NCBI RefSeq assembly: GCF_900215605.1 | Contig: NZ_OBEL01000001.1 | Coordinates: 1,302,001-1,366,000, forward strand | Source: Cohaesibacter gelatinilyticus | Lineage (GTDB): Bacteria; Pseudomonadota; Alphaproteobacteria; Rhizobiales; Cohaesibacteraceae | Direction of reading: 5' to 3' | Length of the DNA stretch: 64,000 nt | Part shown: positions 1 through 64,000 of the stretch, piece by piece | Position numbering within the stretch: the first letter of the stretch is position 1 | Layout: every line of letters begins with the position of its first letter | The notes under the pieces: generated by a model | What the model saw: the letters and a program-made list of their open reading frames with translations, nothing else | What the model was told of the DNA's origin: nothing | Database searches by the model: none | Position numbers and translations under genes: made by a program

Positions 1-1377
1 AATGGGTTTGCGCCCAGCAGGCTTTTCGGTCAGGAGTGAGACATCCATATCACCGAAATAGGTCAGCACCAGAGTGCGTGGAATGGGTGTTGCCGTCATG
101 ACCAGCAGATCTGTTGCACGCCCTTTGGAAGACAGCATCAATCGCTGATGCACCCCAAAGCGATGCTGCTCATCAACAATGGCAAGGCCGAGATCGGCAA
201 ACTCGACCTTATCTTGAAACAGTGCGTGCGTCCCAATCAGGAAATCAATGTCACCATCTTTCAAAGCCTTCAGCTTCTCTCGTTTTGACGCTGCACCATC
301 TTTCCCGGTGAGACTGGCAACGCGAATGCCGACTGCATCACAGAGTGGCTTGATGGATTGCAGATGCTGACGGGCCAGAAGCTCGGTCGGTGCCATCATC
401 GCTGCCTGCGAACCAGATTCAATCACATTGGCCGCAGCGAACAGCGCCACCATGGTTTTACCAGAGCCCACATCGCCTTGAATTAGACGCAACATGCGCT
501 CCGGTGTGGTTAGATCATTTGAAATGTCATCAATCGCCTTGGTCTGGCTGCCGGTCAGAGAAAAGGGTAGGGCAGCCGTCAGTGCTTCAGCTAGCTTTCC
601 TTGCCAGCGACGGGCAACCCCCGCTTCTTTCTTCACACTTTTGCGGACAAGTGAAAGTGCAAGTTGACTGGCCAGACATTCATCATAGGCAAGCCGTTGT
701 CGGAATTTGGAAAGCGGGTCGATGTCTTCCGTTTCCAAGGGCATATGAACACGTTGCAAAGCTTCATGAAAAGACGACCAGCTATTTTGCGCGAGCCACG
801 GACCATCTTGCCACTCTGCCAACTCAGGCAACTCTTCAAGGGCAGCTATCACAGTTCGATGGAGAACCTTCCCTGAAAGACCGGCGGTGAGTGGATAGAC
901 CGGCTCCAAAAGAGCCATGGAGGCAAACTCTTCCTCTGTTACCACATGGTCAGGATGGGCAATCTGGGCCTCGCCTTTGAAACGCTCCAGACGTCCGGAG
1001 ATATAGCGTTCTTCTCCCACCGGCATTTGCTGCTCCAAGTAGCTTCCTTTGGCATGAAAGAAGACAAGGGTTAGTTCCCCGGTCTCATCATGAGCCTGAA
1101 TGCGATAGGGCACACGTCGGTTGTTGCGTGGTGGCGGGAGGTGTTTGTCGATCGTCGCCCGGATAGTGACAATCACGCCATCGGGTGCATAGGCCAGACC
1201 CGGCTGCAGGCTTCGATCAATCAGGGAGTGCGGCATATGCAATAATAGATCGATCTTGCGTGCTTCCAGATTTTCATCACCACGAAGCAGCTTGCCGAAT
1301 GCATGTGACAGCTTGGGGCCAACGCCTTTGATGCCTCTAAGGGACGCAAAAAGTGGATTGAGTTGAGTTGAACGCAT
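1..1377 (-). CDS. recG: ATP-dependent DNA helicase RecG (N-terminal 459 residues, cut by window edge)
   Basis: RecG unwinds branched DNA (stalled forks, Holliday junctions) in recombination and repair. Reading the minus strand from the ATG at 1377 gives an open frame to the window edge. It has the wedge/OB-fold N-terminal part, then a superfamily 2 helicase core: Walker A GDVGSGKT, a TALLARQH-type motif (here PTELLARQH), the DEQHRFG box, and TATPIPRTL. The C-terminal third lies outside the window. The gene is divergent from sdhE-mfd, so the 185 bases between 1378 and 1562 should hold both promoters. Mfd downstream shares the same helicase core. Identification is secure from motifs and length. 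Confidence 0.96.
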   Translation of the reverse strand, partial: MRSTQLNPLFASLRGIKGVGPKLSHAFGKLLRGDENLEARKIDLLLHMPHSLIDRSLQPGLAYAPDGVIVTIRATIDKHLPPPRNNRRVPYRIQAHDETGELTLVFFHAKGSYLEQQMPVGEERYISGRLERFKGEAQIAHPDHVVTEEEFASMALLEPVYPLTAGLSGKVLHRTVIAALEELPELAEWQDGPWLAQNSWSSFHEALQRVHMPLETEDIDPLSKFRQRLAYDECLASQLALSLVRKSVKKEAGVARRWQGKLAEALTAALPFSLTGSQTKAIDDISNDLTTPERMLRLIQGDVGSGKTMVALFAAANVIESGSQAAMMAPTELLARQHLQSIKPLCDAVGIRVASLTGKDGAASKREKLKALKDGDIDFLIGTHALFQDKVEFADLGLAIVDEQHRFGVHQRLMLSSKGRATDLLVMTATPIPRTLVLTYFGDMDVSLLTEKPAGRKPI

Positions 1378-1562
1378 GACACCATGATTCCTGATATCTA
1401 ACATTGCATGGAACCATGCCTTCTCATGACTGACAGGTCAAGCGATGTTCTTGATTTGTTTTATGTTGATTACTCCCTCAGACGCTGACAAATCCCTTGC
1501 AAGTCGCTATAGAAGGGCATCAATCTACACGCCGATCAGCGTCAAGCAATGGAGAGGACCGC

Positions 1563-1847
1563 ATGTCACATGGAACCACCCGCAGTAGCGAGGGGCTGGA
1601 TGTTCGCCGCAAGAAAATTCTCATGCGCGCCTGGCATCGCGGTATCAAGGAAATGGACCTGATGTTTGGTCGCTTCGTTGATGGCGAGCTGGACAAGCTG
1701 ACCGATCAGGAACTGGATGAGTTGGAAATGATCATGGACCAGCACGATCGCGACCTGATCCAGTGGTTTACCGATGAAGTGCCTGTTCCAGAAGAGTTCG
1801 ACTGCAAGATCTTTCAGCGCATCAAGACCTATCACGAAACGTTCTGA
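1563..1847 (+). CDS. sdhE: FAD assembly factor SdhE (succinate dehydrogenase assembly factor 2)
   Basis: A 94-residue protein of the SdhE/YgfY/Sdh5 family, which promotes covalent FAD attachment to the flavoprotein subunit of succinate dehydrogenase in the cytoplasm. The family signature RGxxEMDL is present (RGIKEMDLMFG), followed by the acidic helical segment (LTDQELDELEMIMDQ) and the WFT motif. I chose the ATG at 1563 because it is preceded by GGAGAGG at 1550-1556 and gives the usual family length. A longer open frame from 1497 would add an atypical 22-residue extension. The gene sits between recG and mfd, an arrangement common in alphaproteobacteria. Confidence 0.93.
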   Translation: MSHGTTRSSEGLDVRRKKILMRAWHRGIKEMDLMFGRFVDGELDKLTDQELDELEMIMDQHDRDLIQWFTDEVPVPEEFDCKIFQRIKTYHETF

Positions 1848-1895
1848 TCAGAACTGACATCTCCCTTTTCTCCCATTCCCTCCCAAGGCCTTCTC

Positions 1896-4800
1896 ATGTC
1901 CTCACTCAGCCAAGCGTTTAGCGATTCCATGATGCTGCATTACAGCCATGTCCCGGACGGACTGGAAGGTTTTGCGCTGGGCGAGGTGGCAGATCTGGCC
2001 ACAAAAAAGGGATCCGAAAACAAGATTGCCGCGCTCTATATCGCGCGCGATTATCAGCGCATGGTCTCCATGGAGCAGGCTTTGCGCTTTTTCGCGCCCA
2101 AATATGAGTGTCTGTCCATTCCGGCTTGGGATTGCGTGCCCTATGATCGGGTTTCGCCCAATGCCGAGATTTCAGCACGTCGTATGACAGCGCTCTCGCA
2201 ACTGGCCTATAGCACGTTCGACAAGCCGGTTATTGTCCTCACGACCATCAATGCTATTCTGCAGCGCGTACCAAGCCGTGCCAGCATGAAACGGCAAAGC
2301 TGGGCCGCCAAGCCCGGCCAGGTTGTGGATATGGATGCATTGGTTATCTGGCTGGAAACCAATGGCTTCTTGCGTACACCAACAGTACGAGAGCAAGGCG
2401 AATATGCTGTGCGTGGTGGCATCGTCGATCTGTTCGCACCAGGACAGGAAGAACCACTGCGTCTGGATTTCTTTGGCGACACATTGGAGAGCATCCGATC
2501 TTTTGAGACTGAAAGCCAGAGATCCATTGGGCAGAAAAAGTCTATTGAATTGGTCTCCGCCAGCGAAGTGGTGCTGACCGACGATGCGATCTCGTCATTT
2601 CGAAGCAAATATATTGCGTCCTTTGGTGCAGCCAACCGCGAAGACATGCTGTATCAAGCCATCAGTGAGAAGCGCCGTTATCAAGGGTTGGAGCACTGGA
2701 TGCCGCTCTTCAATGATGATCTGGAAACCATCCCTGATTTCACTGGTGAAGCACCCATCGTTATGGACCATCTTGCCGACGAGGCCATAAAGGAGCGCAT
2801 TGATCTCATTCAGGATCATTATGAAAGCCGCAAGGAAGCATTTGAGAGCGATCTTGAACACGGTGTTCCATACAAACCAATCGAGCCGAAACTACTCTAT
2901 CTTGATGAAGAAGAGTGGTCAGGACAACTGGGCATCCTGAAACGCATTCGTCTGTCTCCCTTCGATCGGCCAGATTCGCAGCTTGGTGAACTTGTTGATT
3001 GCGGCGGAAAGCAAGGCCGTAACTTTGCAGCTGAGCGCAGTTCTGGGGCCATCAATATTTTCGACGCTCTCATTCAACATATCGCAGAGCTGAAAGAGAG
3101 TAGGAAACGCGTCACCATCGCCTGCTGGTCAAAGGGTGCTGCAGAGCGCATGCATCAGGTTCTGACTGACCATGGTCTGACAGGCCTCGTTCCCTATGAG
3201 ACATGGCAAGCTCGTCAGGTCATCACACAGAAACAAGTTGGCATTACGGTTCTGGAGCTTGAAAGCGGCTTTGAGACCGAAAAAGACGCTGTCATTGGCG
3301 AGCAGGATATCCTTGGTGATCGTCTGATCCGTAATAAGCGTCGCCGTAAGAAAAGCTCCGATTTCCTGACGGAAGCCACCAGCCTGTCACAAGGTGACAT
3401 AGTCGTTCATATCGAACATGGTATCGGTCGCTTCGAAGGACTGAACACGGTGGATGCTGCCGGCGCACCTCACGACTGCCTCGAGATCCACTATCATGGC
3501 GGCGACAAGCTTTTCTTGCCGGTAGAGAATATCGAGCTGCTCTCGCGCTATGGTAATGCGGATACGGAAGCTGTACTCGACAAGCTGGGCGGTGTTGCCT
3601 GGCAAGCGCGTAAATCCAAGATGAAGGCCCGCATCCGCATGATGGCGGATGCCCTTATCAAGGTTGCCGCAGAGCGTGAGTTGCGCACGGCTGAACGGAT
3701 CACACCTCCAGATGGGCTCTATGACGAATTCTCCGCACGCTTCCCGTATGATGAAACCGATGATCAGTTCAATGCCATTGAACAGGTCTTCGATGATATG
3801 GGATCCGGTCGTCCGATGGATCGCCTTATCTGTGGCGATGTTGGCTTTGGCAAAACGGAAGTTGCATTACGCGCCGCCTTCATTGCAGCGATGAATAGCA
3901 AGCAAGTTGCTGTTGTCGTACCAACAACGCTTCTCGCCCGTCAGCACTACAAAACCTTTGCTGAACGCTTCGCAGGATTTCCGCTGAATGTCGCGCAAGC
4001 TTCGCGTCTTGTTTCGGGCAAAGAGTTGAACCAGACCAAGAGAGATATAAAAGAAGGCACAGTTGACATCGTGGTTGGCACCCATGCCTTGCTGGGTAAA
4101 AGCGTCGATTTCCGTGACCTGGGCCTCTTGATCATCGATGAAGAGCAGCATTTCGGTGTGAAGCATAAAGAACGCCTGAAAGAGCTACGCGCCGATGTTC
4201 ATGTGTTGACCCTTTCCGCAACGCCAATCCCGCGCACGCTGCAACTGGCACTGACTGGCGTGCGGGAACTTTCACTGATCGCAACCCCTCCAGTGGATCG
4301 GTTGGCAGTTCGTACCTTCATTTCACCATTCGATGCGCTGACCATACGTGAAGCACTTCTGCGAGAACGATATCGTGGCGGTCAGAGCTTCTATGTCTGT
4401 CCACGCGTTTCTGATATTGCTGAAATCCACGCCTTCCTCGAAGAGCACGTGCCAGAAGTCAAAGTCGCTGTCGCCCATGGCCAGATGCCAGCAGGACATC
4501 TCGATGACATCATGACGGCCTTTTATGACGGCCAATATGATGTTCTGCTCTCCACCACTATTGTGGAATCGGGCATTGACGTACCGACGGCTAATACGCT
4601 GATTGTTCATCGTTCAGATATGTTTGGCTTATCGCAGCTTTATCAGCTCCGCGGCCGGGTAGGGCGCTCAAAAACGCGTGCCTATGCACTCTTCACAGTT
4701 CCGGCGAAGAAAGTTTTGACTGCTACTGCCGAGCGTAGATTGAAAGTACTGCAAAGCCTGGATACCCTTGGCGCTGGTTTCCAGCTTGCCAGTCACGATC

Positions 4801-5393
4801 TGGATATTCGCGGCGCAGGCAATCTGCTTGGTGAGGAGCAATCCGGTCACGTCAAGGAGGTAGGTTACGAGCTCTATCAGCAGATGCTGGAAGAAGCGGT
4901 CGCTTCCCTGAAATCCGGCGATATGTCTGTCATGGAAGACAAATGGTCGCCGCAGATTTCTATCGGCACGCCAGTACTCATTCCTGATAGCTATGTGGCA
5001 GATCTTCAACTGCGTCTCAGTCTCTATCGTCGCCTTGCAGATCTGGTCGAAGCCGACGAGATCGATGAATTTGGCGCAGAACTGATTGATCGCTTTGGTC
5101 CGCAACCTGATGAAGTCAAACATCTACTCAAAATCGTCTTCATCAAAGGTCTTTGTCGTAAAGCCAATGTCGAGAAAATCGATGCAGGGCCAAAGGGTGC
5201 TGTCATCGCATTCCGCAACAATGAGTTCCCCAATCCAGCAGCACTGGTCGGCTATCTGACGGAACAGGGTGTTTTGGCAAAAATTCGTCCGGATCAAAAA
5301 ATAGTCCTGATACGCAATTGGGATAGACCGATGGATCGCTTGAAGGGAACTGCTATCATCATGACCCAGCTAGCCAAACTGGCTGCATCCTGA
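1896..5393 (+). CDS. mfd: Transcription-repair coupling factor Mfd
   Basis: An 1165-residue Mfd, full length for the family. It displaces RNA polymerase stalled at lesions and recruits UvrA. The UvrB-like N-terminal module covers about residues 1-340. The CarD-like RNA polymerase interaction domain begins near residue 498 ([16 protein letters not shown]). The RecG-like translocase has Walker A GDVGFGKT near 647, DEEQHFG near 748 and [12 protein letters not shown], followed by the TRG region and C-terminal D7. The start at 1896 follows a weak AAGG. It lies 48 bases after sdhE and is probably co-transcribed with it. No frameshift or missing motif is seen. Confidence 0.97.
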
Positions 5394-5395
5394 TC

Positions 5396-5851
5396 ATGGT
5401 GGGTCGTCTCTATTGGCCAGATCCCGAAACAAAACGCGATCCGGTCAGGCGATGGGCGAGACAAGACCGCTGTTTCTTTGGCTACGGAGCCTGTCATATT
5501 CTGGCAGGTGCTTTCCTGAAACTATATCCAGATCAAGGCTTCAAGGCTCATTGGATCCAGCCAAACGAGGGATATTACGGCAATCATATCTTTGTCGCGC
5601 AAGGTGATCTTGCATTCGATCATCATGGATATTGCCACAAGAAATGCTTGCTCAATCATCTGATGATTGGCTGGAAAGCGAGATACGAAGGTTGGGATTT
5701 TAAGTTGGTTGAGGTCAAATTCGATCTGCTTGATACTACCAACTTGAACGAGCGCAATATGCTAGGAGCACGTCAATATCTGCACGATGCAGAGAAGAGG
5801 GCAGACGCATTTGTCAAACGCTATCCAGCCCCTCATCGTGTTGTTCTTTGA
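5396..5851 (+). CDS. Conserved hypothetical protein with a possible Cys-His-Asp site
   Basis: A 151-residue soluble protein beginning two bases after the mfd stop, so probably translated by coupling; no clear ribosome binding site is seen. I do not recognise a named family. It has no signal peptide or membrane segment. Its centre holds an ordered Cys (FGYGACHILAG, about residue 33), a His in NHIFV (about 64) and an Asp-His pair with Gly and Cys (FDHHGYCHKKC). This order resembles the layout of papain-like or NlpC-like hydrolases, but fold membership is inference. The C-terminal third is helical and charged. Convergent with the next gene, with only six bases between the stops. Confidence 0.75.
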   Translation: MVGRLYWPDPETKRDPVRRWARQDRCFFGYGACHILAGAFLKLYPDQGFKAHWIQPNEGYYGNHIFVAQGDLAFDHHGYCHKKCLLNHLMIGWKARYEGWDFKLVEVKFDLLDTTNLNERNMLGARQYLHDAEKRADAFVKRYPAPHRVVL

Positions 5852-5857
5852 GCAGTC

Positions 5858-7207
5858 CTAGAATCGGATGACCGGATTTTCAAATAAATCTTTCAGGATC
5901 TTATCTACATCTGTGATCTCACTCTTGGTATCGCTATAGTGCAATGAGAAATCCAGAGATACTTTCACGCCTTTCTGTGAGCTCTGCTCAATAAAGGGTG
6001 AGAGCTGAATGATCGATCGAATGCGGCGTAAAGCCGAGCGGGTTTCATAAAGATCCGTATCCGGGAACAGTGCAACGAACCGGCCATTATCAAGTCGTGC
6101 GAGCAAATCTTCTGCCCGCATCAAGGACGAAATCAGTCGACCAACCCGGGACAAAAGACTGTTTTCATGGATCTTGTGTCCTTGATTGTCGCCTATAACG
6201 TCAAAACTGATATCAATCCCTGCAAAGCTCATTGAAGTGGCACCGGTATCTCCCTCTAAGGCCTCCAAATGAGCTTTTAAAAATTTCTCGGAATATAGGC
6301 GAGTAATTTCGTCCGTTGGCATCAGCAGACGGGCTTCGGAAAAGATTTTTCGAAGCTGTTGTCTATATCTCTCCTCTCGAACTAGGATATCGATTCTGTT
6401 TTCAAAGAACCGCTCTGAGAAAGGGAACGAGACAATATCATTGGCGCCTGCTGCCAATGCGGCCAAGCCATCTTCAGTCGCCTTCTTATGGCAAACCAGA
6501 ATGATGGGGAGTGAGAAGTAACTGGGATTACGGCGTAACGCATTCGTGAACTCAACAAGATGAGCATTGTAATCGCTTAGCTCGATGATCAAGGCGTCGA
6601 ATTTCTGTGCTTCCAGCATATCTTCCGCCATTTGTGGCGTTAGAGAAGCAACAATATCAATGCTGTCGGGCAATGCGCTTTGTACTGGTAAAAAAGCCAT
6701 GCCCGACCCGAGAAAGAGTAGCTTTTGCTCAGCCAAATCGCTGGGTGGTGGCACGACGGGCAGGCCAACCCCAAAACGCTTGAAGGTGAGCGCTCGTCTC
6801 TCTGCCTCGCGCCGCATGGTTGCTAACCGCATAAGGGATATCAAGCGATTGCTGATCAAATCTCCCGTGAGAGGAGGTTGCAAAATATCGCTGAAATGAA
6901 GGAGTTGATCTTCCGTCAAATGCACGGATGGGCTTGCAATAGCAACCATCGGCACCCTTGCATGATCCAGTCCGTGTTTGGCGCGCAGGGCAACAGACCG
7001 TTCAATCAAAATATCAATATCGCTTGCAGCGACATCCAGAAGATCAAGCAGGATGATATCTGCTTGCAACTCAACCTTGGAAGGGTTCTCGGTTCCCAAA
7101 ATACTATGGGACCAGACTTCGAATTCTTTTTGTATCAGCAACCCGGCCCAATCAGGAATATCAAAACCATAATCCTGCTCGGTCAAGATGAGCGCTTGCT
7201 TTCCCAT
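5858..7207 (-). CDS. PleD-like two-receiver protein with degenerate GGDEF domain
   Basis: A 449-residue cytoplasmic protein with the order receiver-like, receiver-like, GGDEF-like, as in PleD. The first receiver-like region spans about residues 1-130 (ADIILLDLLD). The second spans about 160-285 (FDALIIELSDYN, LPIILVCHKKA, AAGANDIVSFPF). The C-terminal domain (about 300-449) aligns with GGDEF domains through TDEITRLYSEKFLKAHL and DLLARLDNGRFVALFPDTD. In it the catalytic GG(D/E)EF loop is replaced by LDNGR, so diguanylate cyclase activity is not expected. It may act as a scaffold, nucleotide sensor or decoy. It is followed on the same strand by the gene upstream of it at 8975, with about 60 bases between them. 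Confidence 0.8.
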   Translation of the reverse strand: MGKQALILTEQDYGFDIPDWAGLLIQKEFEVWSHSILGTENPSKVELQADIILLDLLDVAASDIDILIERSVALRAKHGLDHARVPMVAIASPSVHLTEDQLLHFSDILQPPLTGDLISNRLISLMRLATMRREAERRALTFKRFGVGLPVVPPPSDLAEQKLLFLGSGMAFLPVQSALPDSIDIVASLTPQMAEDMLEAQKFDALIIELSDYNAHLVEFTNALRRNPSYFSLPIILVCHKKATEDGLAALAAGANDIVSFPFSERFFENRIDILVREERYRQQLRKIFSEARLLMPTDEITRLYSEKFLKAHLEALEGDTGATSMSFAGIDISFDVIGDNQGHKIHENSLLSRVGRLISSLMRAEDLLARLDNGRFVALFPDTDLYETRSALRRIRSIIQLSPFIEQSSQKGVKVSLDFSLHYSDTKSEITDVDKILKDLFENPVIRF

Positions 7208-7268
7208 TCAACTTATCTCTTTTTGAAGTCCGACAGAGGTATTTGTTACCTGCAAATCGAGGCCTTGT

Positions 7269-8975
7269 TCAGGCAACTTTTTTATCATCACTTTGGTTCA
7301 TCAGCCCGCTGCGATGCACCTTGCCATCTCCTTGGCGAGGAATGGATGCAACATGCACCAGTCCCAATGGTATTTTGTGAGCGGAAACCGATTTGTTTTC
7401 GAGTTCCGAATGCAGTTGATCAAGGCTATAGGTATCGTCCGCAACAACAGCCACCATCAGTTCATTACCACCATATTGGGCAGGTCGCACAAAGGCTGCG
7501 GCATCCTCGATGCCATCACAAGATTGATAAAGATTATCCAATTCACTTGCCTGAACCGACAGGGCGCCCAGAGGCAGGATATCGCTCAAATCCCCCAAGG
7601 GTACAAAAAATATCTGCTCTTCAACTTGTTCGGTGACACGGCATCCAATATCGGTATGGATGAACCCGTTTCGGTTGCTTGGCAATATACGCCCGTCCTG
7701 GCTGCCTGCAACAGGGAAGGCGAGGTTTGGAACCATGGGACCCGAAACACAAAGTTCCCCACCTACCAATGAGGAATCAAATTGGGCCTTTGCTTCTTCA
7801 AGGCCGAACAAATCGCTTTCCAACCAGACGAGCTTGGATCCGTCGGTTTGAGTTGATGCAATTTCACCTAACAGGATGCTGCCGATTTGTCCTGGCTCAC
7901 GTCTGATCTGTGAGTGCAAGGCTAACTCATTGAAATTGGTAACATCTATCAGGCGTGCAGCTGTTTCATTATTCCGGTAGACTTCTACGCCGGTATGATA
8001 GCGCACCCAAATCAATGATATGCTGAGCAATTGTTCGCGCACCTGAGCCGACAAAAGGGAGTGAAAGATTTCCCAGCCATGTGCTGGAATCATCGCATGT
8101 TGCACGCCATATTCTGCCAAACAGGATTCAAGACGTTGATAGGTCTGGAAGTGATGAAACTGAAGTCGCGCACCTTGAAGAAGGGCTGCCGCAAAACTGG
8201 CACCAAGTCCGGGGAGCCCAGACCAGTGATGGCTCATGAGAACGCATTCATCTGCGCCTAGACCCGTTTGCGAAATATGGTGTCTTGCGACAGAGAGCAA
8301 CTGATTATGATTGCGAGCAATGGGCATGGATGGATGATTATTGGCCGTACTCCAGACAATATTATGAAGTTCATCCGCTGCATCGCCTGAAGAGACGAAT
8401 TGTTCTTCGGAAATCTCGATATTGTCATCCAACTCATCCATGACGGGGCCAAGATCAACCAGACCATCAGGAACATCTTCACCAAGGCAAAAGACAAACC
8501 GGATCGAGAACATGGTAGCAGCGACATTACGGACCCGTTCGCCGACCGGATCCTTCTCATAATGACTGGTACAGATGACAGCTTTTGCGCCAATATCCTC
8601 AAAACGTTCCAGAAGGTCTGTTTCGCCCAGTGTCAAAGGTAAGGGGGCGATAATCAACCCCAGATGGCTGGCTGCAAGAACGATCAGAGCCCCATCGACC
8701 CCGGGGGGGAGCATCATGGCCACCACGGTGTCGCGCTTCAGACCCATGCCGGAGAGAAAATCACAAAGGCTGAGGAGTTTCTTGGAAGCTTGAAGATAAG
8801 TAAGACATTGAGGCTGCCTACCATTCACCGTTGGGAGCTCAGGGTCGTCAATAAAAGCCAGACTGTCCGGCCTCGTTTGCGCATGAGACAGCAAGATCTG
8901 GTCAAGACGGGAATCTTGCCAGACGCCATTTGATCGGTACTTATCACGTTCTTCCTGACTAGACAGCAGCATCAA
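7269..8975 (-). CDS. Diverged AMP-binding (ANL superfamily) enzyme
   Basis: A 568-residue relative of acyl-CoA synthetases and NRPS adenylation domains. The N-terminal segment has the ANL pattern (RPDSLAFIDD, LTYLQASKKL, GLKRDTVVAMMLPPGVDGALIVLAA). The C-terminal end keeps a lysine in GDGKVHRSGL, where ANL enzymes carry the catalytic A10 lysine. The phosphate-binding loop is badly altered: WSTANNHPSMPIARNH stands where TSGTTGxPK is expected. The A7-type motif reads TDIGCRV instead of TGD. Adenylation may therefore be weak or lost. Neighbouring genes give no pathway, so substrate is unknown. Family assignment is good; activity is uncertain. Confidence 0.72.
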   Translation of the reverse strand: MMLLSSQEERDKYRSNGVWQDSRLDQILLSHAQTRPDSLAFIDDPELPTVNGRQPQCLTYLQASKKLLSLCDFLSGMGLKRDTVVAMMLPPGVDGALIVLAASHLGLIIAPLPLTLGETDLLERFEDIGAKAVICTSHYEKDPVGERVRNVAATMFSIRFVFCLGEDVPDGLVDLGPVMDELDDNIEISEEQFVSSGDAADELHNIVWSTANNHPSMPIARNHNQLLSVARHHISQTGLGADECVLMSHHWSGLPGLGASFAAALLQGARLQFHHFQTYQRLESCLAEYGVQHAMIPAHGWEIFHSLLSAQVREQLLSISLIWVRYHTGVEVYRNNETAARLIDVTNFNELALHSQIRREPGQIGSILLGEIASTQTDGSKLVWLESDLFGLEEAKAQFDSSLVGGELCVSGPMVPNLAFPVAGSQDGRILPSNRNGFIHTDIGCRVTEQVEEQIFFVPLGDLSDILPLGALSVQASELDNLYQSCDGIEDAAAFVRPAQYGGNELMVAVVADDTYSLDQLHSELENKSVSAHKIPLGLVHVASIPRQGDGKVHRSGLMNQSDDKKVA

Positions 8976-9119
8976 TCCACCTCACGAAACCCAGGTCGCA
9001 AACATATTTTGTTAACTATCTATAATCAGTGTAGCTGATTCCCGTCCCAATACACGAACCAAGGCCAAATCGAATGTCAAAGATTTGGATAAACCCTTTG
9101 AAGAACGCAAATTTTAGGT

Positions 9120-11036
9120 TTATTCAGCTCGTTTGTCCCACCATGTTTTCGAGGCATAACCACCAAGCGGTTTGCCTTTCGGGATACCGATATGAGACCA
9201 GACACCGAGCCAGCTGTCTGCCTTATAAAAGAGCGGTACTACATAATATCCGTTCATCAAGCTGCGGTCAAAGGCACGGACAGCCGAAGTAAACTCTTCA
9301 GACGACTTGGCTGCGAGTAGTGCATCAATCATGGCGTCTACTGCCGGATCATCGGCGCCTGCCTGATTGAACCAACCATCCTTGTTACGCTGAGAAGAAT
9401 GCCAGCGGGAATATTGTTCATTTCCAGGGGAGAGAGAGGCGGACCAAGACATTTTCATCATATCGAAATCCATGGTTTTGCGTCGCTCCCAATATTGCGC
9501 ACTATCGACCGTTCGAATGGACATGGTAATGCCTAACCGTTCCAATATGCGGCTATAAGCAAGAGCGAGACGTTCCTGTTCTTTTGTTGTCGCCAAAAAT
9601 TCGAATGCAAGTGGCTTTCCATCTTTTGCAGATTTCATCACTCCGTCGACAAGACTATAACCGGCCTCATTTAACTGCTTGAGGGCAATCCCCATAACTT
9701 TTCGCATTTCTCGGCTGTCTTTGGCAGAGACAGGCATATAGCTGCCATCCAGAATATCCGTGTCGAATTCTGACTTGAAGGGACCAAGAAGTGTATTTTC
9801 CAGGGCGCTGGTTGCCAATCCCAAAGCTGATAAGTCGGAATTTTGAAAATAGCTACCGGAGCGACGGAACAGGCCATGATAAAGGTTCTTGTTGACCCAT
9901 TCAAAATCGAAAAGACTTGCCAATGCCCGTCTTACTCGACGATCGGAGAAAACATCCCTACGGGTATTGAAAACGAAACCGGACATTCCTTTGGGGAGAC
10001 GCGATACAAATGTCTTTTGAAGCACCTTGCCTTCTTTGGCGGCTGTGAAATCATATTGTTTGGCCCAGCGTGCAGGATCTGATTCCGGCAGCATATCGAA
10101 TGCACCTTTCTTGAAGGCCTCGAACATGGCCGTGTTATCACGGAAATACTCAATGCTGATTTCATCGAAGTTGTCCATGCCACGTTTGATCGGAAGGTCT
10201 TGCGCCCAATAGTTAGGGTTTCGCTTCAGAAGCAATCTTGTTCCAGGATCAACCCGATCTATCAGATAGGGACCGGAACCAATGAATTGATATTGACCGG
10301 ATTTTGCAAATTTTTCGGGGTCTATTGCATGCTTTGGTAGAACAGGAAACAAACCAATTAATAGTGGGAGCTCTCGATCACCTCCATCATTGAATACAAA
10401 TCGAATCTGACTATCGGACACGCGTTCAATATTTTTGATTCGTTTGATCAGGTTTTTGTAATTGGGACGGCCGTGTTCTCGCAGGAGATCGATTGTGAAC
10501 AACACATCGTCGGCGTCTATTGGATGGCCGTCGGAAAATTCCGCTTCATCACGAATTTTAAAAGCAATTGAAGAGCGATCTTCCGGAAGGTCTACCCACT
10601 CTGCCAAAAGACCATATAAGGAAAATGGCTCATCATCGGCGCGAGTAAGAAGGGATTCATAAACGTTGCGGCCATACTCGACATCCCAGAGACCACGCGG
10701 TGCAACGCCTTTCAGCAAAAACGGATTAAGACTATCGAAGCTACCATGCGAGCCATAGGAAATACGACCTCCTTTGGGGGCGTCCGGGTTTACATAAGAT
10801 AAGTGGCTGAAACTTTTATTATATTTTGGAATTCCATGCATGGCAATGCCGTGGCTGGGCTCTGCCGCAACATAGGTTCCGCTTGACATAAGCAATAAAA
10901 ATCCCAAACAGGCATGTCTAAATCTGTGCTTCAAGGATTTGTCATTAACCGATAGGTGAGGGGAAAATTGCCCTTTTGCTGAAAGTAAGAACAACTTCAG
11001 CTGAGACAGAACAGCTGGACACATTTCGCTCAACAT
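9120..11036 (-). CDS. Family 5 extracellular solute-binding protein (YejA-like oligopeptide type)
   Basis: A 638-residue periplasmic binding protein of the oligopeptide/dipeptide (SBP_bac_5) family. Features include the YejA-like opening HGIAMHGIPKYN..FSHLSYVNPDAPKGG, the YESLL..D.EPFSLYGLLAEW stretch, and the C-terminal NGYYVVPLFY segment. A signal peptide hydrophobic core (HACLGFLLLMSSGTYVAAE) lies around residues 41-60. The reading frame thus has about 36 extra N-terminal residues, and a TTG start near SLKHRF may be the true start. No permease or ATPase gene lies beside it, so it is an orphan that must work with transporter parts encoded elsewhere. It is transcribed divergently from the IalB gene. 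Confidence 0.88.
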   Translation of the reverse strand: MLSEMCPAVLSQLKLFLLSAKGQFSPHLSVNDKSLKHRFRHACLGFLLLMSSGTYVAAEPSHGIAMHGIPKYNKSFSHLSYVNPDAPKGGRISYGSHGSFDSLNPFLLKGVAPRGLWDVEYGRNVYESLLTRADDEPFSLYGLLAEWVDLPEDRSSIAFKIRDEAEFSDGHPIDADDVLFTIDLLREHGRPNYKNLIKRIKNIERVSDSQIRFVFNDGGDRELPLLIGLFPVLPKHAIDPEKFAKSGQYQFIGSGPYLIDRVDPGTRLLLKRNPNYWAQDLPIKRGMDNFDEISIEYFRDNTAMFEAFKKGAFDMLPESDPARWAKQYDFTAAKEGKVLQKTFVSRLPKGMSGFVFNTRRDVFSDRRVRRALASLFDFEWVNKNLYHGLFRRSGSYFQNSDLSALGLATSALENTLLGPFKSEFDTDILDGSYMPVSAKDSREMRKVMGIALKQLNEAGYSLVDGVMKSAKDGKPLAFEFLATTKEQERLALAYSRILERLGITMSIRTVDSAQYWERRKTMDFDMMKMSWSASLSPGNEQYSRWHSSQRNKDGWFNQAGADDPAVDAMIDALLAAKSSEEFTSAVRAFDRSLMNGYYVVPLFYKADSWLGVWSHIGIPKGKPLGGYASKTWWDKRAE

Positions 11037-11296
11037 TTGGGCACCTTTATCCTATTTGTATGACGAGCTGATCAAGGCCTCGAATCGTCGATTGACACTA
11101 TCATAGATTGGAATATCCACCCCTCAGTGTCTATGTGATGTCTACATACTGGAATTTTTCGTACGCACCTTGTAGAACAGAGCCCAAAGAGCCACTATTC
11201 TGCCCAAATCATCTCAGATGGTGGGCTTAGATAAGATATAACGGAATTGGGCTAACCTCTTCCTGAAACATTGAAACACATACGGGATTTCAATTC

Positions 11297-11941
11297 ATGG
11301 TCATGATTGACAAGGCCTCAAAGCTGCTCAGGCCATTTGCTTTCGGTGCGCTGGCAACCATTCTTTTTGCTGCTACAGCTCCAGCCCAAGCTCAAACCGA
11401 AACCAAAGCGCTTGAACAAGCTGCAAAAACTTGGGTCAAAATCTGCTCACCAGATCCCAAAAGCAAGAAAAACCTCTGCATGATCGCACAGGAGTTGCGC
11501 GCGGAAACCGGTCAGTTTCTGGCATCTGTCGCAGTTCGGGAGATTGAAGGCAAAAAGCGCAAAAGCGTGGTCATTGCGATCACGCCAGGCATGCTGCTGC
11601 AGCCTGGTCTTTCTGTTCAGATTGACAAGGGTAAACAGAACAAAGGTGCTTATGGCATTTGCTTCCCGAATGCTTGTTACGCGGAGATTGTTGTTGATGC
11701 CAATTACATCGCTCAGATGAAAAAGGGCTCCAAGCTTTCTTTGACCACCCTGAACCAGCAGGCTCAGCCGGTACGTTTTGACATGACCCTTTCTGGTTTT
11801 ACAGCTGCCTATGATGGTCCATCTCTGGATCCTGCAAAAGCTGTCAGCGAGCAGGAACAATTGCAGAGCGAACTGCGCAAGCGCGCCGAAGAGCAACGCA
11901 AGAAACTGCTGGAACAGAAAAAGAAGGCAGACGGCAACTAA
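11297..11941 (+). CDS. Invasion-associated locus B (IalB) family protein
   Basis: A 214-residue secreted protein with an N-terminal signal peptide (hydrophobic run FAFGALATILFAATAPAQAQ). The IalB domain is recognised from WVKIC...CMIAQELRAETGQFLASVAVREIEG, AITPGMLLQPGLSVQID and GICFPNACYAEI. Four cysteines occur in pairs, as expected for disulfide bonds in the periplasm. The C-terminus is a charged coiled-coil-like tail rich in Glu, Lys, Arg and Gln (QSELRKRAEEQRKKLLEQKK). The family is widespread in alphaproteobacteria and named from Bartonella; its role outside pathogens is not established. It ends at a strong terminator. Confidence 0.88.
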   Translation: MVMIDKASKLLRPFAFGALATILFAATAPAQAQTETKALEQAAKTWVKICSPDPKSKKNLCMIAQELRAETGQFLASVAVREIEGKKRKSVVIAITPGMLLQPGLSVQIDKGKQNKGAYGICFPNACYAEIVVDANYIAQMKKGSKLSLTTLNQQAQPVRFDMTLSGFTAAYDGPSLDPAKAVSEQEQLQSELRKRAEEQRKKLLEQKKKADGN

Positions 11942-11970
11942 GTCTGTCTAGCTATCCTGATCAAAAATCA

Positions 11971-12012
11971 AAAACCCCGCCAGATTGATTTCTGAGCGGG
12001 GTTTTGTTTTTC
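11971..12012 (+). terminator. Rho-independent terminator after the IalB gene
   Basis: A perfect 10-bp stem, AAAACCCCGC (11971-11980) with GCGGGGTTTT (11996-12005), a 15-base loop, then TGTTTTT. It is A-rich on the left arm too, so it could act in both directions, for the IalB gene (plus) and for hspQ (minus, ending at 12056). Confidence 0.92.
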
Positions 12013-12055
12013 GAGCGTATCTGAACGATTGGTACATTGTTTCGCTATCAGAGCG

Positions 12056-12388
12056 TCAATTCAACAAATCGTCGATTGGTTGATAGATGCCGCTTTTTCG
12101 GCCCTTGAAGATCTGTCGCACCTGGGGATGACGGACGGGTTCATTGCTATCATCTTCGAGCAAATTCTGCTCGGAGACATAGGCTACATATTCTGTTTCA
12201 TCATTCTCGGCGAAAAGATGATAAAAGGGCTGATCTTTACGCGGACGCACATCTTCTGGAATAGCGTCATACCATTCTTCGCTATTATCAAATTCCGGAT
12301 CGACATCAAAAATGACACCGCGAAAAGAATAGACGCGATGCTTGACGACCTGACCAATCTGAAACTTGGCTCTTTTCATCTCTGTCAT
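12056..12388 (-). CDS. hspQ: Heat shock protein HspQ
   Basis: A 110-residue HspQ. The family binds hemimethylated DNA (as YccV) and in enterobacteria modulates Lon proteolysis. Diagnostic segments are KFQIGQVVKHRVYSFRGVIFDVDPEFDN, EWYDAIPEDVRPRKDQPFYHLFAE and YVAYVSEQNLL. I placed the start at the ATG at 12388, which has GGAG eight bases upstream. An upstream in-frame GTG at 12406 lacks any ribosome binding site. It stands alone between two convergent or divergent units, downstream of the malyl-CoA lyase gene's 3' end. Confidence 0.93.
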   Translation of the reverse strand: MTEMKRAKFQIGQVVKHRVYSFRGVIFDVDPEFDNSEEWYDAIPEDVRPRKDQPFYHLFAENDETEYVAYVSEQNLLEDDSNEPVRHPQVRQIFKGRKSGIYQPIDDLLN

Positions 12389-12505
12389 GGTTCTGGCTCC
12401 GCTCACTTGAATTCAAGGCAATCAGCCCAAACAGGCTGATTGCAGAAGCGCTAGAGGCCATGAGGGGGCCAATTTGTCAAGCTAAAAAACTGCGCAGTTA
12501 GCTGT

Positions 12506-13552
12506 TCACGCCTGGAGGCCATATTTTTCCGCCATCTCAGGGTCTTTGGCTGCGACTTGTTTGGCCAAATCCACGATCACCTTGGCCTGCTTCCAGGTAG
12601 CATCATCCTGCATTTTACCATCAATCATGACGGCTCCTGTGCCATCTGGCATCGCTTCCAGAATGCGCAACGCCATTTTTACTTCATCAACCTCAGGGGA
12701 GAAAACTCGCTTGGCAATATCAATCTGGGTTGGATGCAGAGACCATGCGCCCATGCAGCCAAGAAGAAAGCTGTTCTGGAACTGAGCTTCGCATGCTTCC
12801 AGATCAGCAAAATCGCCGAACGGGCCATAGAAGGCTTTCAAACCATGAGCCATACAAGCATCGACCATCTTGGCAATAGTGAAATGCCATAGATCCTGCT
12901 GGTAAATGGAGCGGGTTTTGCCTTCTTCCATATCGGACAGAACACGATAGCCGGGATGTCCCCCGCCTACACGCGTGGTTTTCATACCTCGAGAGGCCGC
13001 CAGATCGGCTGGGCCAAGCGAAATACCATGCATACGCGGCGAAGCACCACAAATCGCCTCAACATTGTTCACGCCTTCAGCAGTCTCCAGAATTGCATGA
13101 ATGAGAATTGGTTTCTTCACGTCATGCTTGGCTTCCAGCTGCGCCAGCAATTGATCAAGATAATGAATGTCCCAGGGGCCTTCCACTTTTGGAAGCATGA
13201 TCACATCAAGCTTGTCGCCAACTTGCGAAACAATCTCGGTGATATCATCCAGCAACCAGGGGGAGTTCAGGCAGTTGACGCGTGTCCAGAGACCGGTTTC
13301 ACCAAAGTCGTTATCTTTGGCCATCTGAATGAAACCAGCGCGGGCTTCTTCTTTATTGTCGGCAGGAATGGCGTCTTCCAGATTGCCCAGAACCACATCG
13401 ACCTTCTTGATGAGATCAGGAACCTTGGCACGCATCTTCTCGATATGAGGCGGGACGAAATGAATCATCCGCTCGACACGGGTTGGCAATTCCTTGAATG
13501 GCTCGGGGGCGCCAATGGCCAGGGGTTTGAAAAATGCGCGTGGGGTCTTCAT
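12506..13552 (-). CDS. mcl1: L-malyl-CoA / beta-methylmalyl-CoA lyase (Mcl1-type)
   Basis: A 348-residue member of the HpcH/HpaI-CitE family, closest in pattern to the malyl-CoA lyases of Rhodobacter and Roseiflexus. These cleave L-malyl-CoA to acetyl-CoA and glyoxylate, and beta-methylmalyl-CoA to propionyl-CoA and glyoxylate, in the ethylmalonyl-CoA or related pathways. Seen: [14 protein letters not shown], the metal-site region [25 protein letters not shown] (metal-binding Glu), [12 protein letters not shown] and LHPTQIDIA. It ends near hspQ. No other ethylmalonyl-CoA pathway genes are in the window. Confidence 0.9.
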
Positions 13553-13730
13553 GCCCGCCTCCTGTTTTGTCCTCTGGCCATCATATTATGTGATCCGTCA
13601 CGGCCAGCAAAAGTGATTTGGGTATATCGCACCGCAAAAATTGCTGCGGCGCAATAGGCAAGAAGGTGAAGACAGCATGATTTTTGTGAATGGGTGATTG
13701 AAATATGGATGATAATGGTCGTTCTAGTGC

Positions 13731-14621
13731 TCACCCCCAGCGCTTGTGGGCCCACATCCATTGGTCTGGGCGTGCTCGGACCCAATTTTCAAATATTGCT
13801 TGAACCTGACGCGTTGCCTCATTCACATCAGCGTCAACATCATCAGTATAGGGTACATTGATCTCTTCAAACTCCAGATCAAACTCCAGCCCATTACGCC
13901 GTACAATTCGTCCAGCCACAAGAGGAACATTGAGATTTCTCGCCATACGAGCGGGGAAGATATTGGTTGGGGCAGGGCGTCCGAAGAAGGGAACTTTCAG
14001 CCCTCCGGCATCGCGCAAATCACCCATGATGGCGGCAATATTGCCATCACGCACCCAGGCCATCATCTTGGTGCCTGCCCGGTTTCCCTTGGCGTGAATG
14101 CCCCCTTTGAAGAAGGAATTGCGCATTTTAACGACATAACCATCAACAAGTGGGTTTTTCAGTTTCTGATAAACGGTGGAGAGCTTGACGCCATGTTGAT
14201 GCGCGATAATGCCGCCAAGTTCCCAATTGCCGGAATGAAGGGAGACCAGCACGCCGCCCTTTTTAGTCACCAAAGCCTCGATATTCTCAAAATTCTCGTC
14301 TTTATGAAACTTCGCGGCTGCCTTCTCAAACCGATCTACCAGCAGACCTTCAGCAAAGGTGCGCCCCAGATTGTCCCACATATCCAGAGTGATCAAATGC
14401 AGTTCTTCATCTGTCTTGTCGGGAAAGGCTTGCCGGAGATGATCCATGGCTCGCTTCTGCCTGGAAAGTTTTGGCGCAACCTTTCGCCAACACCAGCCCA
14501 TGAAAGCAGAAGACATTTCCAATGGCATCATACGCAGAATACTGATAACGAGCATCACACCGGCATATTCCAGACGATGAGAAAACGTGATCTTTCTTGG
14601 CTTTTTTTGTGGGCTGGACAA
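13731..14621 (-). CDS. Lipid A biosynthesis lauroyl/myristoyl acyltransferase (LpxL/HtrB family)
   Basis: A 296-residue inner-membrane late acyltransferase that adds secondary acyl chains to Kdo-lipid A. One N-terminal membrane segment (LEYAGVMLVISILRMMP) is followed by the H-x4-E catalytic motif HSGNWE near residue 130. The D-x-R/GG block is GDLRDAGGLKVPFFGRPA, and the family C-terminus is PDQWMWAHKRW. Length is normal. Position upstream of the malyl-CoA lyase on the same strand with 178 bases between them does not suggest a functional link. Which acyl chain it transfers cannot be told from sequence. Confidence 0.88.
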   Translation of the reverse strand: MSSPQKKPRKITFSHRLEYAGVMLVISILRMMPLEMSSAFMGWCWRKVAPKLSRQKRAMDHLRQAFPDKTDEELHLITLDMWDNLGRTFAEGLLVDRFEKAAAKFHKDENFENIEALVTKKGGVLVSLHSGNWELGGIIAHQHGVKLSTVYQKLKNPLVDGYVVKMRNSFFKGGIHAKGNRAGTKMMAWVRDGNIAAIMGDLRDAGGLKVPFFGRPAPTNIFPARMARNLNVPLVAGRIVRRNGLEFDLEFEEINVPYTDDVDADVNEATRQVQAIFENWVRARPDQWMWAHKRWG

Positions 14622-14917
14622 ATTTCTTCTCTGTCAGTTGTTCAGAACTCTGTCTGGTTTTAGAGAAGCTTGTGAAAAGCGCAAGAAAAACCCGCTCAGT
14701 AGGCACTTTGCCGGTGTGGAAAGCACACTACCAATCAGACGACATTAGACATTCCTCTGACCTGCTGCATCTCTCCGTACTGTTGCGGTAGAAGCAATTG
14801 GGCAAATTTGAAAATCTGTATCAATATCCGTCGAAAACGTAAGAATCACAATTATCGACAGTGTCCATACAACGACGAAATCATCTAAAGTGATCGTGCA
14901 GAAAGAGGGGAGGCAAT

Positions 14918-15868
14918 ATGGGAGACGTATTCACCTTGGCTCTGCCCTTTTTCGGGCTGATCTTTCTAGGCTTCCTCTCTGGAAAAATTGTCAAACTGCC
15001 TGAAGCGGGTCTGGCTTGGCTCAATTTCTTCGTCGTCTATATCTCTCTACCAGCTCTATTCTTTCGACTGATCTCTCAAACCCCTTTGGAAGAACTGACA
15101 AACTGGTCCTTTGTCATGTCCACCACATTGACCACCTACAGTGCATTCGCGCTGGCCTTTGCCTTCGGTCTTTGGATGACACGGGGCAAAATGGCAGAAG
15201 CGACCATTCAAGGATTGGTGGGGAGTTATTCCAATATCGGTTATATGGGTCCCGGCCTGACGATCGCAGCTCTCGGGCCAGCCGCAACAGTGCCAACAGC
15301 GCTGATCTTCTGTTTTGATTCCATTCTTCTGTTCACTCTGATTCCGGTCATGATGGCATTGTCTGGAACAGAAAAACTAAGTTGGCAGCAGACGATTCTA
15401 TATGTGCTCAGGAAGGTTTTCCTGCATCCCTTCATCATTGCCACCATCATTGGTGTGCTGGCCGCAGCCGTTCAGTTCCAACCTCCTGGCTGGATCGACA
15501 AGATGCTGACCTATCTCTCCAACGCTGCAGCGCCTTGTGCTTTGTTTGCTATGGGGGTGGCCGTTGCCCTGCGTCAGGTGCGCCGAGTGCCGACCGAGAT
15601 GCCGGTTCTTCTCATCATCAAGCTGATAGTGCACCCAGTGCTGGTTTATCTGCTTTTGAGCCGGATTGACGGTATCCCCGACAGCTGGGTTTATACTGCC
15701 ATCCTCATGGCCTGCTTGCCACCCGCAGCCAATGTTTTTGTGGTTGCTCAGCAATATGACGTTTATGTCGAGCGAGCTTCGAGCGCAGTGATGATTGGTA
15801 CATTGCTTTCCGTCGCTACAGTTACGACCTTTCTCTATCTCATAACCAAGGGCTTATTGCCGCTATAA
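14918..15868 (+). CDS. AEC family (auxin efflux carrier) transporter
   Basis: A 316-residue membrane protein with about ten hydrophobic segments. The signature of AEC carriers is visible: FFGLIFLGFLSGK, LAWLNFFVVYISLPALFF, GSYSNIGYMGPGL and the C-terminal MACLPPAANVFVVAQQYDVYVERAS. Bacterial members carry malonate or other carboxylates and, in some cases, unknown solutes. It starts after an AGGGGAGGC site and is followed 45 bases later by a CoA-transferase gene. The two may form an operon for uptake and activation of an organic acid, which is inference. Confidence 0.86.
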   Translation: MGDVFTLALPFFGLIFLGFLSGKIVKLPEAGLAWLNFFVVYISLPALFFRLISQTPLEELTNWSFVMSTTLTTYSAFALAFAFGLWMTRGKMAEATIQGLVGSYSNIGYMGPGLTIAALGPAATVPTALIFCFDSILLFTLIPVMMALSGTEKLSWQQTILYVLRKVFLHPFIIATIIGVLAAAVQFQPPGWIDKMLTYLSNAAAPCALFAMGVAVALRQVRRVPTEMPVLLIIKLIVHPVLVYLLLSRIDGIPDSWVYTAILMACLPPAANVFVVAQQYDVYVERASSAVMIGTLLSVATVTTFLYLITKGLLPL

Positions 15869-15912
15869 AGACAAAAACAAGCAATCACCCATTACAGGGA
15901 AAAGGAATTCAA

Positions 15913-17007
15913 ATGGCTGCTCAACCCCTTTCCGGTATCAAAGTTCTGGATTTCTCAACACTCCTGCCGGGACCTCTCGCAAGTTTGATGTTGGCAGAGG
16001 CTGGCGCGGATATCTTGAAAGTCGAGCGACCGGGTGGAGAGGATCTGCGCAACTATCCTCCCAAATGGGGAGAGCAGTCAGCTCCCTTCGCTTTCATGAA
16101 TAGAGGGAAGCAAAGCCTTGAGATTGATCTGCGGGAAGAGGGTGCTCTGGAGAAGCTACGGCCACATTTAGAACAAGCAGATATCCTGATTGAACAATTC
16201 CGACCCGGTGTCATGGCTCGTCTTGGGTTGGATTATGAGGCAGTCCGCAAGATCAATCCAGCCATTATCTATTGCTCTATCTCCAGCTATGGCCAAACCG
16301 GCCCCAAAGCCACTCAGGCTGGACATGATTTGAACTTCATCTCAGAGGCGGGTGTGCTCAGCTTCTCGACCGGATTGGATGACAAGCCATCATTGCCACC
16401 ATTTCTGGTTGGCGATATCGGCGGTGGAACCATGCCTGCTGTGATCAACATTCTGTTGGCACTCCGTATGCGCGATCAGACGGGAGAGGGCACCAATCTC
16501 GATATCTCTATGGCTGACAACAGCTTCACCTTTGCGGCCTTTCTTCATGCCGCAGGGCAGGCGACCGGTACTTATCCGGGCAATGGCGATTGGCTACTCA
16601 CAGGAGCCTCACCCCGCTATCAGCTCTATCCCGCAGCAGATGGCCGTATTATCGCCTGTGGCGCATTGGAACAGAAATTCTGGGACAAGTTCACCGACAT
16701 CATCGGTTTGGACGACGACCTGAAACAGGATTGGAAAGACCCTGAGACAACCAAAGCCAAATGCGCCGAACTGATCAAAACCAAACCATCATCGGAATGG
16801 ATGGAGCATTTCGACAAAGCCGATTGCTGTGTATCACTCGTCAAGAAGTTCGACGAAGCCTTGAACGATCCTCACTTCATTGAACGTGGTCTGTTCGACT
16901 ATCGCATTGAGCAAAGCAATGGCGAAACCATTGGCGCGGCCGTGGTTCCCATCATGCCTCAGTTTCGCGATCAGAACTCAAAAACAAAAGGCTTCCCGGA
17001 ATTATAA
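15913..17007 (+). CDS. CaiB/BaiF family CoA-transferase (alpha-methylacyl-CoA racemase-like)
   Basis: A 364-residue class III CoA-transferase family member. Seen: GIKVLDFSTLLPGPLASLMLAEAGADILKVERPGGED, MNRGKQSLEIDL, the catalytic-Asp region AGHDLNFISEAGVLS (Asp near residue 139) and NSFTFAAFLHAAGQ. The length fits the racemase-like branch better than formyl-CoA transferases of about 420 residues, so racemisation of 2-methylacyl-CoA is possible. It has a good AGGGAAAAGGA upstream of the start. The preceding AEC transporter gene may belong to the same unit. Substrate unknown. Confidence 0.88.
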   Translation: MAAQPLSGIKVLDFSTLLPGPLASLMLAEAGADILKVERPGGEDLRNYPPKWGEQSAPFAFMNRGKQSLEIDLREEGALEKLRPHLEQADILIEQFRPGVMARLGLDYEAVRKINPAIIYCSISSYGQTGPKATQAGHDLNFISEAGVLSFSTGLDDKPSLPPFLVGDIGGGTMPAVINILLALRMRDQTGEGTNLDISMADNSFTFAAFLHAAGQATGTYPGNGDWLLTGASPRYQLYPAADGRIIACGALEQKFWDKFTDIIGLDDDLKQDWKDPETTKAKCAELIKTKPSSEWMEHFDKADCCVSLVKKFDEALNDPHFIERGLFDYRIEQSNGETIGAAVVPIMPQFRDQNSKTKGFPEL

Positions 17008-17018
17008 ACGGGAAGCCT
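16989..17018 (+). terminator. Hairpin enclosing the CoA-transferase stop codon
   Basis: AGGCTTCCCG (16989-16998) pairs perfectly with CGGGAAGCCT (17009-17018); the TAA stop (17005-17007) is in the 10-base loop. There is no T-run, but the next gene is convergent and ends at 17045. It may block read-through or protect 3' ends. Terminator function is inference. Confidence 0.5.
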
Positions 17019-17044
17019 CGCAATCTTCTCAGAGAATTTATGCC

Positions 17045-18250
17045 TTATTCGCCTACTTTGGAAAAACGCGATGGACTATCCAGACCAGCTTTCATAAGCA
17101 GCTTGCGCAAGGGGGAGAAGCTCTTCGCGGCTGCAAGGCCTGCTGTACGTAAACCTTGTAGAACCGGGATGGAAGAGAGCAAGGACATATTGAGCATGTG
17201 AACCCCAGCGGTACGAGACCAGATATCGGTGCGACGCGCTTTGTCATATGCCTCCAGAATACTCTCTGCACCAACGTCTTTTTGGCCAGCTCCCAGCGCT
17301 TGCCCAATCTGGCTTGAGAGTTCTTCAATATCTCGAAGGCTCAGATTAAGCCCTTGCGCGCCAATTGGCGGGAAGACGTGAGCGCTCTCGGCAATCAGAG
17401 CAGCACGTGGGCCATGGAATTGTTTGGCTATCATGCCAGCAAGCGGGAAGATTTGCGGCTGCGTCAGAATTTCAAACTTGCCATAGAGATGATGCGCCCG
17501 CTTTTCCAGCTCCAGTGCAAGTGCCTCGCGATCCAGTACCTTCAACTCTTCTGCTTCTTCAGGTGTCACCACACAGACAAGACTGGATGTGTTGGCATTC
17601 TCATAGGGAACAAGCGTGAATGGACCGCTTGGCGTATGAAACTCGGTGGAACTGTTATTGTGAGAATGGCTCTTGTGATGCAGATTCAGAACAAGTGCAG
17701 CTTGCGGATAGGACCATTTGCGCATCTCAACACCGGCAGCTTCCTTGACCAGACTTTTGCGTCCGTCAGCAGCAATGGCCAGTTTTACTTGCCATTGACT
17801 ACCGTCCTGCATATCAATGAGAGCGTGATCGTCTTCAAGTTTTACCGAAGTTGCAAATTGCTGATCTTCAATCAAATCTTCAAGATCGCCAATGCCCTCA
17901 TGCAAGGCTTTGACCAGCTTATTGTTGTCGATGTTATACCCGAAGGATTCAAGCCCGATCTCGGAGCTGTCAAACTCGGTGATTGGTGCACGGATCAAAC
18001 GGCCTGTATCATCGAAAAGACGCATCACTCTAAGGGCTTGCCCTTGCGCTCTGACCTGATTCCAAAGCCCCAATTGCTCCAGATATGTGACAGAACTTCC
18101 CAAGAGTGCGGTGGTTCGACCGTCGGTGCCGGAATGAGCGGGACCAATCAAAACGCATTTCAGTCCGAGCTTTGCCATCTGAATGGCCGCCACATGACCA
18201 GCAGGGCCGCTTCCGACAACGGCAACATCGGCTGTTTTGATCTCGCTCAT
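17045..18250 (-). CDS. UbiH/UbiF/COQ6-family FAD-dependent hydroxylase
   Basis: A 401-residue flavoprotein monooxygenase of the ubiquinone biosynthesis type. It has the N-terminal Rossmann motif VVGSGPAGHVAAIQMAKLG, the DG motif AADGRKSLVKEAAGV near residue 160, and the second FAD motif AESAHVFPPIGAQGLNLSLRDIEEL near 300. The usual GDAAH is AESAH here, a substitution also seen in alphaproteobacterial members. It probably hydroxylates a ubiquinone ring position using NADPH and oxygen. Convergent with the CoA-transferase gene. Which carbon is hydroxylated (C1, C5, C6) cannot be stated. Confidence 0.87.
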   Translation of the reverse strand: MSEIKTADVAVVGSGPAGHVAAIQMAKLGLKCVLIGPAHSGTDGRTTALLGSSVTYLEQLGLWNQVRAQGQALRVMRLFDDTGRLIRAPITEFDSSEIGLESFGYNIDNNKLVKALHEGIGDLEDLIEDQQFATSVKLEDDHALIDMQDGSQWQVKLAIAADGRKSLVKEAAGVEMRKWSYPQAALVLNLHHKSHSHNNSSTEFHTPSGPFTLVPYENANTSSLVCVVTPEEAEELKVLDREALALELEKRAHHLYGKFEILTQPQIFPLAGMIAKQFHGPRAALIAESAHVFPPIGAQGLNLSLRDIEELSSQIGQALGAGQKDVGAESILEAYDKARRTDIWSRTAGVHMLNMSLLSSIPVLQGLRTAGLAAAKSFSPLRKLLMKAGLDSPSRFSKVGE

Positions 18251-18510
18251 GGCCTACCTTTCACTTATCGGACAAATTGCCCCTCATTATAGAATGAAAC
18301 AATATTTGGGGCTGTGCGGTCCTTTATGCAATAATCCAGTCTCGCTTCCGGGTCAAAGACATACGTACCATACCGGGGACAAGACTTGTGCCAAAAAGCC
18401 GCAGCCAGCCTTCCAATCTTGATAGAGACCAGAAGTCGTGCCAGAAGTCGCGTGATGCAGGGAAAACGCGTAGTTCGTCAGGCGCACAGGATGTAACGGG
18501 GAAGCCTACC

Positions 18511-19488
18511 ATGATGGGGAAGATCTTCAATCAGGCCGATATTGAGGGGCAAGAGCTGTTCAACCAGGATGCGGCTCTCGTTGCGGCATCTGGAAAACCC
18601 AGAATAATGTTGGTGCTTTTCATTGCTATTGCGTCGTTGTTTGCTTGGACTTATCTATTCGCCATGGTTGTTGATATGGCGCCAGATATGGATATGCGGG
18701 CCATGGGGCCAGGTATGGATGCCTTCAATATCTTCAACAGCTTCGGAAATCTGGATCCAACCACTCGTGCATTCATCGCTGCAGTTTGCGCGCCTTCTGC
18801 CGCTATCGGTCATTTCGGCATGCCAAGCTTCGGTGCATGGGGTTTTGAGGATCTGACTATTGTCTTTGCCATGTGGTCGATGATGGCAATCGCCATGATG
18901 TTGCCAACAGCTGCTCCAATCCTGAAAAGCTATGCAAATTTTCAGGAAGCCAAGGGCAACAAGATCACGGCTTTCTCTGTTCTTTTGCTGGCACTTGGCT
19001 ATCTGACCATTTGGATCGGTTTTGGTCTGCTGGCAACCCTTGTGCAATGGGGACTGACAGAAGCACAAACCATGTCGCCTGTCATGGCTCCTGCTTCAAT
19101 GGTGTTCTCTGCGTCTATTCTGGTTCTTGCGGGTATCTATCAATTCACACCCGCAAAGTTGGCTTGTCTTATTCGGTGTCAGTTGCCGTTCCCATATTTC
19201 AACCGCCGCTCCAAACAAGGCTTCTTCCAGTCTTTCACCGGATCCTATGTCATGGGGCTGGAGCAGGGCATCTTCTGCCTTGGCTGCACCTGGGCCATCA
19301 TGGCCGTGATGTTTGCGGTTGGGGTCATGAATGTCATCTGGATGGCCATTTTGGGTGTTCTGATGGGTATCGAGAAGATGGTTCCCAATATCTGGGTAAC
19401 AAGAGGAATCGGGATCTTCCTGATTGTCTGGGGATTGTTGATCTTTACCATATCAGATGCTGGACGCACTCTATTGGGCATTGGATAG
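18511..19488 (+). CDS. DUF2182 multi-pass membrane protein
   Basis: A 325-residue integral membrane protein of the DUF2182 (predicted metal-binding) family. The N-terminal 45 residues are cytosolic; then comes a membrane segment, a loop with Met and Asp residues (MAPDMDMRAMGPGMDAF), and further segments. Typical family stretches include WSMMAIAMMLPTAAPIL, LALGYLTIWIGFGLLATLVQW, LAGIYQFTPAKLACL.C and GLEQGIFCLGCTWAIMAVMFAVGVMNVIWMA. I prefer the ATG at 18511 because GGGGAAG lies just upstream. The longer frame from 18388 adds 41 residues unlike the family. Function is not established. Confidence 0.82.
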   Translation: MMGKIFNQADIEGQELFNQDAALVAASGKPRIMLVLFIAIASLFAWTYLFAMVVDMAPDMDMRAMGPGMDAFNIFNSFGNLDPTTRAFIAAVCAPSAAIGHFGMPSFGAWGFEDLTIVFAMWSMMAIAMMLPTAAPILKSYANFQEAKGNKITAFSVLLLALGYLTIWIGFGLLATLVQWGLTEAQTMSPVMAPASMVFSASILVLAGIYQFTPAKLACLIRCQLPFPYFNRRSKQGFFQSFTGSYVMGLEQGIFCLGCTWAIMAVMFAVGVMNVIWMAILGVLMGIEKMVPNIWVTRGIGIFLIVWGLLIFTISDAGRTLLGIG

Positions 19489-19586
19489 GCACTCCAGAGC
19501 AAAAATACCGGTGGGATTAGGCCAAAAGTAGGCTTGGCGACTTCATCTTCAATTGCCCCCCATGACTGAATGGGTTAGCAAGGGGC

Positions 19587-20288
19587 ATGAAAAAAGTAAT
19601 AGCATTCATGATCCATATCCTCACCTCATCTGGTGGGGCTTTCGCACTTTTAGCCCTTTTGGCAGCCGTCCAGAAAGACTGGACAATGCTGTTTGCTTGG
19701 TTGCTCGTAGCGCAGTTCGTTGATGGCATTGACGGACCAATTGCTCGGCATTTTCAAGTACGTCAAACCCTGCCGAACTGGAGTGGTGATGCGCTGGATT
19801 TCGTGATCGATTTCATTACTTACGTCTTCCTGCCCGCTTTTGTACTCGTCTATGCGGACCTCATGCCAGGAACAATGGGTACGATTGCTGCGTCCATCAT
19901 TGTCATGTCAGGCGGACTTTACTTCGCCGACAGCCGAATGAAGACCTCTTCGAAGGCTTTTCGCGGCTTTCCCGCGGTCTGGAACGGGGTGCTGTTCTAT
20001 TACTTCATTTTCACCCCGACACCGGGCGTTGGCTTTGTGCTGATATGCCTGCTGGCACTCGCACAGTTCATTCCAGTGGAATTCATCCATCCGGTTCGTG
20101 TTGTGCGTTGGCGCTGGATAACAATGGCAATGGTTGCGGTCTGGAGTGCATTTGCAGTGAAAGTCACACTGGCCGGAATGCAGACAACTCCGTTGGATCA
20201 ATGGATCCTGGCACTGACTGGAATATATTTCTTCATTGTTGGTGGATTGCTGCAAATCCTACGACCGGACATCAAAGCCAGTCCATAA
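19587..20288 (+). CDS. pcs: Phosphatidylcholine synthase (Pcs)
   Basis: A 233-residue CDP-alcohol phosphatidyltransferase that condenses choline with CDP-diacylglycerol to make phosphatidylcholine in the inner membrane. The CDP-alcohol motif is DG-PI-AR (residues about 49-54), then 12 residues, G, three, D, three, D (GDALDFVIDFITY). This longer spacing is typical of Pcs, as opposed to PgsA or PssA. Further Pcs-like stretches are MKTSSKAFRGFPAVWN and FTPTPGVGFV. Several membrane segments are present. Pcs is frequent in Hyphomicrobiales. The gene ends 32 bases before a TerC-family gene and may be co-transcribed with it. Confidence 0.92.
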   Translation: MKKVIAFMIHILTSSGGAFALLALLAAVQKDWTMLFAWLLVAQFVDGIDGPIARHFQVRQTLPNWSGDALDFVIDFITYVFLPAFVLVYADLMPGTMGTIAASIIVMSGGLYFADSRMKTSSKAFRGFPAVWNGVLFYYFIFTPTPGVGFVLICLLALAQFIPVEFIHPVRVVRWRWITMAMVAVWSAFAVKVTLAGMQTTPLDQWILALTGIYFFIVGGLLQILRPDIKASP

Positions 20289-20319
20289 AATGCTCGCCAA
20301 ACCATAGTGCGGAACATTC

Positions 20320-21087
20320 ATGATGCTCGACTTTTTTCTCGACCCGACAATTCTCGCTTCGCTCCTGACATTGACGGCCATGGAAATTGTACTTGGTATC
20401 GACAATGTCGTCTTTATCTCGGTTCTGGTCAGTAAGCTACCCGAACAAATGGCTCAGCGCGCGCGCATGATCGGGATCTTGCTGGCACTTGTCTTCCGTA
20501 TCATTCTGCTCTTCGCTCTGACTTGGCTGATTGGTCTGACGAAACCGGTTTTTGAGTTCTTCAATCACGGTTTCTCCTGGCGCGATATCCTGATGATTAC
20601 GGGTGGTTTGTTTCTGGTCTATAAAGCCCTGAACGAGATTCATCTGGAATTGGAATTTTCAGAAGAAGATGAAGCAAAGATCCGCACCGGTAAGACACAA
20701 TATGTCTTTGGGGCAGCGATTGCCCAGATCATTGCCATCGACCTGGTTTTCTCGATTGACTCAATTGTCACTGCAATAGGCATGGCCGAGCATATTGAGG
20801 TCATGGTCACAGCGATGGTGATCGCCATGGTCATCATGTATGTGGCATCCGGTCCCATAGCCAGCTTCATCGAACGTCATACGACCACGAAGATGCTTGC
20901 TCTGGCATTCTTGATGCTGATTGGCTTTGCGTTGGTGGGCGACGGCTTTGGCTTGCACATTCCGCGCGGATATATCTATGCGATGATGGGCTTTTCGGTT
21001 CTAGTCGAGTTCCTTAATATCATGAGCCTCGATAAACGACGCAGAGCCAAGCTTAAAAGCCTGAAAGAGCAACAAAGGACTGAATAA
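20320..21087 (+). CDS. TerC family integral membrane protein
   Basis: A 255-residue TerC-family protein with seven predicted membrane segments. Family motifs carrying the acidic metal-site residues are visible: LTAMEIVLGIDNVVFISVL near the N-terminus and QIIAIDLVFSIDSIVTAIGM in the middle. The C-terminal GDGFGLHIPRGYIYAMMGFSVLVEFLN is also typical. Members work in manganese efflux or in metalation of exported proteins (Alx, YceF/MeeF/MeeY-like) or tellurite resistance; no ter operon is present here, so manganese handling is the more likely role. It lies directly after pcs. Confidence 0.88.
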   Translation: MMLDFFLDPTILASLLTLTAMEIVLGIDNVVFISVLVSKLPEQMAQRARMIGILLALVFRIILLFALTWLIGLTKPVFEFFNHGFSWRDILMITGGLFLVYKALNEIHLELEFSEEDEAKIRTGKTQYVFGAAIAQIIAIDLVFSIDSIVTAIGMAEHIEVMVTAMVIAMVIMYVASGPIASFIERHTTTKMLALAFLMLIGFALVGDGFGLHIPRGYIYAMMGFSVLVEFLNIMSLDKRRRAKLKSLKEQQRTE

Positions 21088-21174
21088 CTAAGCCAAACTG
21101 GCAACAATTTGGCCAAAATCGCATTTTTTCCTTTGAATGGAAAATCAAAGCCCTTTTACTAAAAAAGATTGAAA

Positions 21175-21285
21175 CAGTTCCACCGTTCCGGACCTTTGAC
21201 AGGTTCGGAAGTGACTGGGTAACCTGAACTCAACCTTCACGAGGGGGCAAGGGACCTGATATAGTCCGCAGCCACCGATGCAAAG
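21175..21285 (+). ncRNA. Candidate structured leader RNA upstream of the LysR gene
   Basis: The 5' leader of the LysR gene contains a GC-rich block in an AT-rich surround. A stem TTCCGGACC (21184-21192) pairs with GGTTCGGAA (21200-21208) with one G-U wobble. An alternative, mutually exclusive pairing is CAGGTT with AACCTG a little further on. The rest (ACCTTCACGAGGGGGCAAGG and downstream) is G-rich. No known riboswitch consensus was recognised. Resemblance to the 3' half of 6S RNA was considered, but no closing-stem partner exists upstream. Low confidence as a discrete RNA. Confidence 0.3.
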
Positions 21286-21290
21286 TTTGA

Positions 21291-22232
21291 GTGACCAGAC
21301 AAAGGAGCAAGATCCTGGACCGCGCTCGCCTCTTATATTCTCCAGCTTTGCGTTATTTCGCCGCAGTCGCTGAGCATGGTGCCATTCGGGCTGCCAGCCG
21401 CGAACTCAACGTTGCATCTTCTGCTGTTAACAGACAAATTCTTTGGTTGGAAGATAGCCTTGGTGTGCCTTTGTTTGAGCGGGTAGGGCGACGTCTGCAA
21501 CTCTCGCCAGCTGGTGATATCCTTTTGCGTCATGTGACCCATGTTCTGCGGGATTTTGAGGAAACAGCCTCCGAGATCGATGCGCTGAAGGGCCTGAAGC
21601 GTGGTATCGTTCGCATAGCCAGCGTAGAGAGCGTCGCAACCGAATTGCTTACCGATTTAGCTGCATCCTTTGGTGAAGCATATCCGGATATCCAACTGAA
21701 AATCACAGTCACTCACGCCAACAAGATCACGCGTCTGGTGACCGATTCCGAAGTTGATATCGGTTTCACATTCGACCCCGGATCTGATGATACCCTTTCG
21801 ATCGGATATGAACGGGATTTTGAAATTGGCGCAGTCGTAAAGAAAAACCATCCATTGGCAACGCAGGATACCGTGTCTTTCGCGTCTTGCGTCGAATATC
21901 CCATTATTCTTCCAGCGAAAGGACTTTCGCTACGCGCTGCATTGGACAAGATGCTCTCCAATACAGATGCATCAGTTTTTGCTGAAGTCAGCACTTTGCA
22001 AATGATGCGCAAGCTCGCGCAAAAAGGTCTGGGAGTTTGCTTCCAGACCCGGATTGGCCTTGAAGATCAGATGCAGGAAGCCGATATGGTGTTTTTGCCG
22101 TTAAATGATGAAGCTTTGCCGAAAAACCGCTTAGCCATCATCACCCATGCCCAACGGCAGTTGAAGCTGGCTCCCGCCATGTTCGTCAGCCATGCCCGCC
22201 AGCATTTTGCTGATCTGTTTCCAAACAACTAG
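21291..22232 (+). CDS. LysR-family transcriptional regulator
   Basis: A 313-residue LysR-type regulator. The N-terminal winged helix-turn-helix reads LRYFAAVAEHGAIRAASRELNVASSAVNRQ.LWLEDSLGVPLFERVGRRLQLSPAG. The C-terminal periplasmic-binding-like effector domain starts near residue 100 (GIVRIASVESVATELLTDL). The GTG at 21291 has no strong ribosome binding site, so the exact start is uncertain; an AAGGAG occurs just inside the frame. It lies about 300 bases upstream of the BMP-type ABC operon on the same strand and is a plausible regulator of it, although LysR genes are more often divergent from their targets. Confidence 0.88.
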   Translation: MTRQRSKILDRARLLYSPALRYFAAVAEHGAIRAASRELNVASSAVNRQILWLEDSLGVPLFERVGRRLQLSPAGDILLRHVTHVLRDFEETASEIDALKGLKRGIVRIASVESVATELLTDLAASFGEAYPDIQLKITVTHANKITRLVTDSEVDIGFTFDPGSDDTLSIGYERDFEIGAVVKKNHPLATQDTVSFASCVEYPIILPAKGLSLRAALDKMLSNTDASVFAEVSTLQMMRKLAQKGLGVCFQTRIGLEDQMQEADMVFLPLNDEALPKNRLAIITHAQRQLKLAPAMFVSHARQHFADLFPNN

Positions 22233-22307
22233 GACTGTTTCGAAGGAGAGATTGATCAATCTACCCGTCACACTGGTTCGGCCAAAGGGCGGGGAAAAAC
22301 AGAAAAA

Positions 22308-22358
22308 TGATCTTTTATTGAGGGCGGTGAGGCGTGCTTCGATCTCAATAAAAGATCA
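22308..22358. repeat. Perfect 15-bp inverted repeat between LysR and the BMP transporter genes
   Basis: TGATCTTTTATTGAG (22308-22322) is the exact reverse complement of CTCAATAAAAGATCA (22344-22358), separated by a 21-base GC-rich loop. It is 76 bases after the LysR stop and 182 before the ATPase start. In RNA it would be a long AT-rich hairpin followed by AAAATA, so it is not a classical terminator in the plus direction; in the minus direction the stem would be followed by TTTTTC. It may be a binding site or an mRNA-stabilising stem. The remaining 22233-22539 shows no gene. Confidence 0.6.
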
Positions 22359-22539
22359 AAAATATAGCATCTGCATAAAAGGGCTGAATAAAGCATCAAG
22401 AATACGGTTAATGATGTCTTTTTGTGTGGCATGTCACGCAATAGTTACTTAAAGAAGCCGGGTCTTTCGCACCCGCCTTGCCAACTTAATCTGCCCGAGC
22501 GACTTCCTCGTTCTGGTACCAGTTCGAGAGTGATCAGCA

Positions 22540-24096
22540 ATGACCAACGCTCCGCTCCTGCAAGCAAAAAGTCTGACCAAACAATTTGGCAGCTTGAAGG
22601 CCAATGACGCTGTGGATCTGGTGGTTCAAGCGGGTGAAATCCACGCATTGTTGGGAGAGAATGGCGCGGGTAAATCCACGCTCGTAAAAATGCTCTACGG
22701 TGCTCTTCAGCCAACTTCGGGCCAGATTTTCTGGAAGGGTGAGGAGGTGAATCTCTCCGACCCGGCGCAAGCCCGAAAGCTTGGCGTGGGCATGGTATTT
22801 CAGCATTTTTCCCTGTTTGACTCCCTGACAGTGGTTGAGAATATCGCACTGGCTTTGCCCAAAGATACCAAGATGGGACTATTGGCTAAAAGGGTTGAAG
22901 AAGTCTCTCGCGAATATGGCCTTCCATTAAAAGCCGACAATCTGGTTGCCGACCTATCGGTCGGCGAAAGACAGCGCATCGAAATTGTGCGTTGTTTATT
23001 GCAAAATCCCGAGCTTATCATCATGGATGAGCCTACCTCTGTGCTGACCCCGCAAGAAGCCGATCTTCTATTCGAGACTCTGGAACGCCTATCCGGCGAG
23101 GGGCGCTCCATTCTCTATATCTCCCACCGTCTGGAAGAGGTTCAGAAAATGTGTGATACGGCGACCATATTGCGTCATGGCAAGCTGGTTGCTCATTGCA
23201 CCCCTTCAGATGAGACGGCAGCCAGCTTGGCGCGCCTTATGGTGGGGAGTAGTGTGCAGGCTGTGGAGAGAAGCAAGGCTGATGTCTCTGATGCACCAGT
23301 TCGTTTGCGACTGAATGAACTTTGCTTGCCCCCATCCGGACCTTTTGCAGTACCATTGAAAGATATCTCTCTCAATGTCAGGGGGGGAGAGGTTGTTGCC
23401 ATTGCAGGTGTTGCAGGCAATGGACAGGCCGAATTGTTTGATGCGCTTTCTGGCGAGCGTGACACAGCTACCGGTGCGGTCATCATCAATGACATTGAAA
23501 GCGGCCATAAGGGTGTGACAGCTCGCAGGAGCCTTGGTGCTGCATTTGTACCGGAGGAACGGCTGGGCCATGCAGCTGTGCCAGATTTACCACTCAGTGA
23601 AAATGTTATACTTACTCGTCATGGGTCTGATAAACCCCTGAAAAATGGCTTGTTTTTGAAACGCACTCATGCCGGAGAGCTTGGAGTGCGCATTTCCGAA
23701 ACCTTCGATGTCCGCAAAGGTGCACCGGACCCAAACGCAGGTAGCCTCTCCGGTGGCAATCTGCAAAAGTTTGTGGTCGGACGAGAAATCGATCGTGGGC
23801 CAACTCTTCTTGTCGTTTCCCAACCAACCTGGGGTGTTGATGCAGGTGCTGCTGCACTTATTCGACAGGCTCTTCTTGATCTGGCGCGCCAAGGCGCAGC
23901 CGTACTGGTCATTTCTCAGGATCTTGATGAGATTTTCGAGATTGCCGACCGCATCGCCGTGATCAACAAGGGCGAGCTGTCCAAAGCCGAACTGGTAGAA
24001 GATATGAGCCTCGAAAAAATCGGCCTTCTCATGGGCGGCGTTCATGGTGCAGAAGACACCCTGACACCATCTGCCGCAGTCCAGGAGGCATATTGA
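22540..24096 (+). CDS. BMP-type (nucleoside-like) ABC transporter, double ATPase subunit
   Basis: A 518-residue duplicated ATPase of the RbsA/MglA-like kind that energises BMP-family importers. Domain 1 has Walker A GENGAGKST near residue 41, LSVGERQRIEIVRCL, Walker B LIIMDEPTSVL and the switch His (ISHRLEEV). Domain 2 has the degenerate P-loop usual for this family (GVAGNGQAEL, without Lys), signature LSGGNLQKFVVGREI, and SQPTWGVDAGA. The linker and C-terminal tail are ordinary. It is the first gene of a four-gene operon (ATPase, permease, permease, lipoprotein) with one-base spacing to the next gene. Confidence 0.92.
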   Translation: MTNAPLLQAKSLTKQFGSLKANDAVDLVVQAGEIHALLGENGAGKSTLVKMLYGALQPTSGQIFWKGEEVNLSDPAQARKLGVGMVFQHFSLFDSLTVVENIALALPKDTKMGLLAKRVEEVSREYGLPLKADNLVADLSVGERQRIEIVRCLLQNPELIIMDEPTSVLTPQEADLLFETLERLSGEGRSILYISHRLEEVQKMCDTATILRHGKLVAHCTPSDETAASLARLMVGSSVQAVERSKADVSDAPVRLRLNELCLPPSGPFAVPLKDISLNVRGGEVVAIAGVAGNGQAELFDALSGERDTATGAVIINDIESGHKGVTARRSLGAAFVPEERLGHAAVPDLPLSENVILTRHGSDKPLKNGLFLKRTHAGELGVRISETFDVRKGAPDPNAGSLSGGNLQKFVVGREIDRGPTLLVVSQPTWGVDAGAAALIRQALLDLARQGAAVLVISQDLDEIFEIADRIAVINKGELSKAELVEDMSLEKIGLLMGGVHGAEDTLTPSAAVQEAY

Positions 24097-24097
24097 T

Positions 24098-25177
24098 ATG
24101 CGTATTGAATTACAAAAGCGCTCTCAGCCTTCCAGTCTGATGATCTGGCTGTCACCTGTTTTGGCTATCACGCTGACACTCATTACCGGTGCATTGATGT
24201 TTAGTATGCTTGGTTTCAATCCAGCAAAAGCCCTTTATGTCTATTTCATTGCACCACTGCTGGACCTTTGGAGCTTGCAGGAATTGGTGGTGAAGGCCTC
24301 TCCACTCATACTTATCGCCGTTGGTCTGTCCATCTGTTACCGGTCAAATAACTGGAATATCGGTGCGGAAGGGCAATTTACCGTCGGAGCTATAGCGGGT
24401 TCCATTCTGCCTGTTGTTTTCTATCAGTGGGAAAGCCCACTGACATTCCCTCTGATGATCGCCATGGGCGCCGTTGGTGGCGCGCTTTTTGGAGCAATTC
24501 CTGCTATTCTGAAGAACAAATTCGGCGCCAATGAAATCCTGACCAGTCTGATGTTGACCTATGTCGCATTGCTGGCTCTGGACTATCTGGTCCGTGGACC
24601 GTGGAAAAATCCGGAAGGGTTCAATTTTCCGGAAAGCCGTCTTTTCAATGATGCTGCACAGGCACCAAGCCTGATTGCTGATGGCCGCATGCATGTTGGA
24701 GCGCTCTTTGCTGTCGTTGCGGTTATTGCCGTGTTTATTCTGTTTTCACGCACTTTGAAGGGCTTTGAGATCCGCGTTCTTGGCGCAACACCAAGGGCAG
24801 GGAACTTTGCTGGTTTTTCCAAAGAAAGGATGATCCTCTTTGCCTTCATGACGTCAGGTGCGTTGGCCGGTATCGCAGGCACGGTCGAAGTTGCAGGCCC
24901 TATCGGCCAATTGATACCGACCATTTCACCTGGCTACGGTTTTACGGCAATTATTGTAGCCTTCCTGGGTCGCTTGAACCCGGTCGGTATCTTGTTTGCA
25001 GGGCTCTTGCTGGCACTGTCTTACCTAGGCGGGGAAGCCGCGCAAATTGATCTTGGTATCTCGGAAAAAACCTCCAAGGCGTTTCAGGGCATTTTGCTCT
25101 TCTATGTGCTGGCTTGCGATACGCTCATTTACTATCGCATCAAACTTGTCTCCTCCAAAAATAAAGAGGCGGTCTAA
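24098..25177 (+). CDS. BMP-type ABC transporter permease 1
   Basis: A 359-residue permease of the BPD_transp_2 family. Typical stretches: LVVKASPLILIAVGLSICYRSNNWNIGAEGQ, LMIAMGAVGGALFGAIPAILKNKFGANEILTSLMLTYVALLALDYLVRGPW, and the C-terminal SPGYGFTAIIVAFLGRLNPVGILFAGLLLALSYLGG. About nine membrane segments. The stop codon overlaps the start of the second permease (TAATG at 25175-25179). Homologous systems import nucleosides or purines; the substrate here is inferred from the family only. Confidence 0.92.
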   Translation: MRIELQKRSQPSSLMIWLSPVLAITLTLITGALMFSMLGFNPAKALYVYFIAPLLDLWSLQELVVKASPLILIAVGLSICYRSNNWNIGAEGQFTVGAIAGSILPVVFYQWESPLTFPLMIAMGAVGGALFGAIPAILKNKFGANEILTSLMLTYVALLALDYLVRGPWKNPEGFNFPESRLFNDAAQAPSLIADGRMHVGALFAVVAVIAVFILFSRTLKGFEIRVLGATPRAGNFAGFSKERMILFAFMTSGALAGIAGTVEVAGPIGQLIPTISPGYGFTAIIVAFLGRLNPVGILFAGLLLALSYLGGEAAQIDLGISEKTSKAFQGILLFYVLACDTLIYYRIKLVSSKNKEAV

Positions 25178-26097
25178 TGGAAATCTTTGAAGCAATTCTC
25201 ATCACCATAGTGACCGCATCCACACCGTTGCTTTTGGCGGCTCTGGGGGAATTGGTCGTTGAGCGCTCGGGTGTACTCAATCTGGGTGTTGAAGGCATGA
25301 TGATCATGGGTGCTGTCTGTGCTTTTGCGGTCTCTTTGACCACAGGTAATCCCTATCTGGGCATTCTGGCTGGCATGCTTGGCGGCATGGTCATGTCGCT
25401 ACTGTTTGGTATACTGACGCTGTCTCTGGTTACAAACCAGGTTGCGACGGGTCTGGCACTGACACTTCTGGGGCTTGGCTTATCAGGTATGATCGGTGAA
25501 GCATTTGTTGGAACACCTGGCGTTAAACTTACCCCGTTGCCTATTCCGGGACTTGTAGAACTTCCCTTCATTGGTAAAGCACTCTTTGGCCAGGATATTC
25601 TGTTCTATGTCTCCATAGCTCTGACCATTGGCACGACCTGGTTCCTTTTCAAAAGCCGTCCAGGCTTGATCATCCGAGCCGTTGGAGAGAATCATGGCTC
25701 CGCCCATGCCCTTGGCTATTCAGTGATCAGGGTTCGTTATATGGCTGTACTTTTTGGTGGTTTCTGTGCTGGTCTTGCAGGTGCCTATCTTTCACTGGTT
25801 TATACCTCTCTGTGGATTGAGGATATGTCCGCAGGCCGTGGCTGGATCGCACTGGCTCTTGTGGTCTTCTCCAGCTGGCTGCCTAAGCGTCTGATCATTG
25901 GCGCCTATCTGTTTGGTGTTGTTTCTATTTTGCAGTTCCATGCCCAAGGTGCCGGAGTGCCAGTTCCATCGCAACTGCTTACGGCATTGCCGTATCTGGC
26001 CACCATCGTGGCTCTGGTTTTCATTTCTCGCAATCGCGCTGTCGCCCGTGCCAATACGCCAGCCTGCCTGGGGCTTGCATTTGTGCCCGATCGGTAA
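25177..26097 (+). CDS. BMP-type ABC transporter permease 2
   Basis: A 306-residue BPD_transp_2 permease, partner of permease 1. Diagnostic segments are STPLLLAALGELVVERSGVLNLGVEGMMIMGA, ATGLALTLLGLGLSGMIGEAFVG, and PGLIIRAVGENHGSAHALGYSV, and the C-terminus ANTPACLGLAFVPDR matches the family ending. Its ATG overlaps the permease 1 stop, so translation is coupled. A 123-base gap with a hairpin follows before the lipoprotein gene. Confidence 0.92.
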   Translation: MEIFEAILITIVTASTPLLLAALGELVVERSGVLNLGVEGMMIMGAVCAFAVSLTTGNPYLGILAGMLGGMVMSLLFGILTLSLVTNQVATGLALTLLGLGLSGMIGEAFVGTPGVKLTPLPIPGLVELPFIGKALFGQDILFYVSIALTIGTTWFLFKSRPGLIIRAVGENHGSAHALGYSVIRVRYMAVLFGGFCAGLAGAYLSLVYTSLWIEDMSAGRGWIALALVVFSSWLPKRLIIGAYLFGVVSILQFHAQGAGVPVPSQLLTALPYLATIVALVFISRNRAVARANTPACLGLAFVPDR

Positions 26098-26144
26098 CAG
26101 GATTGCATTCAATAAGAGCTGCATCTTTTGCCGCTCAATCTTTC

Positions 26145-26173
26145 GGCGGTCGCCCCACCACATATAGACCGCC
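26145..26173 (+). other. Intercistronic hairpin before the BMP lipoprotein gene
   Basis: GGCGGTC (26145-26151) pairs with GACCGCC (26167-26173) across a 15-base loop, followed by TCAATTTTA. It lies between permease 2 and the binding-protein gene, where importer operons often carry processing or partial-termination stems that raise binding-protein levels. Function is inference. Confidence 0.4.
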
Positions 26174-26220
26174 TCAATTTTAGGGCAGCTTGAAAAAGAT
26201 GCCAACAGGAGAGGGATAAC

Positions 26221-27336
26221 ATGCGTAAACTTCTAGCCGCTGCGGTACTTGCAGTGTCAGCATTCGCGCTGACAGCATGTGATGACAAGAAAGAAGAAGC
26301 AAAGGCTCCTAAAGAGCCTGCCAAAGCTGAAGCGCCTTCAAAGGTAAAAGTTGGCTTTGTTTATGTGGGGCCAATTGGCGATCATGGATGGTCCTATCAG
26401 CATGACCAAGGCCGTCTGGCTATTGAGAAGAAATTCGGAGACAAGGTTGAAACGACCTATGTTGAGAAAGTCGCCGAAGGCCCGGATGCTGAGCGTGTTA
26501 TCGAAAAGATGGCACGAGACGGTAGCGATCTGATCTTCACCACTTCTTTCGGCTTCATGAACCCAACAATCAAAGTTGCGGAAAAGCATCCGAATGTAAA
26601 ATTCGAGCACGCTACTGGTTATAAGCGCGCAGAGAACGTGTCCACTTACGCAGCGCGCTTCTATGAAGGCCGCTATGTAATTGGCCAAATCGCGGCCAAA
26701 ATGTCCAAGACCAAGACCGTTGGATATATTGCTTCCTTCCCAATTCCAGAAGTTGTACGCGGAATCAACTCCTTCCTGCTGGGTGCACAGTCAGTTGATC
26801 CTGAGATGAAAATCAAAGTGATCTGGGTGAACAGCTGGTTCGATCCAGGCAAGGAAGCCGATGCTGCCAAGGCTCTGATTGACCAGGGTGCAGACATCAT
26901 CACCCAGCACACGGATTCTCCTGCTGCTCTGCAGGTTGCTGAAGAGCGCGGTGTTTTCGCATTCGGTCAAGCATCTGATATGATCAAATTCGGTCCCAAG
27001 TCCCAGCTTACAGCTATCGTTGATGATTGGAGTGAGTACTACATTAATCGTGTACAAGCAGTCTTGGACAACAAATGGGAAAGCACTGACACTTGGGGTG
27101 GTTTCGCAGAGAAAATGGTCGTCATGGCTGACTATACCAATCTGCCTGCAGACGTTGTTGAAATGGCCAAGAAGACTGCTGCTGACATAGAGTCCGGTGC
27201 TTTGCACCCATTCAAGGGCCCAATCTTCAAGCAGGATGGCACTCAGGCAATCAAGGAAGGCGAAACCCTTGATGCAGGCACTCTGCTAGGCATGAACTGG
27301 TATGTCAAAGGTGTAGACGACAAGCTGCCACAATAA
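26221..27336 (+). CDS. BMP-family substrate-binding lipoprotein
   Basis: A 371-residue periplasmic binding lipoprotein of the BMP (PnrA/Med) family. The signal peptide ends in the lipobox LTAC (Cys20), followed by Asp, and then a Lys/Glu/Ala-rich linker to about residue 40. The BMP domain begins VKVGFVYVGPIGDHGWSYQHDQGR and includes DLIFTTSFGFMNPTIKVAEKHPNVKFEHATGYK, AARFYEGRYVIGQIA and GADIITQHTDSPAALQVAEERGVFAFGQASD. Family members bind nucleosides. The start has AGGAGAGGG six bases upstream. A strong terminator follows. Confidence 0.93.
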   Translation: MRKLLAAAVLAVSAFALTACDDKKEEAKAPKEPAKAEAPSKVKVGFVYVGPIGDHGWSYQHDQGRLAIEKKFGDKVETTYVEKVAEGPDAERVIEKMARDGSDLIFTTSFGFMNPTIKVAEKHPNVKFEHATGYKRAENVSTYAARFYEGRYVIGQIAAKMSKTKTVGYIASFPIPEVVRGINSFLLGAQSVDPEMKIKVIWVNSWFDPGKEADAAKALIDQGADIITQHTDSPAALQVAEERGVFAFGQASDMIKFGPKSQLTAIVDDWSEYYINRVQAVLDNKWESTDTWGGFAEKMVVMADYTNLPADVVEMAKKTAADIESGALHPFKGPIFKQDGTQAIKEGETLDAGTLLGMNWYVKGVDDKLPQ

Positions 27337-27364
27337 GAGCTTGCTTCTACCCTAAAAAACAAAG

Positions 27365-27402
27365 AAAGGCCCGCAACCCTTGGAAGGTTGCGGGCCTTTT
27401 CA
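27365..27402 (+). terminator. Rho-independent terminator of the BMP transporter operon
   Basis: A perfect 14-bp stem: AAAGGCCCGCAACC (27365-27378) with GGTTGCGGGCCTTT (27386-27399), a 7-base loop and a final T tract. Because both flanks are A/T, it may also terminate the convergent permease gene ending at 27414. Confidence 0.95.
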
Positions 27403-27413
27403 TTTGTATCTGA

Positions 27414-28460
27414 TCAAACAATCATCTGGAACAGGATACCCGAGGCAATGGCTCCAGTAACGCCAAGGCACAGATAGCTGGCAAAGACTGGCGGCCGAAC
27501 CAATGACCATACCGCCGTCATGGCAGGGATGGAGCTTACAGCACCGGCTACCATGAAGGACATTGCAGCCCCGCCTGTCATGCCTTGTTCCATCAGTCCA
27601 GCGAGCAATGGCGGTGCGACATAGCTATTAAGATAGGCTGGCATACCAACAAGTGCAGCGATGGCAATCGGCAGAATTCCTTCTCCACCGACCAGGCGTG
27701 CAATCAGTTCAGCAGGAACATAAGTCACCAACAAAGCTTCCAGAATATAGGCAAAGGCCAGCCATTTGATGAGGAAGAGCCCGTTGCTGATGAGTTCAGC
27801 CTTGAAAGCCTCACGTCGCTTTTGCTCATTCCAGAATTTCCAAACTGCCTTGCCAGTGAAGGGATCAGACCCACAGCCGCAAGAACTGCAGGAGCTTTGT
27901 TGTTTGAGCGGGGAAGTAAACGCACCAGCTTGCATAATCGCCCTTATGGCAAAACCACCAAACAATCCCAAAGCAATGGCTGCTATTGCTTTGCCAATTG
28001 CGAACTCCCATCCAAGCGCCCCTGCGGTAATCAGCAAGGTTGGTGGATCAATCAGCGGTGATGATAACCAGAATGCCATAACAGCAGAGAGGGGAGCCCC
28101 CAGAGCTAGAAGCCCGGCAATGAACGGAATGACCTCGCAAGAGCAGAAGGGAGCAAGGCCTCCAAACAAAGCTGCAAGAAAGATCATCCGCACCTCGCGC
28201 CCTTTGAAGGCTTCTGCAACCATGGCCTCGGCACCCGCTGCCTTTAGATAGGCAATCAGGAAGACCGCAAAAGCGATCAAAGGCGCAGTACTTGCAAAGG
28301 CTTTGAACGCAAAAGTGACAACAGGCCAGAAGTTATTGCTATCAAGGAGGGCAACAACGACCGGAATAACAACGACAAAACTCCAAGGCGAGGCGAGGGA
28401 TGTCATCAATCCCCGAAGCGAGAAGGATGGAGCAACAGCAGTTTTCCCAAGATCAGACAT
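27414..28460 (-). CDS. ArsP/DUF318-type permease
   Basis: A 348-residue permease of the DUF318/UPF0718 family (YraQ, ArsP), with about eight membrane segments. Typical family stretches are FGGLAPFCSCEVIPFIAGLLALGAPLSAVMAFWLSSPLIDPPTLLIT and GEGILPIAIAALVGMPAYLNSYVAPPLLAGLMEQGMTGGAAMSFMVAGAVSS. A cysteine cluster (CSSCGCGSDPF) lies in the central loop. ArsP members export trivalent organoarsenicals; others are uncharacterised. I set the start at the ATG at 28460, which overlaps the end of the arsR-like gene (GATGTCTGA), as for a coupled pair; the longer frame from 28511 overlaps that gene much more. Confidence 0.82.
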   Translation of the reverse strand: MSDLGKTAVAPSFSLRGLMTSLASPWSFVVVIPVVVALLDSNNFWPVVTFAFKAFASTAPLIAFAVFLIAYLKAAGAEAMVAEAFKGREVRMIFLAALFGGLAPFCSCEVIPFIAGLLALGAPLSAVMAFWLSSPLIDPPTLLITAGALGWEFAIGKAIAAIALGLFGGFAIRAIMQAGAFTSPLKQQSSCSSCGCGSDPFTGKAVWKFWNEQKRREAFKAELISNGLFLIKWLAFAYILEALLVTYVPAELIARLVGGEGILPIAIAALVGMPAYLNSYVAPPLLAGLMEQGMTGGAAMSFMVAGAVSSIPAMTAVWSLVRPPVFASYLCLGVTGAIASGILFQMIV

Positions 28461-28788
28461 CGTCTTTCTCCTTGATAACGGCGACCAACTGATCGGAGCA
28501 GCTATCAGCACAGCATTCCTTCAGAATATATGACGCCAAGGCCTCAAGCTGATCATAACTGGCCCTGGAGATGATTGATCGACCATGCCTTTCTTGTTCG
28601 ATCACACCTGCTCCTGAGAGGAATTTCAAATGATGAGCCAAGGTAGACGGGGCAATCCCGGTTCTCTCCTGGATATCACCGACGGTGAGACCTTCACGGC
28701 CAGCGCGCACGAGGCAATTCAAAACAGTCAGTCGGGCTTCAGAGCCCATTGCGGCAAACCCTTGTGCAGCTATCTCAACTTGCATCAC
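28453..28788 (-). CDS. ArsR/SmtB-family repressor with C-terminal Cys cluster
   Basis: A 111-residue ArsR-family winged-helix repressor: AAMGSEARLTVLNCLVRAGREGLTVGDIQERTGIAPSTLAHHLKFLSGAGVIEQERHGR. There is no CVC metal box in helix 5-type position. Instead a vicinal pair and a third Cys lie near the C-terminus (Cys92, Cys93, Cys97 in ECCADSC). This arrangement resembles the C-terminal As(III) site of Acidithiobacillus ferrooxidans ArsR. The overlap with the permease start suggests a self-regulated metalloid-response pair. The specific inducer is inferred. Confidence 0.88.
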   Translation of the reverse strand: MMQVEIAAQGFAAMGSEARLTVLNCLVRAGREGLTVGDIQERTGIAPSTLAHHLKFLSGAGVIEQERHGRSIISRASYDQLEALASYILKECCADSCSDQLVAVIKEKDDV

Positions 28789-29120
28789 GTTTACTCCAAG
28801 ATTTAATTAATTCTATAAAACTAGTTTATTAGTTATTTTGTCTTTGTCAAGACTGAGCAGGTATGGACGCATCATGAGGCCAGACTTGACGCTCTCAGAT
28901 CAAATTAACCTTACGTAAATATGATTTATTTTCTCAAGAAATAAATTAAGCTGCGAATTCACCCAAAAACAGGCACGTGTGGCTAAGTATTCAATGCTAC
29001 GTACAATATAATAACCTGAATTTCAGGTGCTTGTTTGCTTGCCTTGTGCACATAAATCGAACATGAACCCGATTTAATTTGATCAACAAAAATCATTAAA
29101 ATTCAAGTAGATGATCAATT

Positions 29121-29134
29121 TTGATTTAGATCAT
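29121..29134 (+). promoter_or_regulatory. FNR-like site 1 upstream of napF
   Basis: TTGATTTAGATCAT matches the FNR consensus TTGATnnnnATCAA except the last base. Centre at 29127.5, about 98 bases before the napF start. It abuts site 2 directly, one and a third helical turns centre to centre. Confidence 0.65.
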
Positions 29135-29148
29135 TTGACGATAGTCAA
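29135..29148 (+). promoter_or_regulatory. FNR/NNR-type site 2 upstream of napF
   Basis: TTGACGATAGTCAA is a perfect 5-4-5 dyad, TTGAC..GTCAA, typical of the NNR/DNR branch of the CRP-FNR family that responds to low oxygen or nitric oxide. Centre at 29141.5. A class II promoter would place the transcript start near 29183, about 43 bases before the napF ATG. Confidence 0.75.
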
Positions 29149-29225
29149 GTGCTTTTTCCCCATTCAATACTTACGCTTCTTTTTGAGAAAAGTCTGACTC
29201 ACTTTTCTCCATTTACGGAAGGACT

Positions 29226-29816
29226 ATGGACGTGGACCGGCGTGCATTCTTATCTGGTGGGCAAGGGGGCAATGCCCCAATCCGGCCCCCCTATGCTAAA
29301 TTGGAAGAGATGGCATTTTTCGATGCCTGCACCGCTTGTGGTGATTGCATTGAAGCCTGTCCAGAGGATCTGCTTGTTGCGGGATATCAGGGACGTCCAG
29401 AAGTCGATTTTACCAATTCCTTTTGCACCTTCTGCGGCGCATGTGCCCATTCCTGCTCCCACGGGCTACTGGTCGCTCCAACGCAGGATGACGCTCCTTC
29501 CCAGAGCCATGCCTGGCCGCTGAAGGTGCATGTTACATCACAATGCCTGGAGGCGAGGGCGGTTGCATGTCGTGCATGCGAAAGCTCTTGCGGATATGGC
29601 GCCATGCGTTTTCGTCCGCAGCTGGGTGGTAGCACCGCCCTGATCATCGACGCAGATCACTGCACTGGTTGCGGCGAATGCCTCTCCACCTGTCCGGTGC
29701 AGGCATTGACCATTCAGGCTGATCCAAAGCCTAAGGATCAGCTTGCTTCAACTATCACACCATCAACCTCCAATACCTCGCAACCTGACCAACCACAAAA
29801 GGAGTGCCCGCTATGA
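29226..29816 (+). CDS. napF: NapF, ferredoxin-type accessory protein of periplasmic nitrate reductase
   Basis: A 196-residue cytoplasmic ferredoxin that assists maturation of NapA. Four cysteine clusters are seen: CTACGDCIEACP, CTFCGACAHSC, a third built from CLEARAVACRACESSC, and CTGCGECLSTCP. The N-terminal MDVDRRAFLSGG is typical of NapF and resembles a non-exported twin-arginine-like stretch. Start supported by GGAAGG five bases upstream. It is the first gene of napFDAGHBC; its stop overlaps the napD start (CTATGATG). Confidence 0.93.
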   Translation: MDVDRRAFLSGGQGGNAPIRPPYAKLEEMAFFDACTACGDCIEACPEDLLVAGYQGRPEVDFTNSFCTFCGACAHSCSHGLLVAPTQDDAPSQSHAWPLKVHVTSQCLEARAVACRACESSCGYGAMRFRPQLGGSTALIIDADHCTGCGECLSTCPVQALTIQADPKPKDQLASTITPSTSNTSQPDQPQKECPL

Positions 29817-30088
29817 TGAATGTCTGCGGTGTACTTGTTCATGCACGACCTGACCGAGTGAACTCGGTGGAGGCCATGCTGGCAGAAATTCCCGGTGTTG
29901 AGACCCATGGGCAATCTGACAATGCCCGCCTTGTGGTCACCATCGAGGATACCGAAACAATGAGTGCTATGGATGCCATGTCCGCTGTTAACCGGACTGA
30001 TGGCGTCGTCGCCACAGCGCTCGTTTATCACGAAATGGAACCTGATCTTGATGCGCAAACAAGCGCAACGGAGGAAAAGCCATGCTAA
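29813..30088 (+). CDS. napD: NapD, chaperone for the NapA Tat signal
   Basis: A 91-residue NapD. The family has a ferredoxin-like fold, binds the Tat signal peptide of NapA and delays export until the cofactor is inserted. Seen: [45 protein letters not shown] chose the ATG at 29813 because AAGGAG stands eight bases upstream and it overlaps the napF stop. The 3' end overlaps the napA start by several bases, indicating coupled translation. Confidence 0.92.
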
Positions 30089-32580
30089 AGCAGAACAGGC
30101 GCGACTTCATGAAGGCAAGTGCAGTGACTGCCACTGCAGCGGCCGCCGGGGTATCAATGGTCCCCGACGCCGCCAAAGCTGCTAGCCGCAACGACATCCG
30201 CTGGGATAAAGGCGTATGTCGTTTTTGCGGTACCGGCTGCGGTGTACTTGTCGGCACAAAAAATGGCCGAGTAGTGGCCACACAGGGCGATCCTGATGCA
30301 CCAGTCAACAAAGGACTGAACTGCATCAAGGGCTACTTTCTGTCCAAAATCATGTATGGACAGGACCGTGTGACCCAACCATTGCTCCGCATGACCAATG
30401 GCGAGTTTGACAAGAACGGCGAATTCACTCCGGTTTCATGGGATGACGCCTTCACTATCATGGCTGAGAAATGGAAAGCAGCCATGAAGGACAAAGGCCC
30501 GAAGGGCGTTTCCATGTTCGGCTCTGGTCAATGGACCGTTTGGGAAGGCTATGCAGCGGCCAAGTTCATGAAAGCCGGCCTTCTGTCCAACAATATTGAC
30601 CCCAACGCCCGTCACTGCATGGCTTCTGCAGTGGCTGGCTTTATGCGCGCATTCGGCATCGACGAACCAATGGGTTGCTATGACGACCTTGAGCATGGCG
30701 AAAACTTCGTGCTCTGGGGTGCCAATATGGCAGAGATGCACCCAATCCTCTGGTCTCGTCTCACCGATACGGCATTGACCAAGAAGGGGTCCGAAGTTCA
30801 CGTGCTGTCAACCTTCGAGCATCGCTGTTTCGATCTGGCTGACAATGGCATGATCTTTGCGCCACAAACGGATTTGGCGATCCTGAACTTCATCTGCAAC
30901 TACATCATCCAGAACGACAAGGTGAACTGGGAGTTCGTGAACGCTCACACCACCTTCAACCGTACTCAGGAAGATATTGGTTACGGCCTGCGCCCAACTC
31001 ATGAGCTGGAAAAGAAAGCCAAATTCCCAGCCCATGAAGGCAAGCACGGAAAAGTCAGCGGCATTGATTTTGAAGAGTTCAAGAAACTCGTCGAGCCATA
31101 TACCGTTGAATATACTTCCGAATTGTCCGGTGTGCCGGTCGACAAACTGATCAAACTTGCCGAGCTTTATGCTGATCCAACCCGCAAAGTGGTTTCCTAC
31201 TGGACCATGGGCTTCAACCAGCATACACGCGGCACTTGGGTCAACGGCCTGATGTATAACGTGCATCTGTTGGTCGGCAAGATCTCTGAGCCTGGCAATG
31301 GTCCATTCTCTCTGACTGGTCAGCCATCCGCTTGTGGTACTGCTCGTGAGGTTGGCACCTTCGCACACCGTCTGCCCGCAGATATGGTTGTCATGAAGGA
31401 AGCACACCGCAAATTTGCCGAGAAGAAATGGGGCATCCCTGAAGGGATCATTCCCGGCAAGCCTGGTGCTCACGCAGTTCTTCAGCATCGTCTTCTGAAA
31501 GACGGCAAGATCAACTGCCACTGGGTACAGTGCACCAATAACATGCAAGCCGCTCCGAATATGAATGAGGAAGGCTTCCCAGGCTATCGTAACCCCGACA
31601 ACTTCATTGTTGTTTCCGATCCGTATCCAACTGTCACGGCGACAGCAGCAGACTTGATCCTGCCAACCGCTATGTGGATGGAGAAGGAAGGGGCATACGG
31701 TAACGCTGAGCGCCGCACCCAGTTCTGGCGTCAACAGGTCAATGCGCCGGGTGAAGCACGCTCTGATGTTTGGCAGGTTGTCGAATTCTCCAAATATTTC
31801 AAAACAGACGAAGTCTGGCCTGCTGAAATTCTGGAGAAAAATCCTAAATTCAAAGGCAAGACCCTCTTCGAGGTCCTCTTCGCCAACGGCACAGTTGATA
31901 AATATCCTCTGTCCGAAATTCAGGAAGGTTTCGAGAACCAAGAGTCCAAGCACTTTGGTTTCTATCTGCAAAAAGGTCTGTTCGAAGAATATGCAGGCTT
32001 TGGCCGTGGCAAAGCCCACGATCTCGCAGACTTCGATCAATATCACAACTCACGCGGTCTGCGTTGGCCTGTGATCGACAACAAGGAAACCTTGTGGCGC
32101 TTCCGTGAGGGCTATGACCCATATGTGAAAGAAGGCGAAGGCGTAAGCTTCTATGGTCGTCCAGACAAGAAGGCACGCATCATCTTTGCACCATATGAGC
32201 CACCTGCAGAGAGCCCTGACAAGGACTTCGATCTGTGGCTGATCACCGGTCGTGTGCTTGAGCATTGGCATTCAGGCTCCATGACCCGTCGCGTACCGGA
32301 ACTGCACCGTGCATTCCCGAACGCTGTGGTTTACATGCATCCTGATGATGCCAAAGAACGCGGCCTTCGTCGTGGTCAAACCATAAAGATCTCAAGCCGT
32401 CGTGGTGAAGTGATCAGTCGTGTGGAAACACGCGGCCGTAACAAACCACCAAAAGGCGCGGTCTACATGCCTTGGTTTGACGCAAAGCAACTGACCAACA
32501 AACTGACATTGGATGCAACTTGTCCAATTTCCAAAGAAACAGACTTCAAGAAGTGCGCCTGTAAGGTCGAAACTGCTTGA
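30082..32580 (+). CDS. napA: Periplasmic nitrate reductase catalytic subunit NapA
   Basis: An 832-residue Mo-bis-MGD enzyme reducing nitrate to nitrite in the periplasm. It carries a Tat signal ([11 protein letters not shown]) cleaved near AKAA. The [4Fe-4S] ligands are Cys46, Cys49, Cys53 and Cys81. The molybdenum-ligand cysteine is Cys179 in [10 protein letters not shown]. The C-terminal molybdopterin-binding barrel includes [22 protein letters not shown]. Length is the family norm. It overlaps napD at the 5' end; napG follows after 78 bases. Electrons should arrive via NapC and NapB, or NapH and NapG. Confidence 0.97.
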
Positions 32581-32658
32581 TATCTCCGTGAAACCGTCGG
32601 GGTGGCAATGACGCAACCCCGACATCCAAATCCTGGAAACCCTAACGGGCATTAGACA

Positions 32659-33420
32659 ATGACTGCGCAAAGTAAAACAGCAAAATCACGGCGGGATATC
32701 CTCGTTGATGGCGCGCGCGCAGCTTGCGGTGTAGCGGCAGCCATGTTTGGCCTGACCGTTTTCTCCCGTCAATCTGCGGCACTGCCCAGCACAGCCTTGC
32801 GTCCCCCCGGAGCGTTGGCTGAGGCTGATTTTGTTAGCGCCTGCATTCGTTGCGGGCTTTGTGTCCGGGATTGTCCATATGATATTCTCGCCCTGGCTGA
32901 CCTGGGCGAGGGGCCTGCACATGGCACACCATTTTTCATCGCACGCACCGGTCCTTGTGAGTTGTGCGACGATATCCCATGTGTTGCAGCCTGTCCGACC
33001 GGAGCGTTGGATCGCGCTCTGACGGATATTACACAATCAAAAATGGGGGTTGCGGTTCTCCTTGGACGGGAAAGCTGCCTCAATCTCCAAGGTCTGAGAT
33101 GTGATGTCTGCTATCGCGTCTGTCCGCTGATTGACGAAGCGATCACTCTGGATCGCCGACACAATGAGCGCACAGGCAAACATGCCATTCTGGAACCCAT
33201 CGTTCATATCGATAAATGCACAGGTTGTGGCATTTGCGAAAAGGCTTGTGTTCTGGAAGAAGCCGCCATCAAGGTTCTGCCAACCCGGCTTGCCGGTGGC
33301 ACCCATGATAGTCACTATCAATTCGGTTGGGAAGCCAAGGAAGAGGCAGGGGGCGAGCTCGTTCCAGGTCTCATCGATCTTCCTGATCGCGGCCCGGTTT
33401 TGCCAGGAGGTGGATCATGA
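32659..33420 (+). CDS. napG: NapG, periplasmic ferredoxin-type quinol oxidase component
   Basis: A 253-residue Tat-exported ferredoxin (SRRDILVDGARAACGVAAAMFG). Cysteine clusters: CIRCGLCVRDCP, CELCDDIPCVAACP, CLNLQGLRCDVCYRVCP and CTGCGICEKACV, making four [4Fe-4S] sites. With NapH it forms a membrane-bound quinol dehydrogenase feeding NapC-NapB-NapA. The stop overlaps the napH start by four bases (ATGA at 33417-33420). Confidence 0.93.
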   Translation: MTAQSKTAKSRRDILVDGARAACGVAAAMFGLTVFSRQSAALPSTALRPPGALAEADFVSACIRCGLCVRDCPYDILALADLGEGPAHGTPFFIARTGPCELCDDIPCVAACPTGALDRALTDITQSKMGVAVLLGRESCLNLQGLRCDVCYRVCPLIDEAITLDRRHNERTGKHAILEPIVHIDKCTGCGICEKACVLEEAAIKVLPTRLAGGTHDSHYQFGWEAKEEAGGELVPGLIDLPDRGPVLPGGGS

Positions 33421-34328
33421 AAATGAGCCTTACCCCGGGCAAACGTGCCTTTGAATTGCATGGCTTCTGGTTTGCAAATCGCTACCTGATTGCCCGCCGT
33501 CTGACACAGGTCTTCTTCATAGCTCTGTTCCTGACAGGTCCCTGGTTTGGAATTTGGATCGCAGAAGGAAATCTGGCCTCCAGCTGGACGCTCGATTTCC
33601 TGCCTCTGACTGATCCCCTGATCCTCATTCAGGGCCTGCTGGCTGGCAATTGGCCGGAACTGGTCGCCATTGTTGGCGCACTCATCGTAACAATTGCCTA
33701 TCTGCTGGTTGGTGGTCGGGCCTATTGCGCATGGGTTTGCCCCATCAATCCGATCACCGATCTGGCTGCCTTGTTGCGACGCAAGCTTGACATCAAGAAA
33801 GGCTGGACGCCGAAACGCAACTTGCGGCTCTATGTTCTGGCTGGCATCCTGATCACCACTCTGATCTCGGGAACGCTTGTATGGGAGCTGATCAATCCGA
33901 TCACCTCACTGCATCGTGCAATCCTGTTCGGCACCTTTGTTGGTGCCATGGCAAGTCTTGCCATCTTCCTGTTCGATCTCTTCACCGCACAACATGGTTG
34001 GTGTGGCCATCTGTGCCCCGTCGGCGCCTTTTACGGGCTCCTTGGTGAGGGATCGATTCTCCGTGTATCCGCTGTAGCACGTGATCGCTGCGACGACTGC
34101 ATGGATTGCTTCGCGATTTGTCCGGAACCACAAGTGATCGCTCCAGCCCTCCGAGGGGAGAGGACCGGCACCGGACCACTAATTCTATCGGGAGACTGCA
34201 TCAATTGCGGGCGTTGTCTCGACGTCTGTTCCGAGAATGTTTTCCGTTTCACTCATCGTTTTGATCAACGGCTACAAGGCGCTTCCCTGCCGGAAGATGC
34301 CGGACAGCTATGCCAAAAAGGAGGCTGA
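33417..34328 (+). CDS. napH: NapH, membrane ferredoxin-type quinol dehydrogenase
   Basis: A 303-residue inner-membrane protein with four membrane segments, two CxxxCP loops typical of the NapH/NosR/CcoG group (CAWVCPINP, CGHLCPVGAF) and two C-terminal [4Fe-4S] motifs (CDDCMDCFAICP, CINCGRCLDVC). Partner of NapG in quinol oxidation. The 3' end nearly touches napB, whose ribosome binding site AAGGAGG lies inside the last codons of napH. Confidence 0.93.
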   Translation: MKMSLTPGKRAFELHGFWFANRYLIARRLTQVFFIALFLTGPWFGIWIAEGNLASSWTLDFLPLTDPLILIQGLLAGNWPELVAIVGALIVTIAYLLVGGRAYCAWVCPINPITDLAALLRRKLDIKKGWTPKRNLRLYVLAGILITTLISGTLVWELINPITSLHRAILFGTFVGAMASLAIFLFDLFTAQHGWCGHLCPVGAFYGLLGEGSILRVSAVARDRCDDCMDCFAICPEPQVIAPALRGERTGTGPLILSGDCINCGRCLDVCSENVFRFTHRFDQRLQGASLPEDAGQLCQKGG

Positions 34329-34330
34329 CA

Positions 34331-34798
34331 ATGGCGAGGATCTCTATGATCGGACTCACCCTTGCAGGTGTATTGGCAGCAACTACCGTCTTCGCTCCCA
34401 GTGTGTTCGCGCAAGGGACCGTAAAATCCCTTCGCGGGGAAACCCAGATCGACGAAGCAGGAACCGCACCGCTCGTCAACAAACAATCCAAGCCAGCCAA
34501 TGGTTTTGGACGCGCTTATCGCCAGCAACCGCCGCTCATCCCGCACCGGGTTGAGGGCTACCAGGTGAATAAGAGCTTCAACAAATGCCTGAGCTGTCAC
34601 TCATGGCCTCAGAATGTGCAATATGATGCACCCAAAGTCTCTGAGACCCATTATGACAGCCGCGGCAAGGAAACGGACGATGTGGCCGCAAGCCGCTGGT
34701 TCTGCACCCAGTGTCACGTTCCTCAGGCCGATGCACCCGAGCTGGTTCCAAACGCCTTTAAAAACGCGCGTGAACTGGACGGCGCATTCGCCAATTAA
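34331..34798 (+). CDS. napB: NapB, dihaem cytochrome c subunit
   Basis: A 155-residue periplasmic dihaem cytochrome and direct electron donor of NapA. After a Sec signal peptide (MIGLTLAGVLAATTVFAPSVFA) it shows two haem motifs, CLSCH and CTQCH, with the family stretches PPLIPHRVEGYQVNKSFNKC and ETHYDSRG. The ATG at 34331 has AAGGAGG seven bases upstream and is preferred over the frame's first ATG at 34310. napC follows after 21 bases. Confidence 0.94.
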   Translation: MARISMIGLTLAGVLAATTVFAPSVFAQGTVKSLRGETQIDEAGTAPLVNKQSKPANGFGRAYRQQPPLIPHRVEGYQVNKSFNKCLSCHSWPQNVQYDAPKVSETHYDSRGKETDDVAASRWFCTQCHVPQADAPELVPNAFKNARELDGAFAN

Positions 34799-34819
34799 TG
34801 GAATGCCGGAGGTAAGACA

Positions 34820-35467
34820 ATGACCGAACAAGACAAGAAAGGCGGGCTCCTGTCCTTCTTAACAAAGCCTGCGGTGTCCATCGCCGCAGGAACCCTGCTG
34901 GTTGTCGGTTTCATCGTCGGCATCCTGTTCTGGGGCGGTTTCAACTGGTCCATGGAAATGACGAATAACGAAGAATTCTGCATTTCCTGCCATGAGATGG
35001 AAGCGAATGTGTACGAGGAATATCGCGACACCATTCACTATGCCAACCGCACCGGTGTACGGGCAACCTGTCCTGACTGCCATGTTCCAAAAGAATGGAA
35101 TCATAAGGTCGTTCGCAAGATCAAGGCGTCCAAAGAGCTCTACTACCACTTTACTGGTGAACTGGATACCAAGGAGAAGTTTGAAGGCAAGCGCCTTGAG
35201 CTGGCGACCAATGTTTGGGAGGCCATGAAGACAACTGATAGCCGCGAATGCCGTAACTGTCACGACTTCGGCTCCATGGATCTGTCTGTACAGGAAAACC
35301 GGGCATCCGACTTGCACCAGAAAGCATTGCAAGCTGGCGGCACCTGCATCGATTGCCATAAAGGCATCGCGCATAAATTGCCTGCAGGCTCAGATGAAGC
35401 CATGGCAAAGCTTTACAAGCAGCTGGGTAAACCACTACCTCATGAAGCTGGTTACTTCAAAGAATAG
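34820..35467 (+). CDS. napC: NapC, tetrahaem membrane-anchored cytochrome c
   Basis: A 215-residue NapC/NirT cytochrome. One N-terminal membrane anchor (AVSIAAGTLLVVGFIVGILFWGGF) is followed by four CxxCH motifs: CISCH, CPDCH, CRNCH and CIDCH. It oxidises quinol and passes electrons to NapB. Last gene of the operon; a strong terminator follows 32 bases later. The order napFDAGHBC matches gamma-proteobacterial operons and some magnetotactic alphaproteobacteria, not the napEDABC order of Paracoccus or Rhodobacter. Confidence 0.95.
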   Translation: MTEQDKKGGLLSFLTKPAVSIAAGTLLVVGFIVGILFWGGFNWSMEMTNNEEFCISCHEMEANVYEEYRDTIHYANRTGVRATCPDCHVPKEWNHKVVRKIKASKELYYHFTGELDTKEKFEGKRLELATNVWEAMKTTDSRECRNCHDFGSMDLSVQENRASDLHQKALQAGGTCIDCHKGIAHKLPAGSDEAMAKLYKQLGKPLPHEAGYFKE

Positions 35468-35498
35468 TGAATGTAACCAATTCATCCAAGACATACAG

Positions 35499-35528
35499 AA
35501 ACGGCCCGAATTGTCGGGCCGTTTCTGC
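35499..35528 (+). terminator. Rho-independent terminator of the nap operon
   Basis: An 11-bp perfect stem AAACGGCCCGA (35499-35509) with TCGGGCCGTTT (35514-35524) and a 4-base loop ATTG. The T tract is short in the plus direction. The convergent DUF1499 gene ends at 35556, so the stem may serve both. Confidence 0.88.
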
Positions 35529-35555
35529 GTCAGATTGCCAAATCTTATATGTAAC

Positions 35556-36002
35556 CTATCGGGAATAGATCTTCGCAATGGCCTCATAGCGTTGTCGATT
35601 CAATCCCTTATCAGAATAACCAACACGCGACGCCGAGCGAAAATGTATGAGGCTTGTTTCTTCATCAAAAAAGAATTCGACATCATCGCGATAACGCATC
35701 AAGGGCGTCACTGCGACCACATGAATATAGGTCTCATTTTCTTTCTGGATGAAGAAACGATCCATATCATCAAGGATGGCTTTGACGCGCTCCATGCTTG
35801 CTTGCAAATCACCTTTGAAGGGAAGGGGAGCAACGAACCGCGCCTCTTCATCTGTCTGAGATGAGACTGCATTGGGTGTTTTGGGAAGATCGGCCAGTTT
35901 CTTTTCTTTGATACCAAGTCCAACCGGATCACTGAGGTTGAAATAGGTCATCACGCCAAACAAAATTATGGCAATCATCAAAAGGATCGATAGAAATTGC
36001 AC
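35556..36002 (-). CDS. DUF1499 family protein
   Basis: A 148-residue protein with one N-terminal membrane helix (FLSILLMIAIILFGVMTYF) and a DUF1499 domain. The latter is recognised from the C-terminal block EFFFDEETSLIHFRSASRVGYSDKGLNRQRYEAI. Function of the family is unknown. It is the last of three minus-strand genes with a cytochrome b561 and a cytochrome c-556, which suggests a common unit. Confidence 0.82.
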   Translation of the reverse strand: MQFLSILLMIAIILFGVMTYFNLSDPVGLGIKEKKLADLPKTPNAVSSQTDEEARFVAPLPFKGDLQASMERVKAILDDMDRFFIQKENETYIHVVAVTPLMRYRDDVEFFFDEETSLIHFRSASRVGYSDKGLNRQRYEAIAKIYSR

Positions 36003-36035
36003 GGGCTTATGTCCTGTTTGCGAGCGGGCTTGGCC

Positions 36036-36653
36036 TTATTCGGAGTGCGAGGAGGGGACTTCCTTGACCTCTTTCCAGCCGGTAATCATGGCAGTGATCA
36101 GGTCTTCGCGTTTCCAGTATTTGTAGAACAAAACAGCAAATAGATGCAATCCAACAAGCACCGCAAGAATGTTCGCCAACAAATGATGCCACTGGGTTGC
36201 CAATCTGACACCTGCACTATCCAGCATGGAAGCCAACGGACCGACATTCACATAATCATCGGCATCTACAAACAGGCCTGTGCCTGCTTGTGCAAGCACA
36301 ATCAGTAACAGGGCCCATGCAGCGAGCGACCCGACGGGATTATGCCCAGGCCAATAACTTGGCTTTCTTTGGAACATATCACGTCCATATCCAACGATGG
36401 TGCGAGGTCCATGTATCATATGAGAGAAGCGAGCAGGGGAAGGACCGAACAGTCCCCAAATAAGTCGAAAAGCCAAAAGGCCAAGGGCTGCATATCCAAA
36501 ATAGAAATGCAGTGTCATGATATCTGGACCAAAACGGCCCAGACACCAAGCGGATACAACACAAATAGCCAGCGCCCAATGGAATATCCGCAAGGCGGGA
36601 TCCCATAACTTGACGAGTTTGGTAGTCGGGTTGGGATATTTATCCTGTTTCAT
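36036..36653 (-). CDS. Cytochrome b561-type membrane protein
   Basis: A 205-residue prokaryotic cytochrome b561 / Ni-Fe-hydrogenase b-type protein with four membrane segments. Likely haem-ligand histidines occur in LRIFHWALAICVVSAW, LHFYFGYAALGLLAFRLIWGLFG and WHHLLANILAVLVGLHLFAVLFYKYW. It lies 23 bases downstream of the cytochrome c-556 gene on the same strand. In many proteobacteria these two proteins are paired as an electron-transfer couple between the quinone pool and periplasmic acceptors. The acceptor is unknown here. Confidence 0.88.
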   Translation of the reverse strand: MKQDKYPNPTTKLVKLWDPALRIFHWALAICVVSAWCLGRFGPDIMTLHFYFGYAALGLLAFRLIWGLFGPSPARFSHMIHGPRTIVGYGRDMFQRKPSYWPGHNPVGSLAAWALLLIVLAQAGTGLFVDADDYVNVGPLASMLDSAGVRLATQWHHLLANILAVLVGLHLFAVLFYKYWKREDLITAMITGWKEVKEVPSSHSE

Positions 36654-36676
36654 ACAATGAAATCCGGTTGAGGGAT

Positions 36677-37135
36677 TTATTTTACGCGAAAATTATCGTG
36701 GCAACCCTTACAGGAACCACCGAGCATTTTTACGCCACCGCCAAGCGCTGCACGGCCTTCACCTGCAACATTGGCAATGTTAGCTGCTGCATCCTTGAAT
36801 TTCTTGGCAGCGGCCCCAACTCCTGGCATATCTTTCCAGATGGCAGGCAAAGCGCGGGAAACACCCGGCATATCTTCTGAGGAAGAGCCTGGGACGAACA
36901 GGAAACCGTGGTTGGTTTCCGCCAATTTTGCAATATTGCCTGCATGCAGTTTGGCCTTTTCAGCGTCATATTCGATCTCACCCTTAGCCATACCTGCCAA
37001 CATGCCCATATTTGCACCCAGTAGTTTGTAATAACCCTGACGAGCTTCAACGGCATCCTTTACGGGATCATCAGCAGCAAGGGCAGGAATAGAGAAAAGT
37101 GCCGCAGTAACTGCGGCCAAAATGATTTTACGCAT
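36677..37135 (-). CDS. Cytochrome c-556 / cytochrome c' family protein
   Basis: A 152-residue periplasmic monohaem cytochrome. It has a signal peptide (IILAAVTAALFSIPALAAD), a four-helix-bundle body, and the haem motif CKGCH near the C-terminus (GGSCKGCHDNFRVK), as in cytochromes c' and c-556. Members bind or detoxify nitric oxide or carry electrons. Being next to nap and to a b561 gene, a role in nitrogen-oxide handling is possible but not shown. Confidence 0.9.
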   Translation of the reverse strand: MRKIILAAVTAALFSIPALAADDPVKDAVEARQGYYKLLGANMGMLAGMAKGEIEYDAEKAKLHAGNIAKLAETNHGFLFVPGSSSEDMPGVSRALPAIWKDMPGVGAAAKKFKDAAANIANVAGEGRAALGGGVKMLGGSCKGCHDNFRVK

Positions 37136-37515
37136 AGGTCTTATGGTCCTTTATGTTCACGCAAAATTTATAGCGTCGGAGAAGTGATCGTTCCTCACAG
37201 TCGATAAGCTTCCTTCAACTCAGATGAGCCGGTCTCTCTAACGGAATCAAAAAGGAAGTTCGACAACATTGCCACTGCATTGTTGCGAAACAAAGAAACA
37301 ATTGATCACGCCAAACAATCAGCAACACTAATTTTGTATCAAATTTTGTCTGAACCCCAAATCTGGTTACACTCGGTTACAATCCCTCCGTCAGAATGCC
37401 GATGCCGACCTTAAACACTTCAAATGGCAGGCTTTTCAACAGAGATGTAAAATATGCACATTTCAGGCTTGCATTTGCTGACAAATAACGGCAAATACCT
37501 CTCACCGCTGACGCC
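37136..37515. other. Intergenic region upstream of tRNA-Ser
   Basis: 380 bases with no credible gene. It should hold the cytochrome c-556 promoter (leftward) and the tRNA promoter (rightward). The only regular element I see is a direct repeat GGTTACA at about 37363 and 37374, 11 bases apart, unexplained. Confidence 0.4.
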
Positions 37516-37605
<90 letters not shown>

Positions 37606-37772
37606 TTTTCATTTGCACATTGCCACCCGCCAACCCAATGTGCGATGGCTCCGAGTTCGAATTTCGTTCTTCACTCTTCCGCCATATTTTCCTGTGCCTT
37701 GCTACCCGCCAATCCAAGGCGTTTAGGCCTTGAGTTTGAACTTTGTTCTTCACTCTTCGCCTTTCTATCTCT
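37606..37772 (+). repeat. Two degenerate ~80-bp tandem repeats downstream of tRNA-Ser, each with a covarying hairpin
   Basis: Unit 1 starts near 37615 and unit 2 near 37695. Each begins with a hairpin holding a 13-base loop. Hairpin 1: GCACATTG (37615-37622), loop CCACCCGCCAACC, CAATGTGC (37636-37643). Hairpin 2: GCCTTG (37696-37701), loop CTACCCGCCAATC, CAAGGC (37715-37720). The loops differ at two bases while the stems changed in compensating pairs. Each unit ends in a block near-identical in both (GTTCTTCACTCTTC). In unit 1 this block follows GAGTTCGAATTTC and runs into CCGCCA, like the T-arm and 3' end of the tRNA just upstream. So the tRNA 3' end may be a third, parental copy. No gene seen up to 38003. 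Confidence 0.7.
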
Positions 37773-38003
37773 CAATAGTAAATCCGCTCAAACATTGTAC
37801 AAATGGTATCATTCTGGTCTGTAGCGTATCCATCATTCTTGTTTTGCGCGGTTTTTGAGGCGAAAAGCGAATAGAAAACAATTCTGTATTGTTCATATGA
37901 TGCAAGTATGATTCCAGCGCCTAAAATAATAGCAAAATCAATATGTTGTAGCGCTCTATAGTCGGGAAGACGCTTGCAGAATCGATGGTTTTTTCGGTGT
38001 CAT

Positions 38004-38699
38004 CTATGTTCTGGCTTTCTCAAAAGCTACCCAAGCTTGTTCGAATGCGGGGAAATCGAACCCATCCTGCTTTGCAGGGCCAAGCACAATCTGTTCATTC
38101 TCAAGCAGCGATTTGATTGCTTCCTCAAGAACAGGAAGCACATCTTCTGGGATTACCAAAGCACCATGCCTGTCTGCATGTACGAGTGCACCTGGTTGCA
38201 CCTTCAATTCGAAGATCTCGACTTCCGTACCCAGCTCCTTCACATGCACAAAGCCATGACTTGGACCAATTGAACCTGCGACGACCGGGAAGCCTTCAGG
38301 TAGGTCGCCGAGATCACGCATCACACCGTTGGTAAGGGCCCCTGACATACCAAAGCCTTTATGGACCGTTGTGTTGATTTCGCCCCAATAGGCACCAATG
38401 CAAACAGGAAAATCGACATCCTCGATCACCGCGATAGATGGTTTCGGTGCTTCAGCCATGGCCCGATAGTAGTTCATACGACGCTCACGGATGACTTCAG
38501 GTGCTTCTTCTGGCGGGTTCACTGCAGCGATTTTTGCAGTACAGGCATAACCAACGATGGCTGGTTCATCCGGGGCAGAGCACTGCATGGTGCCGCGAGT
38601 GAAATCTGAAAAGCCGCGTTTTCCTTGTGCAACTTCGATGGCATTGCAAACGGTCGGTGTATCAACCGATTTGAGAAGGTTTAGCAAGGAGTCATTCAT
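38004..38699 (-). CDS. RraA-like protein (HMG/oxaloacetate aldolase superfamily)
   Basis: A 231-residue RraA-family protein, last gene of the large minus-strand unit. The family's metal and substrate site is seen as GAYWGEINTTVHKGFGMSGALTNGVMRDLGDL (Arg and Asp of the RDL motif conserved), and the C-terminal PGALVHADRHGALVIPEDV is typical. Family members include 4-hydroxy-4-methyl-2-oxoglutarate aldolase and oxaloacetate decarboxylase as well as the RNase E inhibitor. In a catabolic operon the aldolase/decarboxylase role is the more likely. It follows the alpha/beta hydrolase gene by three bases. Confidence 0.85.
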   Translation of the reverse strand: MNDSLLNLLKSVDTPTVCNAIEVAQGKRGFSDFTRGTMQCSAPDEPAIVGYACTAKIAAVNPPEEAPEVIRERRMNYYRAMAEAPKPSIAVIEDVDFPVCIGAYWGEINTTVHKGFGMSGALTNGVMRDLGDLPEGFPVVAGSIGPSHGFVHVKELGTEVEIFELKVQPGALVHADRHGALVIPEDVLPVLEEAIKSLLENEQIVLGPAKQDGFDFPAFEQAWVAFEKART

Positions 38700-38702
38700 G
38701 TC

Positions 38703-39410
38703 TTATCTTTCCATCCAGCGCAGCAAGGCTTGATTGGTCTTGATGGGTTGTTCCAATGTTGGCAGATGCCCGGCCTGATCGATGATCTCCAATTGAGAAT
38801 TCTTCATAAGGTCATGCATCAATTCGTGCCGCTCGATAGGACACAGGAGGTCTTCCCGACCACACAAAATCAGGGCAGAGCAATCTGATGCAGCTAACAT
38901 ATCCTGTTGGTCAGGGCGGCTCTGAAGTGCCCGTGACTGCTTAACAAAGATTTCCGGGCCAAACTTGAGCGCCATATCCATGCAGAGATCCAGGATCTGA
39001 TCCCGTTGCGGGGTGTCGGCCAGATAATTCGGCTTCATTTCGTCCCGCATAACCTCACGAAGGCCTCCTGCTTGAACTTTGGTAATTTGCGGCTCCCGTT
39101 TTTGCTTCACATCTTCCAGTTCTGCTCTGGGGTTGGTATCCAACAGTGCTATTTTTTTAATCCGTTCAGGGGCTTGTCTTAGCATTTCCATTGCAACGAT
39201 TCCGCCCATGGAAAGTCCTGCGAGAGCAAATTCCGATGCTGAGGTCTCGGACAAAATATGGGCAGCTAGATCTTCTATCGTATCGCCTTCAATGAGGTTG
39301 GCGACATAAACTGGATAGCGATCCGCCAAGGCTTCAATTTGCGGACGAAACAACCGGGCATCACACATCATGCCCGGTATGAAAAGCAACGGAAGACTGG
39401 CTGAGCTCAC
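38703..39410 (-). CDS. Alpha/beta hydrolase
   Basis: A 235-residue alpha/beta hydrolase with oxyanion-hole region FIPGMMCD, nucleophile elbow GLSMGG (Ser near residue 67), acid in CGREDLLCP and His in AGHLPTLEQP, forming a full triad. The start overlaps the end of the MetE-like gene (ATGA at 39407-39410), so the two are translationally coupled. It probably hydrolyses an ester or lactone intermediate of the pathway; the substrate is unknown. Confidence 0.88.
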   Translation of the reverse strand: MSSASLPLLFIPGMMCDARLFRPQIEALADRYPVYVANLIEGDTIEDLAAHILSETSASEFALAGLSMGGIVAMEMLRQAPERIKKIALLDTNPRAELEDVKQKREPQITKVQAGGLREVMRDEMKPNYLADTPQRDQILDLCMDMALKFGPEIFVKQSRALQSRPDQQDMLAASDCSALILCGREDLLCPIERHELMHDLMKNSQLEIIDQAGHLPTLEQPIKTNQALLRWMER

Positions 39411-40540
39411 AAGCGCTCTCCGGCGAGGTCTGCCCCTTCACGCAGGCTCTTCAGCTTTGCATAAGCAATCTCTGGGTCGACTGCGCCATAACCCGCAAAG
39501 GTTCCAAAGCCGCAATCGGATCCGGCAATTACACGATCAGCACCGACAATATCGATAAAGCGCTCAAGTCTCTGCGCGACAAGCTCCGGATGCTCGACAA
39601 AATTGGTGGTCGTATCAACAACACCCGGAATGAGGATCTTGTCATCTGGAATTTCATTCTTGCGATCCCGGAAGACCGTCCATTCATGGGCATGGCGAGG
39701 GTTGGATGTTTCAAATAAAACGTAATGAGCCTTTGTTTTCATGAGCGTATTGAACACTTTATCCATGGAAATGTCGCAGACATGAGGACCTTCATAATTG
39801 CCCCAGCAAATGTGGACACGTACTTTTTCAGCCGGGATTTCCGAGAGGGCGAAGTTTAGTGCCTCGACATGCATATCAGCGATTTTGACGAACTCACGGT
39901 CAGAGAGGTCACTGAACAACATGTGACGAGAAAGCGCGAGATCCGGGCAATCAAGCTGCAAATTCAGCCCTGAGGCCACAATGGTCTCATATTCATCCTT
40001 CATTGCATGGGCGAGGGCGGAGAGATAAGAAGCCCGGCTTGCATAGAAATCATTTTGTAAAAAGAGAGAGATAACGCCGGGAGATGCCGCATTCATGAAG
40101 CCTTCCATGGCTCCATGCAAAGCCATGGCCGCTTTCAGATTGGCAATGTCCTTTTGCAGTTCGCCCTGTCCTTTGGACTTGACCTCATCGGTACACATGG
40201 GGCGGGCATAAGTAGGTGTGCCGCCATCACTCGCCAAACGCTCCAGAAAGGAAGGGAACATCTGAAGGTCCTGGGGTGCGTTTCGCGGGCTGTCACCAGA
40301 AAACCCGGTATAGCGATCTTTCACATAGGTCGCATAGGAAATCTTGGAGGTTTCACCATCACTGACGATATCGACACCTGCCTCTACCTGCTTTTTGACG
40401 GTCGCGCTAACTGCATCACTCATACAGCGATCAAAGGCTTCAGCATCGTAAGTTTTTCCTTGTTCGCGCGCAAAAATGAAATCCACGACGTCCTGAGTGC
40501 GCGGCAAAGAGCCGACATGACTTGTTTTGATGCGTGACAT
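39407..40540 (-). CDS. MetE C-domain-like zinc thiol/alkyl transferase (EaCoMT-like length)
   Basis: A 377-residue member of the cobalamin-independent methionine synthase C-terminal family. The N-terminus SHVGSLPRT matches the family opening. Zinc ligands are visible as His243-x-Cys245 (VRVHICWGNYEGPH) and Cys343 (GSDCGFGTF), with Glu277 (LFETSNPRH) a possible fourth. It lacks the MetE N-domain. Short stand-alone members include archaeal core MetE and epoxyalkane:coenzyme M transferase, which is also 377 residues. Catalysis should thus involve thiolate activation and C-S bond making or breaking on an operon-specific substrate. GGAGGGAG lies a little far upstream of the start. Confidence 0.85.
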   Translation of the reverse strand: MSRIKTSHVGSLPRTQDVVDFIFAREQGKTYDAEAFDRCMSDAVSATVKKQVEAGVDIVSDGETSKISYATYVKDRYTGFSGDSPRNAPQDLQMFPSFLERLASDGGTPTYARPMCTDEVKSKGQGELQKDIANLKAAMALHGAMEGFMNAASPGVISLFLQNDFYASRASYLSALAHAMKDEYETIVASGLNLQLDCPDLALSRHMLFSDLSDREFVKIADMHVEALNFALSEIPAEKVRVHICWGNYEGPHVCDISMDKVFNTLMKTKAHYVLFETSNPRHAHEWTVFRDRKNEIPDDKILIPGVVDTTTNFVEHPELVAQRLERFIDIVGADRVIAGSDCGFGTFAGYGAVDPEIAYAKLKSLREGADLAGERL

Positions 40541-40568
40541 TCCTGGTCTTCTCCCTCCAGATATTGCA

Positions 40569-40599
40569 CTCGGCCCCGGAACTCAGAACCGGGGCTGAG
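40569..40599 (-). terminator. Hairpin between the bicupin and MetE-like genes
   Basis: CTCGGCCCCGG (40569-40579) pairs with CCGGGGCTGAG (40589-40599), 11 bp with one G-U pair and a 9-base loop. It lies in the 71-base gap after the bicupin stop. No T tract, so more likely a processing or stability stem that separates distal genes of the unit. Function is inference. Confidence 0.45.
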
Positions 40600-40611
40600 C
40601 AAATATTATGA

Positions 40612-41577
40612 TTATCCTTGCCAGGTTGCTCCGGCGGGATCTTTAGTGTTCATCACACGGTACAGGCTGGCTTCTCCAGTCATGGATGGTGCGAGGCTAT
40701 GACGGAGCTGTGGTGGAATTGCACAGACATCTCCCGGTGCAAGGGTGGTCTCTCCACCTTCCCAAGTCAACTTCCAGTGTCCGCGCATGACCATGAGAAT
40801 TTCATAGCGATCAACACTGTAAGTCTCTTCAGAAATTGAACCTCGTGTAAGGAGTTCTACCTCAAATCCAGGCTTATCTTTCAGTAGGGCTTGTTCGCCG
40901 ATGACTTTACATGGTTCGTCGGCAGCCAAGGCCATCATATCCCAATAGCGACCGATATAATTGCGAACGACAGCACTGGTTGGGGCCTCGGCATAATCCT
41001 TGAGTTGCTCATCAGTCAGCAGTGGCATCGGCGAGACATTATGGGGGAGGCTTTCGCCTTTCTTGCTGTCATAAAGGACGCCATTCTCACCCAAAATCAG
41101 GCCATGATCTTTCGCATCTTCAATCACTTGCGGAGCCCAGGTCACGCCACCACCAGCATCATCACCGCCAAGGATGGACATGATCATGCCATAGTCGGTT
41201 CCGATATTCTCGAACCCGCGGAAAATTCCAGTTGGAATGTTGAAGATATCACCTTCTTCGCAAACAACTTCGCCTGCATTGCCCCAACGACCCCAGAAGA
41301 AACGCCAGCGACCTTTCAGAACAAAGAAGACTTCAGCTGTGGTGTGACTGTGCAGGCTGTTTCGGCACTTGGGAGGCTGGCCAGCCGCCCCAATATTGAA
41401 ACCAGGGGTGTCTGCAATATGAACATGCTGATCAGGGCTCTCAGATACGCCGCCACCAATGATGGTGAAGTTTTCTTTCTGATCAGATCCAGGCGTGTGG
41501 GCGTCGATAAAGGCTGTGCGGCATGGCTTCAAATCGCCATAGCGGACAATGCGCTTTTCCATTTCTTGAGGTGTCAT
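40612..41577 (-). CDS. Bicupin protein, gentisate-dioxygenase-like fold, one intact metal site
   Basis: A 321-residue protein with two cupin barrels. Domain 1 (about 60-150) keeps a metal-type pattern LHSHTTAEVFFVLKGRWRFFWG followed by GDIFNIPTGIFRGFEN. Domain 2 (about 225-310) has the barrel frame (YEILMVMRGHWKLTW, LAPGDVCAIPPQLRHSL) but lacks the paired histidines. It is tight behind the SnoaL-like gene (six bases) and belongs to the minus-strand unit. It could be a dioxygenase, isomerase or hydroxy-acid-modifying enzyme. Chemistry unknown. Confidence 0.82.
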   Translation of the reverse strand: MTPQEMEKRIVRYGDLKPCRTAFIDAHTPGSDQKENFTIIGGGVSESPDQHVHIADTPGFNIGAAGQPPKCRNSLHSHTTAEVFFVLKGRWRFFWGRWGNAGEVVCEEGDIFNIPTGIFRGFENIGTDYGMIMSILGGDDAGGGVTWAPQVIEDAKDHGLILGENGVLYDSKKGESLPHNVSPMPLLTDEQLKDYAEAPTSAVVRNYIGRYWDMMALAADEPCKVIGEQALLKDKPGFEVELLTRGSISEETYSVDRYEILMVMRGHWKLTWEGGETTLAPGDVCAIPPQLRHSLAPSMTGEASLYRVMNTKDPAGATWQG

Positions 41578-41583
41578 AACTTC

Positions 41584-42552
41584 TTACCCTGTTTTCAAAA
41601 TGATTTGTTTCCAAATGGACGTCTCGTCGAAGAGAGCGAATTCACGTCGCAGTCCCCATGGTCCAAATTCCGCATGACAGGCACCCATCACATAGACATC
41701 GGCCCCGGTCGGTGCTCCAAACATTCCCCAACCGTCATGTTTGCCGGTCAGGCTCCAACGTAGTGCTGCGCGTGGAGGCATCATCGGATCATCACGACCA
41801 ATCTGATGCTCGATTTTGAACTCGGCGTGAGGGAAGCTTGCACGCAGTCCCATCCAGAAAGCATCCACCGCATTGTGGGAATGATCTGAGACATCGCCTG
41901 CATATTCGACCTGACAACCGCGATCGTAGGCAGTCGGAATGACAGCAAGATCGGCATTCATGATACGGGTTAAAATATCAGCATATTTCGCGCCCCATTC
42001 ATTGTCGTTGCCCTTGCCTTTGTAAGGTCCGGGCTGATCGGTAGAGCGAGAAAGGGGACGAACGCAATTGTCTGGTCCGCCTTCGCGTTCAATCAGATCG
42101 CGAGCATAGTCGGCAGGGTTCCAGCCCATCTGACGCACGATGGCACCTTGATCCCGAATGAGCCATTCATCATTGATCTGATTGTTGATGGCATGGCAGT
42201 CGGCAATGATGCGATATCGCAACTTCTTACCAGTCGCTTTTCCAAATACACCGTCACCCAAGTGGGTTGCGGTAGAGAAGATACGGTGGGAGGACAGCAT
42301 GCCGTCTTCAGGAGAACCAGACCAGATAACATCCTCACCAAAGAGTGTGCGATCCGGAAACTCGTTCAAGGTAGCCATGGTGGCAGCAATCACGCCCTGA
42401 TTGCCGACGGAAACAGATCCCGGCATTCGAACGACAATGTCGGGAGCATAATAATCATGCAAGGTCGCGATGCCGCGATCTTCCCAGATTTCCTTCGTGA
42501 TCTTGATAATATAGTCTGGGAAATCCTTGAATTTGGGGTCAAATCCCTTCAT
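41584..42552 (-). CDS. SnoaL/NTF2-like protein A (two-domain, most divergent)
   Basis: A 322-residue protein with two predicted SnoaL-like (NTF2 fold) halves. The first has FPDYIIKITKEIWEDRGIATLHDYYAPDIVVRMPGSVSVGNQGV. The second has FWMGLRASFPHAEFKIEHQIGRDD and RWSLTGKHDGWGMFGAPTGADVYVMGACHAEFG. SnoaL-like proteins bind small hydrophobic or carboxylic ligands and some act as cyclases, isomerases or dehydratases. It is the first gene after the LacI gene (47-base gap) and clearly more distant from the other four SnoaL-like proteins of the cluster. Substrate unknown. Confidence 0.82.
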   Translation of the reverse strand: MKGFDPKFKDFPDYIIKITKEIWEDRGIATLHDYYAPDIVVRMPGSVSVGNQGVIAATMATLNEFPDRTLFGEDVIWSGSPEDGMLSSHRIFSTATHLGDGVFGKATGKKLRYRIIADCHAINNQINDEWLIRDQGAIVRQMGWNPADYARDLIEREGGPDNCVRPLSRSTDQPGPYKGKGNDNEWGAKYADILTRIMNADLAVIPTAYDRGCQVEYAGDVSDHSHNAVDAFWMGLRASFPHAEFKIEHQIGRDDPMMPPRAALRWSLTGKHDGWGMFGAPTGADVYVMGACHAEFGPWGLRREFALFDETSIWKQIILKTG

Positions 42553-42599
42553 GTCATTCTTCCAAAAGTAGGTTAGAACTTATCTGCTCGCTTGTTTCC

Positions 42600-43613
42600 T
42601 CAAGCATCTGCCTTTCGTGCTGACCCACGGATGATCAATGGACCATCAATGGCAACACGACGAACAGGTGAGGCTGGATCTTCGATCCGGGAGAGCAGGG
42701 TGGTAACGGTCTCGGTAACCATGCGATTTGCAGGTTGGCGTACGGTGGTCAGATCGTAGCTAGGCCAGGAAGCAAGCGTCACGTCATCATAGCCAACAAC
42801 GGATACATCTTGTGGTATGCGCAGGCCGAGTTCGAAACGCAGCACGTCCATCACGGCGAAAGCCATATGATCGTTGGCAACGAAGACGGCGTCAGGTCGG
42901 TCTTCGCAATCAAAGAGAGTTCTTGCAGCTTGCTGAGCTAGCTCATAACGAAAATTGCCTTCCGCTCGGGCAAACAAGGTTTGGCCGGTTTCTGCAAGAC
43001 CTGCGATGAAACCAGCTTCGCGATCTCGCTGGGTGGAGGCACCTTCCCAACCGGCAATATGAGCGATCTTCTTGTGTCCGGCTTTTATCAGAAATTCTGC
43101 CAGTTTTCGGCCGCCAGCAAAGTTGTCTGAGCTGACACCTGAAAGGCGGTCGTCATCCTGCTGACGGTTGAATAGTACAATGGGAATGCCTGCCGCTTCA
43201 CAACGAGCGGTCAGATCATTGGACATCCCGACCGATGCAGTAATGATGCCATCAACCTGATAGTCCAGCAGCTCATCAATCACGTCCTGAGTGGCTTCGC
43301 TATCATTGGAGGCCATGAAGACCAGAACATGATAGCCATGCTGTTGTAGCTCATTGGAAAGTTTCTCGATTGCTTCCGGATAGAACTGGTTCTCCAGATA
43401 AGCGACGACGAGACCAATGATCCGGCTTTTGCCAGTAATGAGTGAGCGCGCAAGAACATTCGGGCGATAACCAAGTTCTGCCGCTGCAGCGCGAACTTTA
43501 TCCGCCGTTTTCTTGGAAACGCTTGCACCGGGTGTGAACACGCGCGACACAGCCGACTGGCTGACGCCTGCGAGCTTTGCGACCTGAGTGCTGGTGACTT
43601 TTTCGGAACTCAT
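42600..43613 (-). CDS. LacI-family transcriptional repressor of the cluster
   Basis: A 337-residue LacI/GalR repressor. Helix-turn-helix: TSTQVAKLAGVSQSAVSRVFTPGASVSKKTADKVRAAAAELGYRPN; hinge helix NVLARSLITGKS with the Leu that inserts at a central CpG step. The ligand domain (61-337) is of the PBP type (IGLVVAYLENQFYPEAIEKL, DGIITASVG, PDAVFVANDHMAFAVMDVL). It lies inside the minus-strand operon, its start overlapping the SDR stop (ATGA), hence would be self-regulated. Two operator-like palindromes with central CG lie at 51817-51892. Confidence 0.93.
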   Translation of the reverse strand: MSSEKVTSTQVAKLAGVSQSAVSRVFTPGASVSKKTADKVRAAAAELGYRPNVLARSLITGKSRIIGLVVAYLENQFYPEAIEKLSNELQQHGYHVLVFMASNDSEATQDVIDELLDYQVDGIITASVGMSNDLTARCEAAGIPIVLFNRQQDDDRLSGVSSDNFAGGRKLAEFLIKAGHKKIAHIAGWEGASTQRDREAGFIAGLAETGQTLFARAEGNFRYELAQQAARTLFDCEDRPDAVFVANDHMAFAVMDVLRFELGLRIPQDVSVVGYDDVTLASWPSYDLTTVRQPANRMVTETVTTLLSRIEDPASPVRRVAIDGPLIIRGSARKADA

Positions 43614-44374
43614 TCTGCTGTCCAGCCTCCGTCAATCATCAGTGCAGTACCTGTCACCATGGCAGACGCATCAGAGGCCAGAAACAGAACTGCGCCCATC
43701 ATGTCTTCGACTTCGGCAACCCGTCCAAGTTTGATCTTCTCCGTAATCCATTTGACCTTATCAGGCTGATCGAAAGTGGGTGCCGTCAAAGGCGTGCGAA
43801 CAAAGGTTGGGCAGACGGTATTGACCCGAATTTGCTTTGGTCCAAATTCAATGGCCATGGCTTTGGTAAAGCCTTCAACCGCATGCTTGGTTGCACAATA
43901 GACGGCCCGATCGATGCCCCCGACATGTCCCATTTGGGAGGAAATATTGATGAGGGAACCCGGTTTGCCAGCATCAATCAGGCCTTTGGCGACAGCTTGG
44001 GTCAGGAAATAGGCGCCTTTGATGTTCAGATCCGTGACTGCATCAAAGTCTTCCGTGGTTGTGTCAGTTGTCGCGGAATGTCGCGCCAAACCGGCACTAT
44101 TGACCAGAATGTCGAACGGCCCCAGTTCCGAAATCTGCGCTTTGGATGCTTCTACGTCGGATACATCCATGCTTACCGCATTTGCGGTCCAGCCCTTGGC
44201 TTTCATGGCTTCCACTGCATCGCTCAATTTTCCCAATGAGCGCGCAGCAAGGGTAACCTCTGCGCCTGCTTCAGCCAAGGCGGCTGCGGAAGCTAAGCCA
44301 ATACCAGAAGAGGCACCGGCAACAAGGGCTTTTCTGCCATTAAGTCGGAAAGAGGGAGTTTGGGGTAAGATCAT
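43610..44374 (-). CDS. Short-chain dehydrogenase/reductase
   Basis: A 254-residue classical SDR. Cofactor motif VAGASSGIGLASAAALAEAG; NSAG; active site Ser-Tyr-Lys as ISSQMGHVG and YCATKHA; C-terminal PTFVRTPLTAP and LMIDGGWTAE. The arginine-like residue after the cofactor motif (LAARSLGKL) favours NADP(H) but is not decisive. It overlaps the LacI gene at its 3' end and touches the SnoaL-like B gene at its 5' end. It probably oxidises or reduces a hydroxy intermediate of the pathway. Confidence 0.92.
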   Translation of the reverse strand: MILPQTPSFRLNGRKALVAGASSGIGLASAAALAEAGAEVTLAARSLGKLSDAVEAMKAKGWTANAVSMDVSDVEASKAQISELGPFDILVNSAGLARHSATTDTTTEDFDAVTDLNIKGAYFLTQAVAKGLIDAGKPGSLINISSQMGHVGGIDRAVYCATKHAVEGFTKAMAIEFGPKQIRVNTVCPTFVRTPLTAPTFDQPDKVKWITEKIKLGRVAEVEDMMGAVLFLASDASAMVTGTALMIDGGWTAE

Positions 44375-45429
44375 TATGGGGCCTTTCCTGTCTCATGATC
44401 AAATCCGGGACGCGATTTATTAAACTCACGCAGACGCGCAAATACATCGACTCCGATTTGATCATACATGTGCAGAAGGTCGACAAGCACCCAATTCTCG
44501 CGAATTTTTCCGTTTTCCAAACGCCAGAAGTCGAGACTCCGTAGGGAGATTTTTTTATCCATAGGAGCAATGCCCAGCCAGCCACCAGCTGAAATGGTCT
44601 GAGCCATATTTGGCCAGCCCGTTACAGCCGCGTAATTTTGGTCTCCAAAGAAGTGATGAGTGACTTCATCCGGATATTGCCCGCGATCAGGCATGGCAGC
44701 GAGAAACGGGATCTGATGCCAATTGCGAAACCCCTGAATGCCGCGAGCAGTTCCGATTCCAGCCGGCCCATACCAATTCATCTTCTCGTGCCAGAAGCGA
44801 TCAAGCTGCATGACCTCCGGGCCACCTGTTGAGGGATACAGAGAGAGGTGCTTGAGCATATCGACGATATGCGCGCAGGTTTTTCGGCCCTGTTCAACGT
44901 CGTATGGCCCCGGAACCAAACCATCCTGTGTTGCTGGGCCAGGAACATGCCATTCCCGCGCCAAACTGGGTGATAATGGCCAAGCCTGAGCCTGCATCAT
45001 GACTTCCGGAATATCCCAAATAGCTTGGACTTCTACAATCTGCTCATTTTCGAACCGATAGAATTCATGAAAGCGCATTGAAATTTGATGCCCAGTGGCT
45101 GGAATATTCAGCCAAGGATTAGTGAAGGTGCCTGTATGATAACCGCCACATCCAATCCAATCGGCTCCATCATCTTCTGATCCAGCCATGACGATATAAT
45201 CACGTCGTTCCAGATCGGGCAGAGCCGTAAGCAATGGGGCATAGACAGTATTATAGAAAGCATCCGGTCCGTTCAGATCCCCGAACGGATGGCACATATG
45301 AAATACCGCGTCAGGATGCATGAGTTTTTTGAGCTCATCACGCACATCTTGTTCGGTAAAGTCATATTGAGCAGCTCTCAAGGGAGAGAGGAGAGCTTTA
45401 TGCCGACTATGTTGATCCATAAAATCCAT
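44374..45429 (-). CDS. SnoaL/NTF2-like protein B (two-domain)
   Basis: A 351-residue protein with tandem NTF2-fold halves. The first (about 25-150) has MHPDAVFHMCHPFGDLNGPDAFYNTVYAPLLTALPDLERRDYI and MRFHEFYRFENEQIVEVQAIWD. The second (about 210-330) has FWHEKMNWYGPAGIGTARGIQGFRNWHQIPFLAAMPDR and LRSLDFWRLENGKIRENWVLVDLLHMYDQIGVDVFARL. It is clearly paralogous to proteins D and E of the plus unit. The stop and the SDR start share a base. Possibly an isomerase, dehydratase or ligand carrier; function unknown. Confidence 0.85.
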   Translation of the reverse strand: MDFMDQHSRHKALLSPLRAAQYDFTEQDVRDELKKLMHPDAVFHMCHPFGDLNGPDAFYNTVYAPLLTALPDLERRDYIVMAGSEDDGADWIGCGGYHTGTFTNPWLNIPATGHQISMRFHEFYRFENEQIVEVQAIWDIPEVMMQAQAWPLSPSLAREWHVPGPATQDGLVPGPYDVEQGRKTCAHIVDMLKHLSLYPSTGGPEVMQLDRFWHEKMNWYGPAGIGTARGIQGFRNWHQIPFLAAMPDRGQYPDEVTHHFFGDQNYAAVTGWPNMAQTISAGGWLGIAPMDKKISLRSLDFWRLENGKIRENWVLVDLLHMYDQIGVDVFARLREFNKSRPGFDHETGKAP

Positions 45430-45443
45430 GCCCCAAGTTCAGC

Positions 45444-46751
45444 TTATTCCGCGCCTTGGCCGTATGGCACATTCTTACCGCCATAGCGGCGAACGCGCAC
45501 GTTGCACTGCTCGGCATGGCCAACAAAGCCTTCAAGCATGCATAGACGGGAGCCATATTCACCGATCTTGGTGGCAGCCTCATCAGTGGTGATTTTCTGA
45601 TAGGAATGCGTCTTGAGATATTTGCCAACCCATAGGCCACCCGTATAGCGTCCGGCTTTCTTGGTTGGTAGAGTATGGTTGGTGCCAATCACCTTGTCGC
45701 CGTTGGAGACATTTGTACGAGGGCCAAGGAATAGGGCACCATAGCAGGTCATGTTTTCGAGGAACCAGTCATCACGGTCGGTCATGACCTGAACGTGCTC
45801 GGAAGCAATATCATCTGCCACCTCCAGCATCTCGTCATAGCTGTCACAGAGAATGACTTCACCATAATCACGCCAGCTGACAGATGCTGTGTCAGCGGTT
45901 GGCAAAATTTCCAGAATACGGTCAATCTCTTCCAGGGTCTGTTCTGCCAGCTTGCGGGAGTTGGTTACCAGAACAGCCGGAGAATTGTAGCCATGTTCAG
46001 CCTGACCAAGCAGGTCAGTCGCACACATCTCAGCGTCAACGGTTTCATCCGCGATCACCATGGTCTCGGTTGGACCTGCGAAAAGATCAATGCCGACGCG
46101 ACCAAAGAGCTGGCGTTTGGCTTCGGCAACAAAGGCATTGCCCGGACCAACCAGCATGTGAACGGGATCAATGGTTTCTGTGCCAAGAGCCATGGCTCCA
46201 ATCGCCTGAATGCCGCCCATGACATAGATTTCATGCGCACCACCCAGATGCATGGCTGCGATCACCGCCGGGTTTGGCTTGCCCTGAAAGGGAGGGGTGC
46301 AGGCAATAATACGCGGCACACCCGCAACCGATGCTGTCGCGACAGACATATGAGCAGAGGCAACCATAGGGAACTTGCCTCCAGGTACATAACAGCCAAC
46401 TGATTGCACAGGAATATTCTTGTGACCGAGAATAACACCGGGCATGGTTTCCAGCTCGATATCCAGCATGGAATCCCGCTGAGCCTGAGCAAAATTACGA
46501 ACCTGCTTCTGAGCGAACTTGATATCTTCCATGTCACGTGGAGAGACCTGAGCCATCAGATTCTCAATTTCCTTCTCGGAGAGACGGAATGAGGCAGGGG
46601 AGTAATTGTCGAACTTCTCGGATAGCTCACGCACGGCCGTATCACCGCGTTGCTCAATCTCTTTCAGGGTGTTTTCGACAGTTTCACGCACCTTTGCGTC
46701 ATCTTCTGACCGTTCGGTTTCAGGCTTGCCGCGTTTCAAATATTCAATCAT
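45444..46751 (-). CDS. Histidinol-dehydrogenase-like NAD-dependent alcohol dehydrogenase
   Basis: A 435-residue HisD-superfamily enzyme. Zinc and catalytic residues of the family are conserved: [24 protein letters not shown] (Gln and His ligands), [10 protein letters not shown] (catalytic Glu-His), [14 protein letters not shown] (Asp ligand) and [10 protein letters not shown] (His ligand). No other his genes are near. The closest functional parallel I know is HpsN, (R)-2,3-dihydroxypropane-1-sulfonate 3-dehydrogenase. It likely performs a two-step oxidation of a primary alcohol to an acid. The substrate in this operon is not identified. Confidence 0.88.
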
Positions 46752-46810
46752 GTGCCTCGTCCTTTCGAACCGACTTAAAGCTGTCGCTTTTTCTTAAAAC
46801 TTATGGAGGA

Positions 46811-47344
46811 TTATTGGTTAGCCAGAGCAGGGGGCATTGCCTCCCCACGGTCATATTGCTCCCAGCCATTACCATCGAAGACATCGACGCCGAGCTGGGA
46901 CAAAACATGAGGGAAGTCGACCATCACCCAATTGTCGACGATCTTGCCATCGATAACTTTCCAGAAGTCCATATAGCGGATTTCAACGCGCTTGCCGCTG
47001 GCTGGAACGCCCATAAAATCACCGGAGTGAGTGGCCTCCTGACGACCAAATGCAGCAGCCCATTCACCCATATAAAGACGGGCTTCATCGATGCAGCTTT
47101 TATCGGAAAAAGCGGCTTGAAATGGTCGTTGCCAGTTGTCCTGAAACTCCCGCAGTCCGTTTTTAGATCCGCAACCAAAGTTACCCATCCAACGAAAACT
47201 TTGGGAGAAAAACTCGCCGATATCACTGATGCGATGATCGTTCAGGCCATCAACCATATTTTCGATAACGGCCCGGGTTTCCTCTGTCTTGGACAGATCG
47301 GTGTCTTTCGACAGCACCGCTTGTTCTGGGCGAGAACCTTTCAT
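46811..47344 (-). CDS. SnoaL/NTF2-like protein C (single domain)
   Basis: A 177-residue single NTF2-fold protein related to the second half of the other SnoaL-like proteins of the cluster: GCGSKNGLREFQDNWQRPFQAAFSD, THSGDFMGVPASGKRVEIRYMDFWKVIDGKIVDNWVMVDFPHVLSQLGVDVFDG. It lies 14 bases after the second permease gene and 59 before the HisD-like gene. A single-domain member beside four two-domain paralogues suggests that the latter arose by internal duplication. Function unknown. Confidence 0.83.
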   Translation of the reverse strand: MKGSRPEQAVLSKDTDLSKTEETRAVIENMVDGLNDHRISDIGEFFSQSFRWMGNFGCGSKNGLREFQDNWQRPFQAAFSDKSCIDEARLYMGEWAAAFGRQEATHSGDFMGVPASGKRVEIRYMDFWKVIDGKIVDNWVMVDFPHVLSQLGVDVFDGNGWEQYDRGEAMPPALANQ

Positions 47345-47358
47345 CTTAAACTCCTAAC

Positions 47359-48240
47359 TTAACCCTTGACTGCACCAGCAGTCAGACCACTGACGATCTG
47401 TCGTTGGAAAAACAGAACCAGAATGAAGAGCGGAACTGTTGCTGAGACCACTGCAGCAACCGCGAACATCACATTGCCTTCGGTATAGGTGGTGCCGAGA
47501 TAGGCTGCGATTTCAGGAACCATGGTCCGGTTCTGTTCGCTCAACAGCATCGAGGTTACTGCAAAATCATTGTAGGCGAGCAGGAAGCTGAACAGACCTG
47601 TGGTGATAACGCCTGGCCACATCACCGGGATAATGACATGACGGAAGGCTTGGAACTGACTGCAGCCATCCACCTTGGCGCTTTCGTCGAGCTCTTTCGG
47701 GATCTTCTGGAAGAAGGAATGCAGCATCCAGAGAGTGAAAGGCTGATTGATAGCAACCAGAACAATGATGGTGGTTGGCAAAATACCCCATACATTCCAC
47801 TCGAAGAATGGCAGCAAATAACCAGACACCAGAGTGATTGGAGGCATCGCGCGGAAAATGAGCGCGGCAATCAGCAGCCACACGGTGTAACGGTACGAGG
47901 ATCGAGACAATGCATATCCGCCAAGTGTTCCAATGGTCAAGGACGTGCAGACCACGAAGAAACACACGATGAGCGTGTTGATCGCATGCTTCCAGAATTC
48001 CTCCTGAACCCACGAACCGTAATAGCCGGCATCGGTGAAGGCACTGCCATGAGCAGCTTTAGTTCTTTCGCCGGTAAGGGCATAAGTCCAATCGGCGATG
48101 GAGAAGAAATCAAGCTCGACCTTGAAGGACCCCCACAGCGTCCAAAGGAATGGAAAGGCTGCAAGTACGAACCAGACGATGATGAACCCGTTGATGAGAA
48201 GTTTCAAAGACAGCGGGCGTTGTTGGGCTTTCACAGTCAT
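47359..48240 (-). CDS. CUT1-type ABC transporter permease (MalG-like)
   Basis: A 293-residue permease with six membrane segments and the EAA loop KELDESAKVDGCSQFQAFRHVIIPVMWPG facing the ATPase. The pattern is of the MalG/carbohydrate uptake class 1 group. I prefer the ATG at 48240, which leaves a four-base gap after the first permease gene; the longer frame from 48267 overlaps that gene by 23 bases. Partner of the permease, binding protein and ATPase genes upstream. Confidence 0.9.
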   Translation of the reverse strand: MTVKAQQRPLSLKLLINGFIIVWFVLAAFPFLWTLWGSFKVELDFFSIADWTYALTGERTKAAHGSAFTDAGYYGSWVQEEFWKHAINTLIVCFFVVCTSLTIGTLGGYALSRSSYRYTVWLLIAALIFRAMPPITLVSGYLLPFFEWNVWGILPTTIIVLVAINQPFTLWMLHSFFQKIPKELDESAKVDGCSQFQAFRHVIIPVMWPGVITTGLFSFLLAYNDFAVTSMLLSEQNRTMVPEIAAYLGTTYTEGNVMFAVAAVVSATVPLFILVLFFQRQIVSGLTAGAVKG

Positions 48241-48244
48241 GATC

Positions 48245-49273
48245 TTAGCTCTTCGCGTTAAAGTCACGCCAGGTGCGGATAAGCACCGGCGTCAAAAGAA
48301 TGGCCACACCGAGGATGGTCAAAACGGAGGAAGCAGAAGCTGCAGACAGCTGACGTGTTTCGCCACCCAGATCATTGAAGATGATCCAGCTCAAGCTTGT
48401 TGCATGGGCCGAGGCATTGAAGCCGACGATTGGTTCGAATATCCGGAAATTATCCATCAGCTGGATCAGAGCTACGAACGTAACCAGTGGCATCAGGTGA
48501 GGGATGACGACATATTTCACGCGCTGCCAACGGGTGGCACCATCAATCATGGCGCTTTCAATCTGGTCCTGCGGCAGGGTCTGAAGACCTGCATAAAAAA
48601 CGACAAAAGCGAAGGGAGCTGCGTGCCAGACGCCATAGATGATCAGCATGACCCAGGTCAGGCCAGTCGAAGCCTTCATGGAAAAGTCAGGGTCACCAGC
48701 AAGTGCCACCAAAGCAGATCCTACAACACCACGGCTATCTACCATCCAGAACAGGATCAGAGAGCCGATCAACGGAGTGACGATCATCGGCAACAGGGAG
48801 AAGAAGATCATCAGCCCCTTGAGATGCCGGTGTAGGGAATTGACTGCCAAGGCAATCATCAATCCAAAGATGATGAGCAATGGAGTGACCAGAAAGGTGA
48901 AAGTCAGGGTAAAGCTCAGTGCACGATAAAGCGGCAAATTATGAACTTTCGAAATGAAATCACCCATACTGTCGGTTGCTTGCCAGGCAGTAGCGATTTC
49001 ATTGACGGCAAGATGGCCACGGTCGAGATAGATATCGAGCCCTACAAAGCGACCCAAAGGCTGATTGGAACGCAGTTCTGCGGTGGCATCATGATCAACT
49101 TGTGTCTCCGTAGTGCAACCGACCAATGGCGTGCAACTCTCAACTTCAACCAGAACAGCCTCATGAGGTGCAAAAATCGACTGCAGAAACACAGAAACGA
49201 TTGGCATTGCGATGAACAAAAGCATCGCCGCCGCCGTTGGGAAAAAGAACCAGAAGAATGTACGATGTCGCAT
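48245..49273 (-). CDS. CUT1-type ABC transporter permease (MalF-like)
   Basis: A 342-residue permease. An N-terminal membrane helix is followed by a long periplasmic loop of about 90 residues, with two cysteines (ESCTPLVGCTTETQ), and then the six-helix core. The EAA loop is DQIESAMIDGATRWQRVKYVVIPHLMPL. This topology with a large first loop is MalF-like. It lies after the binding-protein gene with a gap of 139 bases. Confidence 0.9.
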   Translation of the reverse strand: MRHRTFFWFFFPTAAAMLLFIAMPIVSVFLQSIFAPHEAVLVEVESCTPLVGCTTETQVDHDATAELRSNQPLGRFVGLDIYLDRGHLAVNEIATAWQATDSMGDFISKVHNLPLYRALSFTLTFTFLVTPLLIIFGLMIALAVNSLHRHLKGLMIFFSLLPMIVTPLIGSLILFWMVDSRGVVGSALVALAGDPDFSMKASTGLTWVMLIIYGVWHAAPFAFVVFYAGLQTLPQDQIESAMIDGATRWQRVKYVVIPHLMPLVTFVALIQLMDNFRIFEPIVGFNASAHATSLSWIIFNDLGGETRQLSAASASSVLTILGVAILLTPVLIRTWRDFNAKS

Positions 49274-49412
49274 CGATCAAAACCCTGTTGGAAAAGCCAT
49301 GTAGAGCTGGTTTTGGGCGGAGAAGGGGGTGAGTTCCCCGCCCAACGAGGACTAGTCTAGATGAAAGTCCGTCCGGACTTGAAAAGCGCTATTGCTTTTC
49401 AATTGATGGCTT

Positions 49413-50648
49413 CTAGTTCAGGAAGCCCTTTTCCTTGGCGGCTGCAGTGTAGGCTGCCTCGACATCTTTCAAGGTCTGCTCGGCGCTTTCTTTGCCCTGC
49501 AGGAAATCAGCCAGTTCGCCACCCAAAGCAGTATGCATCAGGCCCATGTAGGGCACCATCGGATAGGAAACTGTGCCGGCCTTGGCGGCATCGAAGACAC
49601 CTGTCGCTGTCTCAGACGGCTCATAGCCCTTGATCAACCAAACAGCCTGTTTAGCCACTTCCGTGTCATTCATGAGCTCTGGACGAATACCATTCATCAT
49701 GGCAATGAAAGTAGATTCTGCTTCTGCATCAGAGATGTTTTTGGCAATGGTCCAGCCATCCCACCAAAGAGTTGAGGCGGGAATGGAACCACCTCCAACG
49801 GTCATTGGGCCGGCAATCGCATGGCCTTTCTTCACAGCATCCGTCACACCATCAGTCGTGGTCTGAGTGGCTGCACGGCTGCCCCACATGTTCAGCAAGG
49901 CCACATTGCCCGCTCGATATTCGGCATTGGTAGCGTTGGAATCATGGGTCAGATAATCCGGGTTCATGTATTCGGTCAGTGCCTTCATCATGGTCAGCGC
50001 CTTGACACCGGCTTCAGTGTTCACATTGGGTTCGGCACTGCCTTTTTTGAAGTGTGAGCCACCATAGCCCAGGAACATGTTGTTGAATTCCTGAGCGAGG
50101 TTCCAGCCAGCAGCATAAGCACCACCGATTGGGTTTTTCATGACGCCTTTTTCGCGAATGACTTTCGCTGCGGCCAGCATGTCTTCATAGGTCTTTGGAA
50201 CCTCAAGGCCAAGATCTGCAAGCACATCCTTGCGATACATCAGGTGCTGAGCATTCGCCATGAAAGCAACAGCCATTACTTTGCCATCAATCTTTATGAG
50301 CTGAGACGGCTGAAGATCTTTGCCATATTTTGCGACAAGACCATCCAGAGGACGGATCAGGTCTTCATTCATCAAGGCAACAATCGTGCTGTTGGCGATG
50401 ATGGCAGAGGTATATTCTGCTGGATTACCCTGCATACCGGGAACCTGAATATTCTTGTGATCGGCGGTGAGGTTCTTTTTCACCTCGGCGCCTTTGCATT
50501 CAGCGGCTCCTGCACCAACGGTCTGAATGGCAGGGAACTCATTGCCAATAATGCTCACCCGAGCACCAATTTCACACGCTGCGTTGGCACTGGTGGTTGC
50601 TGCTGCCAGTGCAAATACACTTGCCAGGGCTAATTGCTTCAAATTCAT
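49413..50648 (-). CDS. Family 1 extracellular solute-binding protein (CUT1-type)
   Basis: A 411-residue periplasmic binding protein. It has a Sec signal peptide cut after ALAAATTSANA, a family 1 fold (PAEYTSAIIANSTIVALMNEDLIRPLDGLVAKYG, VMAVAFMANAQHLMYRKDVLADLGLEVPKTYEDMLAAAKVI, NVALLNMWGSRAA) and a helical C-terminus. Two cysteines near the mature N-terminus (Cys25 and Cys51) may form a disulfide. Substrates of this class are sugars, polyols, glycosides and related polyhydroxy compounds; this gives the only hint to the nature of the pathway's substrate. Confidence 0.9.
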   Translation of the reverse strand: MNLKQLALASVFALAAATTSANAACEIGARVSIIGNEFPAIQTVGAGAAECKGAEVKKNLTADHKNIQVPGMQGNPAEYTSAIIANSTIVALMNEDLIRPLDGLVAKYGKDLQPSQLIKIDGKVMAVAFMANAQHLMYRKDVLADLGLEVPKTYEDMLAAAKVIREKGVMKNPIGGAYAAGWNLAQEFNNMFLGYGGSHFKKGSAEPNVNTEAGVKALTMMKALTEYMNPDYLTHDSNATNAEYRAGNVALLNMWGSRAATQTTTDGVTDAVKKGHAIAGPMTVGGGSIPASTLWWDGWTIAKNISDAEAESTFIAMMNGIRPELMNDTEVAKQAVWLIKGYEPSETATGVFDAAKAGTVSYPMVPYMGLMHTALGGELADFLQGKESAEQTLKDVEAAYTAAAKEKGFLN

Positions 50649-50691
50649 CTAAACTCCTCCCAAAGTTTTTGAGCACATAATGAAATCTGCA

Positions 50692-50718
50692 CCCGAATAG
50701 TCCGAATAGTCCGAATAG
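50692..50718. repeat. Triple 9-bp tandem repeat between binding-protein and ATPase genes
   Basis: Three copies of (C/T)CCGAATAG in a row at 50692-50700, 50701-50709 and 50710-50718, followed by a partial TCGA. It sits in the 88-base gap before the binding-protein gene (minus strand). Replication slippage is a simple explanation; no motif is recognised. Confidence 0.75.
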
Positions 50719-50736
50719 TCGAAAAAGGATGAAGCC

Positions 50737-51786
50737 TTAGGCTTCAAGACGTGCGCCTGTTTGCGCATCGAATAAGTGACAATCTTTTGCCGGAATTTTC
50801 AGTGAGACTTGCTCACCAATTTCGGCTCGATAGGACTTGTCCGCTTTCACCGCGACCAACTGTCCACCAATGCGAACTGTGACCATGGTGGCATCGCCAA
50901 GCAGTTCGAGCGTATAGATAGGGGCATTCACCTCGCCGTCTGAATCTACCGTGCTGGCATCTTCTGCGCGAAAGCCAAGTGTGACTTTACCATCCGGTGC
51001 TGAAAGTCCGGATATCTCGACATTCTCGGCGCGGAAGGTTCCGTTCTGAATTTCGCCTTCCATCAGGTTCATGGCCGGGGAGCCGATGAAACTGGCAACG
51101 AAAGTGTTTGCCGGGTTGTCGTAAATCTCCGTGGGGCTACCGACTTGCTGGATGACACCACCCTTCATCACCACAACCCGGTCGGCCAATGTCATGGCTT
51201 CGATCTGGTCATGGGTCACATAGATGGTGGTTGCTTCCAGATCATGGGTCAGGTTCTTGATCTGAGCCCGAGTGGACACCCGCAATTTCGCATCGAGGTT
51301 GGACAGTGGCTCATCCATAAGGAAAACTTTGGGCTTGCGCACAATGGCGCGTGCCAATGCAACACGCTGTCTCTGACCACCCGATAGAGCAGCGGGTTTG
51401 CGATCCAGAAACTCATTCAGTTCCACACGCGCAGCAGCTTGCATGACCCGTTCGTGATGTGATGCTGGATCAATGCCACGAACCTTCAGGGGAAAGCGAA
51501 TATTCTCATAGACATTCATGTTGGGATAGAGGGCATAGCTCTGGAACACCATTGCCACTTCTCTATCCTTTGGTTCCTTGTCATTGACCTGCTCGCCATC
51601 AATCAGGATCTCTCCTTCGCTGGCGTCTTCCAGTCCTGCAATCATCCGCATTGTGGTGGTTTTGCCACAGCCGGAAGGACCGAGAAGCACAAGGAACTCC
51701 TTGTCTGCAATGGTGAGGTCAAAGTTGTGAACCCCTACAAAGGATCCCCAACGTTTTGTGACGTCGCGCAATCTGATTTCAGCCAT
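50737..51786 (-). CDS. CUT1-type ABC transporter ATPase (MalK/UgpC-like)
   Basis: A 349-residue ATPase: Walker A GPSGCGKTTT, Q-loop MVFQSYALYPNMNVYENI, signature LSGGQRQRVALARAIVRKPKVFLMDEPLSNLDAKLR, H-loop YVTHDQIEAMTLADRVVVMKGG and a C-terminal TOBE/regulatory domain from about residue 235. It is the first gene of the 14-gene minus-strand unit, starting 30 bases from the nearer operator. Putting the ATPase first and the binding protein second is unusual for CUT1 operons. Confidence 0.93.
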   Translation of the reverse strand: MAEIRLRDVTKRWGSFVGVHNFDLTIADKEFLVLLGPSGCGKTTTMRMIAGLEDASEGEILIDGEQVNDKEPKDREVAMVFQSYALYPNMNVYENIRFPLKVRGIDPASHHERVMQAAARVELNEFLDRKPAALSGGQRQRVALARAIVRKPKVFLMDEPLSNLDAKLRVSTRAQIKNLTHDLEATTIYVTHDQIEAMTLADRVVVMKGGVIQQVGSPTEIYDNPANTFVASFIGSPAMNLMEGEIQNGTFRAENVEISGLSAPDGKVTLGFRAEDASTVDSDGEVNAPIYTLELLGDATMVTVRIGGQLVAVKADKSYRAEIGEQVSLKIPAKDCHLFDAQTGARLEA

Positions 51787-51816
51787 TGGTCCTCCCAGAA
51801 ATCATTATCCAAGGCA

Positions 51817-51836
51817 TTTTGCATACGAATGCAAAA
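51817..51836. promoter_or_regulatory. LacI-type operator O1
   Basis: TTTTGCATACGAATGCAAAA: nine of ten half-site positions are symmetrical about a central CpG, as in operators of LacI-family repressors with a hinge-helix Leu. It adjoins the -10 of the minus-strand promoter. Shares TTTTGCA..ACG..TGCAAAA with O2. Confidence 0.82.
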
Positions 51837-51872
51837 ACTCTAGACTCAGCCGTGGCAATTTGGCAAGGTCAA

Positions 51873-51892
51873 TTTTGCAGACGTATGCAAAA
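51873..51892. promoter_or_regulatory. LacI-type operator O2
   Basis: TTTTGCAGACGTATGCAAAA: nine of ten half-site positions symmetrical about a central CpG. It covers the candidate -10 of the plus-strand promoter. Its centre is 56 bases from that of O1, a spacing that would allow one dimer at each promoter or looping. Confidence 0.82.
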
Positions 51893-51911
51893 ATTTCAGA
51901 AAGCAGACTTC

Positions 51912-52898
51912 ATGACCGATCAACGTGCATTCATTCGCCAAGGCCTAATGGATCTTTTTTCAGCTTCGGATGGGCAAGAAAAAGCATTGATAAATAAGTA
52001 TTTTTCCAGATCTTGCGTTTTTGATATTTCAGCGCCGGTCGGTCAATTTACAAGCCATGAAGAAATCAGTGAAAAATTTTTCCAACCGTTGAAAAATGCG
52101 CTGTCTCACGTTCATCGGCGCGATGAAATCTTTATCGGTGGAGACAATAGACGCTCCAATGGTGGCTACTGGATTTCCTGTTTGACCCATTATGTAGGCA
52201 ATTTTAATCGGTCATTATGGGGGGTGAAGCCGAGCAATCATCTTGTCTTTTTGCGTTCTGGAGAATTCTACCGGGTTGAAAATGGTAAGATTGTCGAAGC
52301 CAAGCTGATCATCGATTTTCTTGATCTGATGCGTCAGGCAGGTCGTTTTCCGTTGCCTTCCAAACTTGGCACGGAAATGCTGTTTCCAGGTCCGGCGACC
52401 CATGATGGTGTCTTGCCCATGGCTTCAGAGTTGAGCGAGAGTTCGCTTAACGTCGTCGAAGCCATGCTAGGCGATCTGCATGTCTTCAATCCCGATACAT
52501 TCACATCAAAAGGCCAAACCGGCGATGATGGCTACTGGCATGATGACATGCTCTGGTATGGACCGGGTGGAATTGGTTCTAACTTCCGCTGGGAAGGGTT
52601 TCATCAAGACCACCGGGCGCCATTCTTGACAGCCTTTCCGGACAGGAAGGGCGGCGACCACTACTGCCGGATTGGTGATGGCAATTACGCGGCTGTCAGC
52701 GGATGGCCCTCCATGACCATGACGCATAAGGGAGATTATCTTGGCATCAAGGCCACCAATAAACCACTGACTTTGCGCGTTATGGATTTTTATCGCTGTC
52801 ATACGGGCAAAATCGCCGAAAACTGGGTCTGCCTTGATTATGTCGATCTCTTCTCTCAGATGGGAGTGGATTTGATCAAAGAAGCGGCCAATCTCTAG
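51912..52898 (+). CDS. SnoaL/NTF2-like protein D (two-domain)
   Basis: A 328-residue protein with two NTF2-fold halves. The first has LINKYFSRSCVFDISAPVGQFTSHEEISEKFFQPLKNALSHVHRRDE and HLVFLRSGEFYRVENGKIVEAKLIIDFLDLMRQAGRFPLP. The second has MLWYGPGGIGSNFRWEGFHQDHRAPFLTAFPDRKGGDHYCRIGDGNYAAVSGWPSM and LRVMDFYRCHTGKIAENWVCLDYVDLFSQMGVDL. I placed the start at 51912, since the frame's first ATG (51786) would run through both operators. First gene of the plus-strand unit; protein E follows after 19 bases. Confidence 0.86.
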   Translation: MTDQRAFIRQGLMDLFSASDGQEKALINKYFSRSCVFDISAPVGQFTSHEEISEKFFQPLKNALSHVHRRDEIFIGGDNRRSNGGYWISCLTHYVGNFNRSLWGVKPSNHLVFLRSGEFYRVENGKIVEAKLIIDFLDLMRQAGRFPLPSKLGTEMLFPGPATHDGVLPMASELSESSLNVVEAMLGDLHVFNPDTFTSKGQTGDDGYWHDDMLWYGPGGIGSNFRWEGFHQDHRAPFLTAFPDRKGGDHYCRIGDGNYAAVSGWPSMTMTHKGDYLGIKATNKPLTLRVMDFYRCHTGKIAENWVCLDYVDLFSQMGVDLIKEAANL

Positions 52899-52917
52899 AT
52901 TATCGGAAAAGAATACA

Positions 52918-53955
52918 ATGACACCTTCAGAGGCCAAAAGCACATTCTTCAAAAAACTGAAGCAATTTGCCAAGGATGGCGATCCGGCAAACCTTTATCA
53001 CGAGAATGCAGATTGGTTTGGGTCGCATCCCTTCAATGAAATCAAAGGGCATTCGGCAATTGTTGATGTTTGGAAGACAATAACGAACGCAATTCCAGAC
53101 ATGGAGAGGCGTGATAGCATATTTGTTGCAGGTCATAGCAAACCAGATGTTCGTATGCCGGATGGGTTTACCGATCGTTTGCTCATTGCAAGTCTTGGGA
53201 CTTATCAAGGCACATTCGAAAAGGATCTGCTTCATATTCCTGCCACTCATGGTGTTGTCCATTTACGCTTCTGCGAGGTACATCACATCAAGGATGGATT
53301 GATCGAGCATTCCTATGTCATGCTGGATTTTCTGGATTTGATGCGACAGGCTGGTGTTTGGCCGATCCCGGCTTCATTGGGAGCGGAACATGTTTGGCCA
53401 ACGCCTGCCAGTATGGATGGCGTGAGGCCTGAGATTTGTGATGAGAAAGCCGGAGATCAGGCTTTTGATGTCGTGATGGGCATGCATGCGGCATTGCTGT
53501 CATTTGATGGAGTGGATCTGGACAGCATGAAGCATTCGAAATTCTGGGACGAACACTTCATGTGGTATGGCCCATCCGGTATTGGTAGCACCAGAGCAAT
53601 GTCTGGCTTCAGAGCTCACCATCAAATTCCATTTCTCACTGGTTTTCCTGACCGAAAAGGGGCAGGGCACTATATCCGAATTGGTGACGGAAACTATGTT
53701 GTGACGGGTGGTTGGCCATCTGTTGTTGGTACCCATACCGGTGAATGGTTGGGCATGCCGGCGACTGGCAAAATCATCGATATGCGTGTCATGGATTTCT
53801 ATCGCATAGAAAACGGCAAGATTTGCGAGAATTGGGTTCCAATAGATGTCATCCATATGCTGAAGCAAATGGGTTTTGATGTCTTCAAACGTCTGAAGCA
53901 TTTGAGAGGTCTGCCTGAAAGAAACCTGACGTCAGCGAAAGCCGGAGGATACTGA
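52918..53955 (+). CDS. SnoaL/NTF2-like protein E (two-domain)
   Basis: A 345-residue paralogue of protein D. The first half: NLYHENADWFGSHPFNEIKGHSAIVDVWKTITNAIPDMERRD, LLHIPATHGVVHLRFCEVHHIKDGLIEHSYVMLDFLDLMRQAGVWPIP. The second: HFMWYGPSGIGSTRAMSGFRAHHQIPFLTGFPDRKGAGHYIRIGDGNYVVTGGWPSVVGTHTGEWLGMPATGKIIDMRVMDFYRIENGKICENWVPIDVIHMLKQMGFDVF. The stop and the next gene's ATG are two bases apart. Function unknown; likely acts with B and D on related intermediates or as a hetero-oligomer. Confidence 0.86.
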   Translation: MTPSEAKSTFFKKLKQFAKDGDPANLYHENADWFGSHPFNEIKGHSAIVDVWKTITNAIPDMERRDSIFVAGHSKPDVRMPDGFTDRLLIASLGTYQGTFEKDLLHIPATHGVVHLRFCEVHHIKDGLIEHSYVMLDFLDLMRQAGVWPIPASLGAEHVWPTPASMDGVRPEICDEKAGDQAFDVVMGMHAALLSFDGVDLDSMKHSKFWDEHFMWYGPSGIGSTRAMSGFRAHHQIPFLTGFPDRKGAGHYIRIGDGNYVVTGGWPSVVGTHTGEWLGMPATGKIIDMRVMDFYRIENGKICENWVPIDVIHMLKQMGFDVFKRLKHLRGLPERNLTSAKAGGY

Positions 53956-53956
53956 A

Positions 53957-54835
53957 ATGAGTATTGATGCTCACCATCATCTGTGGGACTTGCAGGCTGT
54001 TCATTATCCATGGCTTATGGAAACGGGAAAGCCGCGTTTTTTCGGAGATCCATCCTCTATTCAGCGCAATTACCTTCTGGATGAATTTCGTGCCGATGCC
54101 GAGCGCCAGGGAATAGGTGCATCTGTCCATATTCAGGTCGGAGCCGCTGATGCCATGCAAGAGGCTAAGTGGGTGCAGTCTGTTGCAGACGACAATCCAG
54201 ATTGGCCATTGGTTCAAGTGGTGTTCTGCGATCTCAGCACTGAAGACGTGGTGAGACAACTGCAAGCATTCTCGAAAATGAGTTCGGTGCGAGGCGTGCG
54301 TCAGATCATTGGTCGAGCACCAGGAGAAGATAGCCAGTCCGGCACTCGCCAATTGTTGGATAATTCTTCCTTTCTCGAAGGTTTGAAGGCGACAGCAGAT
54401 CTAGGTTTGGGTTTTGATCTGCAATTGCTGCCTGACTATATGGACGCAACCGCCGAAGTGCTGGCGCAAGTACCGGACCTGAAGGTCGCTCTTTGTCATG
54501 CGGGATCTCCATATGACCGGTCTGAAGAGGGATTGAAGAACTGGACCAAACAGATGGAGTGTCTCTCCGCTCTTCCAAATGTCTATTGCAAACTATCTGG
54601 TCTCGGGATGTTTGATCATGATTGGACTATTCAAGGCATTCGTCCGATTGTCGAGGCCTGCATCGGCCAGTTCGGGGCCAACAGATGCATGTTCGGCTCC
54701 AACTTCCCGGTTGATAGCCTGAGTTCAAGTTATGATAAGATCGTAAAGGCTTATGAGGAACTGATCCCCAGCAAATACCATTTAGATATCTTCAAGAGCA
54801 CCGCTCAGGGATTTTACGCGTTCAATTTCAACTAG
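53957..54835 (+). CDS. COG3618-type amidohydrolase / sugar lactonase
   Basis: A 292-residue TIM-barrel amidohydrolase of the amidohydrolase-2 family. It opens with DAHHHLWDL (HxH metal motif), has DLQLLPDYMD and VALCHAGSP (His), CKLSGLG, and ends with the FGSNFPVD motif carrying the catalytic Asp. The DAHHHLWD opening is characteristic of L-fucono-, rhamnono- and related lactonases. This suggests that the pathway forms a lactone of an oxidised polyhydroxy compound. Last gene of the plus unit, after SnoaL-like E. Confidence 0.88.
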   Translation: MSIDAHHHLWDLQAVHYPWLMETGKPRFFGDPSSIQRNYLLDEFRADAERQGIGASVHIQVGAADAMQEAKWVQSVADDNPDWPLVQVVFCDLSTEDVVRQLQAFSKMSSVRGVRQIIGRAPGEDSQSGTRQLLDNSSFLEGLKATADLGLGFDLQLLPDYMDATAEVLAQVPDLKVALCHAGSPYDRSEEGLKNWTKQMECLSALPNVYCKLSGLGMFDHDWTIQGIRPIVEACIGQFGANRCMFGSNFPVDSLSSSYDKIVKAYEELIPSKYHLDIFKSTAQGFYAFNFN

Positions 54836-54945
54836 TTTCTCTTGATAAGCCAACAACCCTGTTGGGTTCCATAGCATTGCCAATCTGGTTAATATTGCTT
54901 AGATGAAACGATACCTGTTTTCAGACCACCTCGAAGATATCACTC

Positions 54946-55467
54946 ATGAAATTATGCGTTATCTCAGATATCCATTCTCAACCGATGCCATCCAACTGCC
55001 TGTCCAACAAACTTTCGAAGGTCTCTGAAATAACCAGACTCACATTATGTGAGTTAAGCGGGGAACCTAACCTCATGGGAGATGCGTTACATCATCATCT
55101 TTTCACAGATGGCGGCATGGACAAAGCAGTACGTAACCTCATGTCACATTGGGGAAAAGACCATTGGGGGTTAGGCTATAGCGCCGGCGGAACAGTTCTT
55201 TGGAAAGCCGCCGCGCGAGGCCATGCCTTCGCGGGCATATTCTGTGTATCTTCAACCCGTTTGAGAAATGAAGGAGCGATCGAAACACCTCATCACGTCT
55301 TTTTCGGCAATAAGGATCCAAACAAACCTGCCTCCGAATGGCTATCGACTGTTCCGAAGCAATATACGCTCCTGAATGATGCCGGACATAATTATTATCT
55401 GGATGCTCACAGTACAGCAACTGAGCTAACTTGTAAGGCCATGGCAAGACAAATGTCCGTATTGTGA
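54946..55467 (+). CDS. Small alpha/beta hydrolase-like protein
   Basis: A 173-residue protein without a signal peptide. The nucleophile elbow GYSAGGTVLWKAAARG (Ser near residue 80), a possible acid in FFGNKDPNKP and a His in NDAGHNYYLDAH (near 145) form a triad in the right order, in a much shortened fold. It lies 110 bases after the lactonase gene on the same strand, without clear operon spacing. AT-rich codon use and a GATGCCATCC-type N-terminus give no family match that I recognise. The ATG at 54946 has no strong ribosome binding site, so the start is uncertain. Confidence 0.62.
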   Translation: MKLCVISDIHSQPMPSNCLSNKLSKVSEITRLTLCELSGEPNLMGDALHHHLFTDGGMDKAVRNLMSHWGKDHWGLGYSAGGTVLWKAAARGHAFAGIFCVSSTRLRNEGAIETPHHVFFGNKDPNKPASEWLSTVPKQYTLLNDAGHNYYLDAHSTATELTCKAMARQMSVL

Positions 55468-55782
55468 GAGCGATGTGAGATCCGTGCTTTTAATAAAAAC
55501 AAATTTTGTCATTTTCTCGATTTAATGCGAGAGGTGACAGCTTCCTGTCAGGTTTATCCATTAGACTTGGTTCGTTCCGACCGACTTACTGCGAAGGAAA
55601 GCTGAACAGCAAAGAGAGCCCTGATTGGTCTTGTTATTTGGTATCGATCGAATTTAACACGATTCATTTACGTCACCTTTACTCCCCAAATGCATACTGT
55701 CTGTGCGGGTGAAAGCGAAATGCTATCAATCAGGAAATTCAGCCGCTTCCGGTCTGTGGGGAATAGGAAGCAAAACAACCAT
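55468..55782. other. Intergenic region upstream of the FecR-domain gene
   Basis: About 315 bases, AT-rich, with no supported gene or RNA. A short open frame here (about 55506-55712) has no ribosome binding site and no recognisable protein content. No inverted repeat longer than seven bases was noticed. Confidence 0.4.
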
Positions 55783-56712
55783 ATGTCGGGTGATAGAGTG
55801 CAGAAGCTATTTGTCAATTTTCTAGCCTTGTTATTCATTTGTTGTCTCTCTGTTTCCGCTAAGGCTGACTTATCATGGGAAGTGAGAAAAATCAGCGGTT
55901 CTGCATGGCTTCTTCAATCCAATCAGGAAAAGATTCAGCTTAAGAAGAACTCAACGCTTAAACCCGGTAATACGTTAAAAACCGGAGATCGAAGCCGTGT
56001 CCTGCTAGCGCGCGGCAAAGAGCGCATTCAAGTGGGTTCGAATACAGTTCTTTCCATTCCGGCAGATAATGACCAAAAGCCTGGTCACACCACGATCAAA
56101 CTCAAAAGCGGACAGCTGGATCTGATCGTCGAAAAGATGCCGAATACGCATTTCAGCGTAGATACCCCCTTTATTGCAGCTGTCGTAAAAGGAACACGCT
56201 TCACAGTATCGACAACGGCAACGAGGTCTCTGGTTCGCGTATTTGAAGGAGTGGTTGGGGTAAAAAGTTATATTTCTGACGAACATGCAGATATCAGACC
56301 TGGAAAATCAGCCAGTCTTACATTTTCCAGTCAGTCACAAACGCGCTTGCTATTGCTTGATAATCCACCACAAGCGCGGCTGTTTGAAGATTTTCCAGAA
56401 GTCTTCTCTGAATTGAATATTCCATATCCAGATGTGTCCAATGTTCCAGTCAACAAGGATATGACGGTTGGTGGCATAGTTGAGGAAACGATCAACCTTG
56501 TGCTTTCAACATTTGGGGCTGCCTTATCCAGTATAGGCAACACTTTAAGTGCCATTTTTACACCAATCCTCATGCCGGTTCTGGATATAATCGATCAGTT
56601 TTACGACAGTGTGCTACCCAACACCGCTCCTTTGTTACTTGCGCTATCTGCGATCGTTGGCTTGATACTATTTGGATTGATTGCCTATTCCGTCAGAAAA
56701 GGACGGCAATAG
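55783..56712 (+). CDS. FecR-domain protein with C-terminal membrane anchor
   Basis: A 309-residue exported protein: signal peptide (FVNFLALLFICCLSVSAKA), a FecR-type beta domain (about 25-150: WEVRKISGSAWLL, LKPGNTLKTGDRSRVLLARGKERIQVGSNTVLSI, FSVDTPFIAAVVKGTRFTVS, VRVFEGVVGVKS), and a C-terminal hydrophobic hairpin with final helix (PLLLALSAIVGLILFGLIAYSV). Stand-alone FecR-domain proteins outside iron signalling are common in alphaproteobacteria; their role is not known. I prefer the ATG at 55783, which begins just before the signal peptide. Frames from 55690 or 55720 would add polar residues in front. Confidence 0.75.
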   Translation: MSGDRVQKLFVNFLALLFICCLSVSAKADLSWEVRKISGSAWLLQSNQEKIQLKKNSTLKPGNTLKTGDRSRVLLARGKERIQVGSNTVLSIPADNDQKPGHTTIKLKSGQLDLIVEKMPNTHFSVDTPFIAAVVKGTRFTVSTTATRSLVRVFEGVVGVKSYISDEHADIRPGKSASLTFSSQSQTRLLLLDNPPQARLFEDFPEVFSELNIPYPDVSNVPVNKDMTVGGIVEETINLVLSTFGAALSSIGNTLSAIFTPILMPVLDIIDQFYDSVLPNTAPLLLALSAIVGLILFGLIAYSVRKGRQ

Positions 56713-57183
56713 AAATGAATTTCGCCTTCATCTTCTAGCTTGATACGAGATCATCGTTTGGCCAGAAAGCCTTGGGGTATTTTGCACACCAAATATCAGA
56801 ATCTGTTACCCTGACCGCCAATAGAAGTCAGGGTTCAGACTTCCTTTACCATGACTGATGGAATTAACCATTTTTCTCTGGTAATTTGATCTGGATTCAT
56901 GAATAACAATTTCTTTGTTGATAGAACACTATCGGATGAGACCGATATGTGCCTGAAGGTGTTGCAGTTGTGCAACCATCAGGCCCTGAAGATCTTACAT
57001 AATCTGAAAAATCTTCCATAAGAGAAGATGCAGGTGAATGTAAAAGCTATTGCGATCTATCGTTTCTGATGTTTGGTAAAACATGTTGAAGCGACCGACA
57101 TGAATGTAGTGAGTGTTGTCGGCATGACAAAAGCGGCGAATTGGAAAACCTCAATGGGCTACCACATGTGTTATCAAAGCGAT
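56713..57183. other. Long intergenic region upstream of rlpA with an imperfect hairpin
   Basis: About 470 bases. A long imperfect inverted repeat at 56952-56983 pairs CCTGA with TCAGG, GGT with ACC and GCA with TGC around a GTTG loop, with one mismatch and two bulges. Another short one lies near 56862-56887 (ACCA/TGGT flanked by ATTA/AAT). Neither is followed by a T tract. They may belong to the rlpA leader or to the end of the FecR-domain transcript. No gene seen. Confidence 0.45.
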
Positions 57184-58428
57184 ATGTCCTTTGCTAAAAA
57201 GGGTATGAAGCTAATTACAGGCTGCGCGCTTGCAGCTGTTTTGACAGCATGTTCCTCGGGCGGTCCAGCTCCTTCTTCAGGCAAAGGCAAATTCGATCCC
57301 AAATACGGGGTGTCGGCCAGTGCTCGTGTTGCGAAATCAAGAAGCGAGTTTCGCAAAGGTGGGGGACATTACAAGATTGGCAAGCCATACAAAGTTGCTG
57401 GAAAGGTCTATCGCCCAAAGCATGAGCCAGGTTATAACAAGACCGGCAAAGCCTCATGGTACGGCGATGATTTCCACGGCAGATTGACCGCAAATGGCGA
57501 AATTTTCGATATGAACACGCTCACCGCGGCTCATCCTACGCTACCTCTGCCGAGTTACGCCCGTGTGACCAATCTGAAAAATGGTCGCTCTGTTATTGTT
57601 CGCATCAATGACCGTGGCCCTTACGCTCATAATCGTGTGATCGATCTTTCCAAGCGCGTAGCTGAAGTTCTCGCCTTTAAAAATGATGGCATCACCAACG
57701 TTCGAGTGAAATATATAGGCAAAGCGCGGATGGATGGTGAGGATGGTCGCTATCTGGAAGCATCATACCGTAAACGTGGTCAACCTATTGGCGATGACTT
57801 CCGCGCTGTCCCCAAAGAGGGACAAGAGCGCCGTATGGCAGCTCCAGTGATGGTGGCCTCGAACACTCAGACCACTTTGACGCCAAATAGCCAGCGCAAG
57901 AGCCGAACAAATTATCTACTAGCTCATGTGCCAACACTTCAGGCATCCATGGTTTCACCCAATCCTGCGCAACTTGCCAGACCAGCCAATGCGGGTTGGG
58001 CACCTATTGATCTGGTAGGCGATGGCTACCATCCGCCGAAAGCTGCTGTAAAAAAGACAACTTACAAACTGGCACAGGCATATCCTGTTTCGCTCAATTA
58101 TGCGCCGTCCTTTTCCAAAAACCGCATGTCATCAGGACATGATGCAATTGCAGACCTCTTTTCTTCGACTGAAATGAAGTCCAGTGGTTTGAGATCAGCA
58201 CTAATTCATAAGGCCAGTCGAATTTCCGAACTCAAGCGCAATACAAGAGTGATCGGTGCATTCAAACCAGCCTATGCCAAGCGTTTGGCTCGAGAATTTG
58301 CAGCATTGGCAGCTATTGATATGGAAATGATAGAAGACGGTTCCATGACATTGACCATCGCCAAATTAAAAACGGGCGTAACATGGAATGACATTCGCAA
58401 TATGCATGAATCCTTGGGACTCCGCTGA
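57184..58428 (+). CDS. rlpA: Septal ring lytic transglycosylase RlpA family lipoprotein
   Basis: A lipoprotein of 414 residues from this start. The lipobox LTAC follows MKLITGCALAAVLTACSSGG. The double-psi beta-barrel domain reads GKASWYGDDFHGRLTANGEIFDMNTLTAAHPTLPLPSYARVTNL..VIVRINDRGPYAHNRVIDLS. A long low-complexity linker follows, then a C-terminal part resembling a SPOR domain (VIGAFKPAYAKRLAREFAALAAIDMEMIEDG). RlpA cleaves glycan strands lacking stem peptides at the septum. The frame is open from 57073; the start at 57184 or 57205 is chosen because the signal peptide should be near the N-terminus, but no ribosome binding site is convincing. Confidence 0.85.
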   Translation: MSFAKKGMKLITGCALAAVLTACSSGGPAPSSGKGKFDPKYGVSASARVAKSRSEFRKGGGHYKIGKPYKVAGKVYRPKHEPGYNKTGKASWYGDDFHGRLTANGEIFDMNTLTAAHPTLPLPSYARVTNLKNGRSVIVRINDRGPYAHNRVIDLSKRVAEVLAFKNDGITNVRVKYIGKARMDGEDGRYLEASYRKRGQPIGDDFRAVPKEGQERRMAAPVMVASNTQTTLTPNSQRKSRTNYLLAHVPTLQASMVSPNPAQLARPANAGWAPIDLVGDGYHPPKAAVKKTTYKLAQAYPVSLNYAPSFSKNRMSSGHDAIADLFSSTEMKSSGLRSALIHKASRISELKRNTRVIGAFKPAYAKRLAREFAALAAIDMEMIEDGSMTLTIAKLKTGVTWNDIRNMHESLGLR

Positions 58429-58438
58429 ATATGCAAGG

Positions 58439-58457
58439 AAGCTAATCAGATTAGCTT
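58439..58457 (+). other. Short hairpin just after rlpA
   Basis: AAGCTAAT (58439-58446) pairs with ATTAGCTT (58450-58457) around a CAG loop, starting ten bases after the stop codon. Probably an mRNA 3'-end structure ahead of the stronger terminator at 58491. Confidence 0.5.
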
Positions 58458-58490
58458 ATGCGTATGATACATCTGAACTATCGCTTTTTT

Positions 58491-58520
58491 AAAGGAGAGT
58501 GCTTCACTCTCCTTTTCCTT
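58491..58520 (+). terminator. Rho-independent terminator of rlpA
   Basis: AAAGGAGAGTG (58491-58501) and CACTCTCCTTT (58505-58515) form a perfect 11-bp stem with a three-base loop, followed by TCCTTTT. It separates rlpA from the carboxypeptidase gene at 58670. Confidence 0.85.
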
Positions 58521-58669
58521 TTGTCTCATCCGTTGTAAGCTGACCCTCGCGAACAGGCTGGATCAAGATGGGACAACATAATAATAGACCCTTTTATCAA
58601 GCATTTAAATCCATCAAAGGAAGACTGGCAATCAACTTGTCTTCGATATGAATTTTAGGAAATTGGGTT

Positions 58670-59839
58670 ATGGATTCGTCCCGCAGACATTCTTTTCTCG
58701 TTTCATTTTTATTTGTTTTTCTTTCCTTCTTTCTCTCATTTTTTCCAGCTCAGGCCCAGATCTTTCAGACAAAAGCCAAGCAGGCCCTGTTGGTGGATTG
58801 GGATTCCGGGTCAGTTCTCTTCTCCAAAGATGCAGAAACAGCATTCCCACCAGCCTCATTGGCAAAACTGATGACACTTGAGGTCGTGTTTCATGCACTC
58901 AAGAATGGCGAATTATCCTTGACGGACGAGTTCCTTATCAGCGAGCACGCTTGGCGCACTGGCGGTAGTTCTTCAGGCGGGTCAACCATGTTCGCAAAAC
59001 TGAATTCATCCGTTCCATTGGACGCATTGCTTCATGGAATTATTGTGCAATCTGGTAACGATGCCTGCATCGCGATCGCAGAAGGCATGGCAGGGAATGA
59101 AGAAACGTTCGCCGAATTGATGAATAATCGTGCCAAGGTACTCGGCCTGGGCGGGTCGCATTTTGTCAATTCCACTGGATTACCGGCTGAAGGGCAATAT
59201 GTCACTGCGCAAGATCTGGCCAAATTGACCCAGCACCTGATCAAGGAATATCCAGAATATTATCAATATTTCGCAATCCCTGAATATACTTGGAACAAGA
59301 TCACTCAGAAAAACCGTAATCCGCTACTCGGCCAAACAAAAGGTGCTGACGGCCTGAAAACCGGTTACACCAAAGCGTCCGGCTATGGTGTAGTGGCTTC
59401 CGTCCTTCGCAATGACCAACGTCTCATCCTGGTCATGAGTGGCATGAAATCCAAGAAGGAGCGTTCCTTCGAATCTCGCAAAATCGTCGATTGGGGATTT
59501 CGGGCCTTTGTCAGCGAGCGCATTTACGAGACTGACGAAGAGATCGCCTTTGCAAATGTTCATGGTGGTGATCAATCGCAAGTCATGCTCGTTAGCGAAA
59601 AACCGGTCAGTCTTTTCATGCCTCGCTCCAAACGTGGCAAGCTGAAAGGCCGTGTGATCTATCAGGGACCGATCAAGGCACCGATAGAAGAGGGGACCGA
59701 GCTGGCCACTCTCAAAATCTGGTCAGATGGCAAACTTGTTATGGAAACCCCGCTGGTAGCAGCTCATTCCGTTGGTCCTGGCACCCTGCGACAACGCGCG
59801 TTGGATGGATTGCATCATTTGTTGCTCGGCTGGCTCTAA
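58670..59839 (+). CDS. D-alanyl-D-alanine carboxypeptidase (PBP5/6-type, DacF-like)
   Basis: A 389-residue low-molecular-weight penicillin-binding protein. Signal peptide with a Phe-rich core (FLVSFLFVFLSFFLSFFPAQA). Active-site motifs: SLAK with Ser63 and Lys66, SGN at 128-130, and KTG at 230-232. C-terminal PBP5 domain from about 280 (SLFMPRSKRGKLKGRVIYQGPI) and a terminal amphipathic/hydrophobic helix (LDGLHHLLLGWL) for membrane attachment. It trims stem-peptide terminal D-Ala in the periplasm. Adjacent to tmk (45 bases), an arrangement standard in Hyphomicrobiales. Confidence 0.93.
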   Translation: MDSSRRHSFLVSFLFVFLSFFLSFFPAQAQIFQTKAKQALLVDWDSGSVLFSKDAETAFPPASLAKLMTLEVVFHALKNGELSLTDEFLISEHAWRTGGSSSGGSTMFAKLNSSVPLDALLHGIIVQSGNDACIAIAEGMAGNEETFAELMNNRAKVLGLGGSHFVNSTGLPAEGQYVTAQDLAKLTQHLIKEYPEYYQYFAIPEYTWNKITQKNRNPLLGQTKGADGLKTGYTKASGYGVVASVLRNDQRLILVMSGMKSKKERSFESRKIVDWGFRAFVSERIYETDEEIAFANVHGGDQSQVMLVSEKPVSLFMPRSKRGKLKGRVIYQGPIKAPIEEGTELATLKIWSDGKLVMETPLVAAHSVGPGTLRQRALDGLHHLLLGWL

Positions 59840-59884
59840 GCGCTTACAACTGAGCACCTGATCAATTCAAACAATGAGTCGGCT

Positions 59885-60550
59885 ATGGCCAAGGGCAAAT
59901 TCATCACCTTTGAAGGCGGAGAGGGCGTTGGTAAAACAACCCAGATCCGCCTCCTGTCCAAGCGCCTGAATGCCGCAGGAATTGAAACTATCCATTCAAG
60001 AGAGCCTGGTGGCTCCGCTGGTGCAGAAGCAGTGCGCCATGTGCTCCTGTCTGGAATGGCGGAAAATATGGGAATGTCGCCTGCTGGAGAGGCCATCCTC
60101 TTTGCTGCCGCACGTGCCGATCATGTCGACACCACCATCCGCCCAGCTCTCGAGAAAGACACTTGGGTGCTGTGCGACCGCTTTATGGACTCCACCCGTG
60201 TCTATCAAGGTGAGTCTGACAATGTGCCCTCAGAACTGATCGATAGCCTTGAAAAGCTTGCCATCGATGGCATGGTTCCTGATCTGACGTTCATTCTTGA
60301 TTTGCGCGCGGAAATCGGTCTGGCTCGTGCCCACAAGCGTCGACCAGACGGTGAAGAGGCTGATCGCTTTGAGCGAGAAACTGTCTCAGTCCATGAAAAG
60401 CGTCGTCAGGCTTTTCTGAAACTGGCTCAGCGCGACCCGAAACGCTGCAAGATCATTGATGCCAGCCAGAGCGAAGAGGAAATCGCTTTTGACATCTGGA
60501 CCATCATTGAGCGCGAGCTGTTGGCCGACCAAACTGGTATTGAGGGTTAA
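59885..60550 (+). CDS. tmk: Thymidylate kinase
   Basis: A 221-residue dTMP kinase. P-loop GGEGVGKTTQ at residues 11-20; the DR(Y/F) motif is LCDRFMDSTRVYQG; PDLTFILDLRAEIGLARAHKR gives the Asp and LID region; FERETVSVHEKRRQAFLKLA completes the family pattern. The P-loop Gly instead of Arg suggests the type II layout with arginines in the LID. Followed by holB after five bases, so likely one operon dac-tmk-holB-metG-tatD. Confidence 0.95.
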   Translation: MAKGKFITFEGGEGVGKTTQIRLLSKRLNAAGIETIHSREPGGSAGAEAVRHVLLSGMAENMGMSPAGEAILFAAARADHVDTTIRPALEKDTWVLCDRFMDSTRVYQGESDNVPSELIDSLEKLAIDGMVPDLTFILDLRAEIGLARAHKRRPDGEEADRFERETVSVHEKRRQAFLKLAQRDPKRCKIIDASQSEEEIAFDIWTIIERELLADQTGIEG

Positions 60551-60555
60551 CACAG

Positions 60556-61623
60556 ATGGCCCAACCTGATCTGGAAACCCCAATCTTTGATGCTCTGGAT
60601 GGTTTGGCACCACCTCATCAGCAACAGCTTTTCTTCTCCCATCAGGAGCAGGAAAAAGCTCTTCTGAATGCTTGGCAGTCGGGGAAAATGCACCATGCTT
60701 GGATCCTGACAGGTCCCAAAGGAATCGGTAAAGCAACCTTCGCGTATCGCGCAGCGCGTTTCATTTTTGATAGCGGGGCAACTGGGGACGGCTTTGCTCT
60801 CATTCAACCAGCAGATCTTGCCATCAATCCTGAGAGCCATACCGCAAGGCAGGTAGCGAACCGTGCCCATCCGAACCTCTTGTCAATCGAACGACCATAC
60901 GACCCTAAAGGAAAGAAATTCCGTACGGAAATCACGGTAGATGAAGTCCGAAAAACCGTACGTTTCTTTGGTTCGACTGCTGGCGAAGATACCTGGCGTG
61001 TTTGCATAGTGGACCCTGCGGATGATCTGAACTCCAACGCTGCCAATGCCTTGCTTAAAATTCTGGAGGAGCCACCGGTAAAAACTGTCTTTTTCCTCAT
61101 TTCTCATGCACCAGGCAGACTGCTACCAACCATTCGTTCACGTTGTCGTCGTTTGCATTTTGCCCCCTTGGAAAATCCAACGCTCTCCAAAGCATTGACA
61201 GATCTGGAGATTGTCTCAGCCGATAATGTTGAGCAGATGAGCCAGATTTGCGAAGGATCTCTGCGCAAGGCTGCGGAATTACAATCAGAAGACGGTATGA
61301 TCATGGTACATGCCTTTGAGCGGCTTCTCACTCCACCGTTCAAACCGGACTATGAGAGTTTGCATCATTTCGGTGATCTGGTTGCCCAGAGAGGCAAAGA
61401 TCAAAATTTTGCTCATTTCTCCGATCTTGTTTTTCGCTATCTTACTCGTCAATTGCATGAGAAAAGATCAAGCGAGGCAGCTTCCAGTAAAAGCTTGATG
61501 GCTTTGGCCGATGCTTGGGAGAGAGTGGGAGAGACCTTGCGAGAAACGCAAATCTTCAATCTCGACAAGAAGCAAACTGCGATCAATGTCGTTCGTATGC
61601 TGGCAGAAGCATCCCGCGCATAA
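60556..61623 (+). CDS. holB: DNA polymerase III subunit delta'
   Basis: A 355-residue clamp-loader delta' subunit: HHAWILTGPKGIGKATFAYRAARFIF (P-loop), a domain with NLLSIERPYDPKGKKFRTEITVDEVRKTVRFF, the SRC-box region HAPGRLLPTIRSRCRRLHFAPL and DPADDLNSNAANALLKILEEPPV. The helical collar domain forms the C-terminus. The position between tmk and metG is typical for alphaproteobacteria. The zinc cysteines seen in some homologues are absent here. Confidence 0.93.
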   Translation: MAQPDLETPIFDALDGLAPPHQQQLFFSHQEQEKALLNAWQSGKMHHAWILTGPKGIGKATFAYRAARFIFDSGATGDGFALIQPADLAINPESHTARQVANRAHPNLLSIERPYDPKGKKFRTEITVDEVRKTVRFFGSTAGEDTWRVCIVDPADDLNSNAANALLKILEEPPVKTVFFLISHAPGRLLPTIRSRCRRLHFAPLENPTLSKALTDLEIVSADNVEQMSQICEGSLRKAAELQSEDGMIMVHAFERLLTPPFKPDYESLHHFGDLVAQRGKDQNFAHFSDLVFRYLTRQLHEKRSSEAASSKSLMALADAWERVGETLRETQIFNLDKKQTAINVVRMLAEASRA

Positions 61624-61815
61624 GAAGCAATGGGATACTCTCCAATGTGGGTTATCAGCCACTTTTCGGATCTCTAACGCGATAAAGGCTTGACCCTAAC
61701 CTTTCGCTGCCCCAAAACCATGGCAACAAATGTTCATACCAATCCAATCGCATGAAGATAGCTGCGGCCTTCCGACCAAATCCGCGCTCCAACCTCTGCG
61801 AAAGAAGCGAGTCAC

Positions 61816-63375
61816 ATGGCAGATCAAAAGAATTTTTTCATCTCCACTGCAATCTCCTATCCCAACGGCGCTCCGCATATCGGCCACGCCTATGAGATGA
61901 TGGCGACCGACGCTATTGCCCGCTTCAAACGCCTTGACGGTTTCAATGTGTTCTTCTTGACCGGAACTGATGAGCATGGCCAGAAAATGCAGCAAACTGC
62001 CGAAAAGCAAGGCATCACTGCGGCCGAATTGGCTGATCGTAACGCACCGGTTTTCGAGAAGATGGCCAAAGCGCTGAATTGCTCGAACAACGATTTCATC
62101 CGTACCACCCAGGCTCGCCACTATGAGAGCTGCAAAGCCATATGGAAAAAGATGGAAGAGGCTGGTGATATATATCTCGACAGCTATGCTGGCTGGTATT
62201 CCGTGCGTGATGAGGCATTCTATGCCGAGAGTGAAACCGAGGTCCGCGATGATGGTGTGCGCTATGGCCCTCAGGGAAGCCCGGTAGAATGGACCGAAGA
62301 GGAAAGTTACTTTTTCCGCCTGTCAAAATATGAAGATAAATTACTTGAATTGTATGAAAGCAAGCCTGATTTCATTGGTCCGGCAGAGCGCCGCAACGAA
62401 GTCGTTTCCTTCGTAAAAGGTGGTCTGCGCGATCTGTCGATTTCTCGTACCACATTCGATTGGGGTATTCCGGTTCCCGGCACCGACAATCACGTAATGT
62501 ATGTATGGGTCGATGCGCTGACCAACTATATCACTGCTCTCGGCTATCCCAATGAAGATACGGACAATTTCAAGGCCTTCTGGCCGAATGCCATGCATAT
62601 CATTGGCAAGGACATTACTCGCTTCCATACGGTCTATTGGCCAGCATTTCTGATGTCCGCGGGTCTGACATTGCCAAGTCGCGTTTTCGCCCATGGTTTC
62701 CTGTTCAACCGTGGTGAGAAAATGTCGAAATCCGTTGGTAACGTGATCGATCCGTTCTCGCTTCTGGAAGAGTATGGCCTGGATCAGACACGCTTCTTCT
62801 TCATGCGCGAAGTGCCTTTCGGCAACGATGGCAATTATAGCCACGATGCGATCGTCAATCGCACCAATGCTGATCTTGCAAACGATCTGGGCAATCTGGC
62901 CAGCCGGTCACTCTCTATGATTGCCAAGAACTGCGACAAGCAGCTTCCAGCACCTGGTGATTTCAGCGATGAAGACAAGGCTATTCTAGCACAAGCCGAT
63001 GCGATGCTGGAAAAATGTCGTGAGGCTATGGATCGTCAGCGTCTGCATAAGGCGCTGGAGGCCATTTGGGATGTCGTTGGCGAAGCCAATAAATATTTCG
63101 CATCTCAGGAGCCTTGGGCACTGCGCAAGACTGATCCTGAACGCATGAATACAGTGCTCTATCTTACCGCAGAGCTTATCCGACAAGTGGGAATTCTGGC
63201 GCAGCCTTTCATTCCAGACTCCGCCGAGAAGCTTCTTGACCTTTTGGCCATTCCAGCGAACAAGCGCTCATTCTCCAACCTTGGTGAAGCCGGCCGCCTA
63301 TCCACTGGTACGCCAATCGAAAAACCAAGCCCGGTTTTCCCTCGCTACGTCGAGAAAACCGAAGAAGACGCTTGA
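61816..63375 (+). CDS. metG: Methionyl-tRNA synthetase
   Basis: A 519-residue class I synthetase. HIGH motif is HIGH (PHIGHAYE, residues 16-19); KMSKS is seen in [13 protein letters not shown] near residue 299. The connective peptide has no four-cysteine zinc knuckle, as in MetRS2-type enzymes of alphaproteobacteria. [15 protein letters not shown] and [15 protein letters not shown] are family markers. The C-terminal tRNA-binding EMAP-like domain is absent, normal for this type. 192 bases separate it from holB and 37 from tatD. Confidence 0.95.
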
Positions 63376-63412
63376 TTTCGGTAACTTTGAGGGCATATAG
63401 GAGCCTGGAATC

Positions 63413-64000
63413 ATGCTGGTAGATAGCCATTGCCATCTGGATTTTCCAGAATTGAGCGAAGAACTGGATGAAGTCGTCCGCCGAGCAGAACTGGCAGGCG
63501 TCAGCCATATGGTGACCATCTCGACACATATCCGCAAGTTTGATCAGATCAAAGCTATTGCGGAGGGTTACGATAATATCTTCTGCTCGGTCGGCACCCA
63601 TCCGCACAATGCGGACAAAGAGTTGGATTTCAAAGCGGACGATATCGCCAAACTGGCAGAGCATCCTAAATGTGTTGCCATTGGTGAAGCGGGTCTGGAC
63701 TATTTCTACGACAACGCACCACGTGAAGCACAGGCTCAAGGCCTGCGCGCACACATCGATGCTGCACGCATGACACAGTTGCCATTGGTCATCCATTCTC
63801 GTGATGCAGATGATGATATGATTTCCATCCTGAAAGAAGGAATGGAGCAGGGGGCTTACCCTGCACTGTTGCATTGCTTTTCATCGGGTCGAAAGCTTGC
63901 AATGGAAGCTCTGGATATGGGTCATTATGTCTCCCTTTCCGGAATTCTCACTTTCAAGCGCAGTCAAGAAATTCGGGATATCGTCGCTGATGTGCCTCTG
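63413..64000 (+). CDS. tatD: TatD-family metal-dependent DNase (partial, cut by window edge)
   Basis: The first 196 residues of a TatD-family hydrolase: MLVDSHCHLDF (HxH metal site), SVGTHPHNA, IGEAGLDYFYD (Glu), LVIHSRDADDD (His) and LLHCFSSG (His). The frame continues past the window end. The start at 63413 has AGGAG nine bases upstream. TatD proteins are 3'-5' exonucleases / D-aminoacyl-tRNA-deacylase-like enzymes; function in the alphaproteobacterial subgroup is not settled. It follows metG, as in relatives. Confidence 0.93.
   Translation, partial: MLVDSHCHLDFPELSEELDEVVRRAELAGVSHMVTISTHIRKFDQIKAIAEGYDNIFCSVGTHPHNADKELDFKADDIAKLAEHPKCVAIGEAGLDYFYDNAPREAQAQGLRAHIDAARMTQLPLVIHSRDADDDMISILKEGMEQGAYPALLHCFSSGRKLAMEALDMGHYVSLSGILTFKRSQEIRDIVADVPL

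Follow-up and report, generated by a model that had tools for sequence, protein, structure and literature searches.

The stretch of DNA analysed here (hereafter the window) covers 64,000 nucleotides of the Cohaesibacter gelatinilyticus genome, and between positions 38004 and 54835 it holds 17 genes. These form two divergent units, one of 14 genes on the minus strand and one of three on the plus strand. This arrangement and the gene families had been proposed in a first-pass annotation, and all 17 open reading frames were indeed recovered at the positions below, with Pfam agreeing on each family. Counts out of 63 refer to neighbourhoods from the best 80 of 527 Sno3 relatives.

38004..38699, minus: RraA-like protein, proposed class II pyruvate-type aldolase/decarboxylase (PF03737, E 1.3e-15; core module)
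38703..39410, minus: alpha/beta hydrolase, PcaD-like, proposed esterase (PF00561; core module)
39407..40540, minus: MetE-II-like protein (PF01717; peripheral)
40612..41577, minus: bicupin, proposed O2-dependent cleavage enzyme (PF07883/PF02311; core module)
41584..42552, minus: Sno1, two-domain SnoaL-like (PF07366/PF12680; 56/63)
42600..43613, minus: LacI-family regulator (PF00356, PF13377; 57/63)
43610..44374, minus: SDR dehydrogenase/reductase (PF13561; 49/63)
44374..45429, minus: Sno2, two-domain SnoaL-like (PF07366; 49/63)
45444..46751, minus: HisD-like dehydrogenase, separate subfamily, motif G-K-F-P-M (PF00815; 53/63)
46811..47344, minus: Sno3, one-domain SnoaL-like, anchor of the genome scan (PF07366; 527 relatives)
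47359..48267, minus: CUT1-type importer permease B (PF00528; 57/63)
48245..49273, minus: CUT1-type importer permease A (PF00528; 56/63)
49413..50648, minus: importer solute-binding protein (PF01547; 56/63)
50737..51786, minus: importer ATPase (PF00005, OB_MalK, TOBE_2; 59/63)
51817..51836, no strand: operator 1, predicted, TTTTGCATACGAATGCAAAA (palindrome scan; conserved across loci)
51873..51892, no strand: operator 2, predicted, TTTTGCAGACGTATGCAAAA (palindrome scan; whole-locus test)
51912..52898, plus: Sno4, two-domain SnoaL-like (PF07366, two stretches; start moved from 51786 on the basis of the translation)
52918..53955, plus: Sno5, two-domain SnoaL-like, optional (PF07366, two stretches; 10/63)
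53957..54835, plus: Amidohydro_2 (COG3618-type) lactonase, optional (PF04909; 19/63)

Five proteins belong to the SnoaL/SnoaL_2 families, four with two domains and one (177 aa) with a single domain. Because two operators sit between 51786 and 51912, the reading frame starting with TTG at 51786 is probably over-long and ATG 51912 the likelier start of Sno4; with this correction the two-domain proteins span 322-351 aa. Scanning for promoters and terminators produced no more matches than shuffled sequence did. An integration site at tRNA-Ser was considered and rejected, as the tRNA-Ser 3' end is not repeated within the window. Polyketide biosynthesis, which the SnoaL proteins might suggest, was likewise dismissed: the 17 genes include no synthase, and the importer and LacI gene point to catabolism.

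The divergent promoter harbors a palindromic operator of the type TTTGCATACGTATGCAAA, and the two sites, taken on both strands, account for 4 matches against 0.04 expected. A first test using a strict pattern failed in 22 of 61 loci; the divergent gap was sometimes negative, the ORF caller having over-extended starts. When the test was repeated on whole loci, the operator was present in 52 of the 63 loci (from the best 80 of 527), against a mean of 0.2 and a maximum of 2 for shuffled dyads. It also precedes separate HisD genes in two genomes, G067 and G021. Three of 12 carrier genomes (G103, G134 and G283) lacked it at the cluster with one mismatch allowed, and in G103 it was absent genome-wide at the same tolerance. 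The locus combines a LacI gene, a sugar-type importer and a palindrome in the divergent promoter, as a LacI-regulated CUT1-type operon does, and the binding protein matches assorted sugar-binding proteins in a PDB search (best E 9.2e-10). The shared predicted operator supports, at the level of sequence, joint control of the 17 genes, congruent with the co-regulated, importer-plus-enzymes catabolic regulon anticipated in the first-pass annotation. Looser operator matches, scored without a control, were seen upstream of the Sinorhizobium medicae binding-protein gene and in Deinococcus, and operator sites also occur in genomes of other classes.

Conserved co-occurrence of the families, the check that the same annotation had called for, was found in loci anchored on either SnoaL or cupin. 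The scan anchored on Sno3 returned 527 relatives, of which the best 80 were kept; 17 of these were dropped, leaving 63 neighbourhoods of at least 20,000 bases, a set biased to close relatives. In this set the importer, LacI, HisD-like and three further SnoaL genes each recur in 49-59 of the 63, while 14 are without the cupin and 10 without HisD, and the lactonase and fifth SnoaL gene are optional. Identical or near-identical gene order recurs in other genomes, so the arrangement is not due to chance, and a chance neighbourhood was rejected on co-conservation and operator together. Carriers include many Roseobacter-group and other marine bacteria, along with some soil and plant bacteria; relatives were also found in plant-associated rhizobia. 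Among the matches listed, the closest from a named genome is a Cohaesibacter MAG (97% in Sno3). The Sno2 protein was absent at E <= 1e-30 from all 10 same-genus genomes sampled, which makes lateral acquisition of the cluster probable.

The cupin-anchored set comprises 27 loci from 23 genomes, some shared with the SnoaL-anchored set, and identity cut-offs in both sets were chosen by us. With the count limited to 9 kb around the cupin, we found LacI in 21 loci, HisD in 18, SDR in 17, the hydrolase in at least 16 (a lower bound; that of locus L241 was recognised by Pfam alone) and an aldolase in 21. The absence of the lactonase (0/27) and the low importer counts are uninformative, since in the window both sit beyond 9 kb. 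The aldolase slot is filled by RraA or HpcH, with both together in 1/27, and the two aldolases largely substitute for each other. Nine of the 27 loci are without HisD; L233 shows none of the other genes, and the recognised genes of L241 are a TRAP importer, cupin, HpcH and hydrolase. In some clusters otnK/otnC/otnI replace HisD/SDR; otnK is present in only 2 of the 27 loci, never with HisD. Stretches from Paracoccus alcaliphilus, S. medicae and Klebsiella michiganensis hold the cupin, hydrolase and aldolase without a match to the MetE-like protein or lactonase, and the lactone-opening and thiol-dependent steps of the pathway first proposed are therefore not central.

Aggregated, the data make it almost certain that the locus is a LacI-controlled modular catabolic regulon, and likely that relatives share a core module of cupin, alpha/beta hydrolase and RraA or HpcH aldolase. 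Judged by gene content, this core is usually joined by the HisD-like enzyme, SDR and LacI, with a variable periphery of SnoaLs, MetE-like protein, lactonase, amidase and importers. The regulon is carried by many marine bacteria, and literature searches found neither an assigned substrate nor a described pathway with this gene combination, in line with what the first-pass annotation had stated. Its suggestion of a polyhydroxy substrate is possible. TRAP and MFS importers were also seen with cluster relatives. Neighbours at several loci (aminotransferases, kinases, GH38, flagellar, phosphate and other genes) indicated no single substrate. None of 5426 E. coli genomes held 80% of the Klebsiella-type stretch searched; 2040 had a short match to it, among the matches listed to hisD. 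Sarcosine oxidase and purU adjoin the SnoaL genes of Vibrio pelagius, with serine ammonia-lyase in one of two records; they could simply form an ordinary glycine betaine cluster and were not taken as proof.

Turning to the core enzymes, the cupin retains His76, His78, Glu82 and Arg120 in all 38 sequences, that of the window included. Metal ligands of quercetinase- and Dke1-type cupins include a His of motif 2. The window protein shares with bicupin dioxygenases (quercetin, salicylate 1,2-) the two-cupin fold and the HxH...E metal motif of the first domain, but identity is about 15%, and while H, H and E are kept, the motif-2 position is Arg in 38/38, so that the predicted site differs from the standard Dke1 or quercetinase type by replacement of the third metal His with an invariant Arg. 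By Foldseek the fold lies nearest to dioxygenases and oxalate decarboxylases, the best match, a weak one, being quercetin dioxygenase (TM about 0.46, rmsd about 10 A). The hydrolase, which keeps its GLSMGG, D and GH segments across 46 sequences, scores 81.6 bits on TIGR02427, the model for the 3-oxoadipate enol-lactonase PcaD, far under the cut-off of 255.85. The LTNGVMRDL segment of the RraA-like protein is largely conserved across 41 sequences. Queried against the PDB, the cupin, RraA, MetE and SnoaL proteins found weak matches only.

The HisD-like protein, a Histidinol_dh-domain protein, scores 438.7 bits on TIGR00069 (cut-off 243.8), a result that concerns the window protein alone. Its nearest solved structures are of HpsN, the (R)-DHPS 3-dehydrogenase (PDB 8v35, 8wwe), with which it shares the HisD fold family, the Gln, two-His and Asp zinc ligands, the Glu-His pair and the sulfonate-touching Lys353, the residues kept being Q250, H253, E318, H319, D352, K353, H359 and H412. 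PMC11382572 gives G-R-Y-A/S-H, with axial His126, as diagnostic of HpsN and G-S-A-P-L as the HisD motif. The window protein and its relatives instead carry G-K-F/Y-P-M (12/12 sequences; at least 97% per position in 74 sequences), with His126 replaced by Met in the window protein and by Met or Leu in its group. Such an exchange, with catalytic and zinc residues and Lys353 kept, is as expected of an enzyme acting on a related, non-sulfonate substrate. Four HisD proteins of the same order read G-[TL]-A-x-Y, with Tyr at 353 where the window protein has Lys, and the G-S-A-P-L motif fits neither them nor the window protein. The same genome holds both a true HisD gene (38-39% identity) and an HpsN-type copy that carries GRYSH (47% identity). 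In a tree of 39 rows, which gives no support values and has one own-genome gene entered twice (L166, L177) as well as the partial sequences L245 and L247, the HisD-like protein forms a separate branch outside true HisD, and on these comparisons it groups with neither histidinol dehydrogenase nor HpsN, from which its gene company differs too; the HisD family would thereby gain further branches. Sulfonate (DHPS) catabolism with this enzyme as HpsN, to which the nearest structures might point, is refuted in the main by the motif and by the separate HpsN-type gene, leaving it a probability close to nil. The best NCBIfam model for the SDR is KduD (199 bits, under the cut-off of 338.85).

As to the periphery, the AlphaFold2 model of Sno2 has a mean pLDDT of 89.1. 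The MetE-II-like protein conserves HIC, LFE and SDC segments in 62 sequences, corresponding to the HxC, E and C of the MetE zinc site; on methionine synthase MetE models it reaches at best 94.7 bits vs 406. The lactonase scores 101.7 bits on the L-fucono-1,5-lactonase model (cut-off 400), and its best PDB match is 4dlf. An amidase and a second hisD gene occur together in Novosphingobium and Roseibium; the amidase also occurs with a single HisD in S. medicae and locus L246.

4-Deoxygadusol is the core of mycosporine-like amino acids, which, like gadusol, serve algae, cyanobacteria, fungi and fish eggs as sunscreens. The overall explanation that we put forward, tentatively, is a LacI-controlled regulon whose enzymes cleave a cyclohexenone of the mycosporine/gadusol type oxidatively, with pyruvate and malate as end products. 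Here the SnoaLs would strip the amino acids from mycosporine-like amino acids, trimming the imported compound to a cyclic vinylogous acid (a beta-diketone) such as 4-deoxygadusol; the cupin would use O2 to cleave the diketone next to the carbon that bears the methoxy group, and the hydrolase would remove the methyl ester from the alpha-keto methyl ester so formed. This would leave a tertiary-alcohol 2-oxo acid, which the aldolase could split into pyruvate and 4-hydroxy-3-oxobutanoate. Reduction of the latter by the SDR would give 3,4-dihydroxybutanoate, the carboxylate counterpart of DHPS, on which HpsN acts; oxidation of the CH2OH of 3,4-dihydroxybutanoate by the HisD-like enzyme would yield malate. 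Where HisD/SDR are lacking, the extra ring hydroxyl of gadusol would lead to 3-oxo-tetronate, substrate of the OtnK kinase found there, and onward to pyruvate and dihydroxyacetone phosphate. The variants with amidase and second HisD-like enzyme would fit handling of mycosporine-glutaminol. The reaction order is provisional, with the balance somewhat against it; a mycosporine/gadusol-type substrate is possible yet doubtful, and equally doubtful is that the regulon is the missing bacterial pathway for these compounds. Roles given to the five SnoaLs and the MetE-like protein are guesses. Literature searches found no gene-level precedent for mycosporine or gadusol catabolism, and a CUT1 importer, typical of sugars, counts against this reading, as do PfkB and FGGY kinase, galactarate dehydratase and UxuA genes near some clusters. 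So do the Arg in place of the third metal His and the weak fold match of the cupin, the loci without cupin, HisD or operator, the amidase beside a single HisD, the relatives in plant-associated rhizobia and a core HisD that stands with a CUT2-like importer; no mycosporine-specific gene was recognised. If the reading is true, the regulon is a candidate route returning algal and fungal sunscreens, a widespread class of compounds, to the carbon and nitrogen cycles.

In an ascorbate-type breakdown the cupin would cleave a reductone, the hydrolase would open an oxalyl ester and a tetronate would pass to HisD/SDR or OtnK/OtnC/OtnI. Some genomes do have tetronate genes following the cupin-HpcH core, whereas the window's cluster has HisD and SDR in their place, and TRAP importers such as those seen would be suited to a vinylogous acid. 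Against this reading, the conserved aldolase is left unused, and neither an oxalate gene nor a tetronate 2-dehydrogenase is listed in the two annotated tetronate-gene stretches, whose gene tables are incomplete. We consider it highly improbable. Somewhat less so, but still improbable, is a route in which a methoxylated aromatic or pyrone undergoes ring cleavage in parallel to the Lig pathway (protocatechuate 4,5-cleavage), the lactonase being LigI-like and the aldolase LigK-like. The RraA family includes LigK and the COG3618 family LigI. Genes neighbouring MetE-II relatives, which stand beside an NTF2-family protein, include LigAB in two sphingomonads (in one of them LigK and 4-oxalomesaconate tautomerase too) and genes of the aminomethyltransferase family and of folate C1 metabolism in three. 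In R. wittichii RW1 an intradiol dioxygenase gene neighbours a cupin core. Against this, the RraA-like protein scores 21.6 bits on the LigK/CHA aldolase model (cut-off 304.5), the lactonase matches the fuconolactonase model (likewise under the curated cut-off) and 4dlf and is optional, the 17 genes hold no extradiol dioxygenase, and HisD and the sugar-type importer are left without explanation.

The main rival to the mycosporine/gadusol reading, a serious possibility that falls moderately short of even, is that the pathway handles a sugar, cyclitol or sugar acid modified by O-methylation or C-branching. Here the SnoaLs would be isomerases or dehydratases, HisD would take a terminal CH2OH to COOH, the SDR would make a keto acid, the aldolase release pyruvate and MetE remove or accept a methyl group. 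Beyond the CUT1-type importer and LacI family, it draws on the KduD-type SDR and fuconolactonase-like lactonase, the tetronate, sugar kinase and sugar-acid dehydratase genes with or near some clusters, a GMC oxidoreductase in 8 loci by similarity (Pfam-checked in 4), a core HisD adjoining a CUT2-like importer (with no cupin there) and the plant-associated rhizobia among the carriers. On the other hand, sugar kinase, glycosidase and classical sugar-acid dehydratase are absent from the 17 conserved gene types, ordinary sugar acids need no dioxygenase-type cupin, and TRAP and MFS importers occur too. Should the substrate be a sugar, the route would still be apparently undescribed, and the operator motif is ready for regulon finding in other genomes.

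The first-pass annotation had placed a 17-gene candidate catabolic system on two divergent units, and an ORF check combined with Pfam searches recovered all 17 reading frames at the positions and with the families it had named. The layout of the cluster is as follows:

51786 down to 38004, minus strand, unit of 14 genes
51912 to 54835, plus strand, unit of 3 genes
51817-51836, divergent gap, palindrome 1 (20 bases)
51873-51892, divergent gap, palindrome 2 (20 bases)

Judged by translation, the first plus-strand gene, encoding the SnoaL-like protein Sno4, probably starts at ATG 51912 rather than TTG 51786. The cluster is bordered by a tRNA-Ser(TGA) gene (37516-37605), the 3' end of which is not repeated within the window, and thus no integration scar was found there. 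Downstream of the lactonase gene, Pfam gave no match for a 173-residue ORF (54946-55467) in which a GxSxGG stretch occurs.

The co-occurrence of these families across genomes, put forward for checking, was upheld, as the combination recurs to varying extents among 63 SnoaL-anchored and 27 cupin-anchored neighbourhoods. For the former, an alignment of the one-domain protein Sno3 was used to scan named genomes, detecting at least 527 relatives, of which the best 80 were retained; these yielded 63 loci spanning 20,000 bases or more. Among these 63 loci, drawn from the best 80 of 527, the importer is the most constant element (ABC 59, permease B 57, permease A 56, solute-binding protein 56), together with LacI (57), Sno1 (56), HisD (53), Sno4 (50), and Sno2, the SDR and the cupin (49 each), followed by the MetE-II-like protein (MetE, 47), RraA and the hydrolase (40 each), the lactonase (19) and Sno5 (10). 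The complete 14-gene minus-strand set is present in 25 of the 63, and the order of 16 gene types is identical in 12; HisD is absent from 10, and in some loci no more than one or two cluster genes occur. Gene order is largely kept in Ruegeria sp. THAF33, Ruegeria conchae, Octadecabacter arcticus and Paracoccus alcaliphilus, while carriers among the matches listed include Rhodobacteraceae, Roseibium, Planktomarina, Granulosicoccus, Leucothrix, Vibrio and an Acidimicrobiales MAG. The best Sno3 match among the named genomes listed is a Cohaesibacter MAG (97%). Sno2 was detected at E <= 1e-30 in 14 of 297 genomes drawn from the order, own genome included, and in 0 of the 10 other same-genus genomes of that draw, so the cluster looks imported. 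Sno2 relatives were also recovered by tblastn from 25 plasmid records.

The palindromes of the divergent gap point to shared regulation. Matches numbered 4 with both strands counted, against 0.04 expected, and the operator TTTGCANNCGNNTGCAAA, allowing at most one mismatch, is present in 52 of the 63 loci (best 80 of 527 Sno3 relatives), whereas 40 dyad-shuffled control patterns matched 0.2 loci on average and never more than 2; an earlier strict count gave 39 of 61. As many as 70 of 79 sites precede an importer ATPase or binding-protein gene, and 4 of the remaining 9 sit between Sno3 and HisD. In a sister genus (genomes G021, G067, G103 and G134), Sno3, Sno2 and Sno1 are contiguous without intervening HisD, SDR or LacI (in G134 the contig breaks off at Sno1), and HisD and SDR form a separate locus together with a LacI gene (50-52% identity). 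There, an operator lies upstream of HisD in two of the four genomes, TTTGCAAGCGTATGCAAT in G067 and CTTGCATGCGTATGCAGT in G021. By contrast, in the 12 genomes searched with at most one mismatch, G103 had no operator anywhere, and G134 and G283 had none at the cluster. Sites were also found at three loci (L245-L247) in genomes of another class, and looser, uncontrolled matching added Sinorhizobium medicae and Deinococcus. We infer that the LacI protein of the cluster may bind this operator. Aggregated, the catabolic system is real and widespread, and apparently co-regulated.

Operator-like sequences also occur elsewhere. In the window's genome, TTTGCACTCGTGTGCAAA and TATGCACACGCGTGCAAT are located at G000:C1:103611-103628 (locus L176, 9577-9628), upstream of a further importer operon, which encodes a glycerophosphodiester phosphodiesterase and has a LacI-like gene of its own. 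In G067, a mismatch-free operator at 9547 of locus L170 (G067:C2:104001-124000) precedes genes for a peptide-type importer and for a family 38 glycosidase.

As a second anchor we exploited the cupin, which was found in 53 plasmid records and, counting the own genome, in 24 of 398 genomes of the phylum. With the window left out and genes counted within 9 kb of the cupin, a limit that makes importer and lactonase counts uninformative, 27 neighbourhoods from 23 genomes contained LacI (21), any SnoaL (19), HisD (18), SDR (17), hydrolase (16) and MetE (11). An RraA or HpcH aldolase is present in 21 of the 27, both together in 1; otnK occurs in 2, never with HisD (0/27). A Klebsiella michiganensis stretch combines LacI, HisD, SDR, an MFS importer, hydrolase, HpcH and cupin, and matches to SnoaL or MetE were not found in it. 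The recognised genes of locus L241 are a TRAP importer, cupin, HpcH and hydrolase, and locus L233 shows the cupin without any other cluster gene. In Thioclava, Vibrio pelagius and loci L242 and L243, cupin and HpcH are followed by otnK, otnC and otnI (named by similarity in the latter two; annotated in the former two as otnK, aldolase, and otnI or TIM barrel protein), with a hydrolase annotated alongside in Thioclava and V. pelagius; HisD and SDR are absent from all four. One V. pelagius plasmid holds both an otnK-type core and a SnoaL-plus-importer cluster. It would seem that cupin, hydrolase and aldolase perform the central job, the remaining fragment being handled in two alternative ways.

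Cupins usually carry a further histidine where this cupin has Arg120, which is invariant along with His76, His78 and Glu82 in 38 of 38 sequences. The cupin model (mean pLDDT 80.4; residues 19-53 poor) is closest to dioxygenases acting on quercetin and salicylate and to oxalate decarboxylases, at a TM score of only about 0.46. A two-domain SnoaL model (pLDDT 89.1) is similar to polyether epoxide hydrolases and to polyketide cyclases, a predicted likeness that does not fix function. In three sphingomonads (L181, L182, L186), a MetE-II gene is paired with a small NTF2-family-annotated gene and followed by an IclR regulator, close to folate C1 genes, with aminomethyltransferase-type, methylene-THF reductase and purU genes nearby; two of the three lie near LigAB, one of these also near LigK and 4-oxalomesaconate tautomerase. 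This company hints at methyl or methoxy chemistry.

The closest solved structures to the HisD of the cluster are HpsN enzymes, and it retains their zinc and catalytic residues and Lys353. The diagnostic HpsN motif is G-R-Y-A/S-H, with His126 binding the sulfonate, according to PMC11382572, whereas the core HisD has G-K-F/Y-P-M. True HisD, HpsN, core HisD and a further group, HisD2, separate in a 39-row tree that contains one gene twice and two partial sequences and is given without support values. The window's genome encodes an HpsN-type enzyme (GRYSH) and a true HisD of its own, both outside the cluster. The HpsN-type gene, for a DHPS dehydrogenase (47% identical), is located at G000:C7:80272-81531 (L166/L177), adjoining an SDR-like ORF. 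HisD2 lies near SnoaL-family genes in Novosphingobium, where an amidase is also present, in a Rhodobacteraceae MAG (L084) and in three genomes of another class; in Roseibium, an amidase adjoins a second hisD, a gene outside the tree. At 8932-16441 of locus L171 (G145:C1:2205001-2225000), a CUT2-like sugar importer and a LacI-like gene accompany a core-type HisD-like gene (86%), with PdxA and aldehyde dehydrogenase genes nearby; cupin and SnoaL matches were not found in this stretch.

One specific candidate substrate can be proposed for the system, of the mycosporine/gadusol type. Gadusol and 4-deoxygadusol are methoxy-cyclohexenones with a tertiary alcohol that carries CH2OH, and beta-diketone cleavage is a known reaction of cupin dioxygenases such as Dke1. 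Ring cleavage adjacent to the methoxy carbon would yield a methyl ester, on which the hydrolase would act to give a tertiary 2-oxo-4-hydroxy acid. Aldolases of the RraA and HpcH types act on 4-hydroxy-2-oxo acids with release of pyruvate, and here would yield pyruvate and a second fragment. For 4-deoxygadusol this would be 4-hydroxy-3-oxobutanoate, converted by SDR and HisD to 3,4-dihydroxybutanoate and then malate; for gadusol it would be 3-oxo-tetronate, handled by OtnK and OtnC. OtnK, OtnC and OtnI convert 2-/3-oxo-tetronate to dihydroxyacetone phosphate. The SnoaL proteins, amidase and HisD2 could strip amino-acid side chains. Such a scheme would account for every core gene and for both alternative endings; we consider this substrate type a tentative and rather doubtful assignment. 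A sugar-type substrate is kept alive as an alternative by sugar-type genes near some clusters and by the core HisD that adjoins a CUT2-like importer.

Among the top-ranked matches listed from open-access literature, with subscription papers mostly outside it, there was no description of the cluster or of a mycosporine-breakdown gene set; within that scope the pathway appears new, and its enzyme families are known. A related system is present on a plasmid of Deinococcus sp. KNUC1210 (L192). It comprises a pair of hisD genes, three ester-cyclase-annotated genes, importer genes, cupin, an HpcH-type aldolase, LacI, SDR and operator-like sites.
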